A stretch of DNA of 57,537 bases from Nitrospira japonica (GCA_020723105.1 DYJL01000018.1:1-57537); one strand, 5' to 3'. Shown: positions 1-57,537, numbered from the stretch's first letter. Numbers and translations are program-made. Notes: generated from the letters alone by a model not told the origin.

Positions 1-57
1 CGTCGCAAAATACGCTCCTCGCAATGACAATTACAGACTTTTCAGCAGCCTGTTAGC
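1..57 (-). repeat. Partial interspersed repeat, left copy
   Basis: Read on the minus strand, this begins with CAGGCTGCTGAAAA and runs into TTGTCATTGCGAGG before leaving the window. The same two landmarks occur in the same order on the plus strand at about 1600-1660. The element is therefore a dispersed repeat, cut by the window edge, and its head faces the cyclase gene. No coding potential is seen. Confidence 0.6.
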
Positions 58-73
58 GTGTAGGGGGAAAACG

Positions 74-94
74 AGGGATTAGGGATTAGGGGGT
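74..94. repeat. Heptamer array (AGGGATT type), 3 units
   Basis: Two exact AGGGATT units are followed by a degenerate third. It is a short member of the 7-bp tandem array family that recurs at flagellar gene junctions further right. It lies just beyond the 3' end of the diguanylate cyclase gene. Confidence 0.55.
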
Positions 95-161
95 AGAAAA
101 AATTAAAAAACAATTAAAGCGGTTTGAACTGATTTTCAGAAGGATAAAAGAAGAGGCGGAA

Positions 162-1496
162 TTATGTAGTTTGTGCAAGCACGGTACCTTCGTTAACCAC
201 ATCGTCTTCAGTCTTGACCCTGTTGCGGCCTGTTTTCTTGGCGAGATAAAGTGCGCTGTCAGCCCTTTCAAATACTGTGCTGATGTTGTCTTTTTTCTTA
301 AAGAAACTGATGCCTGCGCTTATCGTAAGAGGTATTTTCTGATTTTTATAGGAAAATACAGACTGATCAATATATGCTCTGAGGCCTTCGCCAGCAAGAA
401 CCGCGCCTTTAAGGTCTGTATGCGGGAGGATAATAACAAATTCTTCTCCGCCGTAGCGGGCAATAAAGTCATTTTTCCTTAATCTTTCTTTCAGGAGGTC
501 CGCAAGTTTTTTCAGGGCCAGATCTCCCACTTTGTGGCCGTGGTTGTCATTAATTTTTTTGAAGAAATCTATATCACAAATCATCAGAGACGCCGGGATA
601 TTATAGCGCTGGACATGGGCCAGAATTTCTTCCATCTTCTCATCATAAGCTTTACGGTTATGAAGGCCTGTGAGAGTATCGTGGTAGGCTTGGACCTCCA
701 TCTCCTCCGATTTTTTTCTTATCTCATCAGCTTCATTCTTGATCTCATTCATCCGTTTACCCATTTCTTCCAGGGTCTTTTCCGTCTCTTTCAGGCGCTG
801 CATGTCCTGCTCTCTCTTTTTCTCAATGCCTTTGTTGATATTTTCTATCTTGCTTAGAAAGGCTGTCTTGAGTGAATCAAAATTTGTAGAATTCTTGCAG
901 TCCTGCTGCATCATGTTCATATATTCAGATATGTTGTTTTCAAAATCCCGGTCTTCTTTGAACTTCTGTTGTTGCGAAGACAACTCGTTTGTAAGAGGGG
1001 CCTCAATTGCAGCAAGATGCTCCATGGTCTGCTTCAGAAACTCTTCGAGTTCAACATTTCGTGCTGCAAGAGAATCAATATATTTCTTGATAACACCGAT
1101 GGGAGAATCCAGCCAGTCTGAAGAATTTTTGAAGACAGAGTGGTCCTTGAATATCTCTTTCAGGTTGCGGAGATTTTCAACCATATTGGAAGGCACAATC
1201 TCTGAAAACTTGTCCAGCATGTTATCGGCAAGGTCTTTCAGAAAAGCGAGTTCCTTTTCTTTATCCTCTTTATTTGCCGGGCTGGTATTATTGCTGCCAT
1301 TATTATTGCTGTTAAGCAGAGCTGACTTGACTGATTCCTTGTGAAACATTCTTTCTGCTATCGCCTTGCTGTTTATCTGCTTCTGGTTTTCCCGTGATAA
1401 TTCCTTGAGTATGTCCAGGACCTCGGCGGCAATGAAATAGACCTTTTCTTCAAAGGCTGTTAAATCAATTTGTTGTGTGCTGGTGTTATGAGCCAT
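162..1496 (-). CDS. Diguanylate cyclase (GGDEF domain)
   Basis: A 444-residue protein that should make c-di-GMP from two GTP. The C-terminal GGDEF domain (about 275-425) opens with the usual YHDTLTGLHNR block. It carries the active-site signature GGEEF at 349-353 and an RxxD inhibitory site (R340-D343) exactly five residues upstream, so product feedback is likely. The N-terminal 270 residues are helical with a long charged coiled coil (about 185-270). No membrane segment is seen, so the protein is probably cytoplasmic, with a family-specific sensory or dimerisation region that I cannot name. It is transcribed away from the flagellar run and sits between two divergent repeat copies. Adjacency to motility genes and to a PilZ gene in this window suggests motility control, which is inference. 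Confidence 0.93.
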   Translation of the reverse strand: MAHNTSTQQIDLTAFEEKVYFIAAEVLDILKELSRENQKQINSKAIAERMFHKESVKSALLNSNNNGSNNTSPANKEDKEKELAFLKDLADNMLDKFSEIVPSNMVENLRNLKEIFKDHSVFKNSSDWLDSPIGVIKKYIDSLAARNVELEEFLKQTMEHLAAIEAPLTNELSSQQQKFKEDRDFENNISEYMNMMQQDCKNSTNFDSLKTAFLSKIENINKGIEKKREQDMQRLKETEKTLEEMGKRMNEIKNEADEIRKKSEEMEVQAYHDTLTGLHNRKAYDEKMEEILAHVQRYNIPASLMICDIDFFKKINDNHGHKVGDLALKKLADLLKERLRKNDFIARYGGEEFVIILPHTDLKGAVLAGEGLRAYIDQSVFSYKNQKIPLTISAGISFFKKKDNISTVFERADSALYLAKKTGRNRVKTEDDVVNEGTVLAQTT

Positions 1497-1524
1497 AAAT
1501 TATATTCTCCCTTTAACTGAATAA

Positions 1525-1552
1525 AACTATGAGACCATAAGACCTCATAGTT
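1525..1552 (-). promoter_or_regulatory. Inverted repeat in the cyclase leader
   Basis: Perfect 9-bp arms AACTATGAG and CTCATAGTT surround a 10-base loop. The repeat lies about 30 bp upstream of the cyclase start, on the side its transcript must cross. On the minus strand the hairpin is followed by TTTTATTC, so it could be an operator, an attenuator or a leader hairpin. The role is not decidable from sequence. Confidence 0.4.
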
Positions 1553-1596
1553 CCCTGTCCTGATATCTATATCGGTAAATTTAAGATGTTTCTTTA

Positions 1597-1725
1597 GCAG
1601 GTTGCTGAAAAAGTATTTTAGCTGTCTTTGCGAGCAGGTCCCTCGCTTGTCATTGCGAGGGACGAAGTCCCGAAGCAATCTCACTACGAGATTCCTCGCT
1701 TCGCTCGGAATGACAAAGCTGTAAA
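1597..1725 (+). repeat. Interspersed repeat with internal hairpin, right copy
   Basis: It begins with GGTTGCTGAAAAAGT and contains a perfect 9-bp hairpin, GTCCCTCGC / GCGAGGGAC, at 1638-1663 with TTGTCATT as the loop. It ends near GGAATGACAAAGC. It shares landmarks with the left-edge repeat in opposite orientation. The rest of the 1497-1947 gap holds only the inverted repeat near 1540 and AT-rich DNA before fliL, with no convincing gene. Confidence 0.65.
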
Positions 1726-1947
1726 GATATGTAGCTGACAGGACATTAGCACAGATGACAATTTATTTTCAGGTCATTATTTTGACATAGAATCGGAATT
1801 GTAAATCATTATTTATTACGATGTTACAATGGGCATGATATTTGTATATGAAGAGCTGTTGTTTGGCATAAGTTATGGTTATTCGGGAAATATATAGAGA
1901 GAAAAACAGATTGATAACGCCTACATTTATAAAGGAGGGAGTAAATA

Positions 1948-2457
1948 ATGGCAGAAGAAAAGGATGAGCTTCAGGTTGAGACTCCGGAAGCTAACAATTC
2001 CAAAAAAAAGGGAGGCAATAAAAAACTTCTCATTATTATTGTTGCCGCCGCAGTTGTTCTTGGCGCTGGTGGCTTTGCAGGTTATAAAATGTTTGCTGGC
2101 AAAGGAGGCGGAACTGGTGAACACGAGGAACAAAAGAAAGAGGCTGAAAACGCCAAGACTGCAATTGTGGCCATGGATCCGTTTGTCTTGAATCTTTCGG
2201 AACACGGCAGATATCTCAAGGTAACGGTCCAGTTTGAAATTTCTGACAAGACCAAGGAAGAGATAGTCAAAGAAAAGATACCGCAATTAAGGGATTCAAT
2301 TATCACTCTTGTGAGCAGTAAATCCCTGAATTCGATTTCAAGCGCAGAAGGCAAGTTTCAGCTCAAGGACGAAATACTTTACAGAGCCAATCAGGTGATG
2401 GGTATGGAAAATGGCATTTTTAGAAACCTTTTTTTCACTGAATTTGTAATGCAATGA
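1948..2457 (+). CDS. fliL: Flagellar basal body-associated protein FliL
   Basis: A 169-residue inner-membrane protein that surrounds the stator and supports torque at high load. It has a charged cytoplasmic start and one membrane segment (about 27-47, AlaVal-rich). A periplasmic FliL domain carries the usual core around FVLNLSEHGRYLKV. The start is preceded by a strong AAAGGAGGGAG. It is the first gene of the long plus-strand flagellar run and its stop overlaps the fliM start by 4 bp (ATGA), implying coupled translation. A perfect TTGACA lies upstream at 1782, but I could not find a good matching -10. Confidence 0.95.
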   Translation: MAEEKDELQVETPEANNSKKKGGNKKLLIIIVAAAVVLGAGGFAGYKMFAGKGGGTGEHEEQKKEAENAKTAIVAMDPFVLNLSEHGRYLKVTVQFEISDKTKEEIVKEKIPQLRDSIITLVSSKSLNSISSAEGKFQLKDEILYRANQVMGMENGIFRNLFFTEFVMQ

Positions 2458-3428
2458 CAGACAAAATACTTTCACAGGATGAAGTTGATGCCCTGTTAAA
2501 AGGGGTGGCATCGGGCGATATTGATACCGAAGAAGCCCGTGATAAAATCATCGGCGGTATCAAAGCCTATGATTTTACGAATCAGGAACGCATCATTCGC
2601 GGGCGCATGCCCGGGCTTGAAATAGCAAATGAAGGCTTTGCGAGGTTGTTCAGAAGTTCAGTGTCTTCCCTCATCATGAAATTTATAGACATAAGCATTC
2701 AGAATGTTGAGGTGATAAAGTTTGGTGATTTCATAAAAACTATTCCGGTGCCTTCGAGCATTAATATTTTCAAGATGGAGCCTTTGAAAGGGTATTCGCT
2801 GCTTGTACTGGAGGCTCCGCTGGTCTTTGCATTCATAGAATTTTTCTTTGGAGGCGCCACTGCAAAACATATTAAATCGGAAGGCCGGGCCTTCACTCCT
2901 ATCGAGCAGAGAGTCATCCAGAAGGTTGTCAAACTGGCGCTGAAAGACATGGGCACAGCCTGGGCCGGTATAGAGCATATTCAGCCGGAATATGTCAGCT
3001 CGGAGATAAATCCGCAGTTTGTTACCATTGTGACTCCAACAGAGATCGTTATAAGCATTGAAATACTTATTGAGATAGAAGATTTTGCCGGAAGGATGTT
3101 TTTCTGTATTCCGTATTCGATGGTGGAGCCGGTAAAAGAAAAACTTTATTCGGGAATACACGGCAATAAATTTGAAACGGATCAGAGGTGGACTGTGGTT
3201 ATGAAAGACGCCCTGATGGAAACCTATCTTAACATGACAGCAGAGATAGGCAGTATCACTATTAATTTTAAGGAGCTCATGAACTTTGAAACCGGTATGG
3301 TCCTCAATCTCGGCAAATCCATATCAGATGAACTCGTTATAAAAGTCGAAAATGCTCCAAAGTTCAAGGGAGTACCCGGCATAAGCAAGGGAAATCAGGC
3401 GCTAAAAATAACAAAGGTTATTGAATGA
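2454..3428 (+). CDS. fliM: Flagellar motor switch protein FliM
   Basis: C-ring switch protein, 324 residues, usual length. The extreme N-terminus has the CheY-P binding peptide (ILSQDEVDALLKG, residues 5-17). The middle CheC-like domain begins near YDFTNQERI, and the C-terminal SpoA-type domain ends the protein. It binds FliG and FliN and reverses rotation when CheY-P docks. It overlaps fliL by 4 bp and is followed after 20 bp by fliN with its own GGGAGG site. Nothing is missing or unusual. Confidence 0.97.
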   Translation: MTDKILSQDEVDALLKGVASGDIDTEEARDKIIGGIKAYDFTNQERIIRGRMPGLEIANEGFARLFRSSVSSLIMKFIDISIQNVEVIKFGDFIKTIPVPSSINIFKMEPLKGYSLLVLEAPLVFAFIEFFFGGATAKHIKSEGRAFTPIEQRVIQKVVKLALKDMGTAWAGIEHIQPEYVSSEINPQFVTIVTPTEIVISIEILIEIEDFAGRMFFCIPYSMVEPVKEKLYSGIHGNKFETDQRWTVVMKDALMETYLNMTAEIGSITINFKELMNFETGMVLNLGKSISDELVIKVENAPKFKGVPGISKGNQALKITKVIE

Positions 3429-3448
3429 TGGAAAAAGGGAGGTAACTT

Positions 3449-3778
3449 ATGGAACAGGGCATTCAGGATCATGAATTTAAGGATATCGGAGATAAAAAAG
3501 AACAGCAGCAGACGTACAACAGGGACATAGAATTTTTACTTGATATCCCTGTTGAGATTACGGTGCAGCTCGGCAGGACCAAGATGCTTATAAAAGATCT
3601 GCTGCAATTAGGACAGGGCTCTGTAATAGAGCTGGAAAAACTGGCCGGCGAACCTATGGAGATACTGGCCAATAACAGGCTGATAGCAAAGGGAGAGGTT
3701 GTTGTTGTAAACGAAAAATTTGGCGTCAGGCTCACTGATATTATCAGCCCTTCTGAAAGGTTGACACAACTGAGATGA
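3449..3778 (+). CDS. fliN: Flagellar motor switch protein FliN
   Basis: A 109-residue C-ring component. A charged 25-residue N-terminal tail precedes the SpoA domain (about 28-105), with the typical [17 protein letters not shown] entry and [20 protein letters not shown] exit. It forms the base of the switch with FliM and helps dock FliH/FliI export cargo. Its stop overlaps the fliO start by 4 bp. The tail is short compared with enterobacterial FliN, as is common in deltaproteobacterial-like clusters. Confidence 0.96.
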
Positions 3779-4089
3779 CAGGAACTTATATACAGACAGT
3801 TGCGGCGCTTCTTTTTGTGATCATTTTGATATTTGCTGCCGGATTCATCATGAAGAAAAAGCAGAACAGGTTTGGCTTTATGAATGTGGTTGGTTACCAG
3901 CCCTTCGGCCCCAAGAAAGGCGTTGCAGCGCTGAAAGTTGGAAAAGAGGTCCTGATACTGGGTATTACCTCTAATGAAATGAGGTTGCTGAGAATTTTTA
4001 AGGAAGGGGAACTGGACTTGCCGGCAGGTGAGGCCTTCCAGAGTAAATTTGAAAGATTTAAGTCGAGAGTAAAGGCAGAAGGTAAATGA
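3775..4089 (+). CDS. fliO: Flagellar export protein FliO
   Basis: A 104-residue bitopic membrane protein that assists assembly of the FliP-FliQ-FliR export gate. One membrane segment (about 8-27) is followed by a basic linker and a small cytoplasmic domain containing [13 protein letters not shown], the family hallmark. It sits between fliN and fliP with 4-bp overlaps on both sides. Sequence conservation in the family is low, so the call rests on this motif, size and position. Confidence 0.88.
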
Positions 4090-4907
4090 AAACAGCAAAT
4101 CCCATAAATAATTATAAAAACGTTTCGTCATTCCCGCAAGCAAAGCGCGTCGGGAATCTTTATCCGGATAGATTCCGGACAAGCCGGAATGACATTTCTG
4201 GGTTAATAACAAAGCTAATAATTGTTGTCTTTCTAATATTAGGGACTGCTGCTCCTGCACAGGCGCTTGACTTCAAGGAGATTGATAACCCTTTGATTCA
4301 GGTTTTTCTGCTGATCAGTTTTCTCTCTTTTTTGCCAGCTGTGCTGATTATGTTCACGTCGTTTACGCGTATTGTTGTTGTGCTTTCTTTTTTACGGCAT
4401 GCCTTTGGCGGACAGACTATACCGCCAAACCCTGTCATCATCGGGCTTTCGCTGTTTCTGACGTTTTATATCATGTCCCCTACAATTAATGTGATTACTG
4501 AAAAAGCGATTACACCTTATATTGAAGAAGAAATAAATCTTGGAGAAGCTATTGATGAGGCCACACCGCCTTTGAGAGAGTTTATGCTTAAACAGACCCG
4601 GGAGAAAGATATTGCCCTGTTTGTAAACCTTTCAAAAAAGCCCGTTCCCAATACCCCTGAGGATTTGTCCATGAGCGTTCTGGTGCCGGCCTTTGCAATA
4701 AGCGAACTGAAGACGTCTTTTGAGATAGGCTTTTTACTGTTTCTCCCATTTCTGATAATAGACATGGTTATCTCGAGCATACTGCTGAGCATGGGAATGA
4801 TGATGCTGCCGCCTGTTATGATCTCGCTTCCGTTTAAACTGCTTTTATTCGTTCTTGTTGACGGCTGGAATCTGATAGTCGGATCCATGGTAAGGAGTTT
4901 TGCATGA
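4086..4907 (+). CDS. fliP: Flagellar export gate protein FliP
   Basis: A 273-residue export gate subunit. The core (about 60-273) has the family signature around LLISFLSFLPAVLIM and FTRIVVVLSFLRHA, followed by later membrane helices. The first 40 residues are abnormal: residues about 14-36 are the translation of a 67-bp palindromic repeat. A hydrophobic, signal-peptide-like stretch (about 42-58, ending APAQA) follows. No in-frame ATG, GTG or TTG occurs between the repeat and that stretch, so the extension appears to be translated. FliP is known in enterobacteria to have a cleaved signal peptide, so the extra leader would be removed. Confidence 0.95.
   Translation: MKTANPINNYKNVSSFPQAKRVGNLYPDRFRTSRNDISGLITKLIIVVFLILGTAAPAQALDFKEIDNPLIQVFLLISFLSFLPAVLIMFTSFTRIVVVLSFLRHAFGGQTIPPNPVIIGLSLFLTFYIMSPTINVITEKAITPYIEEEINLGEAIDEATPPLREFMLKQTREKDIALFVNLSKKPVPNTPEDLSMSVLVPAFAISELKTSFEIGFLLFLPFLIIDMVISSILLSMGMMMLPPVMISLPFKLLLFVLVDGWNLIVGSMVRSFA
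4127..4193. repeat. MITE-like palindromic repeat inside fliP
   Basis: A 67-bp element bounded by the perfect inverted 8-mers GTCATTCC (4127-4134) and GGAATGAC (4186-4193). Internal palindromic segments are present (CGGGAATC.., TATCCGGATA, GATTCCGG). It belongs to the widespread GTCATTCC...GGAATGAC class of small mobile repeats. Here it is read through in frame within the N-terminal leader of fliP. Confidence 0.75.
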
Positions 4908-5173
4908 GCCCGGAATTTGTAAGAGAAATTTCAGCAGAAATGTTTAAAACCACATTGCTTGTAGCAGGGCCACCGCTTCTTGTAGGACTGGTTGTCGGAA
5001 TACTCGTCGGCTTTTTCCAGACCATAACACAGATACAGGAATTTACACTGACCTTTGTGCCAAAAATGTTGGCGGTTTTTATATGTTTGTTCTTGATGAT
5101 GCCCTGGATGTCGAGCAAGTTAATAACCTTTACAACTAATTTAATAGAGCAGATACCGTCGTATATTAAGTAA
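4904..5173 (+). CDS. fliQ: Flagellar export gate protein FliQ
   Basis: An 89-residue protein with two membrane helices (about 15-38 and 52-73). It is the four-copy gate subunit that wraps the FliP5-FliR1 core. The stretch PPLLVGLVVGILVGFFQTITQIQE is split across the first helix and the conserved Q/T-rich loop typical of the family. It starts 4 bp inside the end of fliP. Length is exactly as expected. Confidence 0.96.
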   Translation: MSPEFVREISAEMFKTTLLVAGPPLLVGLVVGILVGFFQTITQIQEFTLTFVPKMLAVFICLFLMMPWMSSKLITFTTNLIEQIPSYIK

Positions 5174-5203
5174 GAAGTGAAAAATGAGAAGTAAAAAGGG
5201 ATT
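5169..5203. repeat. Heptamer array before fliR, about 5 units
   Basis: Consecutive units AGTAAGA, AGTGAAA, AATGAGA, AGTAAAA and AGGGATT start within the fliQ stop codon and fill most of the fliQ-fliR gap. The period is 7 with purine-rich units. It is part of the family described in the findings. Confidence 0.6.
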
Positions 5204-5215
5204 GAGATTAAGAAT

Positions 5216-5992
5216 ATGATTAATATTAATAATATAAACACTGAAGCTTTTGCTCCGTACATAACGAACTTTCTGATTATCCTTCTCAGAAGCAGCATTT
5301 TTGTTGCCATGCTTCCAATTATCGGTGGCAAGGAATTACCCGGTCAATTCAGGCTGGGCTTTGCAGTTTTTATTGCACTTCTTCTGACGCCGGTAGTAAA
5401 GTTTGAAGTCCATGAAAATTCTATCCCTCTGCTGATTATCAAGGAGTTGCTTATAGCCTTTGCTCTGGGATTTTCGGTCCGGTTTATTTTTATGGCCATT
5501 AATCTGGCCGGTCAGGTTATGAGCCAGGCCATAGGATTATCCGCAGCCAGCATTTTCAATCCTGAAATGGGGCAGAGTACGCAGATATCGGAGGTGCTGG
5601 GAGTCATGGCCATGCTGTATTTCCTTGTGTTGAACGCACATCATGAAATTATATATATCTTTGTAAAGAGCTATGAATTGCTGCCCGCAGGGCAGTTGAA
5701 TATTATGCCGGTTATCCCGGAGGTGGTATCACTTGGAAATAAGATGTTTATCCTGGCCTTAAAGATTGGAGCGCCTGTTATTGTCGGCTTGTTGATAGTT
5801 AATATTCTCACAGGATTTTTGTATAAACTGGCGCCTCAGATGAATATATTTTTTATTGCATTGCCTCTCAATATTTTTCTCGGACTGCTGTTAATGATAT
5901 TGAGTATTCCTGTTTTTGAATATGTTCTGAAAATAAATATTACCGATTTACATAATGAAATGGCGCGTATTATTGCAATGGCGAAAGGATGA
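5216..5992 (+). CDS. fliR: Flagellar export gate protein FliR
   Basis: A 258-residue polytopic membrane protein, the single-copy gate subunit that completes the FliP5 ring. About six hydrophobic segments are visible. The central region with QVMSQAIGLSAASIFNPEMG matches the family core. It is separated from fliQ by a heptamer array and from flhB by another. No strong Shine-Dalgarno is seen (GGGATTGAGATTAAG upstream of ATG), and translation may depend on coupling. Confidence 0.95.
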   Translation: MININNINTEAFAPYITNFLIILLRSSIFVAMLPIIGGKELPGQFRLGFAVFIALLLTPVVKFEVHENSIPLLIIKELLIAFALGFSVRFIFMAINLAGQVMSQAIGLSAASIFNPEMGQSTQISEVLGVMAMLYFLVLNAHHEIIYIFVKSYELLPAGQLNIMPVIPEVVSLGNKMFILALKIGAPVIVGLLIVNILTGFLYKLAPQMNIFFIALPLNIFLGLLLMILSIPVFEYVLKINITDLHNEMARIIAMAKG

Positions 5993-6034
5993 AGAAGGGA
6001 CAAGGAACAAGGGATAAGGGATAAGGGATAAGAG
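5993..6034. repeat. Heptamer array before flhB, 6 units
   Basis: Units AGAAGGG, ACAAGGA, ACAAGGG, ATAAGGG, ATAAGGG and ATAAGAG fill the entire fliR-flhB gap from the base after the fliR stop to two bases before the flhB ATG. The only possible ribosome binding site for flhB is inside the array. Confidence 0.75.
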
Positions 6035-6036
6035 CT

Positions 6037-7074
6037 ATGGCGGAAGAATTTCAGGAAAAAACGGAACAAGCGACGCCCCGAAAAAAAGAAAAGGCGAGGG
6101 AAAAAGGTCAGGTCGCCAGAAACCGGGAGCTCGTATCAATGGCGGCCATGGGCGGGATACTGATGATATTTTATTTTGGCGGAGAATATTTTTTTACAAG
6201 CCTGTCGGATCTTACCGGAAGTATTTTCAGCATGAGGTATGGCACGGACCCGTTGAATGTATCCAGGATAGCAATTGTACAGGGAGTAAAAATACTTATC
6301 CCGTTTCTGTTTGTACCGGTTGTTTTCGTTGTGCTGGCGAGTGTAGCACAGGGTGGATTTGTGATAAAACCCTTAACCTTTGAGATCGAGAAAATCAACC
6401 CTCTCAACGGGATAAATAAATTATTTTCCATGAATGGTGTAACTGAGTTGTTAAAGAGCCTTTTGAAGTTTGCAATCGGCGGATGGGTTGTATATTACAT
6501 CATAAGAAAAGATTTAGACGCCTTGCCGACGCTCTCGGCCATGGAACTGAATGTGCTGACAAGAGTGTCTGCAAAAATGATTGTTCATGCTGTAGGGATT
6601 GCATTCCTCTATTATCTGATAGTGGCCTTTGTCAGTTTTGTGTTTGAAAAATGGCAGTATGAGCGTTCCTTGAGAATGACAAAGCAGGAAATCAGAGATG
6701 AACATAAAGAAGCGGAAGGCGACTCACTTGTCAAGTCCAGGATAAGAAGCATCCAGAAAGAAACAGCCCGCAAACGTATGATGCAGGAGGTGCCTAAGGC
6801 CACAGTAGTAATTACAAACCCGACACATTTAGCAGTTGCGCTGCAGTATGAGGACAAAAAAATGCTGGCTCCAAGGATAGTAGCCAAAGGGGCCGGAGTT
6901 ATTGCGGCAAAAATAAAGGAGATTGCAGCGGAGCACGGGGTGCCTATCATTGAAGACAAGCCTCTGGCCCGGGCGCTTTACAAGTATGATATTGACACCT
7001 TTATACCTGAAGAATTTTATGTGGCTGTAGCCAGGATACTGGCTTACATTTACAAACTGAAGGGAAAGATATGA
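6037..7074 (+). CDS. flhB: Flagellar export switch protein FlhB
   Basis: A 345-residue protein with the N-terminal EKTEQATPRKKEKARE signature, four membrane segments (about 28-210) and a cytoplasmic C-domain. The autocleavage site NPTH is at 261-264. Cleavage between N261 and P262 is known to switch export from rod/hook to filament substrates. All expected residues are present. It lies between fliR and flhA in the standard order. Confidence 0.97.
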   Translation: MAEEFQEKTEQATPRKKEKAREKGQVARNRELVSMAAMGGILMIFYFGGEYFFTSLSDLTGSIFSMRYGTDPLNVSRIAIVQGVKILIPFLFVPVVFVVLASVAQGGFVIKPLTFEIEKINPLNGINKLFSMNGVTELLKSLLKFAIGGWVVYYIIRKDLDALPTLSAMELNVLTRVSAKMIVHAVGIAFLYYLIVAFVSFVFEKWQYERSLRMTKQEIRDEHKEAEGDSLVKSRIRSIQKETARKRMMQEVPKATVVITNPTHLAVALQYEDKKMLAPRIVAKGAGVIAAKIKEIAAEHGVPIIEDKPLARALYKYDIDTFIPEEFYVAVARILAYIYKLKGKI

Positions 7075-7111
7075 TAAGAAAATTCAAAATTAATGTTGAA
7101 AGAGGAGGCGC

Positions 7112-9142
7112 ATGAATTTCCTGGCTCTGCTGCGCAAGCGAGAAGATGTATTTGTAGCAATATTAATGGTATCAGTTATCGGAGTGATGATTCTTCCTGT
7201 TCCGCCTTTTATTCTGGATATATTGCTGTCCCTTTCCATATCCCTCTCCATAACCATAATAGTTACATCCATATATATAAGGAAACCGCTTGATTTTTCT
7301 GTCTTGCCGTCAATCCTCCTTATGGCTACGCTTTACAGGCTGGCGCTGAATGTGGCGTCAACCAGATTGATACTGCTAAGAGGAAACGAGGGTGTAGATG
7401 CTGCTGGAGATGTCATAAAGGCCTTTGGAAATTTTGTAGTAGGCGGCAACTATGCTGTCGGAATGATAATCTTCCTCATACTGGTTATTGTAAATTTTGT
7501 GGTCATAACAAAAGGTTCCGGTAGAATTGCAGAAGTAGCAGCCCGCTTTACATTGGATGCCATGCCAGGCAAACAAATGGCTATTGATGCAGACCTGAAT
7601 ACCGGCCTTATAGACGACCGCGAAGCCAGGAGACGGAGGGAGTTGATATCGCAGGAAGCAGACTTCTACGGATCCATGGACGGCGCAAGCAAGTTTGTCA
7701 GGGGAGATGCCATAGCCGGCCTGGTTATAACGGCCATCAATATAATAGGAGGCCTGATTATCGGGGTGCTGCAGAAAGGGATGCCGATACTTGACGCTGC
7801 AGAGACCTATGCAATTCTTACTATCGGTGACGGCCTTGTATCACAGATACCAGCGCTCCTGATTTCAACGGCGGCAGGTATTGTTATGAGCCGCGCCGGA
7901 AAAGACAGTGACATCGGGAAAGACATTACACAGCAGATATTGATAAATCCTAAAGCGCTCGTTACCATGGCTGGAGTTTTGATGGTTCTCGGTTTTGTGC
8001 CCGGGCTTCCGCATATTCCTTTTTTCCTTATCTCGATAGGGGCCGGAGGAATGGCTTATATGCTGACAAGGATACCCGGGGAGGAAGAAAAACAGGATGC
8101 GGCTGTAAAAGCAGCAGTAGAGGAGCCGAAGATTGAATCATATCTTGAACTGGATCCACTTAGTCTTGAGATCGGTTACGGGCTCATACCTCTTGTAGAT
8201 GAATCCGGCGGAGAGCTGCTCGGAAAAATAAAGGCTATGAGAAGACAGATAGCAGCAGAGATAGGTTTTGTTGTAGCGCCTATTCACATAAAAGATAATT
8301 TGCAGTTAAGGCCTCATGAATACAGTTTCTTAATCAGAGGGGTTGAGATTGCAAGAGGTGAAATCATGATGGGCAGCTGGCTTGCTGTAGCCTCTGGTGA
8401 AATTGAGAAGATTGACGGCATTCCTACAAAGGAACCCGCATTTGGCCTGCCTGCGTACTGGATTGATGAAAATGATGTTGAAAAGGCGCAGTTGTCAGGA
8501 TATATGGTTGTTGATACTGCTACAGTAATCGGCACGCACATTACAGAACTCATAAGGACGCATGCCTGGGAGCTTCTGACCAGAAGAGAGACCCAGAACC
8601 TGATGGATAATATTTCAAAATCCTATCCTAAAATGGTTGACGAGCTGGTCCCTGGAAATCTGACGCTCGGCGCAGTCCAGAGGGTGCTGCAGAATCTCCT
8701 GAAAGAGAGGGTGCCGATCAAGGACATCATAACCATATTCGATACATTGCTTGATTACTCTCCCAATATTAAAGATCCGGAACTGCTGACCGAATATGTG
8801 CGTCAGTCTCTGGCCCGGACCATTACAAAACAGTATATCAATGATGACGGCCGGCTGCCGGTGTTTACAGTGGACCCGACATTTGAAAAATTAATGTCCC
8901 AGACAGAAGGCGGGACCATGAATCCTGAGGTAATCAGCAAGCTTGTAAAAAGCATAGAAAAGGTCCTCTCTTCCGGTAAATTCAGGGGCATGCAGCCGCT
9001 TATTTTATGTTCACCGAATATCAGAAAATATCTGAGAAGGATCGTTGAAAGAATCTCTTCATCCATTATTGTGCTCTCAAGTGCAGAAATTGTATCCACA
9101 ACAAATTTAGATATAAGGGGAATGTTGAAATATGAGAATTAA
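7112..9142 (+). CDS. flhA: Flagellar export protein FlhA
   Basis: A 676-residue protein, the nonameric export gate component that docks chaperone-substrate complexes. The N-terminal half has about eight membrane segments and the FHIPEP region, seen here as DFSVLPSILLMATLYRLALN and AEVAARFTLDAMPGKQMAIDAD. The C-terminal half (about 345-676) is the cytoplasmic ring domain. It has a good GAGGAGG site 5 bp before ATG. It overlaps flhF by 11 bp. Confidence 0.97.
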   Translation: MNFLALLRKREDVFVAILMVSVIGVMILPVPPFILDILLSLSISLSITIIVTSIYIRKPLDFSVLPSILLMATLYRLALNVASTRLILLRGNEGVDAAGDVIKAFGNFVVGGNYAVGMIIFLILVIVNFVVITKGSGRIAEVAARFTLDAMPGKQMAIDADLNTGLIDDREARRRRELISQEADFYGSMDGASKFVRGDAIAGLVITAINIIGGLIIGVLQKGMPILDAAETYAILTIGDGLVSQIPALLISTAAGIVMSRAGKDSDIGKDITQQILINPKALVTMAGVLMVLGFVPGLPHIPFFLISIGAGGMAYMLTRIPGEEEKQDAAVKAAVEEPKIESYLELDPLSLEIGYGLIPLVDESGGELLGKIKAMRRQIAAEIGFVVAPIHIKDNLQLRPHEYSFLIRGVEIARGEIMMGSWLAVASGEIEKIDGIPTKEPAFGLPAYWIDENDVEKAQLSGYMVVDTATVIGTHITELIRTHAWELLTRRETQNLMDNISKSYPKMVDELVPGNLTLGAVQRVLQNLLKERVPIKDIITIFDTLLDYSPNIKDPELLTEYVRQSLARTITKQYINDDGRLPVFTVDPTFEKLMSQTEGGTMNPEVISKLVKSIEKVLSSGKFRGMQPLILCSPNIRKYLRRIVERISSSIIVLSSAEIVSTTNLDIRGMLKYEN

Positions 9143-10196
9143 AAAATTTCAGGCCCGGAATTTTACTGAAGCTCTCGCAAGCGTGAAAAAAGAACTTGGA
9201 GAGGATGCAATAATTATTTCCTCAGAAGACAGAAAAGGGGCGAGGTCTTATGTGGAGATTACTGCGGCGGTGGATTATGACATTGAACCGCATGGCAATT
9301 CAAATTATTCACCCGCGCCTCCAGCTTCTAACAGCGATATAGCAGAATTAAAAAATGAGATACGAAGCCTTAGGGAAAACATTGAGATTATGAGAAACAG
9401 CGGCTGTGAACTGACACTGCCTGCAGAGGGAAGAAAGATGTTCTATTTCCTCAGAGAGAGATCCATTAAAGACGAATATGCGTTAAGCCTGGTTGAAAGA
9501 GCGAGGGCCATAGAAGATTTGGAGGCCCTGATATCAGATGATATAAGCAGTGCAAGGCTTTTCAACGCTGCCTATTCAGGGATCTGGAATTTATCAAGCC
9601 GGTATAACAACAGAATAATCATGCTGATAGGCCCGACAGGAGTCGGCAAAACAACTACTGTTGCAAAGCTTGCGTCCCGGGCCATTAAAGACGGAAAGAA
9701 GGTAGCCCTTATAGGTGTTGATACCTTCAAGATAGGAGCCATTGAACAGATAAGGATATATGCAAAAATGATGGGGCTGCCCCTTGATATCATCTCAGAT
9801 TCACAGGAACTGAAGAAGAGCATTAAAAAATATAACGACCGGGACGTATTGCTGATAGATACCACGGGACAGAACCCTAAGGACGATGAATATATCCGGA
9901 GCCTCAAAGATATATACAGAACGGGTTTGCCGATTGAAACCCAGCTCCTGTTGAGCGCCTCAAGCGATTGTGATTTTCTTATGGAAACGTATAAACACTA
10001 TGGCACGCTTCCAGTTGATTACATTGCTTTCACAAAAACAGATGAAGCCGTAAGGCTGGGTTCGATATATAATCTTTGCCGTAAATATAAAAAACCTGTT
10101 GCATATATAACTACAGGGCAGAAGGTGCCGGGCAACATTGAATTTATTGACAATCAAAAGTTGACAAATCTTATTCTCAGAACAGGGAGCGCATAA
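9132..10196 (+). CDS. flhF: SRP-family GTPase FlhF
   Basis: A 354-residue GTPase that selects the (usually polar) flagellar site. The N-terminal B region (1-60) starts MRIKKFQARN. A variable linker with a short coiled coil is followed by the NG domain with P-loop GPTGVGKT (167-174), the Thr-rich GVDTFKIGAIEQ box and the DTTGQNP motif. Its pairing with flhG next door indicates regulated polar flagellation. It overlaps flhA by 11 bp and flhG by 1 bp. Confidence 0.96.
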   Translation: MRIKKFQARNFTEALASVKKELGEDAIIISSEDRKGARSYVEITAAVDYDIEPHGNSNYSPAPPASNSDIAELKNEIRSLRENIEIMRNSGCELTLPAEGRKMFYFLRERSIKDEYALSLVERARAIEDLEALISDDISSARLFNAAYSGIWNLSSRYNNRIIMLIGPTGVGKTTTVAKLASRAIKDGKKVALIGVDTFKIGAIEQIRIYAKMMGLPLDIISDSQELKKSIKKYNDRDVLLIDTTGQNPKDDEYIRSLKDIYRTGLPIETQLLLSASSDCDFLMETYKHYGTLPVDYIAFTKTDEAVRLGSIYNLCRKYKKPVAYITTGQKVPGNIEFIDNQKLTNLILRTGSA

Positions 10197-11017
10197 TGAA
10201 TATCGCGGAAGGCAAAACAGTCAGAACAATAGCAATTGCAAGTGGAAAAGGCGGGGTAGGCAAGACAAATATAACTGCAAATCTGGCCATAGGGTTCAGC
10301 AGGCTCAACAAGAAAGTGCTGGTGTTTGATGCGGATCTCGGGCTTAGCAATATTGATGTCATACTTAACCTGGCCACAAAGTACAACATCAAACATTTAT
10401 TCAAGGGAGAAAAGAAATTAAAAGACCTGATAGTGACCGGCCCTTCCGGCATCAAGGTATTGCCTGCGAGTTCAGGTATTCAGGAATTAACAGAGCTTGA
10501 CGAATTTCAGAGACTGAGGCTCATTGAAGAATTTGAGTCGTATGACGATTATGTGGATTATCTTCTTATAGATACCTCTTCCGGCATATCCACTAACGTG
10601 GCCTTTTTCTGCATGGCTGCACAGGAAATTATAATTGTAACGTCAGCAGAGCCCACTGCAATGACCGATGCATACGCCCTGATAAAAGTCCTTTTTACAA
10701 AATATCAGGAGAAGCATTTTAAAATTCTTGTTAATAGTGTAAAAAACGAGAAGGAGGCGACAGATGTATACAGAAGACTGTCAACGGCTGCAGAAAAATT
10801 TCTCAGTATCTCCCTGGATTATCTGGGATATGTGCCTTACGATGCGCTATTGCAGAAGGCTGTAAGGCAGCAAAAGCCGCTTGTTGAAGCTTATCCTGAC
10901 AGCGAAGCGGCAAAGAGCCTGATGTCTATTGCTGAAAAGATATCTGCTGAAGACAGCAGGCAAATAAAAGGAACACTTCAATTCTTTCTGGGAGGTCTTT
11001 TGAAGGCAAAATGTTAA
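10196..11017 (+). CDS. flhG: MinD-like ATPase FlhG (flagellar number regulator)
   Basis: A 273-residue ParA/MinD-superfamily ATPase. The deviant Walker A is GKGGVGKT (17-24) and the Walker B-like segment is VDYLLIDTSSG. FlhG stimulates FlhF GTPase and limits flagellar number; in polar flagellates it also restrains the sigma-54 activator. No activator with an AAA+ domain is encoded in this window. It overlaps fliA by 7 bp. Confidence 0.95.
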   Translation: MNIAEGKTVRTIAIASGKGGVGKTNITANLAIGFSRLNKKVLVFDADLGLSNIDVILNLATKYNIKHLFKGEKKLKDLIVTGPSGIKVLPASSGIQELTELDEFQRLRLIEEFESYDDYVDYLLIDTSSGISTNVAFFCMAAQEIIIVTSAEPTAMTDAYALIKVLFTKYQEKHFKILVNSVKNEKEATDVYRRLSTAAEKFLSISLDYLGYVPYDALLQKAVRQQKPLVEAYPDSEAAKSLMSIAEKISAEDSRQIKGTLQFFLGGLLKAKC

Positions 11018-11742
11018 AGTATAAAGCCGCCATAAAAGAAGAAACGAAAGAAAAAATAATCAAGGAATTTCTGCCTTATATCAAGTACACAGCTTACAGG
11101 CTTTCCTGGAAGCTCCCTGCACATGTCACTATTGATGACCTCATCAGTGTGGGACTCATGGGCCTGATGGATGCCCTCGAGAGATTTGAACCGGGAAAAG
11201 TGAAACTCAAAACATATGCAGAGCTGCGCATTAAAGGCGCAATGATAGATGAATTGAGGGCTACAGCCTGGATTCCCAGATCCATGAGGAAGAAGATTGA
11301 TGAGATCAATAACGCACGCAATAAACTTGGAATTAAATACGGCAGGACGCCTGAGGATATGGAGGTAGCAAAATTTCTTAAGCTGCCTCTTGATGAATAT
11401 TTCAGGATATTGCAGTATGCAGTCTCTGCTACACCGATAAGGATTGAGGACTTCAAGACCAGTAAATACTCAGACAGTGACCTTAATTTCTCGGAATGCA
11501 TTGCAGATTCGTCTTCAAAAACTCCCCTCGAGGCTCTTGAGGAAAAAGATATACAGGAAAAACTTGCAGAATTAATAGACAGCATGCCTGAAAAAGAAAA
11601 ACTGGTTTTGTCTTTGTATTATTACGAAGAACTTACAATGCAGGAGATAGGCAAGGTCCTGAGTATTACAGAGTCGAGGGTTTGTCAGATTCACAGTCAG
11701 GCGCTTGTTAAACTTAAATCAAAGGTCGAATGGGCCAGATGA
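11011..11742 (+). CDS. fliA: Flagellar sigma factor 28 (FliA)
   Basis: A 243-residue sigma factor with region 2 around YIKYTAYRLSW...DDLISVGLMGLMDALERF, region 3, and a region 4 helix-turn-helix ending ITESRVCQIHSQAL. It directs late flagellar genes and is held by FlgM, encoded at 16806. Matching TAAA-N15-GCCGATAA type promoters are present before flgM and fliC in this window, so the regulon is visible here. Confidence 0.97.
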   Translation: MLKYKAAIKEETKEKIIKEFLPYIKYTAYRLSWKLPAHVTIDDLISVGLMGLMDALERFEPGKVKLKTYAELRIKGAMIDELRATAWIPRSMRKKIDEINNARNKLGIKYGRTPEDMEVAKFLKLPLDEYFRILQYAVSATPIRIEDFKTSKYSDSDLNFSECIADSSSKTPLEALEEKDIQEKLAELIDSMPEKEKLVLSLYYYEELTMQEIGKVLSITESRVCQIHSQALVKLKSKVEWAR

Positions 11743-11786
11743 TGTGAGGTTTATTACGCAGCGGTAAGTAACAGACGGGTGCAGTA

Positions 11787-11957
11787 ATGGCAATTGACGG
11801 ACTTGGAAATATAACAGGAATTATCCCGGTAAAGAAGGAAAAAGAGGCCGGGGAGCCTTACAGGAAGAATCAAAAGAAAGACCGGGGTAATGAAGAGAAT
11901 GATAAAGATAAAGAGAAAGATAAGAATAAAGAGGGAAGGGTTGATATCAGGATATAG
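11787..11957 (+). CDS. Small highly charged protein between fliA and flgF
   Basis: A 56-residue open frame beginning MAIDGLGNITGIIPV and continuing in a Lys/Glu/Asp/Asn-rich tail that ends VDIRI. The ordered hydrophobic start, low-complexity middle and short beta-like end resemble small hypothetical proteins often found after fliA in related clusters; that comparison is from memory. No strong Shine-Dalgarno is seen. The stop overlaps a heptamer array. Function is unknown and translation is probable but unproven. Confidence 0.55.
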   Translation: MAIDGLGNITGIIPVKKEKEAGEPYRKNQKKDRGNEENDKDKEKDKNKEGRVDIRI

Positions 11958-11990
11958 AAGTAAGAAGTGGGAAATGGGAAGCGAGAAGTG
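11956..11990. repeat. Heptamer array before flgF, 5 units
   Basis: Units AGAAGTA, AGAAGTG, GGAAATG, GGAAGCG and AGAAGTG begin at the stop codon of the small charged gene. Purine-rich, period 7. Confidence 0.7.
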
Positions 11991-12125
11991 CAGAGAAGGA
12001 AATATTTTCTATGTTTGGAAAGATATTCCCATTGACAAACAAAATTTTGACGGAAAGATTTAAGAAAGAAAATACAACTAACTGATTTTACAGGGATAAA
12101 AATAAAAATAGAATGACAAGCTTCC

Positions 12126-12141
12126 TGGCATCGGGTTTGCA
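12126..12141 (+). promoter_or_regulatory. Sigma-54 promoter of the flgF operon
   Basis: TGGCATCGGGTTTGCA matches the sigma-54 consensus with -24 GG and -12 GC separated by exactly 10 bp. The predicted transcription start (12 bases after the GC) is about 12152, only about 3 bases before the flgF ATG at 12155, so the transcript would be almost leaderless. No Shine-Dalgarno precedes that ATG, which agrees. Confidence 0.72.
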
Positions 12142-12154
12142 TTAATTAAAAATA

Positions 12155-12865
12155 ATGTATAAAGGAATATATATAGCGCTTTCAGGAGCAGTTTTAAAAC
12201 AGAAATATATGGATATATTTGCTCAAAATGTTGCCAATGCATCTACCCCCGGTTACAAGAAGACGAGGATATCCTTTAAGGATTATATGATACCTGTGGA
12301 TAATAAACCGCCTTCAGTTACTGATGGAAGAGCCATGGTAGAAACTTCCCAGAGCATAACCGATTTCTCCAATGGCACTCTTTTAAGGACCGGCAATCCT
12401 CTTGATCTGGCTCTTAACGGGGAAGGTTTTTTCGCCCTGGAAAATAACAGATATACCAGAAACGGAAATTTCAAGATAAACAGCGAAGGTTATCTGACAA
12501 CACAGGATGATATAAAGGTGTTAGGCAGTGGAGGTCCGATTACGGTACAGGGAAGGCAAATTGATGTAAATGAGTCGGGAGAGGTTTTTGTTGATAACGT
12601 ATCAGTCGGCGCATTAAAGATTGTTGATTTTCAGGATAAGAGTAAACTTGGGAAATTGAATGACGGAGTATTTGCGACAGATGCAGCAGGTGAGGAAATA
12701 AAAGCTGCTGTCAGTCAGGGCTATCTTGAGGCCTCGAATGTTGAAGCAGTCAAGGAAATAGTACAGATGATTACATCTCTCAGGGAATTTGAGTCTTATC
12801 AGAAGGTGATTCAGGCCTTTGATGAAGCATCATCAAAGGTAACGAATGAGATGGGAAAAGGGTAA
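12155..12865 (+). CDS. flgF: Flagellar rod protein FlgF
   Basis: A 236-residue proximal rod protein. The N-terminal rod signature is MYKGIYIALSGA followed by QNVANASTPGYKK. The central domain has GEGFFALENNRYTRNGNF, and the C-terminal family motif is near GYLEASNVEAVKEIVQMI. It is shorter than FlgG, as expected. There is no ribosome binding site. A sigma-54 promoter ends 14 bp upstream, suggesting leaderless or near-leaderless expression. Confidence 0.94.
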   Translation: MYKGIYIALSGAVLKQKYMDIFAQNVANASTPGYKKTRISFKDYMIPVDNKPPSVTDGRAMVETSQSITDFSNGTLLRTGNPLDLALNGEGFFALENNRYTRNGNFKINSEGYLTTQDDIKVLGSGGPITVQGRQIDVNESGEVFVDNVSVGALKIVDFQDKSKLGKLNDGVFATDAAGEEIKAAVSQGYLEASNVEAVKEIVQMITSLREFESYQKVIQAFDEASSKVTNEMGKG

Positions 12866-12886
12866 TTTAATATAGGAGGTTAGAAT

Positions 12887-13675
12887 ATGCAACGGTCCTT
12901 ATTTATTGCAGCAACAGGAATGGAGGCGCAGAGACTAAATATAGATGTCATATCAAACAATCTTTCAAATGTGAATACAACAGGCTTTAAGAAAAGCCGG
13001 GCCGATTTTCAGGAACTTCTGTATCAGGGAATAAAAACGGCCGGCGCTTCTTCTGCAGGCGGTGCAGAGTTGCCGTCAGGCATACAGGTGGGCCTGGGTG
13101 TTAAACCTGCTGCTGTTCAGAAAATGTTTCAACAGGGTGATTTTATTTCTACAGGCAACAGTCTGGACCTGGTCATAGAAGGCCATGGCTTTTATCAGAT
13201 TGCCAAACCGGATGGAGAGATTGCATATACGCGCGCAGGTTCCTTCAAGCTTGATAGTGAAGGACGCATAGTCAATTCCGACGGATATGCGCTTGAACCT
13301 GCCATTACAATTCCTGCAAATACCCTGCAAATTACAATCGCTCCGGACGGCACGGTATCAGCCTTGCAGGCCGGAAGTTCAACCCCTGTTCAGGTGGGGC
13401 AGATAGAATTAGCCCAGTTTATAAATCCGGGCGGTCTTAATGCAATCGGCAAAAACCTTTTTTTGCCGACTGGTTCGTCAGGTGAAGCAACTACCGGCAA
13501 TCCTGGTGCGGACGGACTTGGGACCATCAATCAGGGATTTTTAGAAATGAGCAATGTGAATATAGTTGAAGAGATGGTAAATATGATCATAAGTCAGAGG
13601 GCCTATGAACTTAATTCCAAAGTAGTGCAGTCCTCAGACGAGATGCTTGCAATTGCGAATAATATTAGAAGATAG
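12887..13675 (+). CDS. flgG: Flagellar distal rod protein FlgG
   Basis: A 262-residue distal rod protein. It starts [15 protein letters not shown], continues with the [15 protein letters not shown] rod signature, and has the G-specific loop [12 protein letters not shown] and the C-terminal helix [15 protein letters not shown]. It has a good GGAGG site. Its TAG stop is the first bases of a heptamer array that leads into flgA. Confidence 0.96.
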
Positions 13676-13708
13676 GGTGTAGGGAATAGGGAGTAGGGTG
13701 TAGGGAGG
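13674..13708. repeat. Heptamer array supplying the flgA ribosome binding site
   Basis: Five units, AGGGTGT, AGGGAAT, AGGGAGT, AGGGTGT and AGGGAGG, start in the flgG stop codon. The last unit, AGGGAGG followed by TG, is the Shine-Dalgarno of flgA, 7 bases before its ATG. Confidence 0.8.
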
Positions 13709-13715
13709 TGAAAGA

Positions 13716-14414
13716 ATGAGAAAATACAAAAGTCGGAAGTCTAAAGTCAGAAGTCAAATTATTCTTGTCTGTGTTCTGTCATCTGTCGTCTGTCTTCTGT
13801 CTACGGCAGTTATGGCGGCCTCATGGAGTCCAGAAGAGGTTTTACAGCAATATCTGACGGATAATTATCCCTGGGAAAGGATAGAGATAAGCAATGTCAA
13901 GGTACCGGGCGTGATTCCTGATAAAGCCCCTGAAACCATTACAGTAGAGAAAGGGCCTCTCGGCAAAGGAATTTTCTCGTTTGTTTTTGACGACAGCAGA
14001 AAAATAATTGTAAAGGCTGATGTCCGGGCCTTTGACCAGGTTATCAAGAGTAAATGGCCTTTTAAAAAAGGATATGTTCTGAAAACAGAAGACGTATATT
14101 TGTCAGAAGTAAATATAGCTAAAAGACCGAAGAACTCGGTAAAAGACCCGGAGATGATTATCGGAAAATTATTGAACAGGTCTATTATAGCGAATATTTC
14201 TGTGACAGAAGACATGGTGGAAACATTGCAGACAGTTGACAGGGGGAAAAAAGTAATACTTCAGATTATTGCACAGGGCCTTAATATTACTGCGCTTGGT
14301 GAAACGAGAGAAAAAGGATATGTTGGAAGGCCCGTAAAGGCAATTAATCTGTCATCAAAAAAAGAGGTGATAGGAGTGTTGATCGATGAAAACACGGTCA
14401 GAGTGGACATCTGA
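13716..14414 (+). CDS. flgA: P-ring assembly chaperone FlgA
   Basis: A 232-residue periplasmic chaperone for FlgI. The signal peptide is about residues 1-34, with a basic start (about 5-14), a hydrophobic core of repeating V/C/L/S (about 17-32) and cleavage near VMA-AS. The mature part ends with the SAF/FlgA domain (LKTEDVYLSEVN, GKKVILQIIAQGLNITALG, GYVGRPVKAINLSSKKEVIGVL). Both the basic and hydrophobic parts of the signal are encoded by heptamer arrays. It overlaps flgH by 29 bp. Confidence 0.92.
   Translation: MRKYKSRKSKVRSQIILVCVLSSVVCLLSTAVMAASWSPEEVLQQYLTDNYPWERIEISNVKVPGVIPDKAPETITVEKGPLGKGIFSFVFDDSRKIIVKADVRAFDQVIKSKWPFKKGYVLKTEDVYLSEVNIAKRPKNSVKDPEMIIGKLLNRSIIANISVTEDMVETLQTVDRGKKVILQIIAQGLNITALGETREKGYVGRPVKAINLSSKKEVIGVLIDENTVRVDI
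13730..13757. repeat. Heptamer array encoding the basic part of the FlgA signal peptide
   Basis: Units AAGTCGG, AAGTCTA, AAGTCAG and AAGTCAA are translated as the Lys/Arg/Ser-rich residues near 6-14 of FlgA. They are roughly complementary to the pyrimidine array at 13768-13802. Confidence 0.72.
13768..13802. repeat. Heptamer array encoding the hydrophobic part of the FlgA signal peptide
   Basis: Units TCTGTGT, TCTGTCA, TCTGTCG, TCTGTCT and TCTGTCT are translated with a 7-residue period as a V/C/L/S core (about residues 18-29). The unit family TCTGTNN is complementary to purine arrays of the ACAGA type. Confidence 0.78.
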
Positions 14415-15198
14415 TACAGAACAAAGATCACAGAACAAAGATCACAGACTGAAGAAAAAAGAACATGGATCACAACAAAATGATATTGCATCTGTTTTTT
14501 GTCTGTTGTCTGTGCTCTGTATTCTGTGCTCTGTCGGCTGCGCTACGCCTTCTGCGAATCTGCCGCCTCCGCCTCCAAAATATGTTCATGCTGTTGAAAG
14601 TAAAAGTGCAATGCCTTCTGCGAATTCACTCTGGAGCGATTCAGCAAATATTTTTGAGGACTCAAAGGCCAAAAGGCTTAACGATCTGGTGATGATAAGT
14701 ATCGTAGAAAGCCTGTCTGGTTCAGGCAAGGCAGATACCGATACCAGCCGTGATTCATCAGCAGATTATGATTTGACAAATCTTTTTGGCATGAATAAGG
14801 ATTTTAATCTGCACAATGCATTTTTGCTGAATAACCTTTATAAGGGTACAAATATATTTGCCCCTTCTGTTGCCGGCGATGGCAAGTCAGAATTTGAAGG
14901 CAAGGGAGATACAAACAGGGAAGGGAAACTCATAGCAAACATAACTGCCAAAGTAGTTGAGGTGATGCCTAATGGCAATCTTATTCTGGAAGCAAGAAAA
15001 GAATTGACAATAAACAATGAAAAACAGATACTGGTTCTTACCGGCATGGTAAGGCCTGATGATATTGACGTGAACAATACAGTGTTGAGCAGCAAGATAG
15101 CCGATGCGCAGATTTATTACGTAGGAGACGGTGTAATACAGGACAAGCAGAGTCCCGGATGGCTTGTCAGGATAATGGATAGGATATGGCCGTTCTAA
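14386..15198 (+). CDS. flgH: Flagellar L-ring protein FlgH
   Basis: A 270-residue outer-membrane lipoprotein forming the L-ring. The mature part carries the family blocks SLWSDSANIFEDSKAKRLNDL, DLTNLFGM, GKSEFEGKGDTNREGKL and LILEARKELTINNEKQILVLTGMVRPDDID. The lipobox cysteine is C52 (SVGC), so the leader is unusually long. Residues about 10-25 (charged) and 35-51 (hydrophobic) come from heptamer arrays. The assigned ATG overlaps flgA by 29 bp; no closer in-frame ATG or GTG exists before the hydrophobic core. The true start may be a rare codon nearer the core. Confidence 0.93.
   Translation: MKTRSEWTSDTEQRSQNKDHRLKKKEHGSQQNDIASVFCLLSVLCILCSVGCATPSANLPPPPPKYVHAVESKSAMPSANSLWSDSANIFEDSKAKRLNDLVMISIVESLSGSGKADTDTSRDSSADYDLTNLFGMNKDFNLHNAFLLNNLYKGTNIFAPSVAGDGKSEFEGKGDTNREGKLIANITAKVVEVMPNGNLILEARKELTINNEKQILVLTGMVRPDDIDVNNTVLSSKIADAQIYYVGDGVIQDKQSPGWLVRIMDRIWPF
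14416..14450. repeat. Heptamer array (ACAGAAC/AAAGATC) in the FlgH leader
   Basis: ACAGAAC, AAAGATC, ACAGAAC, AAAGATC and ACAGACT form a 14-bp tandem built from two 7-mers. The array lies across the flgA stop and within the FlgH leader. It is partly complementary to the pyrimidine array at 14504-14538. Confidence 0.75.
14504..14538. repeat. Heptamer array encoding the FlgH lipoprotein signal core
   Basis: Units TGTTGTC, TGTGCTC, TGTATTC, TGTGCTC and TGTCGGC encode residues about 40-51, a Leu/Ser/Val/Cys core that ends directly at the lipobox cysteine. Confidence 0.78.
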
Positions 15199-15233
15199 AG
15201 ACAGTGATAAGTAACAAGTGACGAGTGAAGAGG
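15199..15233. repeat. Heptamer array at the flgI ribosome binding site
   Basis: Units AGACAGT, GATAAGT, AACAAGT, GACGAGT and GAAGAGG start one base after the flgH stop. The last unit forms the GAAGAGGG Shine-Dalgarno for the flgI ATG at 15239. The array is complementary to 15323-15350. Confidence 0.72.
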
Positions 15234-15238
15234 GAAAA

Positions 15239-16393
15239 ATGAAAAGAGAAGAAATAAAAATAGAAGTCAGAAGTCAGAAGTCGGAAGTCAGAGGAATAGT
15301 ACAATGGTTATTTGCTTTTTTCCTTATCACTTATCACTTATCACTTGTCACTGTTGTTCACGCTGAACGTATCAAGGACATAGCAAGTTTTGAAGGCGTG
15401 AGAGATAATCAGCTTATAGGTTATGGACTTGTGGTCGGACTTGACGGTTCAGGTGATAAAGGGCAGGCGGCTGTGCAGGGTATTGTAAATATGCTCAAGA
15501 GGATGGGTTTGACTATCAATACAAATGAATTGAAATCAAAAAATATAGCAGCAGTTGTAATTACTGCGGTGCTTCCGCCTTTCGCAAAACCCGGCACAAA
15601 GGTTGATGCACTTATTTCAACTATTGGCGATGCGAAAAGCATTCAGGGTGGAACGCTGCTTCTTACTCCTCTGAAGGGCCCTGACGGCAAGATATATGCT
15701 TTAGCCCAGGGCCCTGTTTCCATAGGCGGCTTTGCAGTGGAAGGAGCAGGCGCTACGGCCCAGAAGAATCATACTGCAGCAGGAAAGATTCCGGATGGAG
15801 TAACTATCGAAAAAGAGCCTCCGTTTATTCTTGGAAATGGAAAGGATATAAGACTGTTTCTCCGTAAGGCTGATTTTACCACTGCTGATATGATGTCCAG
15901 ACAGATAAATAATGCATTAAATGGGAATCATGCTGTTGCAACAGATGCTTCATCAGTAAAGCTGTCAATTCCGTCAGAATATAAAGATAATATAGTTGGA
16001 CTGATTACGAAAATAGAAATGCTGGATGTAAAGGTTGATATGCCGGCCCGGATTATAATCAATGAAAGGACCGGCACCATAGTTATTGGCGAGAATGTGA
16101 CAATATCACCGGTTGCTATTGCACATGGATCGCTTTCTATTGAAGTCAAAGAAATGCCTGAGGTTTCACAACCTCTTCCGTTTGCTCCCAAGGGTGCAGA
16201 GACGGTTACAGTGCCGAGAACAGATATTACCGTAAAAGAGCAGCAAGGTGCGCTTCTTCAGGTATCAGGGGTTACGTTGGGCGAGATTGTAAGGGCCCTG
16301 AATACATTGGGTGTAACACCACGGGATCTTATATCCATTCTTCAGGCCTTAAAGGCCTCTGGTGCATTAAAAGCCGAATTAGAGATAATATGA
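15239..16393 (+). CDS. flgI: Flagellar P-ring protein FlgI
   Basis: A periplasmic P-ring protein of 384 residues from the ATG at 15239. A GTG at 15218 would add 7 residues but lies inside the heptamer array, while the ATG has GAAGAGGG at good spacing. The signal peptide is about 1-42, cut after VVHA. The mature start ERIKDIASFEGVRDNQLIGYGLVVGLDGSGD is split across the conserved family opening, and the rest is full length. The signal's basic region and hydrophobic core are both encoded by heptamers. Confidence 0.94.
   Translation: MKREEIKIEVRSQKSEVRGIVQWLFAFFLITYHLSLVTVVHAERIKDIASFEGVRDNQLIGYGLVVGLDGSGDKGQAAVQGIVNMLKRMGLTINTNELKSKNIAAVVITAVLPPFAKPGTKVDALISTIGDAKSIQGGTLLLTPLKGPDGKIYALAQGPVSIGGFAVEGAGATAQKNHTAAGKIPDGVTIEKEPPFILGNGKDIRLFLRKADFTTADMMSRQINNALNGNHAVATDASSVKLSIPSEYKDNIVGLITKIEMLDVKVDMPARIIINERTGTIVIGENVTISPVAIAHGSLSIEVKEMPEVSQPLPFAPKGAETVTVPRTDITVKEQQGALLQVSGVTLGEIVRALNTLGVTPRDLISILQALKASGALKAELEII
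15262..15289. repeat. Heptamer array encoding the basic part of the FlgI signal peptide
   Basis: Three exact AGAAGTC units plus GGAAGTC encode EVRSQKSEVR-type residues (about 9-18 of FlgI). The period is 7 at DNA level and gives repeating Arg/Ser/Lys/Glu. Confidence 0.8.
15323..15350. repeat. Heptamer array encoding the FlgI signal core
   Basis: Three exact CTTATCA units plus CTTGTCA encode the hydrophobic core (about 29-38). It is complementary to the 15199-15233 array with few mismatches, so the mRNA could fold around the flgI start codon. Confidence 0.8.
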
Positions 16394-16698
16394 ACAGCAC
16401 ACAAAGCATAGAACAGACAATACAGACAAACCCAAAATCTGAAGTCAGAAATCCGAAGTCAGAAATCAGGAAAGCAGCAAAAGAGATGGAGGCGCTTTTT
16501 GTTTATGAATTACTCAAGGTTATGAGAGAGACGACAGAAAATCTTTCTCCGGAAAGTAAAGGGCTTGGAAATGAGGCATACACGGGGCTTTTCGATGCAG
16601 AAGTTGCAAGGGTCATGTCTGAGAGAGGTATGGGCCTACAGGAGGTTATCGTCAATTATCTTGAAAGAAATCTCCATGGTAAAGAAAAAATAAAATAA
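16390..16698 (+). CDS. flgJ: Rod-binding protein, FlgJ N-terminal domain only
   Basis: A 102-residue protein matching the rod-binding domain of FlgJ (AAKEMEALFVYELLKVMRET, GLGNEAYTGLFDAEVARVMSERGMGLQEVI). The muramidase domain of enterobacterial FlgJ is absent, as in many deltaproteobacteria and Nitrospirota. The first 28 residues are extra: residues about 16-27 (NPKSEVR repeated) are translated heptamers. It overlaps flgI by 4 bp. Confidence 0.9.
   Translation: MNSTQSIEQTIQTNPKSEVRNPKSEIRKAAKEMEALFVYELLKVMRETTENLSPESKGLGNEAYTGLFDAEVARVMSERGMGLQEVIVNYLERNLHGKEKIK
16436..16470. repeat. Heptamer array inside flgJ
   Basis: Units AATCTGA, AGTCAGA, AATCCGA, AGTCAGA and AATCAGG form a near-perfect 14-bp tandem. 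It is translated as repeated NPKSE(V/I)R-like residues near the FlgJ start. Confidence 0.78.
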
Positions 16699-16712
16699 TT
16701 AATTATGTGGAC

Positions 16713-16739
16713 TAAAGAAATTACAAAGTGTGCCGATAA
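16713..16739 (+). promoter_or_regulatory. Sigma-28 promoter of flgM operon
   Basis: TAAA (16713-16716), 15 bp, then a perfect GCCGATAA (16732-16739). This is the exact FliA consensus. The predicted start is near 16746. The transcript would carry flgM, flgN, flgK, flgL and probably csrA-fliW. Confidence 0.88.
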
Positions 16740-16746
16740 GAGACAT

Positions 16747-16775
16747 AAGGAGTGTAAAGAAAAGTTACACTCCTT
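16747..16775 (+). promoter_or_regulatory. Perfect 11-bp hairpin at the predicted 5' end of flgM mRNA
   Basis: AAGGAGTGTAA and TTACACTCCTT surround the loop AGAAAAG. The stem begins at or within a base or two of the predicted sigma-28 transcription start. It has no following T-run, so it is a poor intrinsic terminator for the upstream operon. A 5'-terminal mRNA-stabilising stem is the better reading. Confidence 0.6.
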
Positions 16776-16805
16776 GATAACACAAGTTGTGAAGGGAGGT
16801 GCAGA

Positions 16806-17099
16806 ATGAAGATTGATGGAAACAGTCCGATAGACCGAAAGGACCTGTTTAATAAAGTTCATGAAGCATCTGGAAATCAGGAGATGGAAAAGAAGCAGAA
16901 TGCTGAAAAAGTTGATGCTGAAAAAGATAAAATCAGCCTGTCAGGAAGGGCGAAAGAGATCAGTGAACTGAAGGCTGCAATAGATCAACTTCCTGATGTA
17001 AGAACAGATAAAATTGATGCTCTCAGGCAGGCTATTGACACAGGAACATACAATATTGATGCACGAAAAATTGCACAAAAGATATTAGAAGAAATATGA
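16806..17099 (+). CDS. flgM: Anti-sigma-28 factor FlgM
   Basis: A 97-residue FlgM that binds FliA until exported through the finished hook. The N-terminal half is hydrophilic and probably disordered. The C-terminal half has the family pattern DKISLSGRAKEISELKAAIDQLPDVRTDKI split over two helices, then IDALRQAIDTGTYNIDARKIAQKI. The start has AAGGGAGG. It follows a consensus sigma-28 promoter, giving negative feedback. It overlaps flgN by 4 bp. Confidence 0.94.
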   Translation: MKIDGNSPIDRKDLFNKVHEASGNQEMEKKQNAEKVDAEKDKISLSGRAKEISELKAAIDQLPDVRTDKIDALRQAIDTGTYNIDARKIAQKILEEI

Positions 17100-17551
17100 C
17101 ATCTGACAAAGCAATCCTAAGCATATTAAAAGAGCAGATTACTGCCTACAAGATACTACTGGATTTACTTAACAGAGAAAAGGTGAGCCTTGTAGATATC
17201 AATGCTGAAAAAGTTGAAGAAATCTCAAAAGAAAAAGACACAGTTGTAATGAGATTGAGACTCCTGGAAGAAGAACGTGTCAGATTAATAAATAAATATG
17301 CAGGGGACCACGGCCTCCCTTCTAATCTTAACCTTGAAGAAATAGCGAACCATACAGGAGACCTTACATTTTCAGTATTGCGTTCCCAGATGCTCTCACT
17401 TCTTCAGAGCATAGAAGAAATGAATAAATTTAACAGCATATTGATAAACCGTTCACTTAAATACATCAGGACCACGACAAATTTTTTTAACTCTTTCACA
17501 ACACAGCATATACCTCAAACCACAGGGGTTCTTTTGTCAAAGGAGACATAA
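17096..17551 (+). CDS. flgN: Export chaperone FlgN
   Basis: A 151-residue helical cytoplasmic protein, the chaperone for the hook-filament junction proteins FlgK and FlgL encoded next. The sequence is low-similarity helical, with a FlgN-like start (LKEQITAYKILLDLLNREK) and a Leu-rich heptad. The call relies on fold-type pattern, size and its place between flgM and flgK. It ends directly at the flgK start. Confidence 0.87.
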   Translation: MTSDKAILSILKEQITAYKILLDLLNREKVSLVDINAEKVEEISKEKDTVVMRLRLLEEERVRLINKYAGDHGLPSNLNLEEIANHTGDLTFSVLRSQMLSLLQSIEEMNKFNSILINRSLKYIRTTTNFFNSFTTQHIPQTTGVLLSKET

Positions 17552-19174
17552 ATGTCCCTTTTTGGACTTTTTGATATAGGGAAATCTACAATTTTTACAA
17601 GCCAGACGGCGTTGAATGTTGTAAGTAACAATATAGCCAATGTTAACACAGAGGGATATAGCCGTCAGGAAGTAGTGCTTGAAACATCCAGCGCAATACA
17701 GGTTAGAGGCGATTATATTGGCAGAGGGGTAAGGACATCTGAAATAAGAAGGCATTATGATAAATTCATACATCTGCAGATTATTGGACAGAAGCAGAGC
17801 TACGGGAGATCTTACTCGCTGGAACAGAGCCTCAGTCATATTGAGCAGATTTTTAATGAGACAAAAGGATTAGGTTTATATAATTCATTGCAGGACTATT
17901 TTAATTCCTGGCAGGCGGTTGCTTCCAATCCTGAGGGGTCTGCTCAAAGAACAACCCTGCTTCAGAAAGCAGGGGCACTTGTTCAGAATGCCAAACAGAT
18001 AGAAAGAGATATTGAAGCTACGTTAAAAAATATAAATGATGAAATCGTCAATGTTGTGGATCAGGTAAATGCCCTGACGCCGCAAATTGTTGCATTGAAT
18101 GAAAAGATCGGACTTATTGAGGGAGGCCAGTCAGGCAGCCAGGCCAGTTATATGAGAGATCAAAGGGACAGGTTGCTTAACGAACTTGCCGGACTGATAG
18201 ATTATACATGGTATGAAGATGATAATGGCTATGTAACAGTCATGGCAGGCGGAAAAAGCCTCATAACTCCCAGGCAGGCCTTTGAACTTTCAACAACAGA
18301 GGACATAGAAGGAAACACAATTGTGACCTATGGGGGGGAAGATCTCACATCTTCTTTTCAGAAAGGGCAGCTTGGCGGATATATTGATGTAAGGAACGAT
18401 ATCAATGCAAACACGTTAACAGATTTAAGAAGGCTTGTTGCATCCCTTATAAAAGAAACAAACATCCAGCATCGCTCTGGTTACGGGCTTGACAGTTCTA
18501 CAAATAATGATTTTTTTGATTCTCTGCAGATATATACACTTGATGATTCTTCAGGCGGATACATAACATCTGCAACAGTTGCGAATTTTTCATCCCTTAC
18601 CCTTGATGAATATGATATAGAATTTATTGATGCGTCAAACTATGAAATATACAACAGGCGAACCGGAGCCCTTGTTACGTCAGGAGCGTATACGGCGGGA
18701 GACACTATTTCTTTCGATGGAATCGAAGTGGTTATTGACGGCTCTCCTGCTGCAAATGACAGTTTTTTTATAAGTCCCCTTATGGACGTGATTGAGAATT
18801 TTAGTGTAGCCCTGACAGACACCAATAAGATTGCAGCCGCTTCTTCGGACCAGACACTGCCCGGTGATAATACCAATGCCTTAAGTATGTTTCAGTTGTC
18901 GCAAACAGGGCTTTCAGATATTAACGGAGATACGTTTGAAGAATACTATCGGGGGATTATTTCCAATATCGGCGTTAACAGCAAGGCTGCAGAAGACAGC
19001 CTTTCGTATGATAATAATCTGCTTTTTGAATTGCAGAAAAAGAGAGAAGAATTATCCGGTGTTTCTCTCGATGAGGAAGCTGCCAATCTGATAAGATTTC
19101 AGCGCCAGTTTGAAGCAGGCGCACGCATATTGAAACTGACTGATGAATTACTGGAGACGCTTATAAATTTATGA
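17552..19174 (+). CDS. flgK: Hook-filament junction protein FlgK (HAP1)
   Basis: A 540-residue HAP1. The N-terminal rod-type signature is SLFGLFDIGKSTIFTSQTAL followed by SNNIANVNTEGYSRQEV. The C-terminal helix has LDEEAANLIRFQRQFEAGARILKLTDELLETLI. The middle (about 330-430) is a variable domain. It joins the hook to FlgL. There is no gap between flgN and flgK, and it overlaps flgL by 4 bp. Confidence 0.97.
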   Translation: MSLFGLFDIGKSTIFTSQTALNVVSNNIANVNTEGYSRQEVVLETSSAIQVRGDYIGRGVRTSEIRRHYDKFIHLQIIGQKQSYGRSYSLEQSLSHIEQIFNETKGLGLYNSLQDYFNSWQAVASNPEGSAQRTTLLQKAGALVQNAKQIERDIEATLKNINDEIVNVVDQVNALTPQIVALNEKIGLIEGGQSGSQASYMRDQRDRLLNELAGLIDYTWYEDDNGYVTVMAGGKSLITPRQAFELSTTEDIEGNTIVTYGGEDLTSSFQKGQLGGYIDVRNDINANTLTDLRRLVASLIKETNIQHRSGYGLDSSTNNDFFDSLQIYTLDDSSGGYITSATVANFSSLTLDEYDIEFIDASNYEIYNRRTGALVTSGAYTAGDTISFDGIEVVIDGSPAANDSFFISPLMDVIENFSVALTDTNKIAAASSDQTLPGDNTNALSMFQLSQTGLSDINGDTFEEYYRGIISNIGVNSKAAEDSLSYDNNLLFELQKKREELSGVSLDEEAANLIRFQRQFEAGARILKLTDELLETLINL

Positions 19175-20049
19175 GGATTACATCATTTTCAATATTCAAC
19201 CAACTGACCAAATCCCTTCAGGAAGGGATGAATAAAATGTCTGTCTTGTCAGACAGGCTTTCTACAGGCAAGAAGATTAATAAACCGTCAGATGATGTAT
19301 ACGGCATGATGAGGGCGATGTCCTATAAGGTGACCCTGAATGAGATGGATCAGTACAGTAAAAACCTTGACGATGCTGAAAGCCAGTTAGCGCTGACGGA
19401 TACTATAATGTCCTCTGTGGCTTCGGCCATAACCCGGGCCCGGGAGCTTGCTGTACAGGCTTCTTCGGGGACCCAGACTGCGGCAGACCGGGCAGCTGTT
19501 GCTGCAGAAATAGCCAGCCTGAGAGATGAAGTCCTGAGATTGTCAGAGACAAAGCTGGGAGAACGCTATATATTTTCAGGTTATAAAACCGATACCGAGC
19601 CTTTTGATGCCAGCTATAATTACACAGGTGATGCAAATGAAATAGATGTGCTTATTGACAGGGATTCTACAATGGCTGTAAATATTATCGGCACCTCAGC
19701 ATTCAGCTATGGTGGAGAAACTTATTTTGAAACCTTGGACGATCTTTATAACGGCCTTGTTAATAATGATCAGTCAGTCATACAGTCTTCAATCACAGCG
19801 CTTGATAATGCGCTGGGACAGACTACAAATGTCCAGGCAGAGGTTGGAGCCAGGCTGAATAATCTTGACAGGTTGAGAAGTACATTACAGGAGCGGGATG
19901 CTTCATTCAAGACCCTGCTCTCAGATACTGAAGACACTGATATTGCAGAAACTATAAGTGAGCTTACTAAGATACAAGTCTCCCTTGAATCATTAAGGGC
20001 GTCAGGCGCAAAGGTTTTATCGCAGTCATTGCTGGATTTTTTACGATAG
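19171..20049 (+). CDS. flgL: Hook-filament junction protein FlgL (HAP3)
   Basis: A 292-residue flagellin-like adaptor. It starts MRITSFSIFNQLTKSLQEGMN and has the flagellin N-terminal helix with LSTGKKINKPSDD, GERYIFSGYKT, and the C-terminal flagellin-like helix LQSLLDFLR-type end. It is the sole partner between FlgK and the filament. It is followed by a paired heptamer array and then csrA. Confidence 0.95.
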   Translation: MRITSFSIFNQLTKSLQEGMNKMSVLSDRLSTGKKINKPSDDVYGMMRAMSYKVTLNEMDQYSKNLDDAESQLALTDTIMSSVASAITRARELAVQASSGTQTAADRAAVAAEIASLRDEVLRLSETKLGERYIFSGYKTDTEPFDASYNYTGDANEIDVLIDRDSTMAVNIIGTSAFSYGGETYFETLDDLYNGLVNNDQSVIQSSITALDNALGQTTNVQAEVGARLNNLDRLRSTLQERDASFKTLLSDTEDTDIAETISELTKIQVSLESLRASGAKVLSQSLLDFLR

Positions 20050-20063
20050 GAAAAAACTAAGAA

Positions 20064-20150
20064 CTGGGAAGTAAGAAGTGAAATGAAAACAAGCAGTAGT
20101 TAAGATTTACTTTTCACTTCCCACTTCCCACTTCTCACTTTTTACTTTTT
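20064..20150. repeat. Paired heptamer arrays forming a hairpin before csrA
   Basis: The left purine arm (20064-20084) has units CTGGGAA, GTAAGAA and GTGAAAT. The right pyrimidine arm (20109-20150) has six units, ACTTTTC, ACTTCCC (twice), ACTTCTC and ACTTTTT (twice). The arms are complementary, so the flgL-csrA spacer should fold into a long imperfect stem ending just before the csrA GGAGG. Confidence 0.75.
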
Positions 20151-20164
20151 GGAACGGAGGCAGG

Positions 20165-20398
20165 ATGCTGGTTTTGACAAGGAAGTCAGATGAATCAATA
20201 AAAATTGGCGACGATATCACAATTACTGTAGTTGAAATAAAGGGGAATGCAGTGAGGCTGGGAATTCAGGCGCCGGCTTCTCTCAGAATATACAGAAAAG
20301 AATTGTTCGAGAAAATAAGGCAGGAAAATCTGCTGGCATCAAGCCTTTTTATGGATGAATTTAAAAAGATAAATCAAGTGTTGGGGTCCAAAAAATGA
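20165..20398 (+). CDS. csrA: Carbon storage regulator CsrA
   Basis: A 77-residue RNA-binding dimer that recognises GGA in hairpin loops. It has the start MLVLTRKSDESIKIGDDI and the core VRLGIQAPASLRIYRKEL, with the C-terminal helix extended. Its 4-bp overlap with fliW and position just before fliC match the flagellin homeostasis module known from Bacillus and Campylobacter. A GGA-loop hairpin is present in the fliC leader. Confidence 0.97.
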   Translation: MLVLTRKSDESIKIGDDITITVVEIKGNAVRLGIQAPASLRIYRKELFEKIRQENLLASSLFMDEFKKINQVLGSKK

Positions 20399-20799
20399 TA
20401 AAGCTTAATACTTCCAGATTCGGAGTCCTAGAAACAGCAGAAGAAAAAATCATAAATTTTTCTGATGGCCTTGTGGGACTGCCGGATCTGAAACGTTTTG
20501 TACTTGTTGATCACAAAGACACGCCTTTGAAATGGCTGCAGTCCCTCGACGACCCTGAGATGGCTTTTATAGTCGCCTCACCAGACGTTATGGCGATAGA
20601 ATGTTCAATAGACCTGGATATGACGATAAAGAAATATCTCCAGCTTGAAAATAATGAAGACCTTGTTGTGCTTATGATTCTGAGAGTCAGCGGAGAAGAT
20701 GTTATAGCCAATCTTCAAGGCCCCCTGGTAATAAATGCAAGTAATATGAAAGGCGCTCAGATAGTTTTAGAACGCCCTAAGAAAACCTGTCTGAAATAG
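20395..20799 (+). CDS. fliW: Flagellar assembly factor FliW
   Basis: A 134-residue protein that binds flagellin and, when free, binds CsrA and relieves repression. The family pattern is seen as GLVGLPDLKRFVLVDH, PLKWLQSLDDPEMAFIVASP and VVLMILRVSGEDVIANLQGPLVIN. It overlaps csrA by 4 bp, and fliC follows 280 bp downstream from its own promoter. Confidence 0.96.
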   Translation: MIKLNTSRFGVLETAEEKIINFSDGLVGLPDLKRFVLVDHKDTPLKWLQSLDDPEMAFIVASPDVMAIECSIDLDMTIKKYLQLENNEDLVVLMILRVSGEDVIANLQGPLVINASNMKGAQIVLERPKKTCLK

Positions 20800-20891
20800 G
20801 ACAATATCCTCCCAAGTCTTTTCCTTACTCCTTAAATCTTTCCCCAAAATTTATCCTAATCTTATCTGGAAAAAAAATTTACAGTTGAAGC

Positions 20892-20918
20892 TAAAGTTTT
20901 AAAAAAAACATCCGATAA
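20892..20918 (+). promoter_or_regulatory. Sigma-28 promoter of fliC
   Basis: TAAA (20892-20895), 15 bp, then TCCGATAA (20911-20918), one base off the GCCGATAA consensus. The predicted start is near 20925, leaving an mRNA leader of about 155 bases before fliC. Confidence 0.85.
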
Positions 20919-21016
20919 GAAAACTAATAAAGTAAATAAACAATGGTCAGGAAGGGGGTGATGAGAGAAGACAGACCGAATCTTTAAAAAATAAAAGCAG
21001 GCTTTGGCTTGCACAA

Positions 21017-21036
21017 ATTTGGTAAGGAAACCAAAT
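21017..21036 (+). promoter_or_regulatory. CsrA-binding hairpin in the fliC leader
   Basis: A perfect 7-bp stem ATTTGGT / ACCAAAT presents the loop AAGGAA. GGA in a small hairpin loop is the canonical CsrA target. It lies 44 bp before the fliC start, downstream of the sigma-28 start. Confidence 0.75.
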
Positions 21037-21075
21037 AGTCATAGGTAAAAGCTTATGACTGAAAATCAAGGAGGA
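21037..21075 (+). promoter_or_regulatory. Second leader hairpin and GGA-containing Shine-Dalgarno of fliC
   Basis: A hairpin with arms AGTCATAGG / GCTTATGACT (7 Watson-Crick pairs plus a wobble and one more pair) is followed by AAGGAGGA at 21068-21075. The latter is both the ribosome binding site and a second CsrA-type GGA site. CsrA bridging of the two GGA sites would block initiation, as in the Bacillus hag leader. Confidence 0.6.
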
Positions 21076-21079
21076 CAAA

Positions 21080-21925
21080 ATGTCTTTAGTAGTTAACACT
21101 AACGTATTTGCATTAAATGCACAAAGAAACGTATCCCGAGTTCAGAATGGCCTTGGAACTGCAGTAGAGAGACTTTCATCAGGTTTAAGAATCAATTCAG
21201 CAAGAGATGATGCAGCAGGTCTTGCTATATCAAAGAAACTAAATGCGCAGGTAAAGAGTCTTAATCAGGCTATAAGAAATGCGCAGGACGGTATTTCCGT
21301 TGTTCAGACTGCTGAAGGCGGAATGAATGAAATTCACAACATCCTTACCAGGATGAGAGAGCTTGCTCAACAGGCTGCTACCGGCACTCTGTCATCTTCT
21401 GACAGGACCGCTCTGGATAATGAATTCCAGGACCTGAAGAGTGAAATTACGAGGATTTCAGACACTACAGAATTTAACGGGCTGACCCTCATGAACGGAA
21501 GCTTAAGCGCAAGCGGTGTATCGTTACAGGTAGGCATAAACAATACCGGACAGGACCGGATAACAATCAGCGGCAGCACCCTGGGAGATATTGACGCATC
21601 CTCTATCGGCCTTGGCGGAACTCAGTCCAGTATTGAAACCGCAGCTAATGCACAGTCCATGCTGACTCTGGTTGACTCTGCCTTAGCGGTGGTCTCTACG
21701 AGAAGAGGCACCCTCGGCGGTGTTCAGAACAGGCTCGGCAGCACCATTGCAAACCTCGGAATCGCAGCAGAGAATCTTGCATCAGCACAATCAAGAATTG
21801 TTGATGCTGATTTTGCGGTTGAGACTGCAAACCTTACAAAGAGTCAGATCATATTACAGGCAGGCATTGCCGTTCTTTCTCAGGCCAATGTACTTCCGCA
21901 GTATGCTCTGCAACTTTTGAAATAA
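21080..21925 (+). CDS. fliC: Flagellin FliC
   Basis: A 281-residue filament protein. The N-terminal D0/D1 is MSLVVNTNVFALNAQRNVSRV..LSSGLRINSARDDAAGLAISK, split over the conserved helices. The C-terminal D1/D0 ends SQANVLPQYALQLLK. The central region is short (about residues 140-205), so no large D2/D3 domain exists. It is rich in Ser, Thr and Asn and surface-exposed, a plausible target for the downstream modification genes. Only one flagellin is present in the window. Confidence 0.98.
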   Translation: MSLVVNTNVFALNAQRNVSRVQNGLGTAVERLSSGLRINSARDDAAGLAISKKLNAQVKSLNQAIRNAQDGISVVQTAEGGMNEIHNILTRMRELAQQAATGTLSSSDRTALDNEFQDLKSEITRISDTTEFNGLTLMNGSLSASGVSLQVGINNTGQDRITISGSTLGDIDASSIGLGGTQSSIETAANAQSMLTLVDSALAVVSTRRGTLGGVQNRLGSTIANLGIAAENLASAQSRIVDADFAVETANLTKSQIILQAGIAVLSQANVLPQYALQLLK

Positions 21926-21950
21926 CTCTTTTTAAGGAGTAAATATTCAG

Positions 21951-21976
21951 GGGCGGGGTGAATTCTGCTCCGCCCT
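21951..21976 (+). terminator. Hairpin after fliC
   Basis: GGGCGGGG and CTCCGCCC form an 8-bp G+C-rich stem (one G-U pair) over a 9-base loop, 26 bp after the fliC stop. A clear T-run is missing, so it may be a weak or factor-assisted terminator, or a 3' stabiliser of flagellin mRNA. Confidence 0.5.
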
Positions 21977-22009
21977 TGAAAAAAGTCTCAGGTATTGCAG
22001 GGAGATAAT

Positions 22010-22363
22010 ATGATAGAGGATACAATAAAAATAAATGATGGGAGTAAGTCAACAGTAGAAGTCAGGCGCCGCAATAATACGGGTACTGCAAAAAGAAAAG
22101 CAGAAGGAACAGCTAATGCTGACAACGTAACACAACATGAAAATAATAATGTGAAAGAGGCTATTGAGCGCATCAACGATGCAGCAAAATTTTTCGACCG
22201 GAAAATCCGAATTGAAGTGGAAAAAGATTTGAATATCATGATCGTGAAGGTGATAGATGGAGAGACGGATAATGTTATCCGTCAGATACCGCCCAAAGAA
22301 CTTGTTGAGCTGTCAAAGCATGCAAAGGATTTAAAAGGGCTCCTGATAAATAAGGAGGGTTAA
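22010..22363 (+). CDS. flaG: FlaG family protein
   Basis: A 117-residue protein whose second half matches FlaG (AAKFFDRKIRIEVEKDLN, VKVIDGETDNVIRQIPPKELVEL). The first half is polar. FlaG affects filament length. The start chosen is ATG 22010 with GGGAGAT, not the upstream TTG at 21995. It is followed within 5 bp by fliD. Confidence 0.92.
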   Translation: MIEDTIKINDGSKSTVEVRRRNNTGTAKRKAEGTANADNVTQHENNNVKEAIERINDAAKFFDRKIRIEVEKDLNIMIVKVIDGETDNVIRQIPPKELVELSKHAKDLKGLLINKEG

Positions 22364-22367
22364 TTTT

Positions 22368-23744
22368 ATGGCGACATTTACTGTTGGTGGCCTTAGCACA
22401 GGCATAGACTATAATGATCTGATTGCCAAACTCATTGAAGCTAAGCGCCAGCCTATTAACATACTGGAAAAGAAAAAAACTTCGTACAACAATAAGATAA
22501 CGCAATACAGCAATCTTTCTTCAAAACTTTCAAGCCTCAAAAGTGCGGCTGATAAACTTAAGACTTCCTCTAACTTTTATGCCAAGTCAGTAGCAGTAAG
22601 TGATGCCACTGTTTTGGATGCTACAGTTACAAGTTCTGCAGGGATAGGAAATTATTCCGTAACTGTGACGACTCTCGCTTCTGAAGAGCAGGAGGTGCAT
22701 AGCGGGGTAGCCGCTTCGACCACTGTAATCAACAACAGTGGAAGCAGCAAGGTATTTCAGTATACATATGCCGGCACCCAGCGCAGCCTTACTGTTGTCA
22801 ATGGAACTACTCTGGAAGGGCTTAGGGATCTTATTAATGATGATACAAGCAATCCCGGGGTAACAGCGACCATTGTCAATGACGGGGTCGGCGCTACACC
22901 TTACCGCCTGATTCTTAAGGGCAATGACAGCGGCTCTACAAAAACCATTACAATTGATGCAGGCACTACCCTGGACGGCACCGGCAGCACCACAAATTTT
23001 ACATCTTCTACCTTTACACAGAAGAAGACAGCGGCTGATTCTGACATTACAATAGACGGCCTTCAGGTAAAGAGAAGCGGTAATTCCATTACAGATGTGA
23101 TATCGGGAATGACTATAACTCTGGAGAAGGACGGCGCAGTATCAAGCAAGATAACAGTCACAGCGGACCGGGACGCCATAAAGGAACAGATAAATGACTT
23201 TGTGACTGCTTACAATGACGTAGTGGATCTTATAGCTGCCAACACAGATTATAATTCTACTACCAAAGTCAGCGGGGTGCTTACAGGTGAAGGCACTGCA
23301 AGAAATATCCAGAATAAATTAAGAAGCATCATATCAGGCACAGTATCAGGCCAGCCAAGTGACATGAACATACTGGCGCAGCTTGGAATAACAACAGACA
23401 GTGAAACAGGCAAACTTGAAGTAAGTTCCAGCACGCTGGAAACGAAACTCTCTGCTGATTTAACTGATGTTGCAACTCTGTTTACGACTGCTACAAATGG
23501 CGTGGCCAATCAGATATACGATTATATAACTGAGATTACCAGCACGGTTGACGGTTCCATAACACTCAGGGAAAAAGGCTTACAGGATGTTATTGAAAGC
23601 ATAGACAGCACCATAAGGAATATGGAGTACAGGCTGGACCAGACAAAAGATGATCTGGTCCGGAGATTCACAGCATTGGAATCACTCATTAGCGGGTTTA
23701 ATAGTGTTGGAAGTTTTCTGTCCAATTTCTCAAAAATGGCTTAG
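22368..23744 (+). CDS. fliD: Filament cap protein FliD (HAP2)
   Basis: A 458-residue cap protein. The N-terminal FliD block is FTVGGLSTGIDYNDLIAKLIEAKRQPI, the middle is variable with repeating Thr/Ser beta segments, and the C-terminal FliD_C coiled coil includes RLDQTKDDLVRRFTALESLISGFNSVGSFL. Ribosome binding site AAGGAGGG. It forms the pentameric or hexameric cap for flagellin insertion. Confidence 0.97.
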   Translation: MATFTVGGLSTGIDYNDLIAKLIEAKRQPINILEKKKTSYNNKITQYSNLSSKLSSLKSAADKLKTSSNFYAKSVAVSDATVLDATVTSSAGIGNYSVTVTTLASEEQEVHSGVAASTTVINNSGSSKVFQYTYAGTQRSLTVVNGTTLEGLRDLINDDTSNPGVTATIVNDGVGATPYRLILKGNDSGSTKTITIDAGTTLDGTGSTTNFTSSTFTQKKTAADSDITIDGLQVKRSGNSITDVISGMTITLEKDGAVSSKITVTADRDAIKEQINDFVTAYNDVVDLIAANTDYNSTTKVSGVLTGEGTARNIQNKLRSIISGTVSGQPSDMNILAQLGITTDSETGKLEVSSSTLETKLSADLTDVATLFTTATNGVANQIYDYITEITSTVDGSITLREKGLQDVIESIDSTIRNMEYRLDQTKDDLVRRFTALESLISGFNSVGSFLSNFSKMA

Positions 23745-23755
23745 GAGGCAGTTGA

Positions 23756-24142
23756 ATGGATATTTCAAATTACAGGAAAACAGTTCTTGCGGCTACGGAC
23801 CGGGTACAGATTATATTGATGCTTTATGAGGGAACATTAAACCATATAAAAATTGCCAAACAAAAAATCGAAAGAGGAGACATACTGTCAAAAGGGTCTC
23901 ACATTGGCAAGGCAACATTAATAGTCAGCGAGCTTTCCAATGTGCTGGATATGGAACAAGGCGGAGAAATATCAGCGAATCTGAGAAACCTCTATGATTT
24001 TATTCTCCAGCGTCTCCTTTATGCTAACCTGAACAACGATATGAATGCGCTGGAAGAAGCGGAAAAGGTAATTGATACAATCAAAGACGGCTGGAAAGAA
24101 ATGATGAAAGAGGTAAGACAGCAGGTCCCCGCAGGAGTTTAG
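23756..24142 (+). CDS. fliS: Flagellin export chaperone FliS
   Basis: A 128-residue four-helix chaperone. The family features are NYRKTVLAATDRVQIILMLYEGTLNHIKIAKQKIERGD (in segments), KATLIVSELSNVLDMEQGGEISANLRNLYDFILQRL and the final amphipathic helix. It binds the flagellin C-terminus and prevents polymerisation in the cytoplasm. It is the last gene of the core run; the modification island follows after a 242-bp gap. Confidence 0.95.
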   Translation: MDISNYRKTVLAATDRVQIILMLYEGTLNHIKIAKQKIERGDILSKGSHIGKATLIVSELSNVLDMEQGGEISANLRNLYDFILQRLLYANLNNDMNALEEAEKVIDTIKDGWKEMMKEVRQQVPAGV

Positions 24143-24169
24143 TTTAAGCTTCCTTACGAGCACGTCACT

Positions 24170-24193
24170 TTATTGACGGAATTTTGTCAATAA
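24170..24193. terminator. Hairpin after fliS
   Basis: TTATTGAC and GTCAATAA form an 8-bp stem over GGAATTTT, 28 bp after the fliS stop. It is AT-rich with no T-run, so it is a weak terminator candidate at the border of the core cluster and the island. Confidence 0.35.
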
Positions 24194-24317
24194 CAAAATA
24201 TCGCCTCAGGCTGAAGCCCCCTTAATTTTCTGCATTGCACCTATTAATTCAATATTCTTAACAGGTTGCGGTTGTATTCTTCATTAAATTATCTTTAATG
24301 GCCCCATCCGGAAATAC

Positions 24318-24333
24318 TGGCAAAGGAATTGCA
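24318..24333 (+). promoter_or_regulatory. Sigma-54 promoter of the modification island
   Basis: TGGCAAAGGAATTGCA has GG and GC exactly 10 bp apart, with TGGCA and TTGCA both matching consensus. The predicted start is near 24344, about 41 bases before the first island gene, leaving room for its AAGGAAGG site. Confidence 0.78.
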
Positions 24334-24384
24334 GACAATCCTCTATATGTTCTTTATGGTTAGGGAAGCAAGGAAGGACTGAAA

Positions 24385-25872
24385 ATGAAAAAGAAGATAG
24401 CCATTGTCAGGGGATACAATCTTAATAAATGGGAGATGCAGAACTATGAAGCCCTTTCAGGCCTATATGATATCACAGCCTATACAACGAAGCCATCCAA
24501 GTTTGACATAAACCAGATCGAATTTCCGGTTGTGCAGCTTCCCTTTCAGTCCCCGGGGCTTACGTTATATATGGAGGGACTGGAGGATCATCTTGCGGAC
24601 AAAGACCTCATTTACACTGCGGATATATCGTGGCTGTTTTCTGCTCAGGCTGTTGTTGCAAAGAAGAGGCATGGCTGCAAGATAGTCTGCCTGGAATGGG
24701 AAAATATTCCTTTCAATAATGAAGGAGATAAAACTGTAAGCAGGACCAAGGAAATAGTAAGGAACAACGCTGATCACTTTATTGCTGTTACTGAAAGAGC
24801 CAAAGAGGCCCTTATACTTGAAGGGGTGTCAGAAGAAATAATAGACGTTATCCCTATGGGGGTTGATTTAAATAAATTCAGACCCTCTGACGCAGATACG
24901 CTTAAAGACCGGAACGAACTGAAACTGAATAACAAAGATATAGTCATTCTCTTTGTCGGAAGAATAGTATGGGAAAAGGGTATATATGACATCATTCACG
25001 CTGCAGCAAGAATTTTCAAAGACACTCTGTTAAGGGGATTACCGATAAAATTTCTTCTGGCAGGAAACGGCATTGAATTGAACATATTGCGTAACCGGGC
25101 CGGAAGTCTTGGCATTTCAGACCGCATTATTTTTCTTGAAAGTCATCCCTATGACAAAATGCACAGACTGCATAACATGGCAGATATTTTTATTTTACCC
25201 AGCATTCCCTCGACGACCTGGCAGGAACAGTTCGGCATGGCGCTTGTAGAAAGTATGGCTTGCGGAAAGCCTGTCGTCTCCACAATGTCAGGTTCGATAT
25301 CTGAAGTGGTTGGGGATGCGGGGCTTCTTGTTCAGCCTAATGATCACCTTTCCCTGTATCAGGCGATAAAAAAAATAATATTGGATAAAGCGTTCAGAGA
25401 CAGTTTGGGTCAGATGGCGCTGGCCAGGGCTGTTAATAACTTTGATGCGGGAAAGACTGCTGAAAAAGTTAGTGAAGTTTTTGAAAAAGTTCTGTCGCGC
25501 AGAATATTAAATGACGATATCAAAACGGGTTATGAGCAAGGCTTGAAATTCTGGGAAACCGGTGAGCAGGAGAAAGGTTTTCAGATGGTTTGCAGCGCTT
25601 TCAATGAAGATCCGGATAACAGAGAGGTCCTGAACTCAATTGTAAAGATGGGTTGTAGAATCGGGAAACCCGATGTTGCAGAGCAGGCGTTACGGGAATA
25701 TCTTATCTATCATCCTGCAGATATTGAAGCCCTCATTACAAGGGCCGGGATACTGTTTGATGTGAATAAATTGGAGCAGGCCGCAGAAGAGCTGCAGAAG
25801 GTATTTCTGTTTGAACCTGAAAACCAAAAGGCTGCCGCATTGATGGAAAAACTGAAAATAGCTGTCAGTTGA
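24385..25872 (+). CDS. GT4 glycosyltransferase with C-terminal TPR
   Basis: A 495-residue protein. Residues about 1-365 have the two-Rossmann GT-B fold of family GT4: an acceptor domain, then IVILFVGRIVWEKGIYDIIHAA and the donor-site block FGMALVESMACGKPVVST (E-x7-E type). Residues about 370-495 form TPR-like helices (FETGEQEKGFQMVCSAFNEDPDN and FDVNKLEQAAEELQKVF). It is probably a cytoplasmic sugar transferase using a nucleotide-sugar donor. It is the first gene of the island, after a sigma-54 promoter and just before fliS2, which suggests flagellin as acceptor (inference). Confidence 0.88.
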   Translation: MKKKIAIVRGYNLNKWEMQNYEALSGLYDITAYTTKPSKFDINQIEFPVVQLPFQSPGLTLYMEGLEDHLADKDLIYTADISWLFSAQAVVAKKRHGCKIVCLEWENIPFNNEGDKTVSRTKEIVRNNADHFIAVTERAKEALILEGVSEEIIDVIPMGVDLNKFRPSDADTLKDRNELKLNNKDIVILFVGRIVWEKGIYDIIHAAARIFKDTLLRGLPIKFLLAGNGIELNILRNRAGSLGISDRIIFLESHPYDKMHRLHNMADIFILPSIPSTTWQEQFGMALVESMACGKPVVSTMSGSISEVVGDAGLLVQPNDHLSLYQAIKKIILDKAFRDSLGQMALARAVNNFDAGKTAEKVSEVFEKVLSRRILNDDIKTGYEQGLKFWETGEQEKGFQMVCSAFNEDPDNREVLNSIVKMGCRIGKPDVAEQALREYLIYHPADIEALITRAGILFDVNKLEQAAEELQKVFLFEPENQKAAALMEKLKIAVS

Positions 25873-25910
25873 CAGATTTTTTAATAACTATAAAAGGAAA
25901 GGGGATATGC

Positions 25911-26285
25911 ATGGAAAATACTGTTGTCAGGAGTGATGCAGGAGTAAGCATTGCGGACAAGATAAAAACTGTCTCTTTGCTTTATGACGGAGCGCTTAAT
26001 TTCATGCAGGTTACAAAAAAGAAGATCGAACATGGCGATTCATACGGAAAGGAACAATACGTAAAAAAGACAATTGCAATTGTGGAAGAGCTGTCGAGAT
26101 CTTTAAACCCGGAAGGAGGCGAGATAGCACAAAATCTCCAGAAACTTTATGAATACGTTCTCATCAGCCTCCAGCGTACTGATAAGCAGAATGATCTGAA
26201 GGCGCTTGATGACGCAGGAAAGGTTTTAGGAATTTTAAGAGACACCTGGAAGGAAATACAGGAAATTGAAAAATGTAAGATCTGA
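25911..26285 (+). CDS. Second FliS-like chaperone
   Basis: A 124-residue paralogue of FliS. KIKTVSLLYDGALNFMQVTKKKIEHGDSYGKEQYVKKTIAIVEELSRSLNPEGGEIAQNLQKLYEYVL (given here in its natural order but best read in segments) parallels the fliS gene at 23756. ATG 25911 has AAAGGAAAGGGG upstream and is preferred over a TTG at 25869. It lacks the NYRK-type N-terminal segment of FliS. It lies between two glycosyltransferases, so it may present flagellin to the modification enzymes or serve another substrate. Confidence 0.85.
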   Translation: MENTVVRSDAGVSIADKIKTVSLLYDGALNFMQVTKKKIEHGDSYGKEQYVKKTIAIVEELSRSLNPEGGEIAQNLQKLYEYVLISLQRTDKQNDLKALDDAGKVLGILRDTWKEIQEIEKCKI

Positions 26286-27444
26286 CTGCAGATATTTTGC
26301 CGGAGATAAACCCTGCAGATTCCATAAGATAAGCGGAGTAAAATGCGGTTCTTGTCAGCAATACGCTGTTGCAGACAAGAAGGTCTTAATAATTAAACTT
26401 GGAGCGCCTGGCGATGTACTGCGTACCACTCCGGTGCTGATGGAATTAAAATGGCAGAATCCGGCGGTTCACATCACATGGATTACAGAAAAGAGGTCTT
26501 TACCACTGTTAGAGCATAATCCCTATATTGACAGATTGTGGGAATATTCAGCAGAGGTTATTGCGAGGCTTTATATAGAGGAATTTGATCTTGTGCTGAG
26601 CCTCGATAATTCCGGAGACTGTGCTTCTTTTGCATCACTTGCAAAAAGCCGGGAGAAACTTGGATATGGACTTAATGAAAAAGGGGTCATATTCCCTTTC
26701 AATAAAGAGGCCGAGGCCTGGCTTGAGATGGCCGTATTTGATGATATTAAGAAGGCTAACAGGCGGACCTATCAGGATCATATATTCAGTATCTGCAGAT
26801 TGAAATTTGATCCTTATCTTCATGAGATAGTATTAAATCTTAAAGATGATGAAAAAATATTCGGGAGAAAATTTGCACTGACGTATGGAATAGAGGAATC
26901 AGACCTGGTGGTTGGCATGAATATAGGGTCAGGCGGACGCTGGCCTATGAAACGGTGGAAAGACGAAGGCTTTATTGAGCTGATTGAAAGACTGTCAAAA
27001 GAAGAAAAGGTTAAGGTTGTTCTTCTTGGAGGTCCTGAGGAAGTGGAAAGGGCTGAAAAAATAAAAAATGACCTTGACACAAAGGGAATAAATATCATTG
27101 ACGGCGGGTGCAACAATACGTTGAGAAATTTTATCGCCCTTGTTGATGTCTGCGATGTGGTTGTTACAGGAGATACACTGGCAATGCATATTGCGGCAGG
27201 CATGAAGAAGTATGTGGTGGCATTTTTTGGACCCACTTCTGCAGCAGAGATAGAACTGTATGGGCGGGGGATTAAATTAATGCCAGAAAAAGAATGCATA
27301 TGCTGTTACAGACAAAGATGCGAGATCAGGCCGTATTGTGTCGAAAGCATCACCGTTGATAAGTTTTTAATAGCTGTGAAGGAATGTCTGAACAGGTATG
27401 ACCTGACAATTGAAACTCCTGAAAAACATCATGCGCTTATGTGA
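26266..27444 (+). CDS. GT9 (heptosyltransferase-like) glycosyltransferase with Cys-rich start
   Basis: A 392-residue protein. The GT9 core begins at about residue 38 (VLIIKLGAPGDVLRTTPVL) and has NIGSGGRWPMKRW and VVTGDTLAMHIAAGMKKYVVAFFGPT, the ADP-heptose:LPS heptosyltransferase pattern. The first 35 residues hold four cysteines (CRYF..KPC..KCGSC) that could bind a metal. More cysteines near 344-361 (CICCYRQRCEIRPYC) could join them. The start is TTG 26266, overlapping fliS2 by 20 bp. The acceptor sugar is unknown. Confidence 0.87.
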   Translation: MKNVRSDCRYFAGDKPCRFHKISGVKCGSCQQYAVADKKVLIIKLGAPGDVLRTTPVLMELKWQNPAVHITWITEKRSLPLLEHNPYIDRLWEYSAEVIARLYIEEFDLVLSLDNSGDCASFASLAKSREKLGYGLNEKGVIFPFNKEAEAWLEMAVFDDIKKANRRTYQDHIFSICRLKFDPYLHEIVLNLKDDEKIFGRKFALTYGIEESDLVVGMNIGSGGRWPMKRWKDEGFIELIERLSKEEKVKVVLLGGPEEVERAEKIKNDLDTKGINIIDGGCNNTLRNFIALVDVCDVVVTGDTLAMHIAAGMKKYVVAFFGPTSAAEIELYGRGIKLMPEKECICCYRQRCEIRPYCVESITVDKFLIAVKECLNRYDLTIETPEKHHALM

Positions 27445-27455
27445 GGGAGAATAAT

Positions 27456-28352
27456 GTGAAACTGCCGGTAAACATATCACATTTTGACATCGAAACAGTC
27501 CGGGGATGTTTCTTGAGATGCAGGTGGTGTCCGCTTGATAAAAACAAACCTTATCAGTTTATGGAGCTGGACCTTTTTGAGAGGATAATTGATGAGATTG
27601 AAAGGGCAGGAGCAGGATATCAAAGGATAGACCTTTTCAGAGGGGGAGAGCCTTTTCTTTATCCTGATATCAGATCTCTTCTTTCAACACTGGAAAACAG
27701 AAAAATGTCCTGCGGGAGGACTGCAGGTTTTTTTACAAATGGGATGGCCCTTAATAATGAACATATAAGTGCGATAGTAGAGTCGCCTCTGAATATGGAG
27801 ATAGTTTTTAGCGTGGACGGAGTGGGCACGAGGGAAAGCTTTGAATATATGCGTTTGGGAGCCAAATGGGATGTCATCAAAAAGAATATATTGTTTCTGT
27901 CGGAAACAAGAAGAGGATCTGCTTACGGAAGACTGAAGAAGATTGCTGTCTCAACAATTATTCCCCGTCAGGAGGCCGTACCATTTCAGGTTCCCAGTAA
28001 AGAAATAATATATAAAGCATTTAAGAAAGAGTTCATGCCGCTTGGAGTTGATGAATTTTATTACCGCGACATACACAGATACAACGGACAGGTTTACTTG
28101 GACGGCATGCCTGACAAAGAGATGAGAAACGGGCCCTGCTGTTTTGTAAAAAGGGGCGGGATATCCATTCTCGTGGACGGCAGGGTTTCGGCATGTTGCG
28201 GCGATCTGGCAGACACACTTATTGTCGGAGATTTAAAAAATGAAACGCTTGAAGAAATATTCTACGGGCGCAGGTTGCTGTCCATAAGAGAGAAGATGTT
28301 AGCAGGAGAACGATTTAAACTGGAAGTTTGCGGAACGTGTGATCTGAGGTGA
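27456..28352 (+). CDS. Radical SAM protein with SPASM-like C-terminus
   Basis: A 298-residue enzyme from GTG 27456, which has AGGGAGA at good spacing (a GTG at 27441 is an alternative). The 4Fe-4S/SAM motif is CFLRCRWC (C18, C22, C25), then RGGEPFLYPDI, the SAM-binding GGEP block. The C-terminal cysteines (GPCCF, SACCGDL, CGTCDLR) suggest an auxiliary cluster as in SPASM or twitch enzymes. It is a cytoplasmic modifier of a peptide or sugar; the substrate cannot be told. It lies between a GT9 and the carbamoyltransferase fusion. Confidence 0.85.
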   Translation: MKLPVNISHFDIETVRGCFLRCRWCPLDKNKPYQFMELDLFERIIDEIERAGAGYQRIDLFRGGEPFLYPDIRSLLSTLENRKMSCGRTAGFFTNGMALNNEHISAIVESPLNMEIVFSVDGVGTRESFEYMRLGAKWDVIKKNILFLSETRRGSAYGRLKKIAVSTIIPRQEAVPFQVPSKEIIYKAFKKEFMPLGVDEFYYRDIHRYNGQVYLDGMPDKEMRNGPCCFVKRGGISILVDGRVSACCGDLADTLIVGDLKNETLEEIFYGRRLLSIREKMLAGERFKLEVCGTCDLR

Positions 28353-28359
28353 TATTTCT

Positions 28360-31300
28360 ATGTATATACTTGGCATAAATGCTTTTTATCATGACGCAGC
28401 GGCAGCCCTGCTTAAGGACGGCAGGATCGTTGCAATGGCGGAAGAAGAAAGGTTTATCCGTAAGAAACATGCCGAAGGCGCTTTTCCGCATCATGCAATA
28501 AAATTTTGTCTTGAGCATGAAGGGATCACATTCAGGGACGTTGAATATATGACCTTTATGCACGACATCAGGGCTATTCTCTCCAACGATCCGGTTATAG
28601 AGCCGATTAAGAGTTCCTTTGCAGCACAGCCGAATTTATATGAAAAGTTCCGGGAAACCTTTAAGGGACATCTTGATTATCTCGAAGCTTACTGCAGGGA
28701 AAAAGCCATGGCCCTGAAAATAGTTTCCCATCATGACTGCCATCTGGCTTCCGCATTTTTTGGCTCTGACTTTGATGAGGCAAATATTATATCCATTGAC
28801 GGCAGGGGAGACAAAGAAACTGCTGTGTTAGCTTTTGGAAAGGGAAGCACTATAAGAAAGCTCCTTTCTGTTCCCATGCCTCACTCACTGGGTCTTATTT
28901 ATACGGCAGTAACGGACCTTCTCGGGTTCAGACCTTTTGACGGAGAAGGAAAGGTTATGGGACTGGCCCCGTATGGAAAGGACCGGTTTCGGGAAATATT
29001 CAACGAAATTGTTTATCCGGCGTCACAGGGTTTTGAGACAAGAACAGAATATTATTATCCATTGGTATATGGGTTCATACAGGGCAAGAGCAGGTTAGAA
29101 GAAATATTTGGGAATAAGAGGACGCCTCATAATAATTCCATAAATGGCCTGGATGAAGATATTGCCTGTTCCCTTCAGAGCAAAACCGAAGAAATTGTTT
29201 CACATCTTGTGGACCTGCTTTATTCGATGACGGGATGTAGAAATTTCTGTCTGGCCGGAGGTGTGGCCTTAAATGCAAAGATGAACGGGCTGTTGCTGAA
29301 GAAATCAAATGTTGAAAATATATATATTCAGCCTATAGCCAATGATGCGGGATGTGCCCTGGGCGGCCCTATGCATCTTTATAATGAACTTACTGGCAGA
29401 AGGCCTGACAGGACAAACACTGTATATTTGGGCCCCTCTTATGACAATGATTCATTAAGACATATTTTAAAAATGAGCGGTCTTAACTATATGGAGTCAT
29501 CTGATATTGTTGCTGATTGTGCAGCCATGCTTTCAGAAGGAAAGATTATTGGATGGTTTCAGGGAAGAATGGAGGTGGGTCCAAGGGCGCTCGGAAACCG
29601 TTCAATTCTTGCCAATCCTGCAGATCCTCGTATGAAGGACCGGATGAACAACAAAGTAAAGAGAAGGGAGCCATGGAGGCCCTTTGCAGCTTCGATCCTT
29701 TCAGATTTTAAAGAAGAGTATCTTGAAAATGCATACGATGCACCGTTTATGATACTGAATTTTGGCGTAACGGAAAAGGCAAAAAGAGACCTGACGTCTG
29801 CAATCCATATTGATTTTACAACCAGACCCCAGACCGTAAGCGAAAGCCAAAATCCCCTTTATTATCATCTGATAAAAGAGTTCGGAAGACTAACAGGTGT
29901 TTCAGGCTTGCTTAATACGTCATTCAATCTTGCTGGTGAACCTATTGTATTAACTCCGGAAGATGCATATAAGGACCTTATCAATTCGGACATGGATGCT
30001 CTTGCAATTGGCAACTTCATAGTGCAGAAACAGGGGAAGAGAAAAATTGTTTCATCCGGATTTGCAGAGGTGCAAAGAGATTACAAGCTGTCCTTTGACC
30101 AGTATCAAAGGTACAAAATGGTTACAGACATCATTAATGATGAAAGAATAAATAACGTCCTGAATATTCTTGACATAGGAAGCGGCCCTGTAGATATCAG
30201 CGAGTTTCTGCCTGACGACAAAATAACGAGGCTGGACACAGAGAACAGGAGTGAAGCTGGATATATATGCGGGAGTGCGCTGGACCTGCCGTTCAGGGAC
30301 GGTTCTTTTGATGTCGTTATTTCCTGCGACATGTTTGAACATATAAGGGCTGAAGATAGAGAGGCTTTTCTCAATGAGATGGACAGGGTCTCAAAGCAGA
30401 TGTTTATTATTGCCTGTCCTTTCAGCAGCAGTGCAGTTGAAAAAGCAGAAGCAAAGGTTAATTCATTTTACAAGGACCTGTTCGGCTACGAGCATAAATG
30501 GCTTATTGAACATAGAGAGACTGGTTTGCCCTCTATGGAAATGCTCAAAACATGGGTTTGCACAAAGGGTTATGGGGCTGAAATTTTATATAATGGATCA
30601 CTTGATACATGGCTGCCGATGATGTTTCTCGGCACATATCTGGAAAAGCAGAGCGCATGGGAAATTTATTTCAGACTGAACAATATCTATATACGTGAAA
30701 TATATTCCGGTGATAATTATTCCCCTTCATACAGGAATATAGTCGCAGTAAAAAGGGGGCTGACAGAGATAAAAGATAATCCCTTATATGGAGAAACGTA
30801 TAAGAATAAAGATCTGTCCATGATGATATGGTCTTCGCTGGTTGAAAAAGTTAAGGAAGACACCGGATTACTTTTCAATATCATAGATAAAGATTATGAG
30901 AGAGAAACAGTAGAGAAACTGGTGAGATCAATTGCTTCCAGTGAATTCCTTCTCAGGCATTTCAGAGACAGAGTGGAGGGTTTTATAAGGAGCACACAAT
31001 CTGAGGATGATAGTATAACCAAGAAACTGCTTGAATTTACGGAACCGTTTAAAGTGTTGCCTTATGATTTTCTTGAGGACCTGAGTAAACGTTACAGAAA
31101 TGGCAATGTTAATGCAGATGTAATGACAAAGATATTATGTATGTATATTGAAGCAAAGCCTGACAGCGCAAAGGGATGGAATAATCTCGGAGTAGTTTTT
31201 TCAGAAAGAGGAGATACGGTTGAGGCAAAATATGCCTTCTTCAACGCATGTCTTCTTGATTGCCCTGTTGCATACAGGAACTTATGGCATCTGTATCTAA

Positions 31301-31980
31301 TTTTAGATGAAAGTGAAAGTGCGGAGAAGGTTATGGATGAGGGGATAAAGAAAGGCCTGGATGCAGTCTGTTTTGATGCGCTTTCTTCACATAAAGCAGA
31401 GGCTCTTGCAAAAGAAGCAGGGCTTTTACTCGAAAGGGTGCATAGAAACAGAGAGATAATGGACACCCTGCAGACAGAGAAGGAACGCCTTAAACTTACA
31501 TTGGAGAAGTACAGGAAATTTACTGAAGTTGCCGAAAAAGTTATTGGGGAAAAAGAAGCTTATATATCTGATATTAAATCAGTTATCAAAGATAATGAAC
31601 AAAAAGTGCAGGTGATGTCAGAGACGGTGCAGCAGTTTGATAAGGCCCTGCCTGCAATTAAAAAAATTACAGAGAGTATCAACGGGAACCATGAAATTAA
31701 CGGGTTGCTATTGAAGCTTGGAGAATTATGTTTTGAATTTGGCTCCTCTGTCTGCGCCGGATACCTTTTTGAAAAAGTCCTTTCTTCAGAACCTCAGAAC
31801 TGTGAGGCTTTGAACAACCTGGGGGTTTTGAATATTCAGAAGGGAGATTATGAAACAGCAAGGGATCTTTTTATTAGAGCCTTGATTGCAAGTCCGGGAA
31901 ATAAGGAAGCAAGTATAAATCTTGACTTACTAAGTCAGGAAAAATGTGAAACGACAATAAAAGAAAGGACGGGAAAATGA
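28360..31980 (+). CDS. Carbamoyltransferase-methyltransferase-TPR fusion
   Basis: A 1206-residue multidomain protein. Residues 1-345 are a NodU/TobZ-type carbamoyltransferase N-domain (ILGINAFYHDAAAALL; HHDCH near 123-127 with the HxxxH metal pair; CLAGGVALNAKMNG). Residues about 380-565 are the C-domain (GRMEVGPRALGNRS at about 401; LLNTSFN). Residues about 590-740 are a class I methyltransferase (DIGSGPVD near 605, SCDMFEHI near 653). Residues about 925-970 and 1130-1195 are TPR, with a coiled coil at about 1030-1095. It should O-carbamoylate a sugar and methylate the same or a nearby target. This fusion is not one I recognise. Confidence 0.88.
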   Translation: MYILGINAFYHDAAAALLKDGRIVAMAEEERFIRKKHAEGAFPHHAIKFCLEHEGITFRDVEYMTFMHDIRAILSNDPVIEPIKSSFAAQPNLYEKFRETFKGHLDYLEAYCREKAMALKIVSHHDCHLASAFFGSDFDEANIISIDGRGDKETAVLAFGKGSTIRKLLSVPMPHSLGLIYTAVTDLLGFRPFDGEGKVMGLAPYGKDRFREIFNEIVYPASQGFETRTEYYYPLVYGFIQGKSRLEEIFGNKRTPHNNSINGLDEDIACSLQSKTEEIVSHLVDLLYSMTGCRNFCLAGGVALNAKMNGLLLKKSNVENIYIQPIANDAGCALGGPMHLYNELTGRRPDRTNTVYLGPSYDNDSLRHILKMSGLNYMESSDIVADCAAMLSEGKIIGWFQGRMEVGPRALGNRSILANPADPRMKDRMNNKVKRREPWRPFAASILSDFKEEYLENAYDAPFMILNFGVTEKAKRDLTSAIHIDFTTRPQTVSESQNPLYYHLIKEFGRLTGVSGLLNTSFNLAGEPIVLTPEDAYKDLINSDMDALAIGNFIVQKQGKRKIVSSGFAEVQRDYKLSFDQYQRYKMVTDIINDERINNVLNILDIGSGPVDISEFLPDDKITRLDTENRSEAGYICGSALDLPFRDGSFDVVISCDMFEHIRAEDREAFLNEMDRVSKQMFIIACPFSSSAVEKAEAKVNSFYKDLFGYEHKWLIEHRETGLPSMEMLKTWVCTKGYGAEILYNGSLDTWLPMMFLGTYLEKQSAWEIYFRLNNIYIREIYSGDNYSPSYRNIVAVKRGLTEIKDNPLYGETYKNKDLSMMIWSSLVEKVKEDTGLLFNIIDKDYERETVEKLVRSIASSEFLLRHFRDRVEGFIRSTQSEDDSITKKLLEFTEPFKVLPYDFLEDLSKRYRNGNVNADVMTKILCMYIEAKPDSAKGWNNLGVVFSERGDTVEAKYAFFNACLLDCPVAYRNLWHLYLILDESESAEKVMDEGIKKGLDAVCFDALSSHKAEALAKEAGLLLERVHRNREIMDTLQTEKERLKLTLEKYRKFTEVAEKVIGEKEAYISDIKSVIKDNEQKVQVMSETVQQFDKALPAIKKITESINGNHEINGLLLKLGELCFEFGSSVCAGYLFEKVLSSEPQNCEALNNLGVLNIQKGDYETARDLFIRALIASPGNKEASINLDLLSQEKCETTIKERTGK

Positions 31981-34900
31981 AAATTGCCCTTATACAGACA
32001 CCAAGCTGGGGGATTAAAAGTCCGCCCTTTGCATCAGCTACCCTCTCTGCGTATCTGCGAAAGCATGGATACAAAGTTTACAAGAGGGATTTGAATATTG
32101 AACTTTACAATGCCTGTCAGGGAAGTTGTTATCAGGAAAAGTGGAAACTCAATGAGCCGTTCTGGGGAGTACCGGAGATGGTTGAGAAGTTCTTCTCTGA
32201 TTATAAAAAAGTGATAGACAGTATGGTGGATGATATTATTCAGTCCGGTGCGAAGCTCGTCGGTTTTACTACCTTATGGAGCAATATAAATACAGCACTT
32301 CTCCTTGCACAGGAGATTAAGAAAATGGCTTCTGATATTTATATCGTAATGGGAGGCCCCCAGTGCAGCAGGACCAGAGACGGTGAGAAGATAATGTCTT
32401 TGCCGTACGTTGATTTTACAGTTCACGGTGAAGGTGAGGAGACCCTGCTGGAGCTTGTTCAGGCCCTGGATAAGAAGAAAGACCCTGTTGGGATCAGGGG
32501 CCTGTTCTGTAAATCTGATGGAAAGGCAGTTTACGGAGGAGACCGGGCGCTGATAGCCGATCTTAATACTCTTCCATTTGCAGATTATGACGATTATGAC
32601 CTTTCACTTTACCAAAAACCGATTATGCTTCCGGTCTCAACATCAAGAGGCTGCCCGAACAGATGCGTCTATTGTGATGAAAAGCAGTTCTGGAACAGAT
32701 ACCGGTTCCGGACCGGAGAAAGGATATTCAGGGAGATCGAGCATTTTGTTAATAAATACGGAGTGAACAGATTTGAGTTCTGTGATTCTCTTGTTAACGG
32801 TCATGTTGTTGCGCTTGAAAAATTTTGCGATCTGGTTATAGAGAATAAACTTGAGATCGAATGGATGGGACAGGCTGCGGTGCATTCACGTATGACAAAG
32901 GACGTTCTCGGAAAGATCAAGGATTCAGGCTGCTTTCATTTGTGCTTTGGCATGGAACATACTTCAAAACTGCTCCTTTATAAGATGGGTAAGGTCATGT
33001 GCAACAAGACGGATTTTGACAAGCTCATCCGGGACTGTGATGAAGTTGAACTGGGAGTAGGGTTGAACTGGATGTTTGGATATCCCGGAGAGACAGATGA
33101 AGATTTTCAGGCTGATCTTGATTTCTTTACCCGTAACGCCCCGTATATGAAAAGAGTTTCGGTAAATCCGAGCCCTGGATTTTGCGGCTTTACCGAAGGA
33201 TGTGAGGCCTACAAATTTCCTGAGAAATATGAGGTAAAGCTTCATCAGAATGCAATGTACTGGGAATCGGTTGATGGAACAAATACCTTCCCTGCGAGGC
33301 TGGATAAATATCAGCGTTTCACGAGGCATCTTCAGGCGCTTGGTGTTGTAATTACCTTCCAGCCTTTTGAGGATGAAGATAAAGAGAAAGGCGAATATTA
33401 TTTTGCAAAGGAGAATTACGAAAGGGCCATATTCTATCTTGAATCTTCCCTGCGGAATAAAGGGTACACATTACAGAAATTCAATGTCCTCACAGAGTGC
33501 TATCACAGAAGCGGCATGCTTTATAAAGCACTGGATCTATACAGGGAACTTGTAAAGAACGGTCTTGATAGAAAGGATAGATTTGAGGTCGAGAAGTCCC
33601 TGAGAAAGGTCTTCCCTTTCCTTACAACAAAAGACCTTTACAGCCTCGTTGAATCATATGATTTGGCATTGATACAGGCGCCGGCCTGGGGCATCAATAC
33701 CCCGCCTCTTGCGACAGCCACACTTACCGCTTTTATGCGGAATGAAGGATACAAAGTGATCCCTCTGGATTTCAATATTGCCTCGTTACATATCAGGAGT
33801 GAACAGTTTATGAGATCGTGGGATCTGGCAGAATCGCTTGTATTCTGGTATACGAAGGAAGACGTCATGAGATTTGCAACAGCGCATAAGGCATATCTCG
33901 AGAGATGGACTGATTATGCTATAGGCAGTGGAGCCGGTGTCATAGGATTCAGTATCTATGGCTCTTCCCTTCATATGAGTTTGTATCTTGCGGAGTTGAT
34001 CAAGAAGAAGAAAGAATCAGTTGTAGTTGTTTTTGGAGGACCGCATATGAGCAGGTTCATGGCTGGAACGAGCACTATCGAGAGTCCTTATGTTGATATA
34101 GTAGTGGACGGGGAAGGCGAACTTACCCTCAAGGAGATAATGCAGAGGCTCAAAGAGGGAAAGGAACTCTATGGATGCAGGGGAACCATCCAGAAGGCCC
34201 CCGAAGGTGTGAAAATCTTTGAAGAGAGGGAATTGATAAAAGACATAAGTCATCTGCCTTATCCTGATTTTACTGATTTTGATTTTAAACTCTATGCCAA
34301 GCCGGAAAGCCTGCCCATGATGTCAAGCAGGGGATGTCCAAACCGCTGTATCTATTGCAATGAAAAACCTTTCTGGAAGAGATACAGAGCCAGGAATGCT
34401 GACAGCATGTTCAATGAATTTATGCATCAGTTGAAACTGTACCCTCGGATAAAGTTCATAGAATTTCATGACAGTGTTATAAACGGCAATATCAGGGAAC
34501 TCGAAAGGTTCTGCGATCTTATTATAGAAAATAACATCAAAGTCTACTGGTCCGGTCAGGCTGTAATCAGAAAAGAAATGGATTTTCGCCTGTTATCAAA
34601 ACTCGGAAGGGCCGGATGCATATCTTTGGGCTATGGGGTTGAGACGGCTTCTACAATTCTTATGGAGAGCATAGGCAAGGTTTTATCCAAAGACTCTGAT
34701 ATAGGAAGGATACTTGCAGAGGGCCGGAAGGCCGGAGTAAATAATTCGGTTAATTTCATGTTTGGCCTGCCTGGAGAGACCGAAGAAGACTTTACTGAAG
34801 TCTTAAAATTTTTAAGGAAGAACAAAGACTATATCGGCACCGTAAATCCAAGCCCTTCTTTTTGCGGATTTGCCCCGGGCACGAAAGGCTATGAAGAGCC

Positions 34901-35531
34901 TGAAAAATATGGGATTGATTTCAGCGATGGTCCTGTTTTCTGGAAGTCAGATAACGGGAGGAATAATTACGAGGTGAGATTGCACAGGTTTGAAGCCTTC
35001 TGCAGACTTGTTGACGATTTAAAGATTGATACAACATATCCGCACAGAAAGCTTCTTAACAGGGATGAAATGCTGAGGGACTATTACCTTAAAACAGGAC
35101 AGATAAAAAAGGCGCTGCCGCATTTATTTAATCTGCTGGTTTCGAACAAGGACAGCGAACCCGATTGTCAGGATTTTTTGCGGAACTGGGATGAGGCGTC
35201 GCCTTTGCTCAGGAATATTATTTTTGACAAGAATGCAAACGGTGCATTGATAGTAAAGACCTTCCGGGAATTTGTTGAGCGGAGGGTGGAGGAGTGGATT
35301 GAGGCTGGAGATATGAAAGGGGCGTCTTCAATACTGTTAGAGGCCTTAGAAGTGGATAAAACATATACGGACTATTACCTCCTTCTTGCAGAGTTATACA
35401 TAAAACTCGAAGAGTTTGAAGAAGCGTTAAAGGTGCTTGAAGCCCTTATGGAAGAAAGACCTGATTACGAGCCGGCAAGAGGTTATGCAGAGCAGATAAA
35501 GAAACATCTAAGAAAGGCTGTTGCCGTATGA
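31977..35531 (+). CDS. Tandem B12-binding radical SAM protein (two complete units)
   Basis: An 1184-residue internal duplication. Unit 1 (about 1-555) and unit 2 (about 560-1184) each have a B12-binding-like Rossmann domain opening ALIQ(T/A)P(S/A)WGI, a radical SAM domain with SRGCPNRC(V/I)YC (C226/230/233 and C787/791/794), a D-S-(L/V)-(V/I)-N-G motif, and a helical TPR-like tail. Offsets between equivalent residues are about 561. B12-radical SAM enzymes methylate unactivated carbon or do related chemistry. A single-unit relative lies at 41602. It overlaps both neighbours by 4 bp. Confidence 0.9.
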   Translation: MKIALIQTPSWGIKSPPFASATLSAYLRKHGYKVYKRDLNIELYNACQGSCYQEKWKLNEPFWGVPEMVEKFFSDYKKVIDSMVDDIIQSGAKLVGFTTLWSNINTALLLAQEIKKMASDIYIVMGGPQCSRTRDGEKIMSLPYVDFTVHGEGEETLLELVQALDKKKDPVGIRGLFCKSDGKAVYGGDRALIADLNTLPFADYDDYDLSLYQKPIMLPVSTSRGCPNRCVYCDEKQFWNRYRFRTGERIFREIEHFVNKYGVNRFEFCDSLVNGHVVALEKFCDLVIENKLEIEWMGQAAVHSRMTKDVLGKIKDSGCFHLCFGMEHTSKLLLYKMGKVMCNKTDFDKLIRDCDEVELGVGLNWMFGYPGETDEDFQADLDFFTRNAPYMKRVSVNPSPGFCGFTEGCEAYKFPEKYEVKLHQNAMYWESVDGTNTFPARLDKYQRFTRHLQALGVVITFQPFEDEDKEKGEYYFAKENYERAIFYLESSLRNKGYTLQKFNVLTECYHRSGMLYKALDLYRELVKNGLDRKDRFEVEKSLRKVFPFLTTKDLYSLVESYDLALIQAPAWGINTPPLATATLTAFMRNEGYKVIPLDFNIASLHIRSEQFMRSWDLAESLVFWYTKEDVMRFATAHKAYLERWTDYAIGSGAGVIGFSIYGSSLHMSLYLAELIKKKKESVVVVFGGPHMSRFMAGTSTIESPYVDIVVDGEGELTLKEIMQRLKEGKELYGCRGTIQKAPEGVKIFEERELIKDISHLPYPDFTDFDFKLYAKPESLPMMSSRGCPNRCIYCNEKPFWKRYRARNADSMFNEFMHQLKLYPRIKFIEFHDSVINGNIRELERFCDLIIENNIKVYWSGQAVIRKEMDFRLLSKLGRAGCISLGYGVETASTILMESIGKVLSKDSDIGRILAEGRKAGVNNSVNFMFGLPGETEEDFTEVLKFLRKNKDYIGTVNPSPSFCGFAPGTKGYEEPEKYGIDFSDGPVFWKSDNGRNNYEVRLHRFEAFCRLVDDLKIDTTYPHRKLLNRDEMLRDYYLKTGQIKKALPHLFNLLVSNKDSEPDCQDFLRNWDEASPLLRNIIFDKNANGALIVKTFREFVERRVEEWIEAGDMKGASSILLEALEVDKTYTDYYLLLAELYIKLEEFEEALKVLEALMEERPDYEPARGYAEQIKKHLRKAVAV

Positions 35532-37888
35532 ATCTATTCTCTTTTTTTGAAGCCCACAGCAACCCGCTTGTTCGATTGATGGACCGAATCGGGAAAAGTG
35601 AGCGGATAAAGGCTCAAGGCTTTTCTGAAAAGATGCTTGTTGTGCTTGTCAGAATGATGAGCATGCTGCTGCCATACCTATTTTTTGTAGAAGGGTTTCT
35701 GACTGGTATTTATCTGAAAGTAAGAGGCAAAAAAGACTTTTGTTCAGTTAAAAACCGGAAAAAGGAAGTGTCTGTTGTTATCCTCAACTGGAATGGAGAG
35801 GGGGTACTCTCTGAATGTTTATTACATCTTGAAAGAGCCTTGAGAAATACACCTGGAGAACATGAAGTTATTGTGGTGGATAATAACAGCGCTGATAAGA
35901 GTGTCGAAATGCTGCGCAATAACTTCCCAAAGGTAAAGGTTGTTGAGTCAAAGAGAAATTCAGGTTTTTCTCATGGAAACAACAGAGGAGTAAAAGTAGC
36001 GAGTAAGGACCTCATTATGCTCCTGAATAATGACGTGTTGTTGTCAGAGGATACATTCACAAGACTTCTGACACATTTTGATGATGAGAAAGTTTTTGCA
36101 GCAGCTCCCAGAATGGTCCTTGAAGACGGCAGTCTGAATGAAGGACATTCCTGGGGTGAATTCAGAGACGGGATGCTCCTTTTCTACAACGAGAGGCAGT
36201 CCAGGAAATTTGAAATAATAGACAAACCTTCCGTTACTCTTTATCCGATAGGGGCCTGTGCTGTTATGGACAGAAGAATATATTGGCAACTGGGCGGCCT
36301 CGATACCATGTTAAACCCTTTTTACTGGGAAGACGATGATTTGGGTTACAGGGCGCTTAAAAGAGGATATAGAGTTATATATGATCCTTTGGTTACAGTT
36401 CTTCACAAAAATGCTGTGAGCAGCGCAAAACTTCCCCCTGCTTATCTTACTGCTGTTAAAGAGAAAAATATGCTGCTTTTCCTCTGGAAGAATCTTACGT
36501 ACAAACCATATTTAAAAGAGTATCTGAGGAGCCTCTCACAACGGATAGATATTGCCATCAAAAGAAAAAATTACACACATATCATGGCATATATCCTTGC
36601 ATTTCTTCAGATGGGAGAGGTTTTAAAAAGGAGGATTCTGGAAAGCTCATGGAGCAGGCTTTCAGACAAGGAAGCGCTTGCACTTACCAGAAAGGAAAGA
36701 AAGGTGCAGAATGTTTCTCATAAGAAACAGCATATATTGCTTGTCACTCCTTTTCCTCCTTATCCGCTGAATAACGGCGGAGCCCTGCGGGTTTATAATC
36801 TGGTAAGGAATCTGAACATGCAGTTTGATTTCACGCTTCTGAGTTTTGTTGAATCAAAGGCCCAGATGGCATATGTTCAGGAATATAAACACCTGTTCAG
36901 GGATGTGCATTTAATTGAAAGAAAACCTACTCTTGCCAAAACAATAATGAAGAACGAATTACCTGAGAACTATTCCCACTACATCTGCAGTAACATGGCG
37001 AAAAGCCTTCAGAATATCCTGTCAACAAACGGAGTGGACTTTGTTCAGGTGGAATTTCCGTGGATGGCTTACTACGGCAGCCTGGTCCATAACCGTCCAA
37101 CTATATTTGTGGAACATGACGTTGGAAATATGTTTTTTGGAAAAAGTTTTTTAAGGCCGGAGAAGGGGATAAAACGTATTGTTACACCTCTGAAGGCTCT
37201 TAACTATGAAAACGCATTTATAGAATCATATGACAAGGTAGTTACTGTTACAGAAAAGGATAAAGAGGTTCTTAACGTACTCTTCCCGTCTGTCAATGTA
37301 ACAAGTATTGAGACTGGTGTTGATACAGAAGCGTTTCTCTATGCCTACAAAAACAATACCAGAAAGAATCTCGTGTATTTGGGTTCATACCGTCATTATC
37401 CAAATGAAGACGCCGTGGTTTATTTTGTGGAGGAGATTTTCCCTTTGATAAAAGAAAAGGATGGAGATGTAAAGCTGACTCTCGTGGGAAGCCATCCGAC
37501 AAGGAGGATAAATCGCCTGAAGGGCCGGGAAGACATAGTCATAACAGGCACTGTGCCGGATGTAAAATCGTATCTGGAAAACGGAACAGTATTTATTGCG
37601 CCTGTATGCCTCGGCGGCGGGATAAAAGGGAAGATACTCGAGGCGATGGCAGTAGGGTTGCCGGTTGTGGCTACGCCTCTTGCAGCAACAGGACTGGGGG
37701 CCCGGGACGGTGAGAATATTCTCATCGGGGCTACGCCAGGAGAGTTTGCTGAAAAAGTCCTGAGTCTTCTTTCGGACGATATAATGAGGGAAAAAATTTC
37801 ACTAAACGGCAGGCGGCTTATTGAAGAGAGGTTCGACTGGAAAGTGCTGGCAAAGAAGATGAAAGCGGTATATGCGGAGCTGGTGTGA
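35528..37888 (+). CDS. Bifunctional GT2-GT4 glycosyltransferase
   Basis: A 786-residue protein. A GT2 (GT-A) domain at about 78-330 has VSVVILNWNGEGVLSECL, VVDNNSADKSVEML and a LLNNDVLLSED metal-site region. A GT4 (GT-B) domain at about 400-786 has LLVTPFPPYPLNNGGALRVYNL and LEAMAVGLPVVATPLAATGL. A hydrophobic patch at about 40-62 could be membrane-associated. It could add two successive sugars. It overlaps both neighbours by 4 bp. Confidence 0.88.
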   Translation: MNLFSFFEAHSNPLVRLMDRIGKSERIKAQGFSEKMLVVLVRMMSMLLPYLFFVEGFLTGIYLKVRGKKDFCSVKNRKKEVSVVILNWNGEGVLSECLLHLERALRNTPGEHEVIVVDNNSADKSVEMLRNNFPKVKVVESKRNSGFSHGNNRGVKVASKDLIMLLNNDVLLSEDTFTRLLTHFDDEKVFAAAPRMVLEDGSLNEGHSWGEFRDGMLLFYNERQSRKFEIIDKPSVTLYPIGACAVMDRRIYWQLGGLDTMLNPFYWEDDDLGYRALKRGYRVIYDPLVTVLHKNAVSSAKLPPAYLTAVKEKNMLLFLWKNLTYKPYLKEYLRSLSQRIDIAIKRKNYTHIMAYILAFLQMGEVLKRRILESSWSRLSDKEALALTRKERKVQNVSHKKQHILLVTPFPPYPLNNGGALRVYNLVRNLNMQFDFTLLSFVESKAQMAYVQEYKHLFRDVHLIERKPTLAKTIMKNELPENYSHYICSNMAKSLQNILSTNGVDFVQVEFPWMAYYGSLVHNRPTIFVEHDVGNMFFGKSFLRPEKGIKRIVTPLKALNYENAFIESYDKVVTVTEKDKEVLNVLFPSVNVTSIETGVDTEAFLYAYKNNTRKNLVYLGSYRHYPNEDAVVYFVEEIFPLIKEKDGDVKLTLVGSHPTRRINRLKGREDIVITGTVPDVKSYLENGTVFIAPVCLGGGIKGKILEAMAVGLPVVATPLAATGLGARDGENILIGATPGEFAEKVLSLLSDDIMREKISLNGRRLIEERFDWKVLAKKMKAVYAELV

Positions 37889-39039
37889 GCAATATTATGA
37901 CTGTTAATGAATGGATAGAAAAGAGCAAGCGGATGATTATGGAAGGGGCCAAAAACCTTCCTGATTTTGATGCGCCTGAACATGAATTCCAGGAGCTTCA
38001 TATCGAACTCACATATGCCTGCAATCTGAGATGCCGGATGTGCAATGTCTGGAACGTATACGGTAACGACAGGCTTATGCCTAAAAAAGAAATGTCAGTT
38101 GAGGAGCTTGTTGACTATATTGAAGAATCGAGGATACTGAGAAGGACCAGCGGGGTTGTGATATCAGGCGGAGAGCCATTTCTGAAGAGGGGTTTTCAGG
38201 ATCTCTGTATATATTTTCTGACGCACTTTCCGAATATAAGAACAGGTATCCTTTCAAATCTGTATCATGGTGAACTGATAATCAGAAAATTAAAAGACCT
38301 TGCGTCATATATAAACAGGCTGTGGATTGGCACATCGCTGGACGGGCTTGCAGAACTTCATAACAATACAAGAGGGGTCCGTGACGCCTTTTTACACTTT
38401 CAGAGCAGCCTCAAGATGTTAAATATGACCTTCCCCGAACTTCCCATAGTAGTCAATTATACCCTTACAACTGACAATTATCGTGGAATCTATGAAACCC
38501 ACAGGTTCTGCAGAGAACGCAATCTGGATCTCAGTATACAATTCCCGGTTCCCTGGAAAGGAGCGGAGGTATTTACGTTTAATGAAGAGCAATTGAAAGA
38601 TATAGAAATGCAACTTGTGCAGATCATGGAGGATGCAGTCAGAGATTACGAATCTCATAAGATGGATGATAAAGGCTTGATGGCGAAACTTTATTACCTT
38701 TCAGGCCTGATGGATTATCAGAGAGATCCCAGGAGGGTTTTCAAACGCTGTGTGGCAGGCAGGAGGTTTACTGCTATAAGCCCTGAGGGAAAGATATATT
38801 TCTGCCCGATATTGAAGAACATGATTGTGGGAGACCTGAGAGACAAACCGTTTGATGAAATATGGAGCGGCAGGAAAGCTCAGGCATTGCGGAGAAAAAT
38901 TGATAAGGGCTTTTGTGACTGCTGGCTGAATTGCACTATTTATCCTAATGCAAGTGAATCTCTTGCAGGAAAAAAGGTTGTTAGAGAGAGTGAAAATTTC
39001 TTCAGGAAAGTCTTCGGAGAGATACTGGCAGGAAAATGA
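37885..39039 (+). CDS. Radical SAM/SPASM protein
   Basis: A 384-residue enzyme with ELTYACNLRCRMC (C46, C50, C53) and VVISGGEPFLKRGF for SAM. The SPASM-like C-terminus is KRCVAGRRFTAISPEGKIYFCPI, then CDCWLNC. The GTG start overlaps the previous stop. It is the second SPASM-type enzyme of the island. Family members modify peptides or coordinate sugar-related chemistry; the target is unknown. Confidence 0.85.
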   Translation: MSNIMTVNEWIEKSKRMIMEGAKNLPDFDAPEHEFQELHIELTYACNLRCRMCNVWNVYGNDRLMPKKEMSVEELVDYIEESRILRRTSGVVISGGEPFLKRGFQDLCIYFLTHFPNIRTGILSNLYHGELIIRKLKDLASYINRLWIGTSLDGLAELHNNTRGVRDAFLHFQSSLKMLNMTFPELPIVVNYTLTTDNYRGIYETHRFCRERNLDLSIQFPVPWKGAEVFTFNEEQLKDIEMQLVQIMEDAVRDYESHKMDDKGLMAKLYYLSGLMDYQRDPRRVFKRCVAGRRFTAISPEGKIYFCPILKNMIVGDLRDKPFDEIWSGRKAQALRRKIDKGFCDCWLNCTIYPNASESLAGKKVVRESENFFRKVFGEILAGK

Positions 39040-39890
39040 GAAGAGAAATGATTCTGGCAAAACGGGAAGTATATAGCATAAGGCTGCATAAGCTGCTGGC
39101 CCGGCTTCTTTTGGGTTTCGAGCATATCGGGCTGGCAGGGAAAAATATTATTTTTCTCTTTTCACGGAGAGCGCAGGCTTTGGAATTAATGAGGACCGGA
39201 GAGATTTTTGAGATGCAGGGAGAAACAGAGGAGGCGCTTGAGTATTTTGAAAAAGCTTTGAACAGGTGTCCCAGACTGTATGATGTAAATTTGAACCTCT
39301 GCAGATGTTATCTGAGACTGCTTTCAGTCAATAAAGCAAAAGAACACGGTTTAAGATTTTTAAAACACAATCCTGATAATTCTGAAATCAATCTCTATAT
39401 AGGAGTTATTTATTATTATGAAAATAAAATTTCAGAGGCGCTTGCAAGTTTGAAAAAGGCAGAGGAATTAATGCCGTCTAAAGATAAGAAGAGGGCGTCT
39501 GCATTAGAGTACATTGCTGAATGTTATATGAAGCATGGAGAGCATAAGGAGGCTGTAAGACATTTTGAGGAATCTATTGCGATGTATCCTCGCAGCACAG
39601 GAGAAAAGAGATTTGTGAGTCTTGGTGAGGGGTACTATTTATTGAACAAAAAAGAAGAAGCGTTACAGTCTTTCAAAAAAGCTCTTGAGTTGAATCCTGA
39701 TAATTATGAAGCATGGAACAATATCGGCGTGCTTATGTGGTCTGTAAATAAATTAGAGGATGCTTATAAATATTTTAAGAAGGCTCTTGATATAAAGCCG
39801 GATTATAAGGAAGCGCGGACCAATATTGATGAGATGCGGGAAAGCATTAAATCTGTGAAAGGCTACGCAAGGAATAAAGTTAATTACTGA
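39036..39890 (+). CDS. TPR protein
   Basis: A 284-residue protein built of about six tetratricopeptide repeats: GETEEALEYFEKALNRCP, KISEALASLKKAEELMP, GEHKEAVRHFEESIAMYP, KKEEALQSFKKALELNPDN and NKLEDAYKYFKKALDIKPDY. The first 45 residues are basic and amphipathic, without a cleavable signal. It is likely a cytoplasmic scaffold or acceptor-recognition protein for neighbouring transferases, as TPRs are in O-GlcNAc-type transferases. That is inference. Confidence 0.85.
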   Translation: MRREMILAKREVYSIRLHKLLARLLLGFEHIGLAGKNIIFLFSRRAQALELMRTGEIFEMQGETEEALEYFEKALNRCPRLYDVNLNLCRCYLRLLSVNKAKEHGLRFLKHNPDNSEINLYIGVIYYYENKISEALASLKKAEELMPSKDKKRASALEYIAECYMKHGEHKEAVRHFEESIAMYPRSTGEKRFVSLGEGYYLLNKKEEALQSFKKALELNPDNYEAWNNIGVLMWSVNKLEDAYKYFKKALDIKPDYKEARTNIDEMRESIKSVKGYARNKVNY

Positions 39891-39901
39891 AGATCCATTT
39901 T

Positions 39902-41575
39902 ATGAAGACATGTGTGAAAGATAAATTTTCACTCGTTGAGACAAAAAAAGGCGGCCTCTCACTGCGTGTAACAGGAGAGGACGGTCTGTCAAAAACGCTT
40001 CACAGCCTTTACGATCCGGAAGCAGAGGCAAGTTCTATTGTTGATGCATTTGATTTTGATGGCAAAGGAATACTTGTCATACTCGGTCTCGGACTCGGTT
40101 ATCATGTTGCAGAGTTTTCAAGGAAATATCCTGAAGCAGAGATTCTGGTAATTGAAGCATTTCATGAAATATGGGAAATTGCAAAAGAATATGGTCCTGT
40201 TTTTGGAGGCAATGTTAAATTTATCACGGGACTTTCTTATTCTGATGCAATCAGAAAAATAACCGACTGCCAGATGAAAAACGGAATAAAGTCTCTTTCA
40301 GTATTGGCACTGCCTGCTGTTGTTTCAACTTTTCCTGCATACTATCAACCGATATTCGATTCATTAAAGAGAACCATGTCCATAAGGTTATGGGACAAAC
40401 TCAAATACCCGAAATTCAATAAGGATCTCCTCAGCATTATATTGATAGATTCAGGTTATTTTCTTGTTAAAGAAGTTGAGAAGGCTTTAAAGTTGCTGGG
40501 CCATAAAGTGGTCAAGATATCGGATAGAAAAGGCGCTGATAGTGGTGACATCATAGCAAAATATATTGAAACGATATTGGAAATAAAACCTGATTTCATA
40601 TTGACGATAAACCATTTGGGTTTTGACGAAGAAGGCGTCCTGGCATCATTCTTCAGATCCATTGAGATGCCTGTTGCATCATGGTATGTGGACAGCCCAA
40701 ATCTTATAGTGAAGGCTTTTAATAGAAATGTTTCTCCTTATGTATCTTTGTTCTTATGGGACCGGACTTATATTGAGGACATGAAGGTCACCGGGTTTGA
40801 AGCAGTTAATTATTTGCCACTTGCTACGGATGAGAATATTTTTAAGCCGATGAAAAGACAGGGGCAAGAAGTAAGGGGCAAGGGGCAAGGGTATGAATGC
40901 GATGTGGGGTTTGTCGGCAACTCAATGGCGGAGCCGGTGAATGGATGGATGTTGAAGGTCCATAAGGAATATCATCCTTATATAGAGAGGCTGGCAGAGG
41001 AACTGGCCTGCGGAAATGCACCCCTTAATCCGGCAGAACCTCCGGCTGTAGAATTGGATGAAAAAAGCAGGATGGACTTTGATGCTGCGGTCCTATGGCG
41101 GGCAACGCTTCTCTACAGGCTTTCATGCATAAAGCAGCTTGAGAAATTTGGTCTTCATATCCATGGCGACAGCGGATGGAACAATCTTCTAAATAACAGA
41201 GATGTCAAACTTTTGCCCCCGCTGAACTATTACAAAGAGCTTCCATACTTTTATAACACCTGTAAAATTAATTTTAATGCAACACATCTGCAGATGAAGG
41301 AAGCTGTCAATCAGAGGGTTTTTGATGTTCCTGCATGCGGCGCTTTCCTGCTGACCGACCACCAGAAAAGTCTTGAGGATCTTTTTGAAGTGAACAGAGA
41401 GATCATTGTGTATAAGGAAAAGGGTGAAATTCCGGAGATTGTGAAATATTATCTCGATAATCCGGACAAGAGAGAGGACGTAGCAAGAAAAGGCATGGAG
41501 CGGGTACTGAAAGAGCATACATATAAACACAGACTCGGTAAATTAATTGATTTAATGAGAGAAAAATATAATTAG
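39902..41575 (+). CDS. Maf-like/CgeB-like glycosyltransferase fusion
   Basis: A 557-residue protein. The N-terminal block at about 15-95 (LHSLYDPEAEASSIVDA, VILGLGLGYHVAEF, ILVIEAFHEIWEIA) resembles the N-terminal region of Maf-family motility-associated transferases. Residues about 180-557 resemble the CgeB/DUF3880-type GT-B fold with the terminal block VFDVPACGAFLLTDHQ and YLDNPDKREDVA. A heptamer array is translated in frame at about residues 320-331, just before the CDVGFVGN strand. The same two modules recur in the protein at 44685. Confidence 0.82.
   Translation: MKTCVKDKFSLVETKKGGLSLRVTGEDGLSKTLHSLYDPEAEASSIVDAFDFDGKGILVILGLGLGYHVAEFSRKYPEAEILVIEAFHEIWEIAKEYGPVFGGNVKFITGLSYSDAIRKITDCQMKNGIKSLSVLALPAVVSTFPAYYQPIFDSLKRTMSIRLWDKLKYPKFNKDLLSIILIDSGYFLVKEVEKALKLLGHKVVKISDRKGADSGDIIAKYIETILEIKPDFILTINHLGFDEEGVLASFFRSIEMPVASWYVDSPNLIVKAFNRNVSPYVSLFLWDRTYIEDMKVTGFEAVNYLPLATDENIFKPMKRQGQEVRGKGQGYECDVGFVGNSMAEPVNGWMLKVHKEYHPYIERLAEELACGNAPLNPAEPPAVELDEKSRMDFDAAVLWRATLLYRLSCIKQLEKFGLHIHGDSGWNNLLNNRDVKLLPPLNYYKELPYFYNTCKINFNATHLQMKEAVNQRVFDVPACGAFLLTDHQKSLEDLFEVNREIIVYKEKGEIPEIVKYYLDNPDKREDVARKGMERVLKEHTYKHRLGKLIDLMREKYN
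40860..40894. repeat. Heptamer array inside a glycosyltransferase gene
   Basis: Units AGGGGCA, AGAAGTA, AGGGGCA, AGGGGCA and AGGGTAT lie in frame within the gene at 39902. They encode a Gly/Gln/Lys/Arg loop (QGQEVRGKGQG). The related protein at 44685 has a shorter loop with no such residues there. Confidence 0.75.
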
Positions 41576-41601
41576 ACGCCAAGTTAATGGAGAGAAATGA
41601 T

Positions 41602-43200
41602 ATGGAAAATCATGCAAAGGATATTCTGTTTATTGTAGGTCCGAAATGCGACGTACTTAGTCCGCCGTTGAGCGTCCCCTGTTTGACCGCATATCTCAGA
41701 AAAAAGGGATATGATGTTGAGGTATATGATTTAAATCTTGCCTGCTATTTGAACAGGGATGAAAAGTATAAAGAATACTGGACTGTTAAATTTCAGGAAT
41801 TCTGGATGAGAGCTGATTCTGTTGAAGCCTATTTCGGTGATAATGCAAAATTTGTACTTGATCTATTATTTAAGATCTCAGCTGAAAAACCCATTGCTGT
41901 AGGATTTACCAATTGGTTTACAAATTTCGAATCCAATTTGTATATAGCGGGAAGAATAAAAACTATTTCCCCTGAAACAAAGATAATCTTCGGGGGGCCT
42001 GAAATATGGATGAGGCTGAATTCAGGCAGACTGACGGATGAGCAGCATAGTTTTATCGATGCTTTTGTAGTGGGTGAAGGAGAAGAGACATTGGATGAGC
42101 TTATGGCATTGATCAAAAAAGGTGAAGATATTTCAAGTTGTCCAGGCATAGCTTATTTTCATGAGAAGAGCATAATTTCAGTCCCAGGACGCAGGCGAAT
42201 TATGGATCTTAGACACATGCCCTCCCCTGATTATACCGATTTTGACCTGAAGAACTATGAGGCAAATGGCAAGATAGTCAACGCTTATTTCAGCCGCGGG
42301 TGTGTTAATAAATGCATATATTGTGACGAAAGGACATTATGGGGGGTATTCCGCACAAAGTCAGGCAGTCAGGTTTTCAATGAAATAAAAGAAATGTCTG
42401 AAAAGTATCCGCAATTGGTCCATATTTATTTTAATGATTCCCTGGTCAACGGGAACATCAGGGCGCTGAAGGAATTTTGTCAGCTTATGATCGTTTCATC
42501 ATTAAAGATCGAATGGGAAGTCAATGCGATCATTCGTAAAGAGATGGATGCTGAATTGCTGGAATTAATGAAAAAGGCCGGATGCAGGCGACTGATATAC
42601 GGCGTTGAGAGTACGTCAAAAAGTGTTCTGGCGAATGTGGGAAAGGTGTTTTCGAGAGATGCGGACATGGACAAAATAGTCAGGGACACTTCAAATGCAG
42701 GAATTGAGGCATTTCTGAATTTCATGTTCGGACTGCCGGGAGAGACAGATGCTGACGCCCTTGAGAATATTGATTTTGTCATCAGGAACAAAGACTACAT
42801 TCATACCGTTGTCCCGACATTTGCTTTATGTAATCTAAGCCCGTTCTCAGATGCATATTTAAACCCGGAAAAATACGGAATAAATAAGAAAGTAGACATA
42901 TGTTACTGGGAAAGTGACGACGGCACAAATAATTTTCCGGTACGTTTGTCCAGATTTGAAAGATTTTGCAGGGAAGTGAATAAGCACAAAATCAATACCA
43001 GCTATCCGCATAATGAACTGATGGACCGTGACAAGAAGCTTGGTTTCTACTATTGCTACATTAAAGAATATCAAAAGGCAATCGAGTTCCTGGTTCGCGC
43101 TGTTGAAATAGAGCCATGGGACAGTGCGGCTGCAAATACACTAAAAACATGCCGTTACTTAGTATCAAAAAATCTGGCCCATATGCAGTCGACAGGGTAA
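41602..43200 (+). CDS. B12-binding radical SAM protein (single unit)
   Basis: A 532-residue protein from ATG 41602 (GGAGAG 7 bp upstream; ATG 41587 would add 5 residues and has no site). A B12-binding-like domain at 1-190 (LSPPLSVPCLTAYLRKKGYDVEVYDLN) is followed by radical SAM SRGCVNKCIYC (C234, C238, C241) and NDSLVNGN. The late GLPGETDADALENIDFVIRNKDYI block lies before a short TPR-like tail. It is collinear with each half of the tandem protein at 31977 and is probably the ancestor-like form. Confidence 0.88.
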   Translation: MENHAKDILFIVGPKCDVLSPPLSVPCLTAYLRKKGYDVEVYDLNLACYLNRDEKYKEYWTVKFQEFWMRADSVEAYFGDNAKFVLDLLFKISAEKPIAVGFTNWFTNFESNLYIAGRIKTISPETKIIFGGPEIWMRLNSGRLTDEQHSFIDAFVVGEGEETLDELMALIKKGEDISSCPGIAYFHEKSIISVPGRRRIMDLRHMPSPDYTDFDLKNYEANGKIVNAYFSRGCVNKCIYCDERTLWGVFRTKSGSQVFNEIKEMSEKYPQLVHIYFNDSLVNGNIRALKEFCQLMIVSSLKIEWEVNAIIRKEMDAELLELMKKAGCRRLIYGVESTSKSVLANVGKVFSRDADMDKIVRDTSNAGIEAFLNFMFGLPGETDADALENIDFVIRNKDYIHTVVPTFALCNLSPFSDAYLNPEKYGINKKVDICYWESDDGTNNFPVRLSRFERFCREVNKHKINTSYPHNELMDRDKKLGFYYCYIKEYQKAIEFLVRAVEIEPWDSAAANTLKTCRYLVSKNLAHMQSTG

Positions 43201-43344
43201 ATGAATTGGTCTTGTGATGAAATTATTAGAAAAGCCTAAAACATGGTTCTGAAAAACACACATACAGACACAGACTGGAGAAGCGCATTCAATCTATGAA
43301 GGAGAGATACAAATAGCCGATAGCTGTTTGTAATAGCTAATGAC

Positions 43345-44334
43345 ATGAACATCAGCATGTTTTCAGCAGGGATTGTTCCTCCGGTTTATTATGGCGGAAC
43401 GGAACGGGTAGTGGACTGGCTCATAAAAGAGTTGTGCGCTCTGGGACATAAGGTATATTTTTTCGGCCCCGCGGGTTCTGATGTTCCAATAGCTGAACAG
43501 GTAGTTTATCTGGATTTTCCGGAGGGACGCATTAATGAAAATCCGATTGATTTTCGGGAACAAATTCCTGTTGACACAGAGCTGCTCCATATGCATTGCG
43601 CTACAAATCTGGATTACGGATATCCTGTGCTGAAAACAGTGCACGGTTATCCATTTCACAGAGGGCAGATTCTTGCAACAAGAGAACAGTTTGATGAGGA
43701 TTATTCATTCGTGAGCAAAGCCCACAGGAATGCATGCGGAAGGCCTGAAAATCCTTTCGTGTACAACGGCATAGATTTAAATGAATACATTTACTCTGAA
43801 AGCAAGAATGATTATTTTCTTTTTCTTGGGAAGGTGGACTGGGCCGTAAAAGGACTTCAGCTTGCTTTAAAAGTTGCAATGGATATGAAATTGAAATTAG
43901 TAATTGCAGGAGATTTTTTTGACCCCACTTTTTATACAAGGATATTGAAAGGGCTGCTGAGTGAGGACTTTCAGTACATTGGGCCTGTAGGGGGAGGAGA
44001 GAAGGCAAAATTACTGGCAAAGGCGCGGGCCCTGCTATTCCCTACCATGTGGCCGGAACCTTTTGGGCTTGTTGTTACAGAGGCCCTTGCAAGCGGCACT
44101 CCGGTTTTAACTTCTTTTGAAGGAGCTATGCCTGAAATCATGCTTCAGGGGGTTACCGGATTTATGTGCAGGACCGTTGGGGAGATGAAAAAAAATATAA
44201 AATTGCTGGACCGGATTGATCCCAGAAATTGCAGGGAGCATGTGGAGAGGCATTTTACTTCAAGAAGGATGGCTCTCGATTATCTCAAGCTTTATGAGGA
44301 AATGATAAAAAAATATGCTACTGTTGGCACTTGA
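43345..44334 (+). CDS. GT4 glycosyltransferase
   Basis: A 329-residue GT-B protein with an acceptor-domain opening FSAGIVPPVYYGGTERVVDWL, FLGKVDWAVKGLQLALKVA, and the donor-site block PTMWPEPFGLVVTEALASGTPVL. It is preceded by 144 bp without a gene that has a Shine-Dalgarno-like AAGGAGAG at 43299 but no start at the right spacing. The ATG itself lacks a good site. It is soluble, with unknown acceptor. Confidence 0.86.
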   Translation: MNISMFSAGIVPPVYYGGTERVVDWLIKELCALGHKVYFFGPAGSDVPIAEQVVYLDFPEGRINENPIDFREQIPVDTELLHMHCATNLDYGYPVLKTVHGYPFHRGQILATREQFDEDYSFVSKAHRNACGRPENPFVYNGIDLNEYIYSESKNDYFLFLGKVDWAVKGLQLALKVAMDMKLKLVIAGDFFDPTFYTRILKGLLSEDFQYIGPVGGGEKAKLLAKARALLFPTMWPEPFGLVVTEALASGTPVLTSFEGAMPEIMLQGVTGFMCRTVGEMKKNIKLLDRIDPRNCREHVERHFTSRRMALDYLKLYEEMIKKYATVGT

Positions 44335-44354
44335 ATGCCAGAAAGGAAGCACTG

Positions 44355-44402
44355 ATGAACATTAATTTTGTCATACGCAACAAGGATTACATTTTCGATT
44401 AA
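44355..44402 (+). pseudogene. Short relic of a B12-radical SAM gene
   Basis: Sixteen codons reading NINFVIRNKDYI followed by FD and a stop. The intact gene at 41602 has NIDFVIRNKDYI (about 42766-42801), with 29 of 36 bases identical over that stretch by eye. Nothing before or after continues the similarity. The rest of the 44335-44684 gap holds this relic, AT-rich DNA and the sigma-54 promoter. Confidence 0.6.
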
Positions 44403-44590
44403 GGATCAAGAGGATATTTCTCAATTTTTTTATTTCAGGGTTATGTCAATGTGCTGACGTTTGAATCTAAAGGCCTGACAAATGCATTTAAAGGCTGATA
44501 TAACATACCTCCTAAAAAATCTAATTAAAATAAACACATACCCATATCTTATTCATCCGATCAATAAGGTCCGGTAATGATACATCCTTT

Positions 44591-44606
44591 TGGCAAGGGA
44601 ATTGCA
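44591..44606 (+). promoter_or_regulatory. Sigma-54 promoter of the second island unit
   Basis: TGGCAAGGGAATTGCA has GG-N10-GC spacing and is nearly identical to the promoter at 24318. The predicted start is near 44617, leaving 68 bases to the ATG at 44685. Confidence 0.78.
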
Positions 44607-44684
44607 TTATAGCGAGGAAGGTCAATCTGACCATGTGTGTTTATTTGGTTGAAATGGAGACACGCTGGATATATTGAGAACAAT

Positions 44685-47417
44685 ATGACACAGAGAATTC
44701 TGATATTTAACTGGCATGAAGGCTATATTAATCTTTTAGCCAGAACCGGCTATCAGTTTGATGTTGCAGAGGTATGGAAGGGCCACAGGTTTGGATGGAT
44801 AAAGGAGTTTACGCCGGTTCCGGAAAATTGCCGCCTCATATCAGAGGACGAGGCGTTTTCAGGACTGAAAGAAGGCCGGTATGACAGGGTTGTTTCCCAG
44901 AACATTGATGACCTCTTGCTGGTATATGAATACAGGGCGCCTATAATACAGCTTTTCCATACGAAATTTTCATACATGACCGCATTGCTGCCGGAACATG
45001 CAAAAAAATATCTTCGTGAAAAATTAATAGAAGTAATCAGTTTAATAAATGACATTACCCTGGTTTTTGTATCTTCTTCCAAAAAGAAGGACTGGGGTTT
45101 TGAAGGGGAGGTCCTTCTTCCCGGCATAGACCCTGATGAATATGGCTCCTATCATGGAAGCATCGAAAAGGTATTAAGGGTTGGAAACGGGCTGACCCTT
45201 AGCAGCATGAAACATATCAGGGAAAAGCTGCTCGGAGAAATTCCGTGCACAGTCATTGGAGACAGCCCTAACATACCGGAAGCCTTACTGCCGTCGGACC
45301 GTCAGGAATACAGGAGTTATCTGCAGGGCCACCGGCTTTATCTGAGTATGTTAAATGATAAGGATGACGATGGTTATAACCTTTCAATGCTTGAGGCTAT
45401 GGCCACTGGAATGCCGGTTGTTTCTGTAGCAAATGCAACATCACCCCTTATTAATGGTGTTAACGGGTATATATCTGATGATAACGCATATCTGAGGGAA
45501 AGAATCAACGAACTGCTTAACAACAAAGCGTTGGCTGATGCGCTTGGCAAAAAGGCAAGAGAAACGGTTATTGAGAAATTTCCGGTAAAAACGTTTATTG
45601 AAAACTGGAAGAGGGTGCTTGAACCCATGCCAAAGCCATCAAGAGGACGGACACTGTTTGAAAAAAATCTTTTGGTACTTAAGGAGCGTAACCCCGGACT
45701 GTCAGAAACAATTGAAAGGCAGAAGCCGGACTCTCAACACGAGATTGTTAAAATAAAATCCGGAAAGATGTCTTTGAAGGTTGATAATATTCTGCTGCAC
45801 AGTCTTTATGATCCGGAAAAAGAAGCTGAAGAATGGGTAACGCACTATGAAGAAAAGATTGACGCCGCAGCATCAATTGTGGTTCTCGGTTTCGGGCTTG
45901 GCTATCATATTGCAGAGCTGTGCAAAAGAACTGAAAAGGAAATAATTGTTTTTGAACCTCGTCTTGAGATTTTAAGTACCGCGCTGCAGTCTGTCTGTCT
46001 GTCATCGGCGCTTAAAAAGATAAGGATAGTGACCGGTGAGAGGATACCTTCTTTAGGAAATAATCCCCTTGCAGTCCTCCAGCACAAACCGTCTGTAAGC
46101 ATCAGCCGTAGATATTTTGAAAAACTGCTGACACGTATGGAAGCCCGTGAAAAAATCAACAAAGGGATAAAAATACTCGTTGTCGGTCCTTTGTATGGCG
46201 GCTCTCTCCCAATCGCTGTTAATTGTTCTTCTACATTGAAGAAAATGGGGCATCGGGTGGAACTTCTGGACAACAGCAGATTTGCCGAGGCTATGTTCTT
46301 TGCCAAAAATATAACAAAAGACAAATTCAGATATAACAGCATGATTGATAATCTTTCGGCCTTTCTTACGGAAGCGGTTCTCGCCCGATGCGAGACCTTT
46401 AAACCGGACCTCGTCTTTGTGCTGGCACAGGCGCCTATGACAGTTGAGGGCCTGAAGAAATTAAAAAATGATAACATCCCGACTGCGTTCTGGTTTGTTG
46501 AAGATTTCAGGGTGATGAATTACTGGAGAAATATTGCCGGCCATTATGATTACTTTTTCACCATACAGAAAGGTGCTTTGTTTAATGAGCTGAAAAAAGC
46601 AGGAGCGAGAAATTATCACTATCTTCCACTCGCGGCTAACCAGGATGTTCACAGGAAAATTGAGTTGACTGATAATGAAAAAAATTATTACGGCAGTGAC
46701 GTTTCTTTTGTTGGCGCCGGGTATTACAACAGGAGACATTTATTCAAGGGCCTGATTGATTATGATTTCAAGATATGGGGCACAGACTGGGATATGAACT
46801 CAGCCCTTGCAGGATGTGTGCAGAGGGCTGGTGAGAGAGTTGATACAGATGACATTGTCAGGATATTCAATTCATCAAAGATAAACATAAATCTCCACTC
46901 ATCAACATACCACAAGGGAATAAATCCTTTCGGGGATTTTGTAAATCCAAGGACCTTTGAGCTTGCAAGCTGCGGGGCTTTCCAGCTTATTGACAACCGT
47001 TCTGAGCTTGCAGATTTTTTTGAGCAGGGAGAAGAGATAATTGTATTTGAAGGACTTGAGGACCTCAGACAGAAGATTACATATTATCTCGACCACACCG
47101 AAGAAAGGGAGAAAATAGCAGAGAAGTCCCGGCAGAGGGTAATTAAGGAACATACTTATAAACACCGGATGCAGCAGATGCTGGACCTTTTAGCGGATAG
47201 CGGATTTCAGCCTCTGTCAGAGGATGATGACGGCGAAAGCGTTGAGGCCCTTATTGAAGAAGCAGGCCCGGGCAGTGAACTGTCTGAATATCTTTCAAGG
47301 TTTATGACTAAAGAAAGAATAACCCTCTCTGATATTGTCAAGGATATAGAAGAAAGTGAGGGGGACCTGACACGAACAGAAGCTCTAATGCTTACCATGA
47401 ATGAGTTTGTGAAATAG
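44685..47417 (+). CDS. GT4-Maf-like-CgeB-like triple fusion glycosyltransferase
   Basis: A 910-residue protein from ATG 44685 (a GTG at 44637 would add 16 residues). Residues 1-345 are a GT4-type domain (MLEAMATGMPVVSVANATSPL). Residues about 355-475 are a Maf-like N-terminal module (LHSLYDPEKEAEEW, VVLGFGLGYHIAEL, IIVFEP). Residues about 485-870 are CgeB-like (VVGPLYGGSLPIAVN; FELASCGAFQLIDNRSELADFFEQ). A 40-residue acidic tail ends the protein. The last two modules match the gene at 39902. It probably transfers several sugars; the acceptor is inferred to be flagellin. Confidence 0.83.
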   Translation: MTQRILIFNWHEGYINLLARTGYQFDVAEVWKGHRFGWIKEFTPVPENCRLISEDEAFSGLKEGRYDRVVSQNIDDLLLVYEYRAPIIQLFHTKFSYMTALLPEHAKKYLREKLIEVISLINDITLVFVSSSKKKDWGFEGEVLLPGIDPDEYGSYHGSIEKVLRVGNGLTLSSMKHIREKLLGEIPCTVIGDSPNIPEALLPSDRQEYRSYLQGHRLYLSMLNDKDDDGYNLSMLEAMATGMPVVSVANATSPLINGVNGYISDDNAYLRERINELLNNKALADALGKKARETVIEKFPVKTFIENWKRVLEPMPKPSRGRTLFEKNLLVLKERNPGLSETIERQKPDSQHEIVKIKSGKMSLKVDNILLHSLYDPEKEAEEWVTHYEEKIDAAASIVVLGFGLGYHIAELCKRTEKEIIVFEPRLEILSTALQSVCLSSALKKIRIVTGERIPSLGNNPLAVLQHKPSVSISRRYFEKLLTRMEAREKINKGIKILVVGPLYGGSLPIAVNCSSTLKKMGHRVELLDNSRFAEAMFFAKNITKDKFRYNSMIDNLSAFLTEAVLARCETFKPDLVFVLAQAPMTVEGLKKLKNDNIPTAFWFVEDFRVMNYWRNIAGHYDYFFTIQKGALFNELKKAGARNYHYLPLAANQDVHRKIELTDNEKNYYGSDVSFVGAGYYNRRHLFKGLIDYDFKIWGTDWDMNSALAGCVQRAGERVDTDDIVRIFNSSKININLHSSTYHKGINPFGDFVNPRTFELASCGAFQLIDNRSELADFFEQGEEIIVFEGLEDLRQKITYYLDHTEEREKIAEKSRQRVIKEHTYKHRMQQMLDLLADSGFQPLSEDDDGESVEALIEEAGPGSELSEYLSRFMTKERITLSDIVKDIEESEGDLTRTEALMLTMNEFVK

Positions 47418-47418
47418 G

Positions 47419-49158
47419 ATGAAAGAAATATTAATCATAAATCTCACACGGATGGGCGACCTCCTGCAGACAACACCTTTGATGGCAGGATTTAAAGAAG
47501 CCTATCCCGGAGTCAGAATTACACTCGTGATTAATTCTTCTTTTGTGGAAATCTGTAAAGGCATTCCGTTTATCGGGGACCTTATTGTCTTTGACATGCA
47601 CGGTTTCAGAGACCGGCTTTTACAGAAAGAGCACAGCCTGGTTGAAAACTACAAATTAATAGAGAGCCTGATAAACAGGATTAACGAGAAGGAATATGAC
47701 CTGGCTCTTAATTTAACCCATTCTCCAATCAGCGCTTTAATTATTTCTCTGATCCGGGCCCGTGAAATAAGAGGTTTTACAATTGATTCCGAGGGACACC
47801 GGGTAATACGGCACCCCTGGTTAAGATACTTCTTCAATGTGGTTCCCAACAGGGATTATAATCCGTTTCATCTTGTTGATATGTATCTTAAAGCAGGCGG
47901 GGTTATGCCGCAACGGAAAGGACTGATATTTGAAATACCCGAAGATGGTGAAAGGAAATCTGAAGAACTTTTAACAGCTCGTGGAATTTCAGGTAAGGAG
48001 CTTATGGTCGGGATTCATCTCGGCGCCAGCAAAAGCGACAAGACCTGGCCTGTGTCGTCCTTTGCAGCGCTTGCAGACATGATTACAGAGGAATCAGGGG
48101 CGAAGATACTTCTTTTCGGGTCACCTTCTGAAGCAGATTTGGGAAGGGAATTTGAAATGAAAGTTAAAGCCCGGCCCATAAACTTTATAGGGCAGACCAG
48201 CATTGCAGAACTGTCGACCCTTCTTAGGAAGTGTTTAGTGCTTATCAGCAACGACACCGGGCCTCTTCATCTGGCCACTGCTGTTGGGACGAGGGTTATA
48301 GATATTTTTACTGCAAATGTTCATTTCCTGGAAACAGGGCCTTATGGCGAGGGACATTATGTTATACAGGCAGATCTTCCCTGCGTGCCCTGTGCCTTTA
48401 ATGTGCAATGTAACAATATGGTGTGCAAGGACCTTATAAGGCCCTTGCATGTTTTTGAGATTGCAAAGGAGATTATACACGGAAACTTTGCAACAGCCGT
48501 ACCGGATCCTCACATGTTTAATAACGTTCAGATTTACCAAACACATTTCAAGGATGACGGGTCTTTAGGATTTTATCCCTTGCTTAGAAAACCTCTCAAC
48601 AAGGAAATAATATACCGCATCCTTTACAGCGGAGTATGGAACAGAAAGCTGAGCAGAAATGCAGATAGAGTTTATAACGAGGTCTGCAGAGAATTGTCAT
48701 CTTGTTATGCATTAGATAATATTGATGAAGTAGTGATTTCATTAGGCAGTGATATTAAAGTCCTGGAGAAATTTTCAGAGCTTGCAAATGAAGGACAGGT
48801 CCTTGCCGGCCTGATTGCTGAAGAAGCAGGCCGTAAGAATCCGGATGTGGAAAAACTGAAAAGAATCTGGGTAAATCTTGAGACCCTCGATAATAAGATA
48901 GAAGTTCTCGGACATACCAACCCCTGCTTCAGGCCTTTTACAATATTTTTTGCTTATTCAAAAGAAGCTCTGGAAGGGAATGATTTGCTTAAACTCTCTG
49001 CTGATACTTGCGGTATTTATGAGGACCTGCTGACAGGATCTGTATTTATGCTGCAATTGATGAGAGACATTAAATTATTTCTTGAAGCGGCAACGAAACC
49101 GTTAAACGGCAAACTTAACGTGGATCAGATTCGTGGCACAGAATATTCAGTTTATTAG
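47419..49158 (+). CDS. GT9 glycosyltransferase with unknown C-terminal domain
   Basis: A 579-residue protein. Residues 1-350 are GT9 (EILIINLTRMGDLLQTTPLM; GIHLGASKSDKTWPVSSFAAL; LISNDTGPLHLATAVGTRVIDIF), followed by a Cys-rich stretch (LPCVPCAFNVQCNNMVC). Residues about 370-579 are helical and not recognised, possibly an acceptor-binding domain. ATG overlaps no neighbour but begins 2 bp after the preceding stop, so they are co-transcribed. Confidence 0.86.
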   Translation: MKEILIINLTRMGDLLQTTPLMAGFKEAYPGVRITLVINSSFVEICKGIPFIGDLIVFDMHGFRDRLLQKEHSLVENYKLIESLINRINEKEYDLALNLTHSPISALIISLIRAREIRGFTIDSEGHRVIRHPWLRYFFNVVPNRDYNPFHLVDMYLKAGGVMPQRKGLIFEIPEDGERKSEELLTARGISGKELMVGIHLGASKSDKTWPVSSFAALADMITEESGAKILLFGSPSEADLGREFEMKVKARPINFIGQTSIAELSTLLRKCLVLISNDTGPLHLATAVGTRVIDIFTANVHFLETGPYGEGHYVIQADLPCVPCAFNVQCNNMVCKDLIRPLHVFEIAKEIIHGNFATAVPDPHMFNNVQIYQTHFKDDGSLGFYPLLRKPLNKEIIYRILYSGVWNRKLSRNADRVYNEVCRELSSCYALDNIDEVVISLGSDIKVLEKFSELANEGQVLAGLIAEEAGRKNPDVEKLKRIWVNLETLDNKIEVLGHTNPCFRPFTIFFAYSKEALEGNDLLKLSADTCGIYEDLLTGSVFMLQLMRDIKLFLEAATKPLNGKLNVDQIRGTEYSVY

Positions 49159-49196
49159 CGGCCTGGTTTCTGGTCCTTTTTGAAAAGGAGGAAAGG

Positions 49197-49631
49197 ATGA
49201 ATGATTTAAAGGATGAGGTTGAGAATCCAGCTTTGCTGAAAGCGATTAAGGACACCTTTGTAGACGCAAGAGACACGGCGCAGAAACTCGCGCAGCAGTT
49301 CAAGGATAATGTCCTGCAGTTAAGGGTGGAGGGGAGCGAAAACGTATTTAATCAACTGGCACAGGATATCACGGACCTTCAGTGCTTTCTGGAATATATT
49401 GGTGAACTCAGTGAAGGAATGAAATATTTTAAAGATGTTGAATCACCGTCTGATCCCGTAACACATCTCGGCGCCGGCCTTAATCTTTTTAAGGAGATAA
49501 ATGCGGCGATTGAGATAAAGGACTGGATAATGCTGTCAGATCTTATTGAATATGAATTAGTGCCTCTGTTGCTTAAAGAGGATGAGTGGCTGGGTTGCTT
49601 AGAGGAAAAACTGAAAATTTATGAGTGCTGA
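49197..49631 (+). CDS. Conserved-looking helical protein of unknown function
   Basis: A 144-residue all-helical acidic protein without signal peptide or membrane segment. Strong AAAAGGAGGAAAGG site. The part with IEIKDWIMLSDLIEYELVPLL looks structured and acidic. I do not recognise a family. It closes the island and may serve as a chaperone or adaptor, comparable in size to FliS and FliT, but this is speculative. Confidence 0.7.
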   Translation: MNDLKDEVENPALLKAIKDTFVDARDTAQKLAQQFKDNVLQLRVEGSENVFNQLAQDITDLQCFLEYIGELSEGMKYFKDVESPSDPVTHLGAGLNLFKEINAAIEIKDWIMLSDLIEYELVPLLLKEDEWLGCLEEKLKIYEC

Positions 49632-49655
49632 AGGCAGAGAGGAGAATATATAGCA

Positions 49656-50282
49656 GTGGAAAAATCTGAATTCAGAATACTGCTAGCTGATGACGATGCA
49701 ATGGTAAGGGATGTCATCGTAAAATTTCTTTCCGAACAGGGGTATTCCATAAGAGCTGTAGATAGCGGCACTGAGGCCTTGAAATATCTCAGGCTTGAGG
49801 ACTGGCATCTTGTGCTTACTGATCTTAGAATGCCGGGCGCTGACGGACTGGAGGTGCTGCGGACGGCTGTGCGGATAAATCCTAAAATTGCAGTAGTCAT
49901 CCTTACGGCCTACGGGACCCTTGATACAGCGCTTGAGGCGGTCCGGGACGGAGCATATAACTATATAGCCAAGCCCTTTACAATGCAGCAGTTGCTGCTG
50001 GTTGTCAGAAATGCGTATAAACTGACGGTCCTAATGAAGGAAAATGAAAGATTGTCGAGTCATCTGAGAGATATATACAGAAATAATGAAACTATTAAAA
50101 TTGTTGAAGACAGTAAAAATACAGAGGCAAAGCAGGATCCTTTAGGACGAATTGATAAACTGAAAGAACTTAATATTATTAATGCTGACGAAGCCAGCAT
50201 ATTAAAACAACGGTTGATGTCGGGAGATGAGAATGTCAGAAGATACAACTCCCTTGTGAAAGATCTGAAGAAGAAATATTGA
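49656..50282 (+). CDS. Response regulator receiver protein without DNA-binding domain
   Basis: A 208-residue protein. The receiver domain (about 7-122) has the acidic pocket DDD, phosphoacceptor D56 (LVLTDLRMPG), conserved T (VILTAYG) and K (YIAKPF). A C-terminal coiled coil (about 125-150) and a short helical domain (KLKELNIINADEASILKQRLM) replace any output domain. The C-terminal piece resembles SHOCT-like helices. GTG start with GAGGAG. The kinase may be the PAS kinase at 52392 or a chemotaxis-type kinase elsewhere. Confidence 0.88.
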   Translation: MEKSEFRILLADDDAMVRDVIVKFLSEQGYSIRAVDSGTEALKYLRLEDWHLVLTDLRMPGADGLEVLRTAVRINPKIAVVILTAYGTLDTALEAVRDGAYNYIAKPFTMQQLLLVVRNAYKLTVLMKENERLSSHLRDIYRNNETIKIVEDSKNTEAKQDPLGRIDKLKELNIINADEASILKQRLMSGDENVRRYNSLVKDLKKKY

Positions 50283-50313
50283 AATAGATGAAGACATGGA
50301 TAAGGAGGTAGAA

Positions 50314-50916
50314 ATGTCAGGTGAAAACAGGCAGAAAAACGAAGGAGAAAAGAGAAGCTATTTCAGGGTTGATGATGTGATTTCGGTAATTGTAAATCCG
50401 GTAAACCTTGCAAGCGAAAAAGACAGGGAGATTCTGAAAGACGTTGCCAGTTCCCGGACGTTTTCATTGCTTAAGGAACAGGATACATCCGAGCTTGAGA
50501 GACTGGAGGGTGCTTCAGAGTTTGGCGGTAACAGGAAGTTGTTTGAAGTAATAAATGAAATAAAACTCAAACTGGATTTTCTTATCAATCATTTCTTTAT
50601 TGAAAAGGAAGGCCTTTCAGCAACTGAAAAGAAGCTGGTTAACATAAGCGCTTCCGGCATAAAATTTACAATAAAAAATCCTGTAAAAGAAAAAGATATC
50701 CTTGAAATCAAGCTGCTCCTGCCCACATATCCGCCTGTAGCTGTTTTTGCATATGGTGAAGTAAAAAGGGTGAAGCTGATGGAAGATCAGACCTACGAAG
50801 TGGCCCTTGAATATCTTAATATGGGAGAGACTGTCAGAAATGAAATAATACAGTATACGCTGAACCATCAGAGAGAGACGATAAAAAAAATCAAGGTAAG
50901 CGGTAAACATGAATAA
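50314..50916 (+). CDS. PilZ domain protein
   Basis: A 200-residue protein from ATG 50314, preferred because AAGGAGG lies 5 bp upstream; ATG 50296 would place that site inside the gene. The start has EKRSYFRVDD. The C-terminal domain (about 100-195) carries NISASGIKF and VFAYGEVKRV, as in PilZ domains. An RxxxR-type pair (R..YFR) may be split from the beta-barrel. PilZ proteins bind c-di-GMP and can brake the motor. It sits directly before motA. Confidence 0.82.
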   Translation: MSGENRQKNEGEKRSYFRVDDVISVIVNPVNLASEKDREILKDVASSRTFSLLKEQDTSELERLEGASEFGGNRKLFEVINEIKLKLDFLINHFFIEKEGLSATEKKLVNISASGIKFTIKNPVKEKDILEIKLLLPTYPPVAVFAYGEVKRVKLMEDQTYEVALEYLNMGETVRNEIIQYTLNHQRETIKKIKVSGKHE

Positions 50917-51661
50917 GGTAAGTATCATAGGCCTGCTGCTCGGGTTGGCGGCTGTTATAGGAGGCAATTTTATTGAAGGCGGCCGGGTTAATTCCATAGT
51001 TCAGGGATCGGCTGCATTGATAGTGTTTGGCGGCACTATCGGCGCTACTTTACTGAGTTATTCGGCAAGAGATATCAGATATGCAGTACAGGCTCTGAGG
51101 CATGTTTTTATGGAGGACCCGATATTGCCTCAGGATTATTCTCTTGTAAGAGAGCTTGTAGATTTATCGGCAAAAGCCAGAAAAAGCGGAGTATTGTCAC
51201 TTGAAAGAGATATCCCGAATATCGGATATGCTTTTTTCAGGCGCGCACTGAGGCTTGTAATTGATGGAACTGATCCAAAGCTGCTGAAGAAAGCGCTGGA
51301 ACAGGAAATGAGCTCATTTGAGACAGAAAAGGGCCGGGCGGCAAAGGTTTTTGAATCAGCGGGAGGCTTTGCTCCGACCATCGGAATAATTGGCGCAGTA
51401 CTGGGACTTATACATGTTATGGAAAATCTCGGCAATCCTTCAGAGCTCGGTACGGGCATTGCCATCGCTTTTGTTGCTACAGTTTATGGAGTAGGTTCGG
51501 CGAATCTGCTGTTTCTGCCAATAGCAAAAAAGATCGCAACCAATCTGAAAGAGGAGATTTATCTGCAGGAAATAATTGCAGAGGGTGTGCTCGGAATACA
51601 GGCCGGGAAAAATCCCTATTATCTGAGAGAGTATCTGAATTCATTTTTGTTGAACAGATAA
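50909..51661 (+). CDS. motA: Stator protein MotA (first set)
   Basis: A 250-residue four-helix membrane protein. It starts KVSIIGLLLGLAAVIGGNFIEGG and has the conserved RALRLVIDGTDP loop, GGFAPTIGIIGAVLGLIHVMENL and GIAIAFVATVYGVGSANLLFLPIAKKI. This is the short, PomA/MotC-like form, unlike the 282-residue MotA at 54462. Ion type cannot be decided. It overlaps the PilZ gene by 8 bp and is followed by its MotB partner. Confidence 0.93.
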   Translation: MNKVSIIGLLLGLAAVIGGNFIEGGRVNSIVQGSAALIVFGGTIGATLLSYSARDIRYAVQALRHVFMEDPILPQDYSLVRELVDLSAKARKSGVLSLERDIPNIGYAFFRRALRLVIDGTDPKLLKKALEQEMSSFETEKGRAAKVFESAGGFAPTIGIIGAVLGLIHVMENLGNPSELGTGIAIAFVATVYGVGSANLLFLPIAKKIATNLKEEIYLQEIIAEGVLGIQAGKNPYYLREYLNSFLLNR

Positions 51662-51684
51662 CAGGGGCAGACTGAATTATAATC

Positions 51685-52395
51685 ATGGGTAACAGAAAAA
51701 AAAGAGAAGAAGAGCATGAAAACGTTGATCGGTGGATGGTTTCATACGCCGATTTTGTCACGCTTCTTTTTTGCTTCTTTACAGCTATGTATGCTATAAG
51801 CAATGTTGACACTGGCAAGCTCGGCAAATTCGTAAAATCCATGAGGACCGCATTTAATGCATCGTCAGTAAACAGCCAGGCCATCTCTGTTATTGAAGGG
51901 GTTCAACCACTCATCCCTGCTGATGCAGAGGTGGAGTCGCACATGAAAGAGGCTCTGGGAACCTTTATGGTACAATCAAATGGCGGGATTGAAGTGAAAA
52001 GAGATAAAAGAGGAGTGGTTATTTCAGTGATGGATAAATTTCTTTTTGAGGCAGGTTATGCGAAGCTCAGGGAAGAAGCCCGGCCTTTGGTTGATGCAAT
52101 AGCTGCTGCAGTCAAAAATTATCCCAATGTAATCCGTATTGAAGGACATACTGATAATATCCCTATAAACACCAGCGAGTTTCCTTCCAACTGGGAATTG
52201 TCGTCACAACGCGCAATAAATGTGGCAAAATATTTTATCAAAAGACACACGATGCAGCCCGATATGATATCTACTGTCGGTTATGCGGAATACAAGCCTG
52301 TAGCTTCAAATAACACACCTTCCGGAAGGGCCAAAAACCGAAGGGTTGATATTGTAATCCTGAATGAAGTGGAAGGAGATAGAGAGCCCAAGTGA
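51685..52395 (+). CDS. motB: Stator protein MotB (first set)
   Basis: A 236-residue partner of the MotA at 50909. The membrane helix is about 15-40 with the ion-binding Asp at D23 (SYADFVTLLFCFF). A linker follows, then an OmpA-type peptidoglycan-binding domain (about 110-230, IRIEGHTDNIPI, NWELSSQRAINVAKYF, GRAKNRRVDIVI). It overlaps the next gene's GTG start by 4 bp. Confidence 0.93.
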   Translation: MGNRKKREEEHENVDRWMVSYADFVTLLFCFFTAMYAISNVDTGKLGKFVKSMRTAFNASSVNSQAISVIEGVQPLIPADAEVESHMKEALGTFMVQSNGGIEVKRDKRGVVISVMDKFLFEAGYAKLREEARPLVDAIAAAVKNYPNVIRIEGHTDNIPINTSEFPSNWELSSQRAINVAKYFIKRHTMQPDMISTVGYAEYKPVASNNTPSGRAKNRRVDIVILNEVEGDREPK

Positions 52396-53495
52396 CAGGA
52401 AAAAGAAAAGAGTCGGAAGAATATCTGGAAAAACAGTCGCTGCTGTTTAAACAAATCTGGAAAAGTCAGAAGTGGTGGCAGAACATAATTGATGCCATAA
52501 AAGATTATCTCTTTGTCCTGGATAATAATTACAGGATACTCAGGACGAATAAGGCCTTTGCAAATCTTTTCGGCAAGGAACCCGCAGACATCATCATGAC
52601 TCCATATTATGAACTCTATGGCCTGGAGAAACCGCATGAATGGTGTGTAGTTCAGAAAGATGGGGGAGCAATATCTCCAGGCTCTGTGGAGAGAAAGATA
52701 AATGATTCGGTTTATCTCATAAGCTGCTTTCCGATATTTCATGAACAGAATGATGCGGTAGTTTACATTATGAAGGATATTACGGAGACAAGAAGACTTA
52801 AAGACCAGATTTATCATATGGATAAATTATCATCTCTTGGCACCCTTACATCCGGAGTGGCGCATGAAATCAACAATCCTCTCACAGGCATTATCGGCTA
52901 TACAGAAATGCTTCTCATGCAGGATCAGGATGATACTTCCAGAAAGTATCTTAAAAACGTATATGATTCGGCAATCAGATGTAAAAGGATTGTTGAAAAC
53001 ATGCTTACTTTCTCAAGGCAAAAGCCGCCCCATAAGAGTCCTGAAGATATTAACGACATAATTGACAAGACAATTGAACTTCATGAATACTGGCTCAAAT
53101 CAACCAATATAGAAATAGTGCGTGATTATCAGAAAGTGCCTTATGTAAATGTAGACCGCCAGCAGATGCAGCAGGTGATACTGAATCTGATCATTAATGC
53201 TGAATTTGCAATCTCTGAATCAGGTCAACGCGGCCTGATAAAATTTCAGACGGAATATGAGAATAAATCAAAAACAGTTATCGTTACCGTTACAGACAAT
53301 GGCGCAGGTATTCCCAGTGAAATACTCCCAAAGATATTTGACCCTTTCTTTACTACAAAGCCTGTGAATGCAGGCACCGGGCTGGGCCTTTCAATAGCAC
53401 ATGGGATAATAGCAGAAATGGGCGGGAACATAGAAGTAAAGAGCGTTGTTGGCACCGGAACTTCCTTCAGCATTGTGCTTCCAAATACTGGTTAA
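52392..53495 (+). CDS. PAS histidine kinase
   Basis: A 367-residue soluble kinase. A PAS domain (about 30-135) contains LDNNYRILRTNKAF, and HisKA has H158 in GVAHEINNPLTGIIGYTEML. The HATPase has N-box LNLIINAEFAI, G-boxes DNGAGIP and GTGLGLSIAHGI. It has no membrane segment and no receiver. It is translationally coupled to motB. Its 3' end is 7 bp from the convergent motB2. A cysteine in the PAS (HEWCVVQ) and SCFPIF may be of interest for ligand or redox sensing. Confidence 0.9.
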   Translation: MTGKRKESEEYLEKQSLLFKQIWKSQKWWQNIIDAIKDYLFVLDNNYRILRTNKAFANLFGKEPADIIMTPYYELYGLEKPHEWCVVQKDGGAISPGSVERKINDSVYLISCFPIFHEQNDAVVYIMKDITETRRLKDQIYHMDKLSSLGTLTSGVAHEINNPLTGIIGYTEMLLMQDQDDTSRKYLKNVYDSAIRCKRIVENMLTFSRQKPPHKSPEDINDIIDKTIELHEYWLKSTNIEIVRDYQKVPYVNVDRQQMQQVILNLIINAEFAISESGQRGLIKFQTEYENKSKTVIVTVTDNGAGIPSEILPKIFDPFFTTKPVNAGTGLGLSIAHGIIAEMGGNIEVKSVVGTGTSFSIVLPNTG

Positions 53496-53502
53496 TCACA
53501 TC

Positions 53503-54465
53503 TCATTTCCTGAAGAGGTCATCTCCATGAGTAACAGGGCTTGCAAGTTCTTTCCCTGATTCGGGCGTTTTACTGATATCTTTTACAGGTTTGTTATCAG
53601 CTCCATTTTTTATCTGTGAAAGATTTTCTTCGAACTTATTGAGAATGGGATTGCGCTCATGGTTTTCTCCTGTACCATTACCAGAGGTTTTTGAGGTTGA
53701 GCTATCGGCATATGGAACTTTTAGAATGATGCTGATGCGCCTGTTTCTGGGGTCATTAGGGTTGTCTTTAATGAGGAGGTCTTTGTCTGCATAGCCTGAA
53801 ACATTGTCAATCCTTTCAGGATTAAGGCCGAGAGATTCGAGCTCTTTCCGGGCCGAGGAGGCCCGCTCGGTAGACAGTTCCCAGTTGCTGTAATCACTCC
53901 TTGCATATGGCAATGCATCAGTGTGCCCTTCTATGCTGACTTTGTTTTGAAGATTATTTATATTCTCACCAATAACACGGAGGACTTGCCGGGCCTTTGG
54001 AGTCAGCCTGTTGCTTCCAGTTTCAAACATTAAACTGCCGTCTTTGTCTGTCATCTGGATACGAACGCCGCCTTCAACAGTGTCCACTATTACCTGATCT
54101 TTGGCTTCTCCGAGTTTATTCATCAGGCCAGCCTTGAGTTCCTGCTCCATCTCTCTCATTGTAGAAACAGTTGGCACCTGTGAATCCTGAGTGGCCTTTT
54201 GGCTGGACTCGCCGGATTCACTGAATATCTCGCTTGATTTGTCCATAAAGGATGTGCCGCCCTGATCGTAGATGCTGAAGTTTTTGAAATACATGGTGAG
54301 GCGCGCCCTTTTTTCTTCAGATGTCATATTCAGAAGCCACATCAGCAAAAAAAAGGCCATCATGGCAGTCACGAAATCAGCATAAGCTACCTTCCAGGCG
54401 CCTCCATGGTGACCTCCGCCGCCTTTTTTAATTTTTTTGACTATTATTGGTTTGGGCTTATTCAT
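53503..54465 (-). CDS. motB: Stator protein MotB (second set)
   Basis: A 320-residue MotB of the longer type with a basic cytoplasmic start (KPKPIIVKKIKKGGGGHHGGAWKVAYADF in pieces) and ion-binding D30. The membrane helix is about 31-50 (FVTAMMAFFLLMWLLN), then NMTSEEKRARLTMYF. An OmpA domain lies at about 150-260, and a 60-residue polar tail follows. The GGGGHHGG pattern is typical of the H+-type MotB family. It overlaps motA2 by 4 bp. Confidence 0.93.
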   Translation of the reverse strand: MNKPKPIIVKKIKKGGGGHHGGAWKVAYADFVTAMMAFFLLMWLLNMTSEEKRARLTMYFKNFSIYDQGGTSFMDKSSEIFSESGESSQKATQDSQVPTVSTMREMEQELKAGLMNKLGEAKDQVIVDTVEGGVRIQMTDKDGSLMFETGSNRLTPKARQVLRVIGENINNLQNKVSIEGHTDALPYARSDYSNWELSTERASSARKELESLGLNPERIDNVSGYADKDLLIKDNPNDPRNRRISIILKVPYADSSTSKTSGNGTGENHERNPILNKFEENLSQIKNGADNKPVKDISKTPESGKELASPVTHGDDLFRK

Positions 54466-55310
54466 TTTCTCATGGCTTCTTCAAGCTCGGTAAAGCCAGG
54501 TTTTGCGTCTGAAGGAATGACGCGTCTTGCATACTCAACTGCTATTTGCGGGGCGGCGCCTCCGACAAAGGATACAAGTGCGATTTTAATGACCTGAAAA
54601 AGGACCATATCTTCATTGGCAATATGCTCAAGATGCGTCCCTATCGGCCCCACAAACCCGTAACTTAATAAAACGCCGAGAAATGTTCCGACAAGCGCTG
54701 CTCCAATACTGTGTCCGAGAACTTCAGGAGGCTCGGAGATTTTTGCCATTGTAAGAACGACACCAAGAACCGCCGCAACAATACCGAGCGCCGGCAGGCC
54801 ATCAGCAATCTTATTGACACTGTGTGCAGGTATCAGAGCTTCGTGATGATGTGACTCTATCTCAAGCTCCATGATGTTTTCGAGTTCAAAAGATGTGACG
54901 TTGGTAGATATGATTACTTTTAGATTGTCGCATATGAAAGTAACGGCATGATGATTTTTGAGAATACTTGGATACTTGCTGAAGATAGGGCTTTGAGAGG
55001 GATTTTCGATATCAGATTCAATAGCAATAAGGCCTTCTTTTCTCATCTTTGTAAATATTGAACTCAGGACGCCAAGCAGCTCAAGAAATTCACCCTTGCT
55101 TGCGCCCTTGGCAGAAAAAACTTTAATGGTATTTTTCATGACGACACCTACAATTTTCGATGGAGATGAAATAAAAAATGCTCCAAGCGCTGCGCCGCCA
55201 ATAATGAGGAGCTCAACCGGTTGGAAGAGAAGGTGAATATTTCCATGTTCCAGCAGATATCCGCCTATAACAGATCCAAGGACCACAACTATTCCAATTA
55301 TTACAAACAT
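54462..55310 (-). CDS. motA: Stator protein MotA (second set)
   Basis: A 282-residue MotA of the E. coli-like long family: FVIIGIVVVLGSVIGGYLLEHGN, the large cytoplasmic loop with EGLIAIESDIENP, then GIVAAVLGVVLTMAKI and GTFLGVLLSYGFVGPI. It has AAGAGGAAAG before ATG on the minus strand. It is read away from the DUF6485-type gene. A sigma-28-like site lies upstream. Confidence 0.93.
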   Translation of the reverse strand: MFVIIGIVVVLGSVIGGYLLEHGNIHLLFQPVELLIIGGAALGAFFISSPSKIVGVVMKNTIKVFSAKGASKGEFLELLGVLSSIFTKMRKEGLIAIESDIENPSQSPIFSKYPSILKNHHAVTFICDNLKVIISTNVTSFELENIMELEIESHHHEALIPAHSVNKIADGLPALGIVAAVLGVVLTMAKISEPPEVLGHSIGAALVGTFLGVLLSYGFVGPIGTHLEHIANEDMVLFQVIKIALVSFVGGAAPQIAVEYARRVIPSDAKPGFTELEEAMRK

Positions 55311-55383
55311 TGCTTTCCTCTTAATTCTTTAGAAATTTACTTATGTTTTCCTCTTGCGTTTTCTGGAATTAAATCTACTATAA

Positions 55384-55411
55384 TAATCGGTAAAAGTAAC
55401 TGGAAACTTTA
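55384..55411 (-). promoter_or_regulatory. Possible sigma-28 promoter of motA2
   Basis: On the minus strand, TAAA (55411-55408) is followed after 16 bp by ACCGATTA (55391-55384), 6 of 8 to GCCGATAA and with a spacer one base longer than the fliC and flgM sites. This is weak but correctly placed about 75 bp before the gene. Confidence 0.35.
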
Positions 55412-55479
55412 ACCAATCGTTTACACGTTTTCCGGGATTATGCAGATTCTAAATTACAGTTAATTGGAGGTAGGTATTT

Positions 55480-55677
55480 ATGGAATGCAGAACAGATGCA
55501 AACAGGAAGAATTGTAATTGTACGTATGAGCCATGCAGCAGGAAATATAAGTGCTGTGAATGTCTCCATTATCACAGGCAAAACAGTGAACTTCCTGCAT
55601 GTTTTTTCGGTAAAAAAGATGAACGCACATATAACCGTTCGATTAGCAATTTTATAAGAATTAACAGGCTTAGTTAG
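55480..55677 (+). CDS. Small Cys-rich protein, DUF6485-like
   Basis: A 65-residue protein with eight cysteines in the first 42 residues (MEC, NCNC, EPCS, KCCECLHYH, PACF), then a YNRSISNFIRI end. The layout matches the conserved small DUF6485 family as I recall it. It probably binds a metal or an Fe-S cluster; function is unknown. Strong GGAGGTAGG site. It stands alone between motA2 and the kinase. Confidence 0.82.
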   Translation: MECRTDANRKNCNCTYEPCSRKYKCCECLHYHRQNSELPACFFGKKDERTYNRSISNFIRINRLS

Positions 55678-55827
55678 CAGATTTTATTTCTGCATATTTT
55701 ATTTGATTTTTTCCTTTAATTCGTGGATAATTAAGCGAAATATTGGAGAGGAGTTTTTCTTTAGCCAATAAGATAGCCTGCCATAAACTAATTAAACAAG
55801 AAAATATGTTGGACATATAAGGTAAGT

Positions 55828-55869
55828 TATGCTGTTTTACTTAAAAGATTATTACTTGTTGACAGCATA
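55828..55869. promoter_or_regulatory. Inverted repeat before the NarL-type kinase gene
   Basis: TATGCTGT (55828-55835) and ACAGCATA (55862-55869) are perfect 8-bp arms 26 bp apart, ending 15 bp before the kinase ATG. It could be an operator for the paired regulator. The rest of the 55678-55884 gap is AT-rich with nothing else recognisable. Confidence 0.35.
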
Positions 55870-55884
55870 GTATTTAAAACGCAG

Positions 55885-56790
55885 ATGCATAAGAAGCCTG
55901 AAAACAACTTAAATGACTATAGCAAAGAATTAGGATGCTTATCCGAGAATTATTCTTCTCAAACCAAGAACGCTGAAGGCGAACTGCGGAATTATGGCAA
56001 AGATCTCGAGGAGTTGATAAAAGAACGCACTCTTGAATTGATAGAAGCTAATGAAAATCTTCAGATAGAAATTAAAGTACGGAAAGAGGTGGAGAAAAAA
56101 CTTCTCGTTTATCAGAAACAACTTCAATTCCTTTCCTCACAAATATTGTTGATTGAAGAACGTGAAAAGAGAAGAATTGCTTCTGAACTCCACGATTGTA
56201 TCGGACAGACTCTGGCCCTGACAAAAATTAAGCTGGGCTTACTGGGGAAATTATCCGAATCTGAAGAAAGTAAAAAAATTGTTGATGAAACTATCCAGTT
56301 AGTTGAGGAAACAATTAAGGGTACAAGGACATTGACATTCGAGATCAGTCCTCCCATACTATACGAACTTGGTCTCCGGCAGGCTGTCCAATGGCTTGTA
56401 GACCAGTTCAGTGAACAGCATGGTATTACGATAAGACTCGAAAAATATGAGGGAGACATTTCTTCTGATAATACCATCCGTTTTATCCTTTTCCAGGCGG
56501 TGCGGGAACTCTTGATTAATATAGTAAAGCATGCTAAGGCTACAGGAGTGGATGTAACCATGTCATTAGTCAATGACAATCTCAAGATAGTTATTGAAGA
56601 TAACGGAATCGGATTCTCTGATGATGCAAAGGCTTATACGGGCTATGGCCTTTTCAATATACGTGAAAGAATAAACCACATTAATGGACATTTTGAAGTA
56701 AAGTCAATACACAGCAGGGGTACGCGGGCCACTATTATGGTTCCGTTGGATCTTTCTGAAAAAAATCTGTATAGAAGGGGACATTTATGA
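55885..56790 (+). CDS. NarL-family sensor histidine kinase
   Basis: A 301-residue cytoplasmic kinase. An N-terminal coiled coil (about 25-80) is followed by HisKA_3 with H103 in REKRRIASELHDCIGQ and an HATPase_c ending GYGLFNIRERINHINGHFEV. It has no sensor domain or membrane helix. The coiled coil may dimerise it or receive a signal from a partner. It overlaps its regulator by 4 bp. No clear Shine-Dalgarno is seen. Confidence 0.92.
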   Translation: MHKKPENNLNDYSKELGCLSENYSSQTKNAEGELRNYGKDLEELIKERTLELIEANENLQIEIKVRKEVEKKLLVYQKQLQFLSSQILLIEEREKRRIASELHDCIGQTLALTKIKLGLLGKLSESEESKKIVDETIQLVEETIKGTRTLTFEISPPILYELGLRQAVQWLVDQFSEQHGITIRLEKYEGDISSDNTIRFILFQAVRELLINIVKHAKATGVDVTMSLVNDNLKIVIEDNGIGFSDDAKAYTGYGLFNIRERINHINGHFEVKSIHSRGTRATIMVPLDLSEKNLYRRGHL

Positions 56791-57440
56791 AGAAAATACG
56801 AATCTTACTGGTTGATGATCACAAGATTTTACGTGACGGGATTTGCTCACTATTAAAACAATATCCTGATATGGAAGTGGTTGGAGAAAGTGCAGATGGA
56901 AAATTAGCGTTAAGACTTGTAAAGGAGCTTTCTCCGGATATAGTTATTATGGATATTAGTATGCCCGAACTTAATGGTATAGAGGCTACACGCAGGATTC
57001 TTCTTGAATATCCTCATGTAAAAGTAATGGCCTTATCAATGCATTATGAAAAACATTTTATTTCTGAGATATTCAAGGCTGGAGCCTCTGGATACTTGCT
57101 TAAAGATTGTGCCTTTGATGAAATGGCGCATGCAATACGAATTGTTATAGATAATAAAACATATATACCTCCCCAGATCGCCAGTCTTCTGGTAGAAAGT
57201 CTCGTGAATAATTCAACCAGTGTACATAATAAGCATGCAATTACTCTCCTTACTGAAAGAGAAAAAGAGGTGCTTAAATTAATAGCGGAAGGTAAATCAA
57301 CAAAACAGATTGCTGCACATCTCAATGTGAGTTCCAAAACAATCGAATCACATAGACGACAGGTTATGGCCAAGTTAAATATTCGTAATGTTGCAGACCT
57401 TACAAAGTATTCAATACGAGAAGGGTTGATATCTATTTGA
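56787..57440 (+). CDS. NarL/FixJ-type response regulator
   Basis: A 217-residue regulator. The receiver domain (about 4-120) has D56 (VIMDISMPELNG) and the K of LLKDCAF; the LuxR-type HTH is at about 148-210 (LTEREKEVLKLIAEGKSTKQIAAHLNVSSKTIESHR). It should be phosphorylated by the kinase encoded just upstream and bind DNA as a dimer. The remaining 97 bases of the window after the gene hold nothing recognisable. Confidence 0.95.
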   Translation: MKKIRILLVDDHKILRDGICSLLKQYPDMEVVGESADGKLALRLVKELSPDIVIMDISMPELNGIEATRRILLEYPHVKVMALSMHYEKHFISEIFKAGASGYLLKDCAFDEMAHAIRIVIDNKTYIPPQIASLLVESLVNNSTSVHNKHAITLLTEREKEVLKLIAEGKSTKQIAAHLNVSSKTIESHRRQVMAKLNIRNVADLTKYSIREGLISI

Positions 57441-57537
57441 TTTTGTCGTTGCGTGTTTTGCCCGATAGGTATAAGGTTTTACCCTGCCAGTTGCCTCAGA
57501 ATAAAATGTTACCGAAGGAACGTTGACTCAGGGTGAT

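Follow-up and report, generated by a model that had tools for sequence, protein, structure and literature searches.

A likely flagellin glycosylation island with a radical-SAM tailoring cassette in Nitrospira japonica

Known flagellin glycans typically feature nonulosonic acids and rhamnose, along with methyl or acyl groups of a simple kind. Flagellin glycosylation islands have been described in Geobacillus, where methyl- and formyltransferases are part of the islands and radical SAM or carbamoyl genes are not named (PMC5109656), and in Clostridioides difficile, where the type B locus has a named carbamoyl-phosphate-synthetase-like gene (PMC5207246). Regarding the mechanism, Caulobacter FlmG binds flagellin by its TPR domain and glycosylates it in the cytoplasm (PMC7591256), and Maf glycosylation of flagellin occurs before chaperone binding and export (PMC4065374).

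Here we analyzed a window of 57,537 nucleotides, i.e., the whole stretch of DNA under study, which is contig C45 in its entirety, from a genome assembled to 3.13 Mb. Pfam scans placed 14 co-directional genes and one unknown gene (orf144) in the 25 kb between fliS and a response regulator gene followed by motA-motB. We consider it likely that this island is a flagellin glycosylation locus with a radical-SAM tailoring cassette, in which a flagellin glycan would be assembled in the cytoplasm under the guidance of TPR modules and tailored by radical chemistry.

Gene content and promoters of the island

All coordinates refer to the window and, unless stated otherwise, to the plus strand. The left flank is formed by fliC-flaG-fliD-fliS (21080-24142), in which fliC (21080-21925; PF00669/PF00700) encodes a short flagellin of 281 aa, the presumed acceptor and the type found in relatives with two FliS copies, and fliS1 (23756-24142; PF02561, 126.5 bits) encodes the flagellin chaperone at the left boundary. 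From 49656 onward, the right flank consists of a response regulator gene (49656-50282; PF00072) and motA/motB-type genes; the regulator lies closely 3' of fliS in the island-free loci L055, L058, L062 and L027. Beyond the motor genes, comparison with relatives makes it probable that an opposite-strand gene pair (53503-55310) encodes another MotA/MotB-like stator pair.

The original prediction, made from the sequence alone, had counted at least seven glycosyltransferases, and seven such proteins were recovered by Pfam: a GT4 enzyme with a C-terminal TPR region encoded by the first island gene (GT4TPR, 24385-25872; PF00534, 125.6 bits, TPR_19), which is equivalently placed in relatives; a GT9 heptosyltransferase-like protein (26266-27444; PF01075, 76.9 bits, with TIGR02201/02193 below cut-off); a bifunctional GT2-GT4 protein (GT2GT4, 35528-37888; PF00535, PF13692); a DUF3880/CgeB-type enzyme (39902-41575; PF13524, 121 bits, PF12996); a GT4 enzyme (43345-44334; PF00534, 67.7 bits); a GT4-Maf N-terminal domain-CgeB protein (GT4-MafN-CgeB, 44637-47417; PF13524, 171.7 bits, PF20157, 47.2 bits, PF00534), whose true start is more likely the ATG at 44685; and a GT9 enzyme with an unassigned C-terminal region (47419-49158; PF01075, 104 bits). 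The proposed Maf-like type holds for the N-terminal domain PF20157 of the 44637 protein, no match to the catalytic domain PF01973 being found among the proteins of the window.

The four radical SAM proteins read from the sequence were found as well, two of them of the SPASM type, namely SPASM protein 1 (27441-28352; PF04055, PF13186), with invariant CxxxCxxC and auxiliary-cluster cysteines, and SPASM2 (37885-39039; PF04055, 56.8 bits, PF13186), one B12-binding protein with a single module (41587-43200; PF04055, PF02310), and one 1184-aa tandem double B12-binding protein with a C-terminal TPR (31977-35531; two PF04055 and two PF02310 domains). Because the latter is a tandem of two complete modules, the island holds five radical SAM domains and not four, three of them with B12 domains. 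Five of the 56 PF04055 matches in the genome lie inside the island, compared with 0.41 expected in 25 kb from the other 51 (Poisson p 7e-5), a density about twelvefold that of the genome average. The predicted carbamoyltransferase-methyltransferase fusion is a TobZ/NodU-type protein of 1206 aa (CarbMT, 28360-31980), in which PF02543 (192.9 bits) and PF16861 (222.6 bits) are attached to a class I methyltransferase (PF08241) and TPRs (TPR_17). The remaining genes encode a TPR protein (39036-39890; TPR_2, 119 bits), orf144 (49197-49631; 144 aa) and the second FliS of the original prediction (fliS2, 25869-26285), which is divergent (36% identity to fliS1) and scores well above both cut-offs (PF02561, 94.4 bits vs 26.7; TIGR00208, 68.3 vs 53.75). 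TPR units, expected in several proteins, are present in four, with a weak trace in a fifth, and the 4-bp overlaps noticed earlier join six gene pairs.

In agreement with the claim that nucleotide-sugar synthesis genes are missing and that donors come from elsewhere, Pfam detected none in the island, and gmhA-like and GHMP-kinase (HddA-like) genes are located on other contigs of the same genome. Flagellin glycosylation islands often have such donor-sugar genes but need not. Genes for a flippase, polymerase, ligase, oligosaccharyltransferase or export were likewise not found in the island by Pfam, and by hydropathy only one island protein, GT2GT4, has a clear hydrophobic segment, located at its N-terminus. 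An Rfam search of the window returned no match. The GC content is flat across the island, which therefore bears no compositional mark of transfer.

The two proposed flgF-like sigma-54 promoters correspond to the -24/-12 sites TGGCAAAGGAATTGCA (24318-24333) and TGGCAAGGGAATTGCA (44591-44606). Both share the exact pattern TGGCA-N6-TTGC[AT] with a site at 12126, and these three occurrences in the window, for which Markov simulations covering both strands predict only 0.43, are all on the plus strand just upstream of GT4TPR, GT4-MafN-CgeB and flgF (TIGR02490), respectively. The first site is conserved in many relatives, either before GT4TPR (G001, G005, G007, G008, G009, G020, G022, G023, G029, G031, G034 and G035) or before fliS2 (G002, G004, G005, G006 and G008), and the pattern before the homologue of the 44637 gene is present in G031 and G004, too.

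Flagellar linkage, conserved core and exchangeable cassette

All tests of flagellar linkage were positive, with G000 denoting the genome of the window and several of the comparison assemblies being fragmented. As expected for the flagellin-linked glycosylation island of the original prediction, the same-order cluster is located at fliS in all four carrier genomes (G000, G001, G031 and G034). In the three other carriers of this family one end of it is marked by flagellar genes or fliS2: one contig of G001 holds fliD-fliS1-GT4TPR-fliS2 and the cassette, three contigs of G031 tile from fliC to the motor genes, and in G034 fliS2 and the cassette share one contig, with fliC-fliD-fliS1-GT4TPR on another that ends inside GT4TPR. 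A check of whether the gene set mostly lies far from flagellar genes was accordingly negative, the core being at fliS in other families as well.

FliS was found in 63 out of 120 relatives, with two copies in 20 genomes of this family. Nearly all two-FliS regions begin with fliS1, usually TPR-GT4, and then fliS2 and a variable cassette, and the family-wide order is fliS1, TPR-GT4, fliS2, variable cassette, (MafN)-CgeB pair, GT9, orf144 and regulator. Across the family, the flagellin glycosylation genes at fliS-fliS2 form a hypervariable island. Relatives of the B12-binding radical SAM proteins occur in at least 14 of the 20 two-FliS islands (G000, G001, G002, G003, G004, G005, G006, G008, G009, G015, G026, G031, G034 and G036), and contig ends interrupt three of the six other regions (G007, G029 and G035). 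In the single-FliS genomes G011, G017, G024 and G027 the island is absent and the response regulator follows one or two small ORFs after fliS. A FliT-like ORF of 111-118 aa is found after fliS in the single-FliS loci L055, L058, L027, L062 and L063 and not after fliS1 of the window; FliS2 may be a replacement of this ORF.

In this family, flagellin lengths fall into two classes (about 281 aa and about 610-640 aa). All two-FliS genomes have the 281-aa type, and the long type occurs in six relatives, five with a single FliS and G021 with no FliS match. With G033 as the exception, flagellin length tracks the presence of FliS2, a correlation that is not controlled for phylogeny and may reflect one or two events. 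A general rule that short flagellins are the glycosylated ones was dropped, given the G033 exception, a counter-case in G013 and no such pattern in Geobacillus. Immediately 5' of fliC, the long-flagellin genome G013 encodes a 938-aa protein that combines MafN-like with TPR-like parts (L117:1416-4232).

It appears decidedly improbable that the product of the island is a polysaccharide of the cell surface (capsule, LPS or exopolysaccharide) and that flagellar genes are its neighbors only incidentally. Similar enzyme families do occur in such loci, GT2GT4 has its one membrane-like segment, and relatives of SPASM protein 1 in G134 and G162 stand among glycosyltransferase genes with no flagellar gene recognized nearby, so that this protein family is not flagellum-specific. 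Nevertheless, the flippase, polymerase, ligase and export genes of a surface pathway are absent from the island, the position at fliS is kept in all carriers and by the core in two other families, fliS2 is embedded among the glycosyltransferase genes, and the sigma-54 sites are like that of flgF.

In G055 and G110, which belong to two other families of the class, fliS is followed by CgeB, MafN-CgeB, GT9, orf144 and the regulator with 31-59% identity, and no radical-SAM gene relatives were recognized in these core blocks, which suggests an old core for flagellar glycosylation in the right-hand block and a variable middle part. The CgeB gene at 39902, the GT9 gene at 47419 and orf144 thus look like the older core. 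Conserved in four relatives, orf144 closes the glycosylation core on the right throughout the class; its product has no Pfam match and is predicted to form a four-helix bundle (AF2 pLDDT 81), for which the fold search returned generic four-helix bundles only, none below E 0.001. An assignment of orf144 as FliT was dropped, because the FliT-like ORFs that follow fliS are not significantly similar to it.

Trees of the four carriers point to an exchange of the middle part. Their genus grouping, (G000,G001)|(G031,G034), was recovered by fliC+flaG+fliD+fliS1 (by 166 log units) and by CgeB alone (by 43), whereas (G000,G031)|(G001,G034) was preferred by B12x2C+SPASM2 (by 179), by GT2GT4 260-786 (by 137) and by SPASM2 alone (by 69), and the cassette trees conflict with the flagellar and CgeB trees at AU p of about 1e-4 or less. 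Since SPASM2 is swapped, the TPR gene at 39036 is undecided and CgeB is genus-like, the exchange boundary falls at this TPR gene. A binning error as the source of the conflict was rejected, SPASM2 and CgeB sharing a contig with opposite topologies in both G031 and G034. The cassette exists in two forms, one with the fused tandem B12-binding protein (G000 and G031) and one with separate genes (G034 and G001), and the single-module B12-binding protein shows 88% identity in G031. Judged from these topologies, the cassette has moved between two genera. At the position of CarbMT, G001 carries a pyruvyltransferase-methyltransferase-glycerophosphotransferase fusion and a GDSL-radical SAM/SPASM fusion (L025:9749-15889).

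As the cassette is mobile and varies between relatives, the glycosyltransferases might act on flagellin with the radical SAM and carbamoyl enzymes being passengers or making a diffusible sugar nucleotide or small molecule, and small molecules are indeed often the substrate of B12-binding radical SAM enzymes. We give this explanation very little credence: the reading frames are intact and the cluster motifs kept in all five radical SAM domains, the genes are joined by 4-bp overlaps, both alleles of the cassette keep radical SAM genes, and B12-binding relatives recur in 14 of the 20 two-FliS islands.

Predicted chemistry of the glycan

Of the carbamoylated and C-methylated glycan in the original prediction, the carbamoyl part is well predicted and the C-methyl part only plausible. 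CarbMT matches TobZ with E 3e-97, both of its carbamoyltransferase domains (PF02543 and PF16861) are over cut-off, and the HHDCH and GPRALGNR motifs are present, so that all TobZ/NodU domains and motifs are in place and a carbamoylated glycan is a reasonable prediction. Among 396 sampled genomes of the phylum, the full fusion occurs in G000 and G031, a separate comparison adding G034, and only the carbamoyltransferase half is widespread.

Regarding the B12-binding proteins, no score reaches the cut-off of any curated B12-binding radical SAM family; the RiPP C-methyltransferase family TIGR03975 gave 270.4 bits (two modules) and 143.7 bits with a cut-off of 281.85. C-methylation is therefore one option among radical reactions, albeit a plausible one for these enzymes. 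Both modules of the tandem protein contain CxxxCxxC, with the CPNRC[VI]YC motif occurring twice, and a search of genome contigs gave a single relative of this protein, on the groundwater Nitrospirae MAG contig JACQXG010000090. For SPASM protein 1, BtrN was among the best matches in both sequence and fold searches; its fold resembles enzymes acting on sugars (BtrN, DesII) as well as enzymes acting on peptides (SuiB, SkfB), and the fold search did not separate sugar from peptide substrates.

The B12-binding enzymes might instead act on flagellin itself and change its amino-acid side chains by C-methylation or in another way, in the manner of RiPP or methyl-coenzyme M reductase methylases, with the glycosyltransferases acting separately: TIGR03975 is among the best curated relatives (270 bits, two modules), PDB entry 9ccb (the MCR glutamine methylase MgmA) is among the best sequence matches of the single-module protein, and the TPRs could bind flagellin. 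We hold this to be unlikely, as all family scores stay under their cut-offs, the glycosyltransferase GT2GT4 was exchanged together with the rest of the cassette, and a B12-binding module is fused to glycosyltransferase domains in G015. This genome encodes, between fliS1 and fliS2, a 1337-aa protein composed of a methyltransferase, a B12-binding radical SAM domain and three GT2 domains (L139:1437-5450). G004 has a 983-aa fusion of B12-binding radical SAM, methyltransferase and TPR (L138:673-3624). Directly upstream of fliC in G093, of another family, lies a GT2-methyltransferase-radical SAM/SPASM fusion (L134:14322-17402), and the fusions beside fliC in G093 and G413 join relatives of the CarbMT middle region and of SPASM protein 1, with the GT2 in front in G093. 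G082 carries a radical SAM/SPASM gene and a TobZ-type carbamoyltransferase after fliS in a different gene setting. Since radical SAM domains are fused to glycosyltransferases in relatives, sugars or glycan-carrying flagellin are favored as substrates, and the comparisons indicate that the radical SAM enzymes tailor glycans.

Hints to the sugars come from the cassettes of relatives. The G005 cassette contains genes similar to HddA and HddC, to an aminotransferase, to paired TPP-enzyme subunits and to two nucleotide-sugar epimerase/dehydratases, and a GmhA-like gene (205-207 bits, cut-off 209) lies inside the cassettes of G031 and G034; a full Maf transferase (PF01973) was found in G031. With such donor-type genes in cassettes or elsewhere in the genome of the window, and with two GT9 proteins in the island, the glycan probably includes heptose.

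Proposed mechanism and comparison with known systems

Taken together, we propose that the island would be transcribed along with the flagellar genes from the sigma-54 promoters and that, before export, the mostly soluble GT4-TPR, two CgeB-type, GT9 and GT2-GT4 enzymes would build a glycan on flagellin in the cytoplasm, using donors made elsewhere in the cell, probably heptose among them. The TPR modules on the enzymes may bring in flagellin and the growing glycan, whose sugars could be altered by CarbMT, the two SPASM enzymes and the three B12-binding modules, the reactions being O-carbamoylation, methylation and a radical chemistry of redox or C-methyl type. Thereafter, FliS1 and/or FliS2 would escort modified flagellin to the export gate, a role of FliS2 in serving such flagellin being speculation. 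The middle cassette is exchangeable between species in the fashion of O-antigen loci. Stepwise assembly and tailoring in the cytoplasm, possibly on flagellin, is suggested by the TPRs on enzymes, by the absence of membrane export and ligase genes and by the FlmG and Maf precedents. The genes present, their place and conservation, the promoter-like sites, the fusions and the exchange are observed; we infer the acceptor, the identity of the donors, the order of steps and the exact chemistry. More tentatively, as a possibility that we rate clearly lower, this TPR-guided line might have its B12-binding and SPASM radical SAM enzymes remodel the flagellin-attached glycan into a carbamoylated and C-methylated or deoxygenated form, with the cassette exchanged between genera as an allele.

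If true, a family-wide radical SAM, B12 and carbamoyl island would extend to a protein glycan the type of sugar chemistry known from antibiotics. Its defined gene set, divided into core and exchangeable cassette, would offer a means to tell glycan-starting from tailoring enzymes, would give the second FliS a possible role, and would be an example in which flagellar glycotypes switch between genera, driven perhaps, and speculatively, by flagellotropic phages or grazing. The open-access literature, with most subscription journals outside its scope, yielded no paper relevantly joining flagellin glycosylation with radical SAM, and we know of no earlier description of radical SAM enzymes that tailor a protein-linked glycan in bacteria. 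Flagellin glycosylation islands as such are already known; without an earlier report for flagella, within the literature searched, is the proposed radical-SAM, vitamin-B12 and carbamoyl chemistry.

With FlmG (PMC7591256) the island shares a domain make-up of TPR and glycosyltransferase in one flagellin-linked protein; here the TPR is C-terminal to GT4 and occurs also on the carbamoyltransferase and the B12-binding radical SAM protein. PF20157 is common to the Maf transferases (PMC4065374) and the 44637 protein, in which CgeB-type and GT4 domains are found instead of PF01973. CarbMT has both domains and the motifs of the TobZ/NodU/GdmN O-carbamoyltransferases, here fused to methyltransferase and TPR and encoded beside flagellin. 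The B12-binding radical SAM methylases of the TIGR03975, TokK, CysS, TsrM and Mmp10 types are alike in their B12-binding and radical SAM domains, whereas the island proteins score below every family cut-off, and a tandem duplication in one chain, a TPR and a flagellar locus set them apart. Finally, like the Geobacillus (PMC5109656) and C. difficile (PMC5207246) islands, this locus is a variable cluster by the flagellin genes with glycosyltransferases, methyltransferases and horizontal acquisition, but it does without donor-sugar genes and contains an embedded fliS2 together with radical-SAM, TPR and carbamoyltransferase genes that are not named there.
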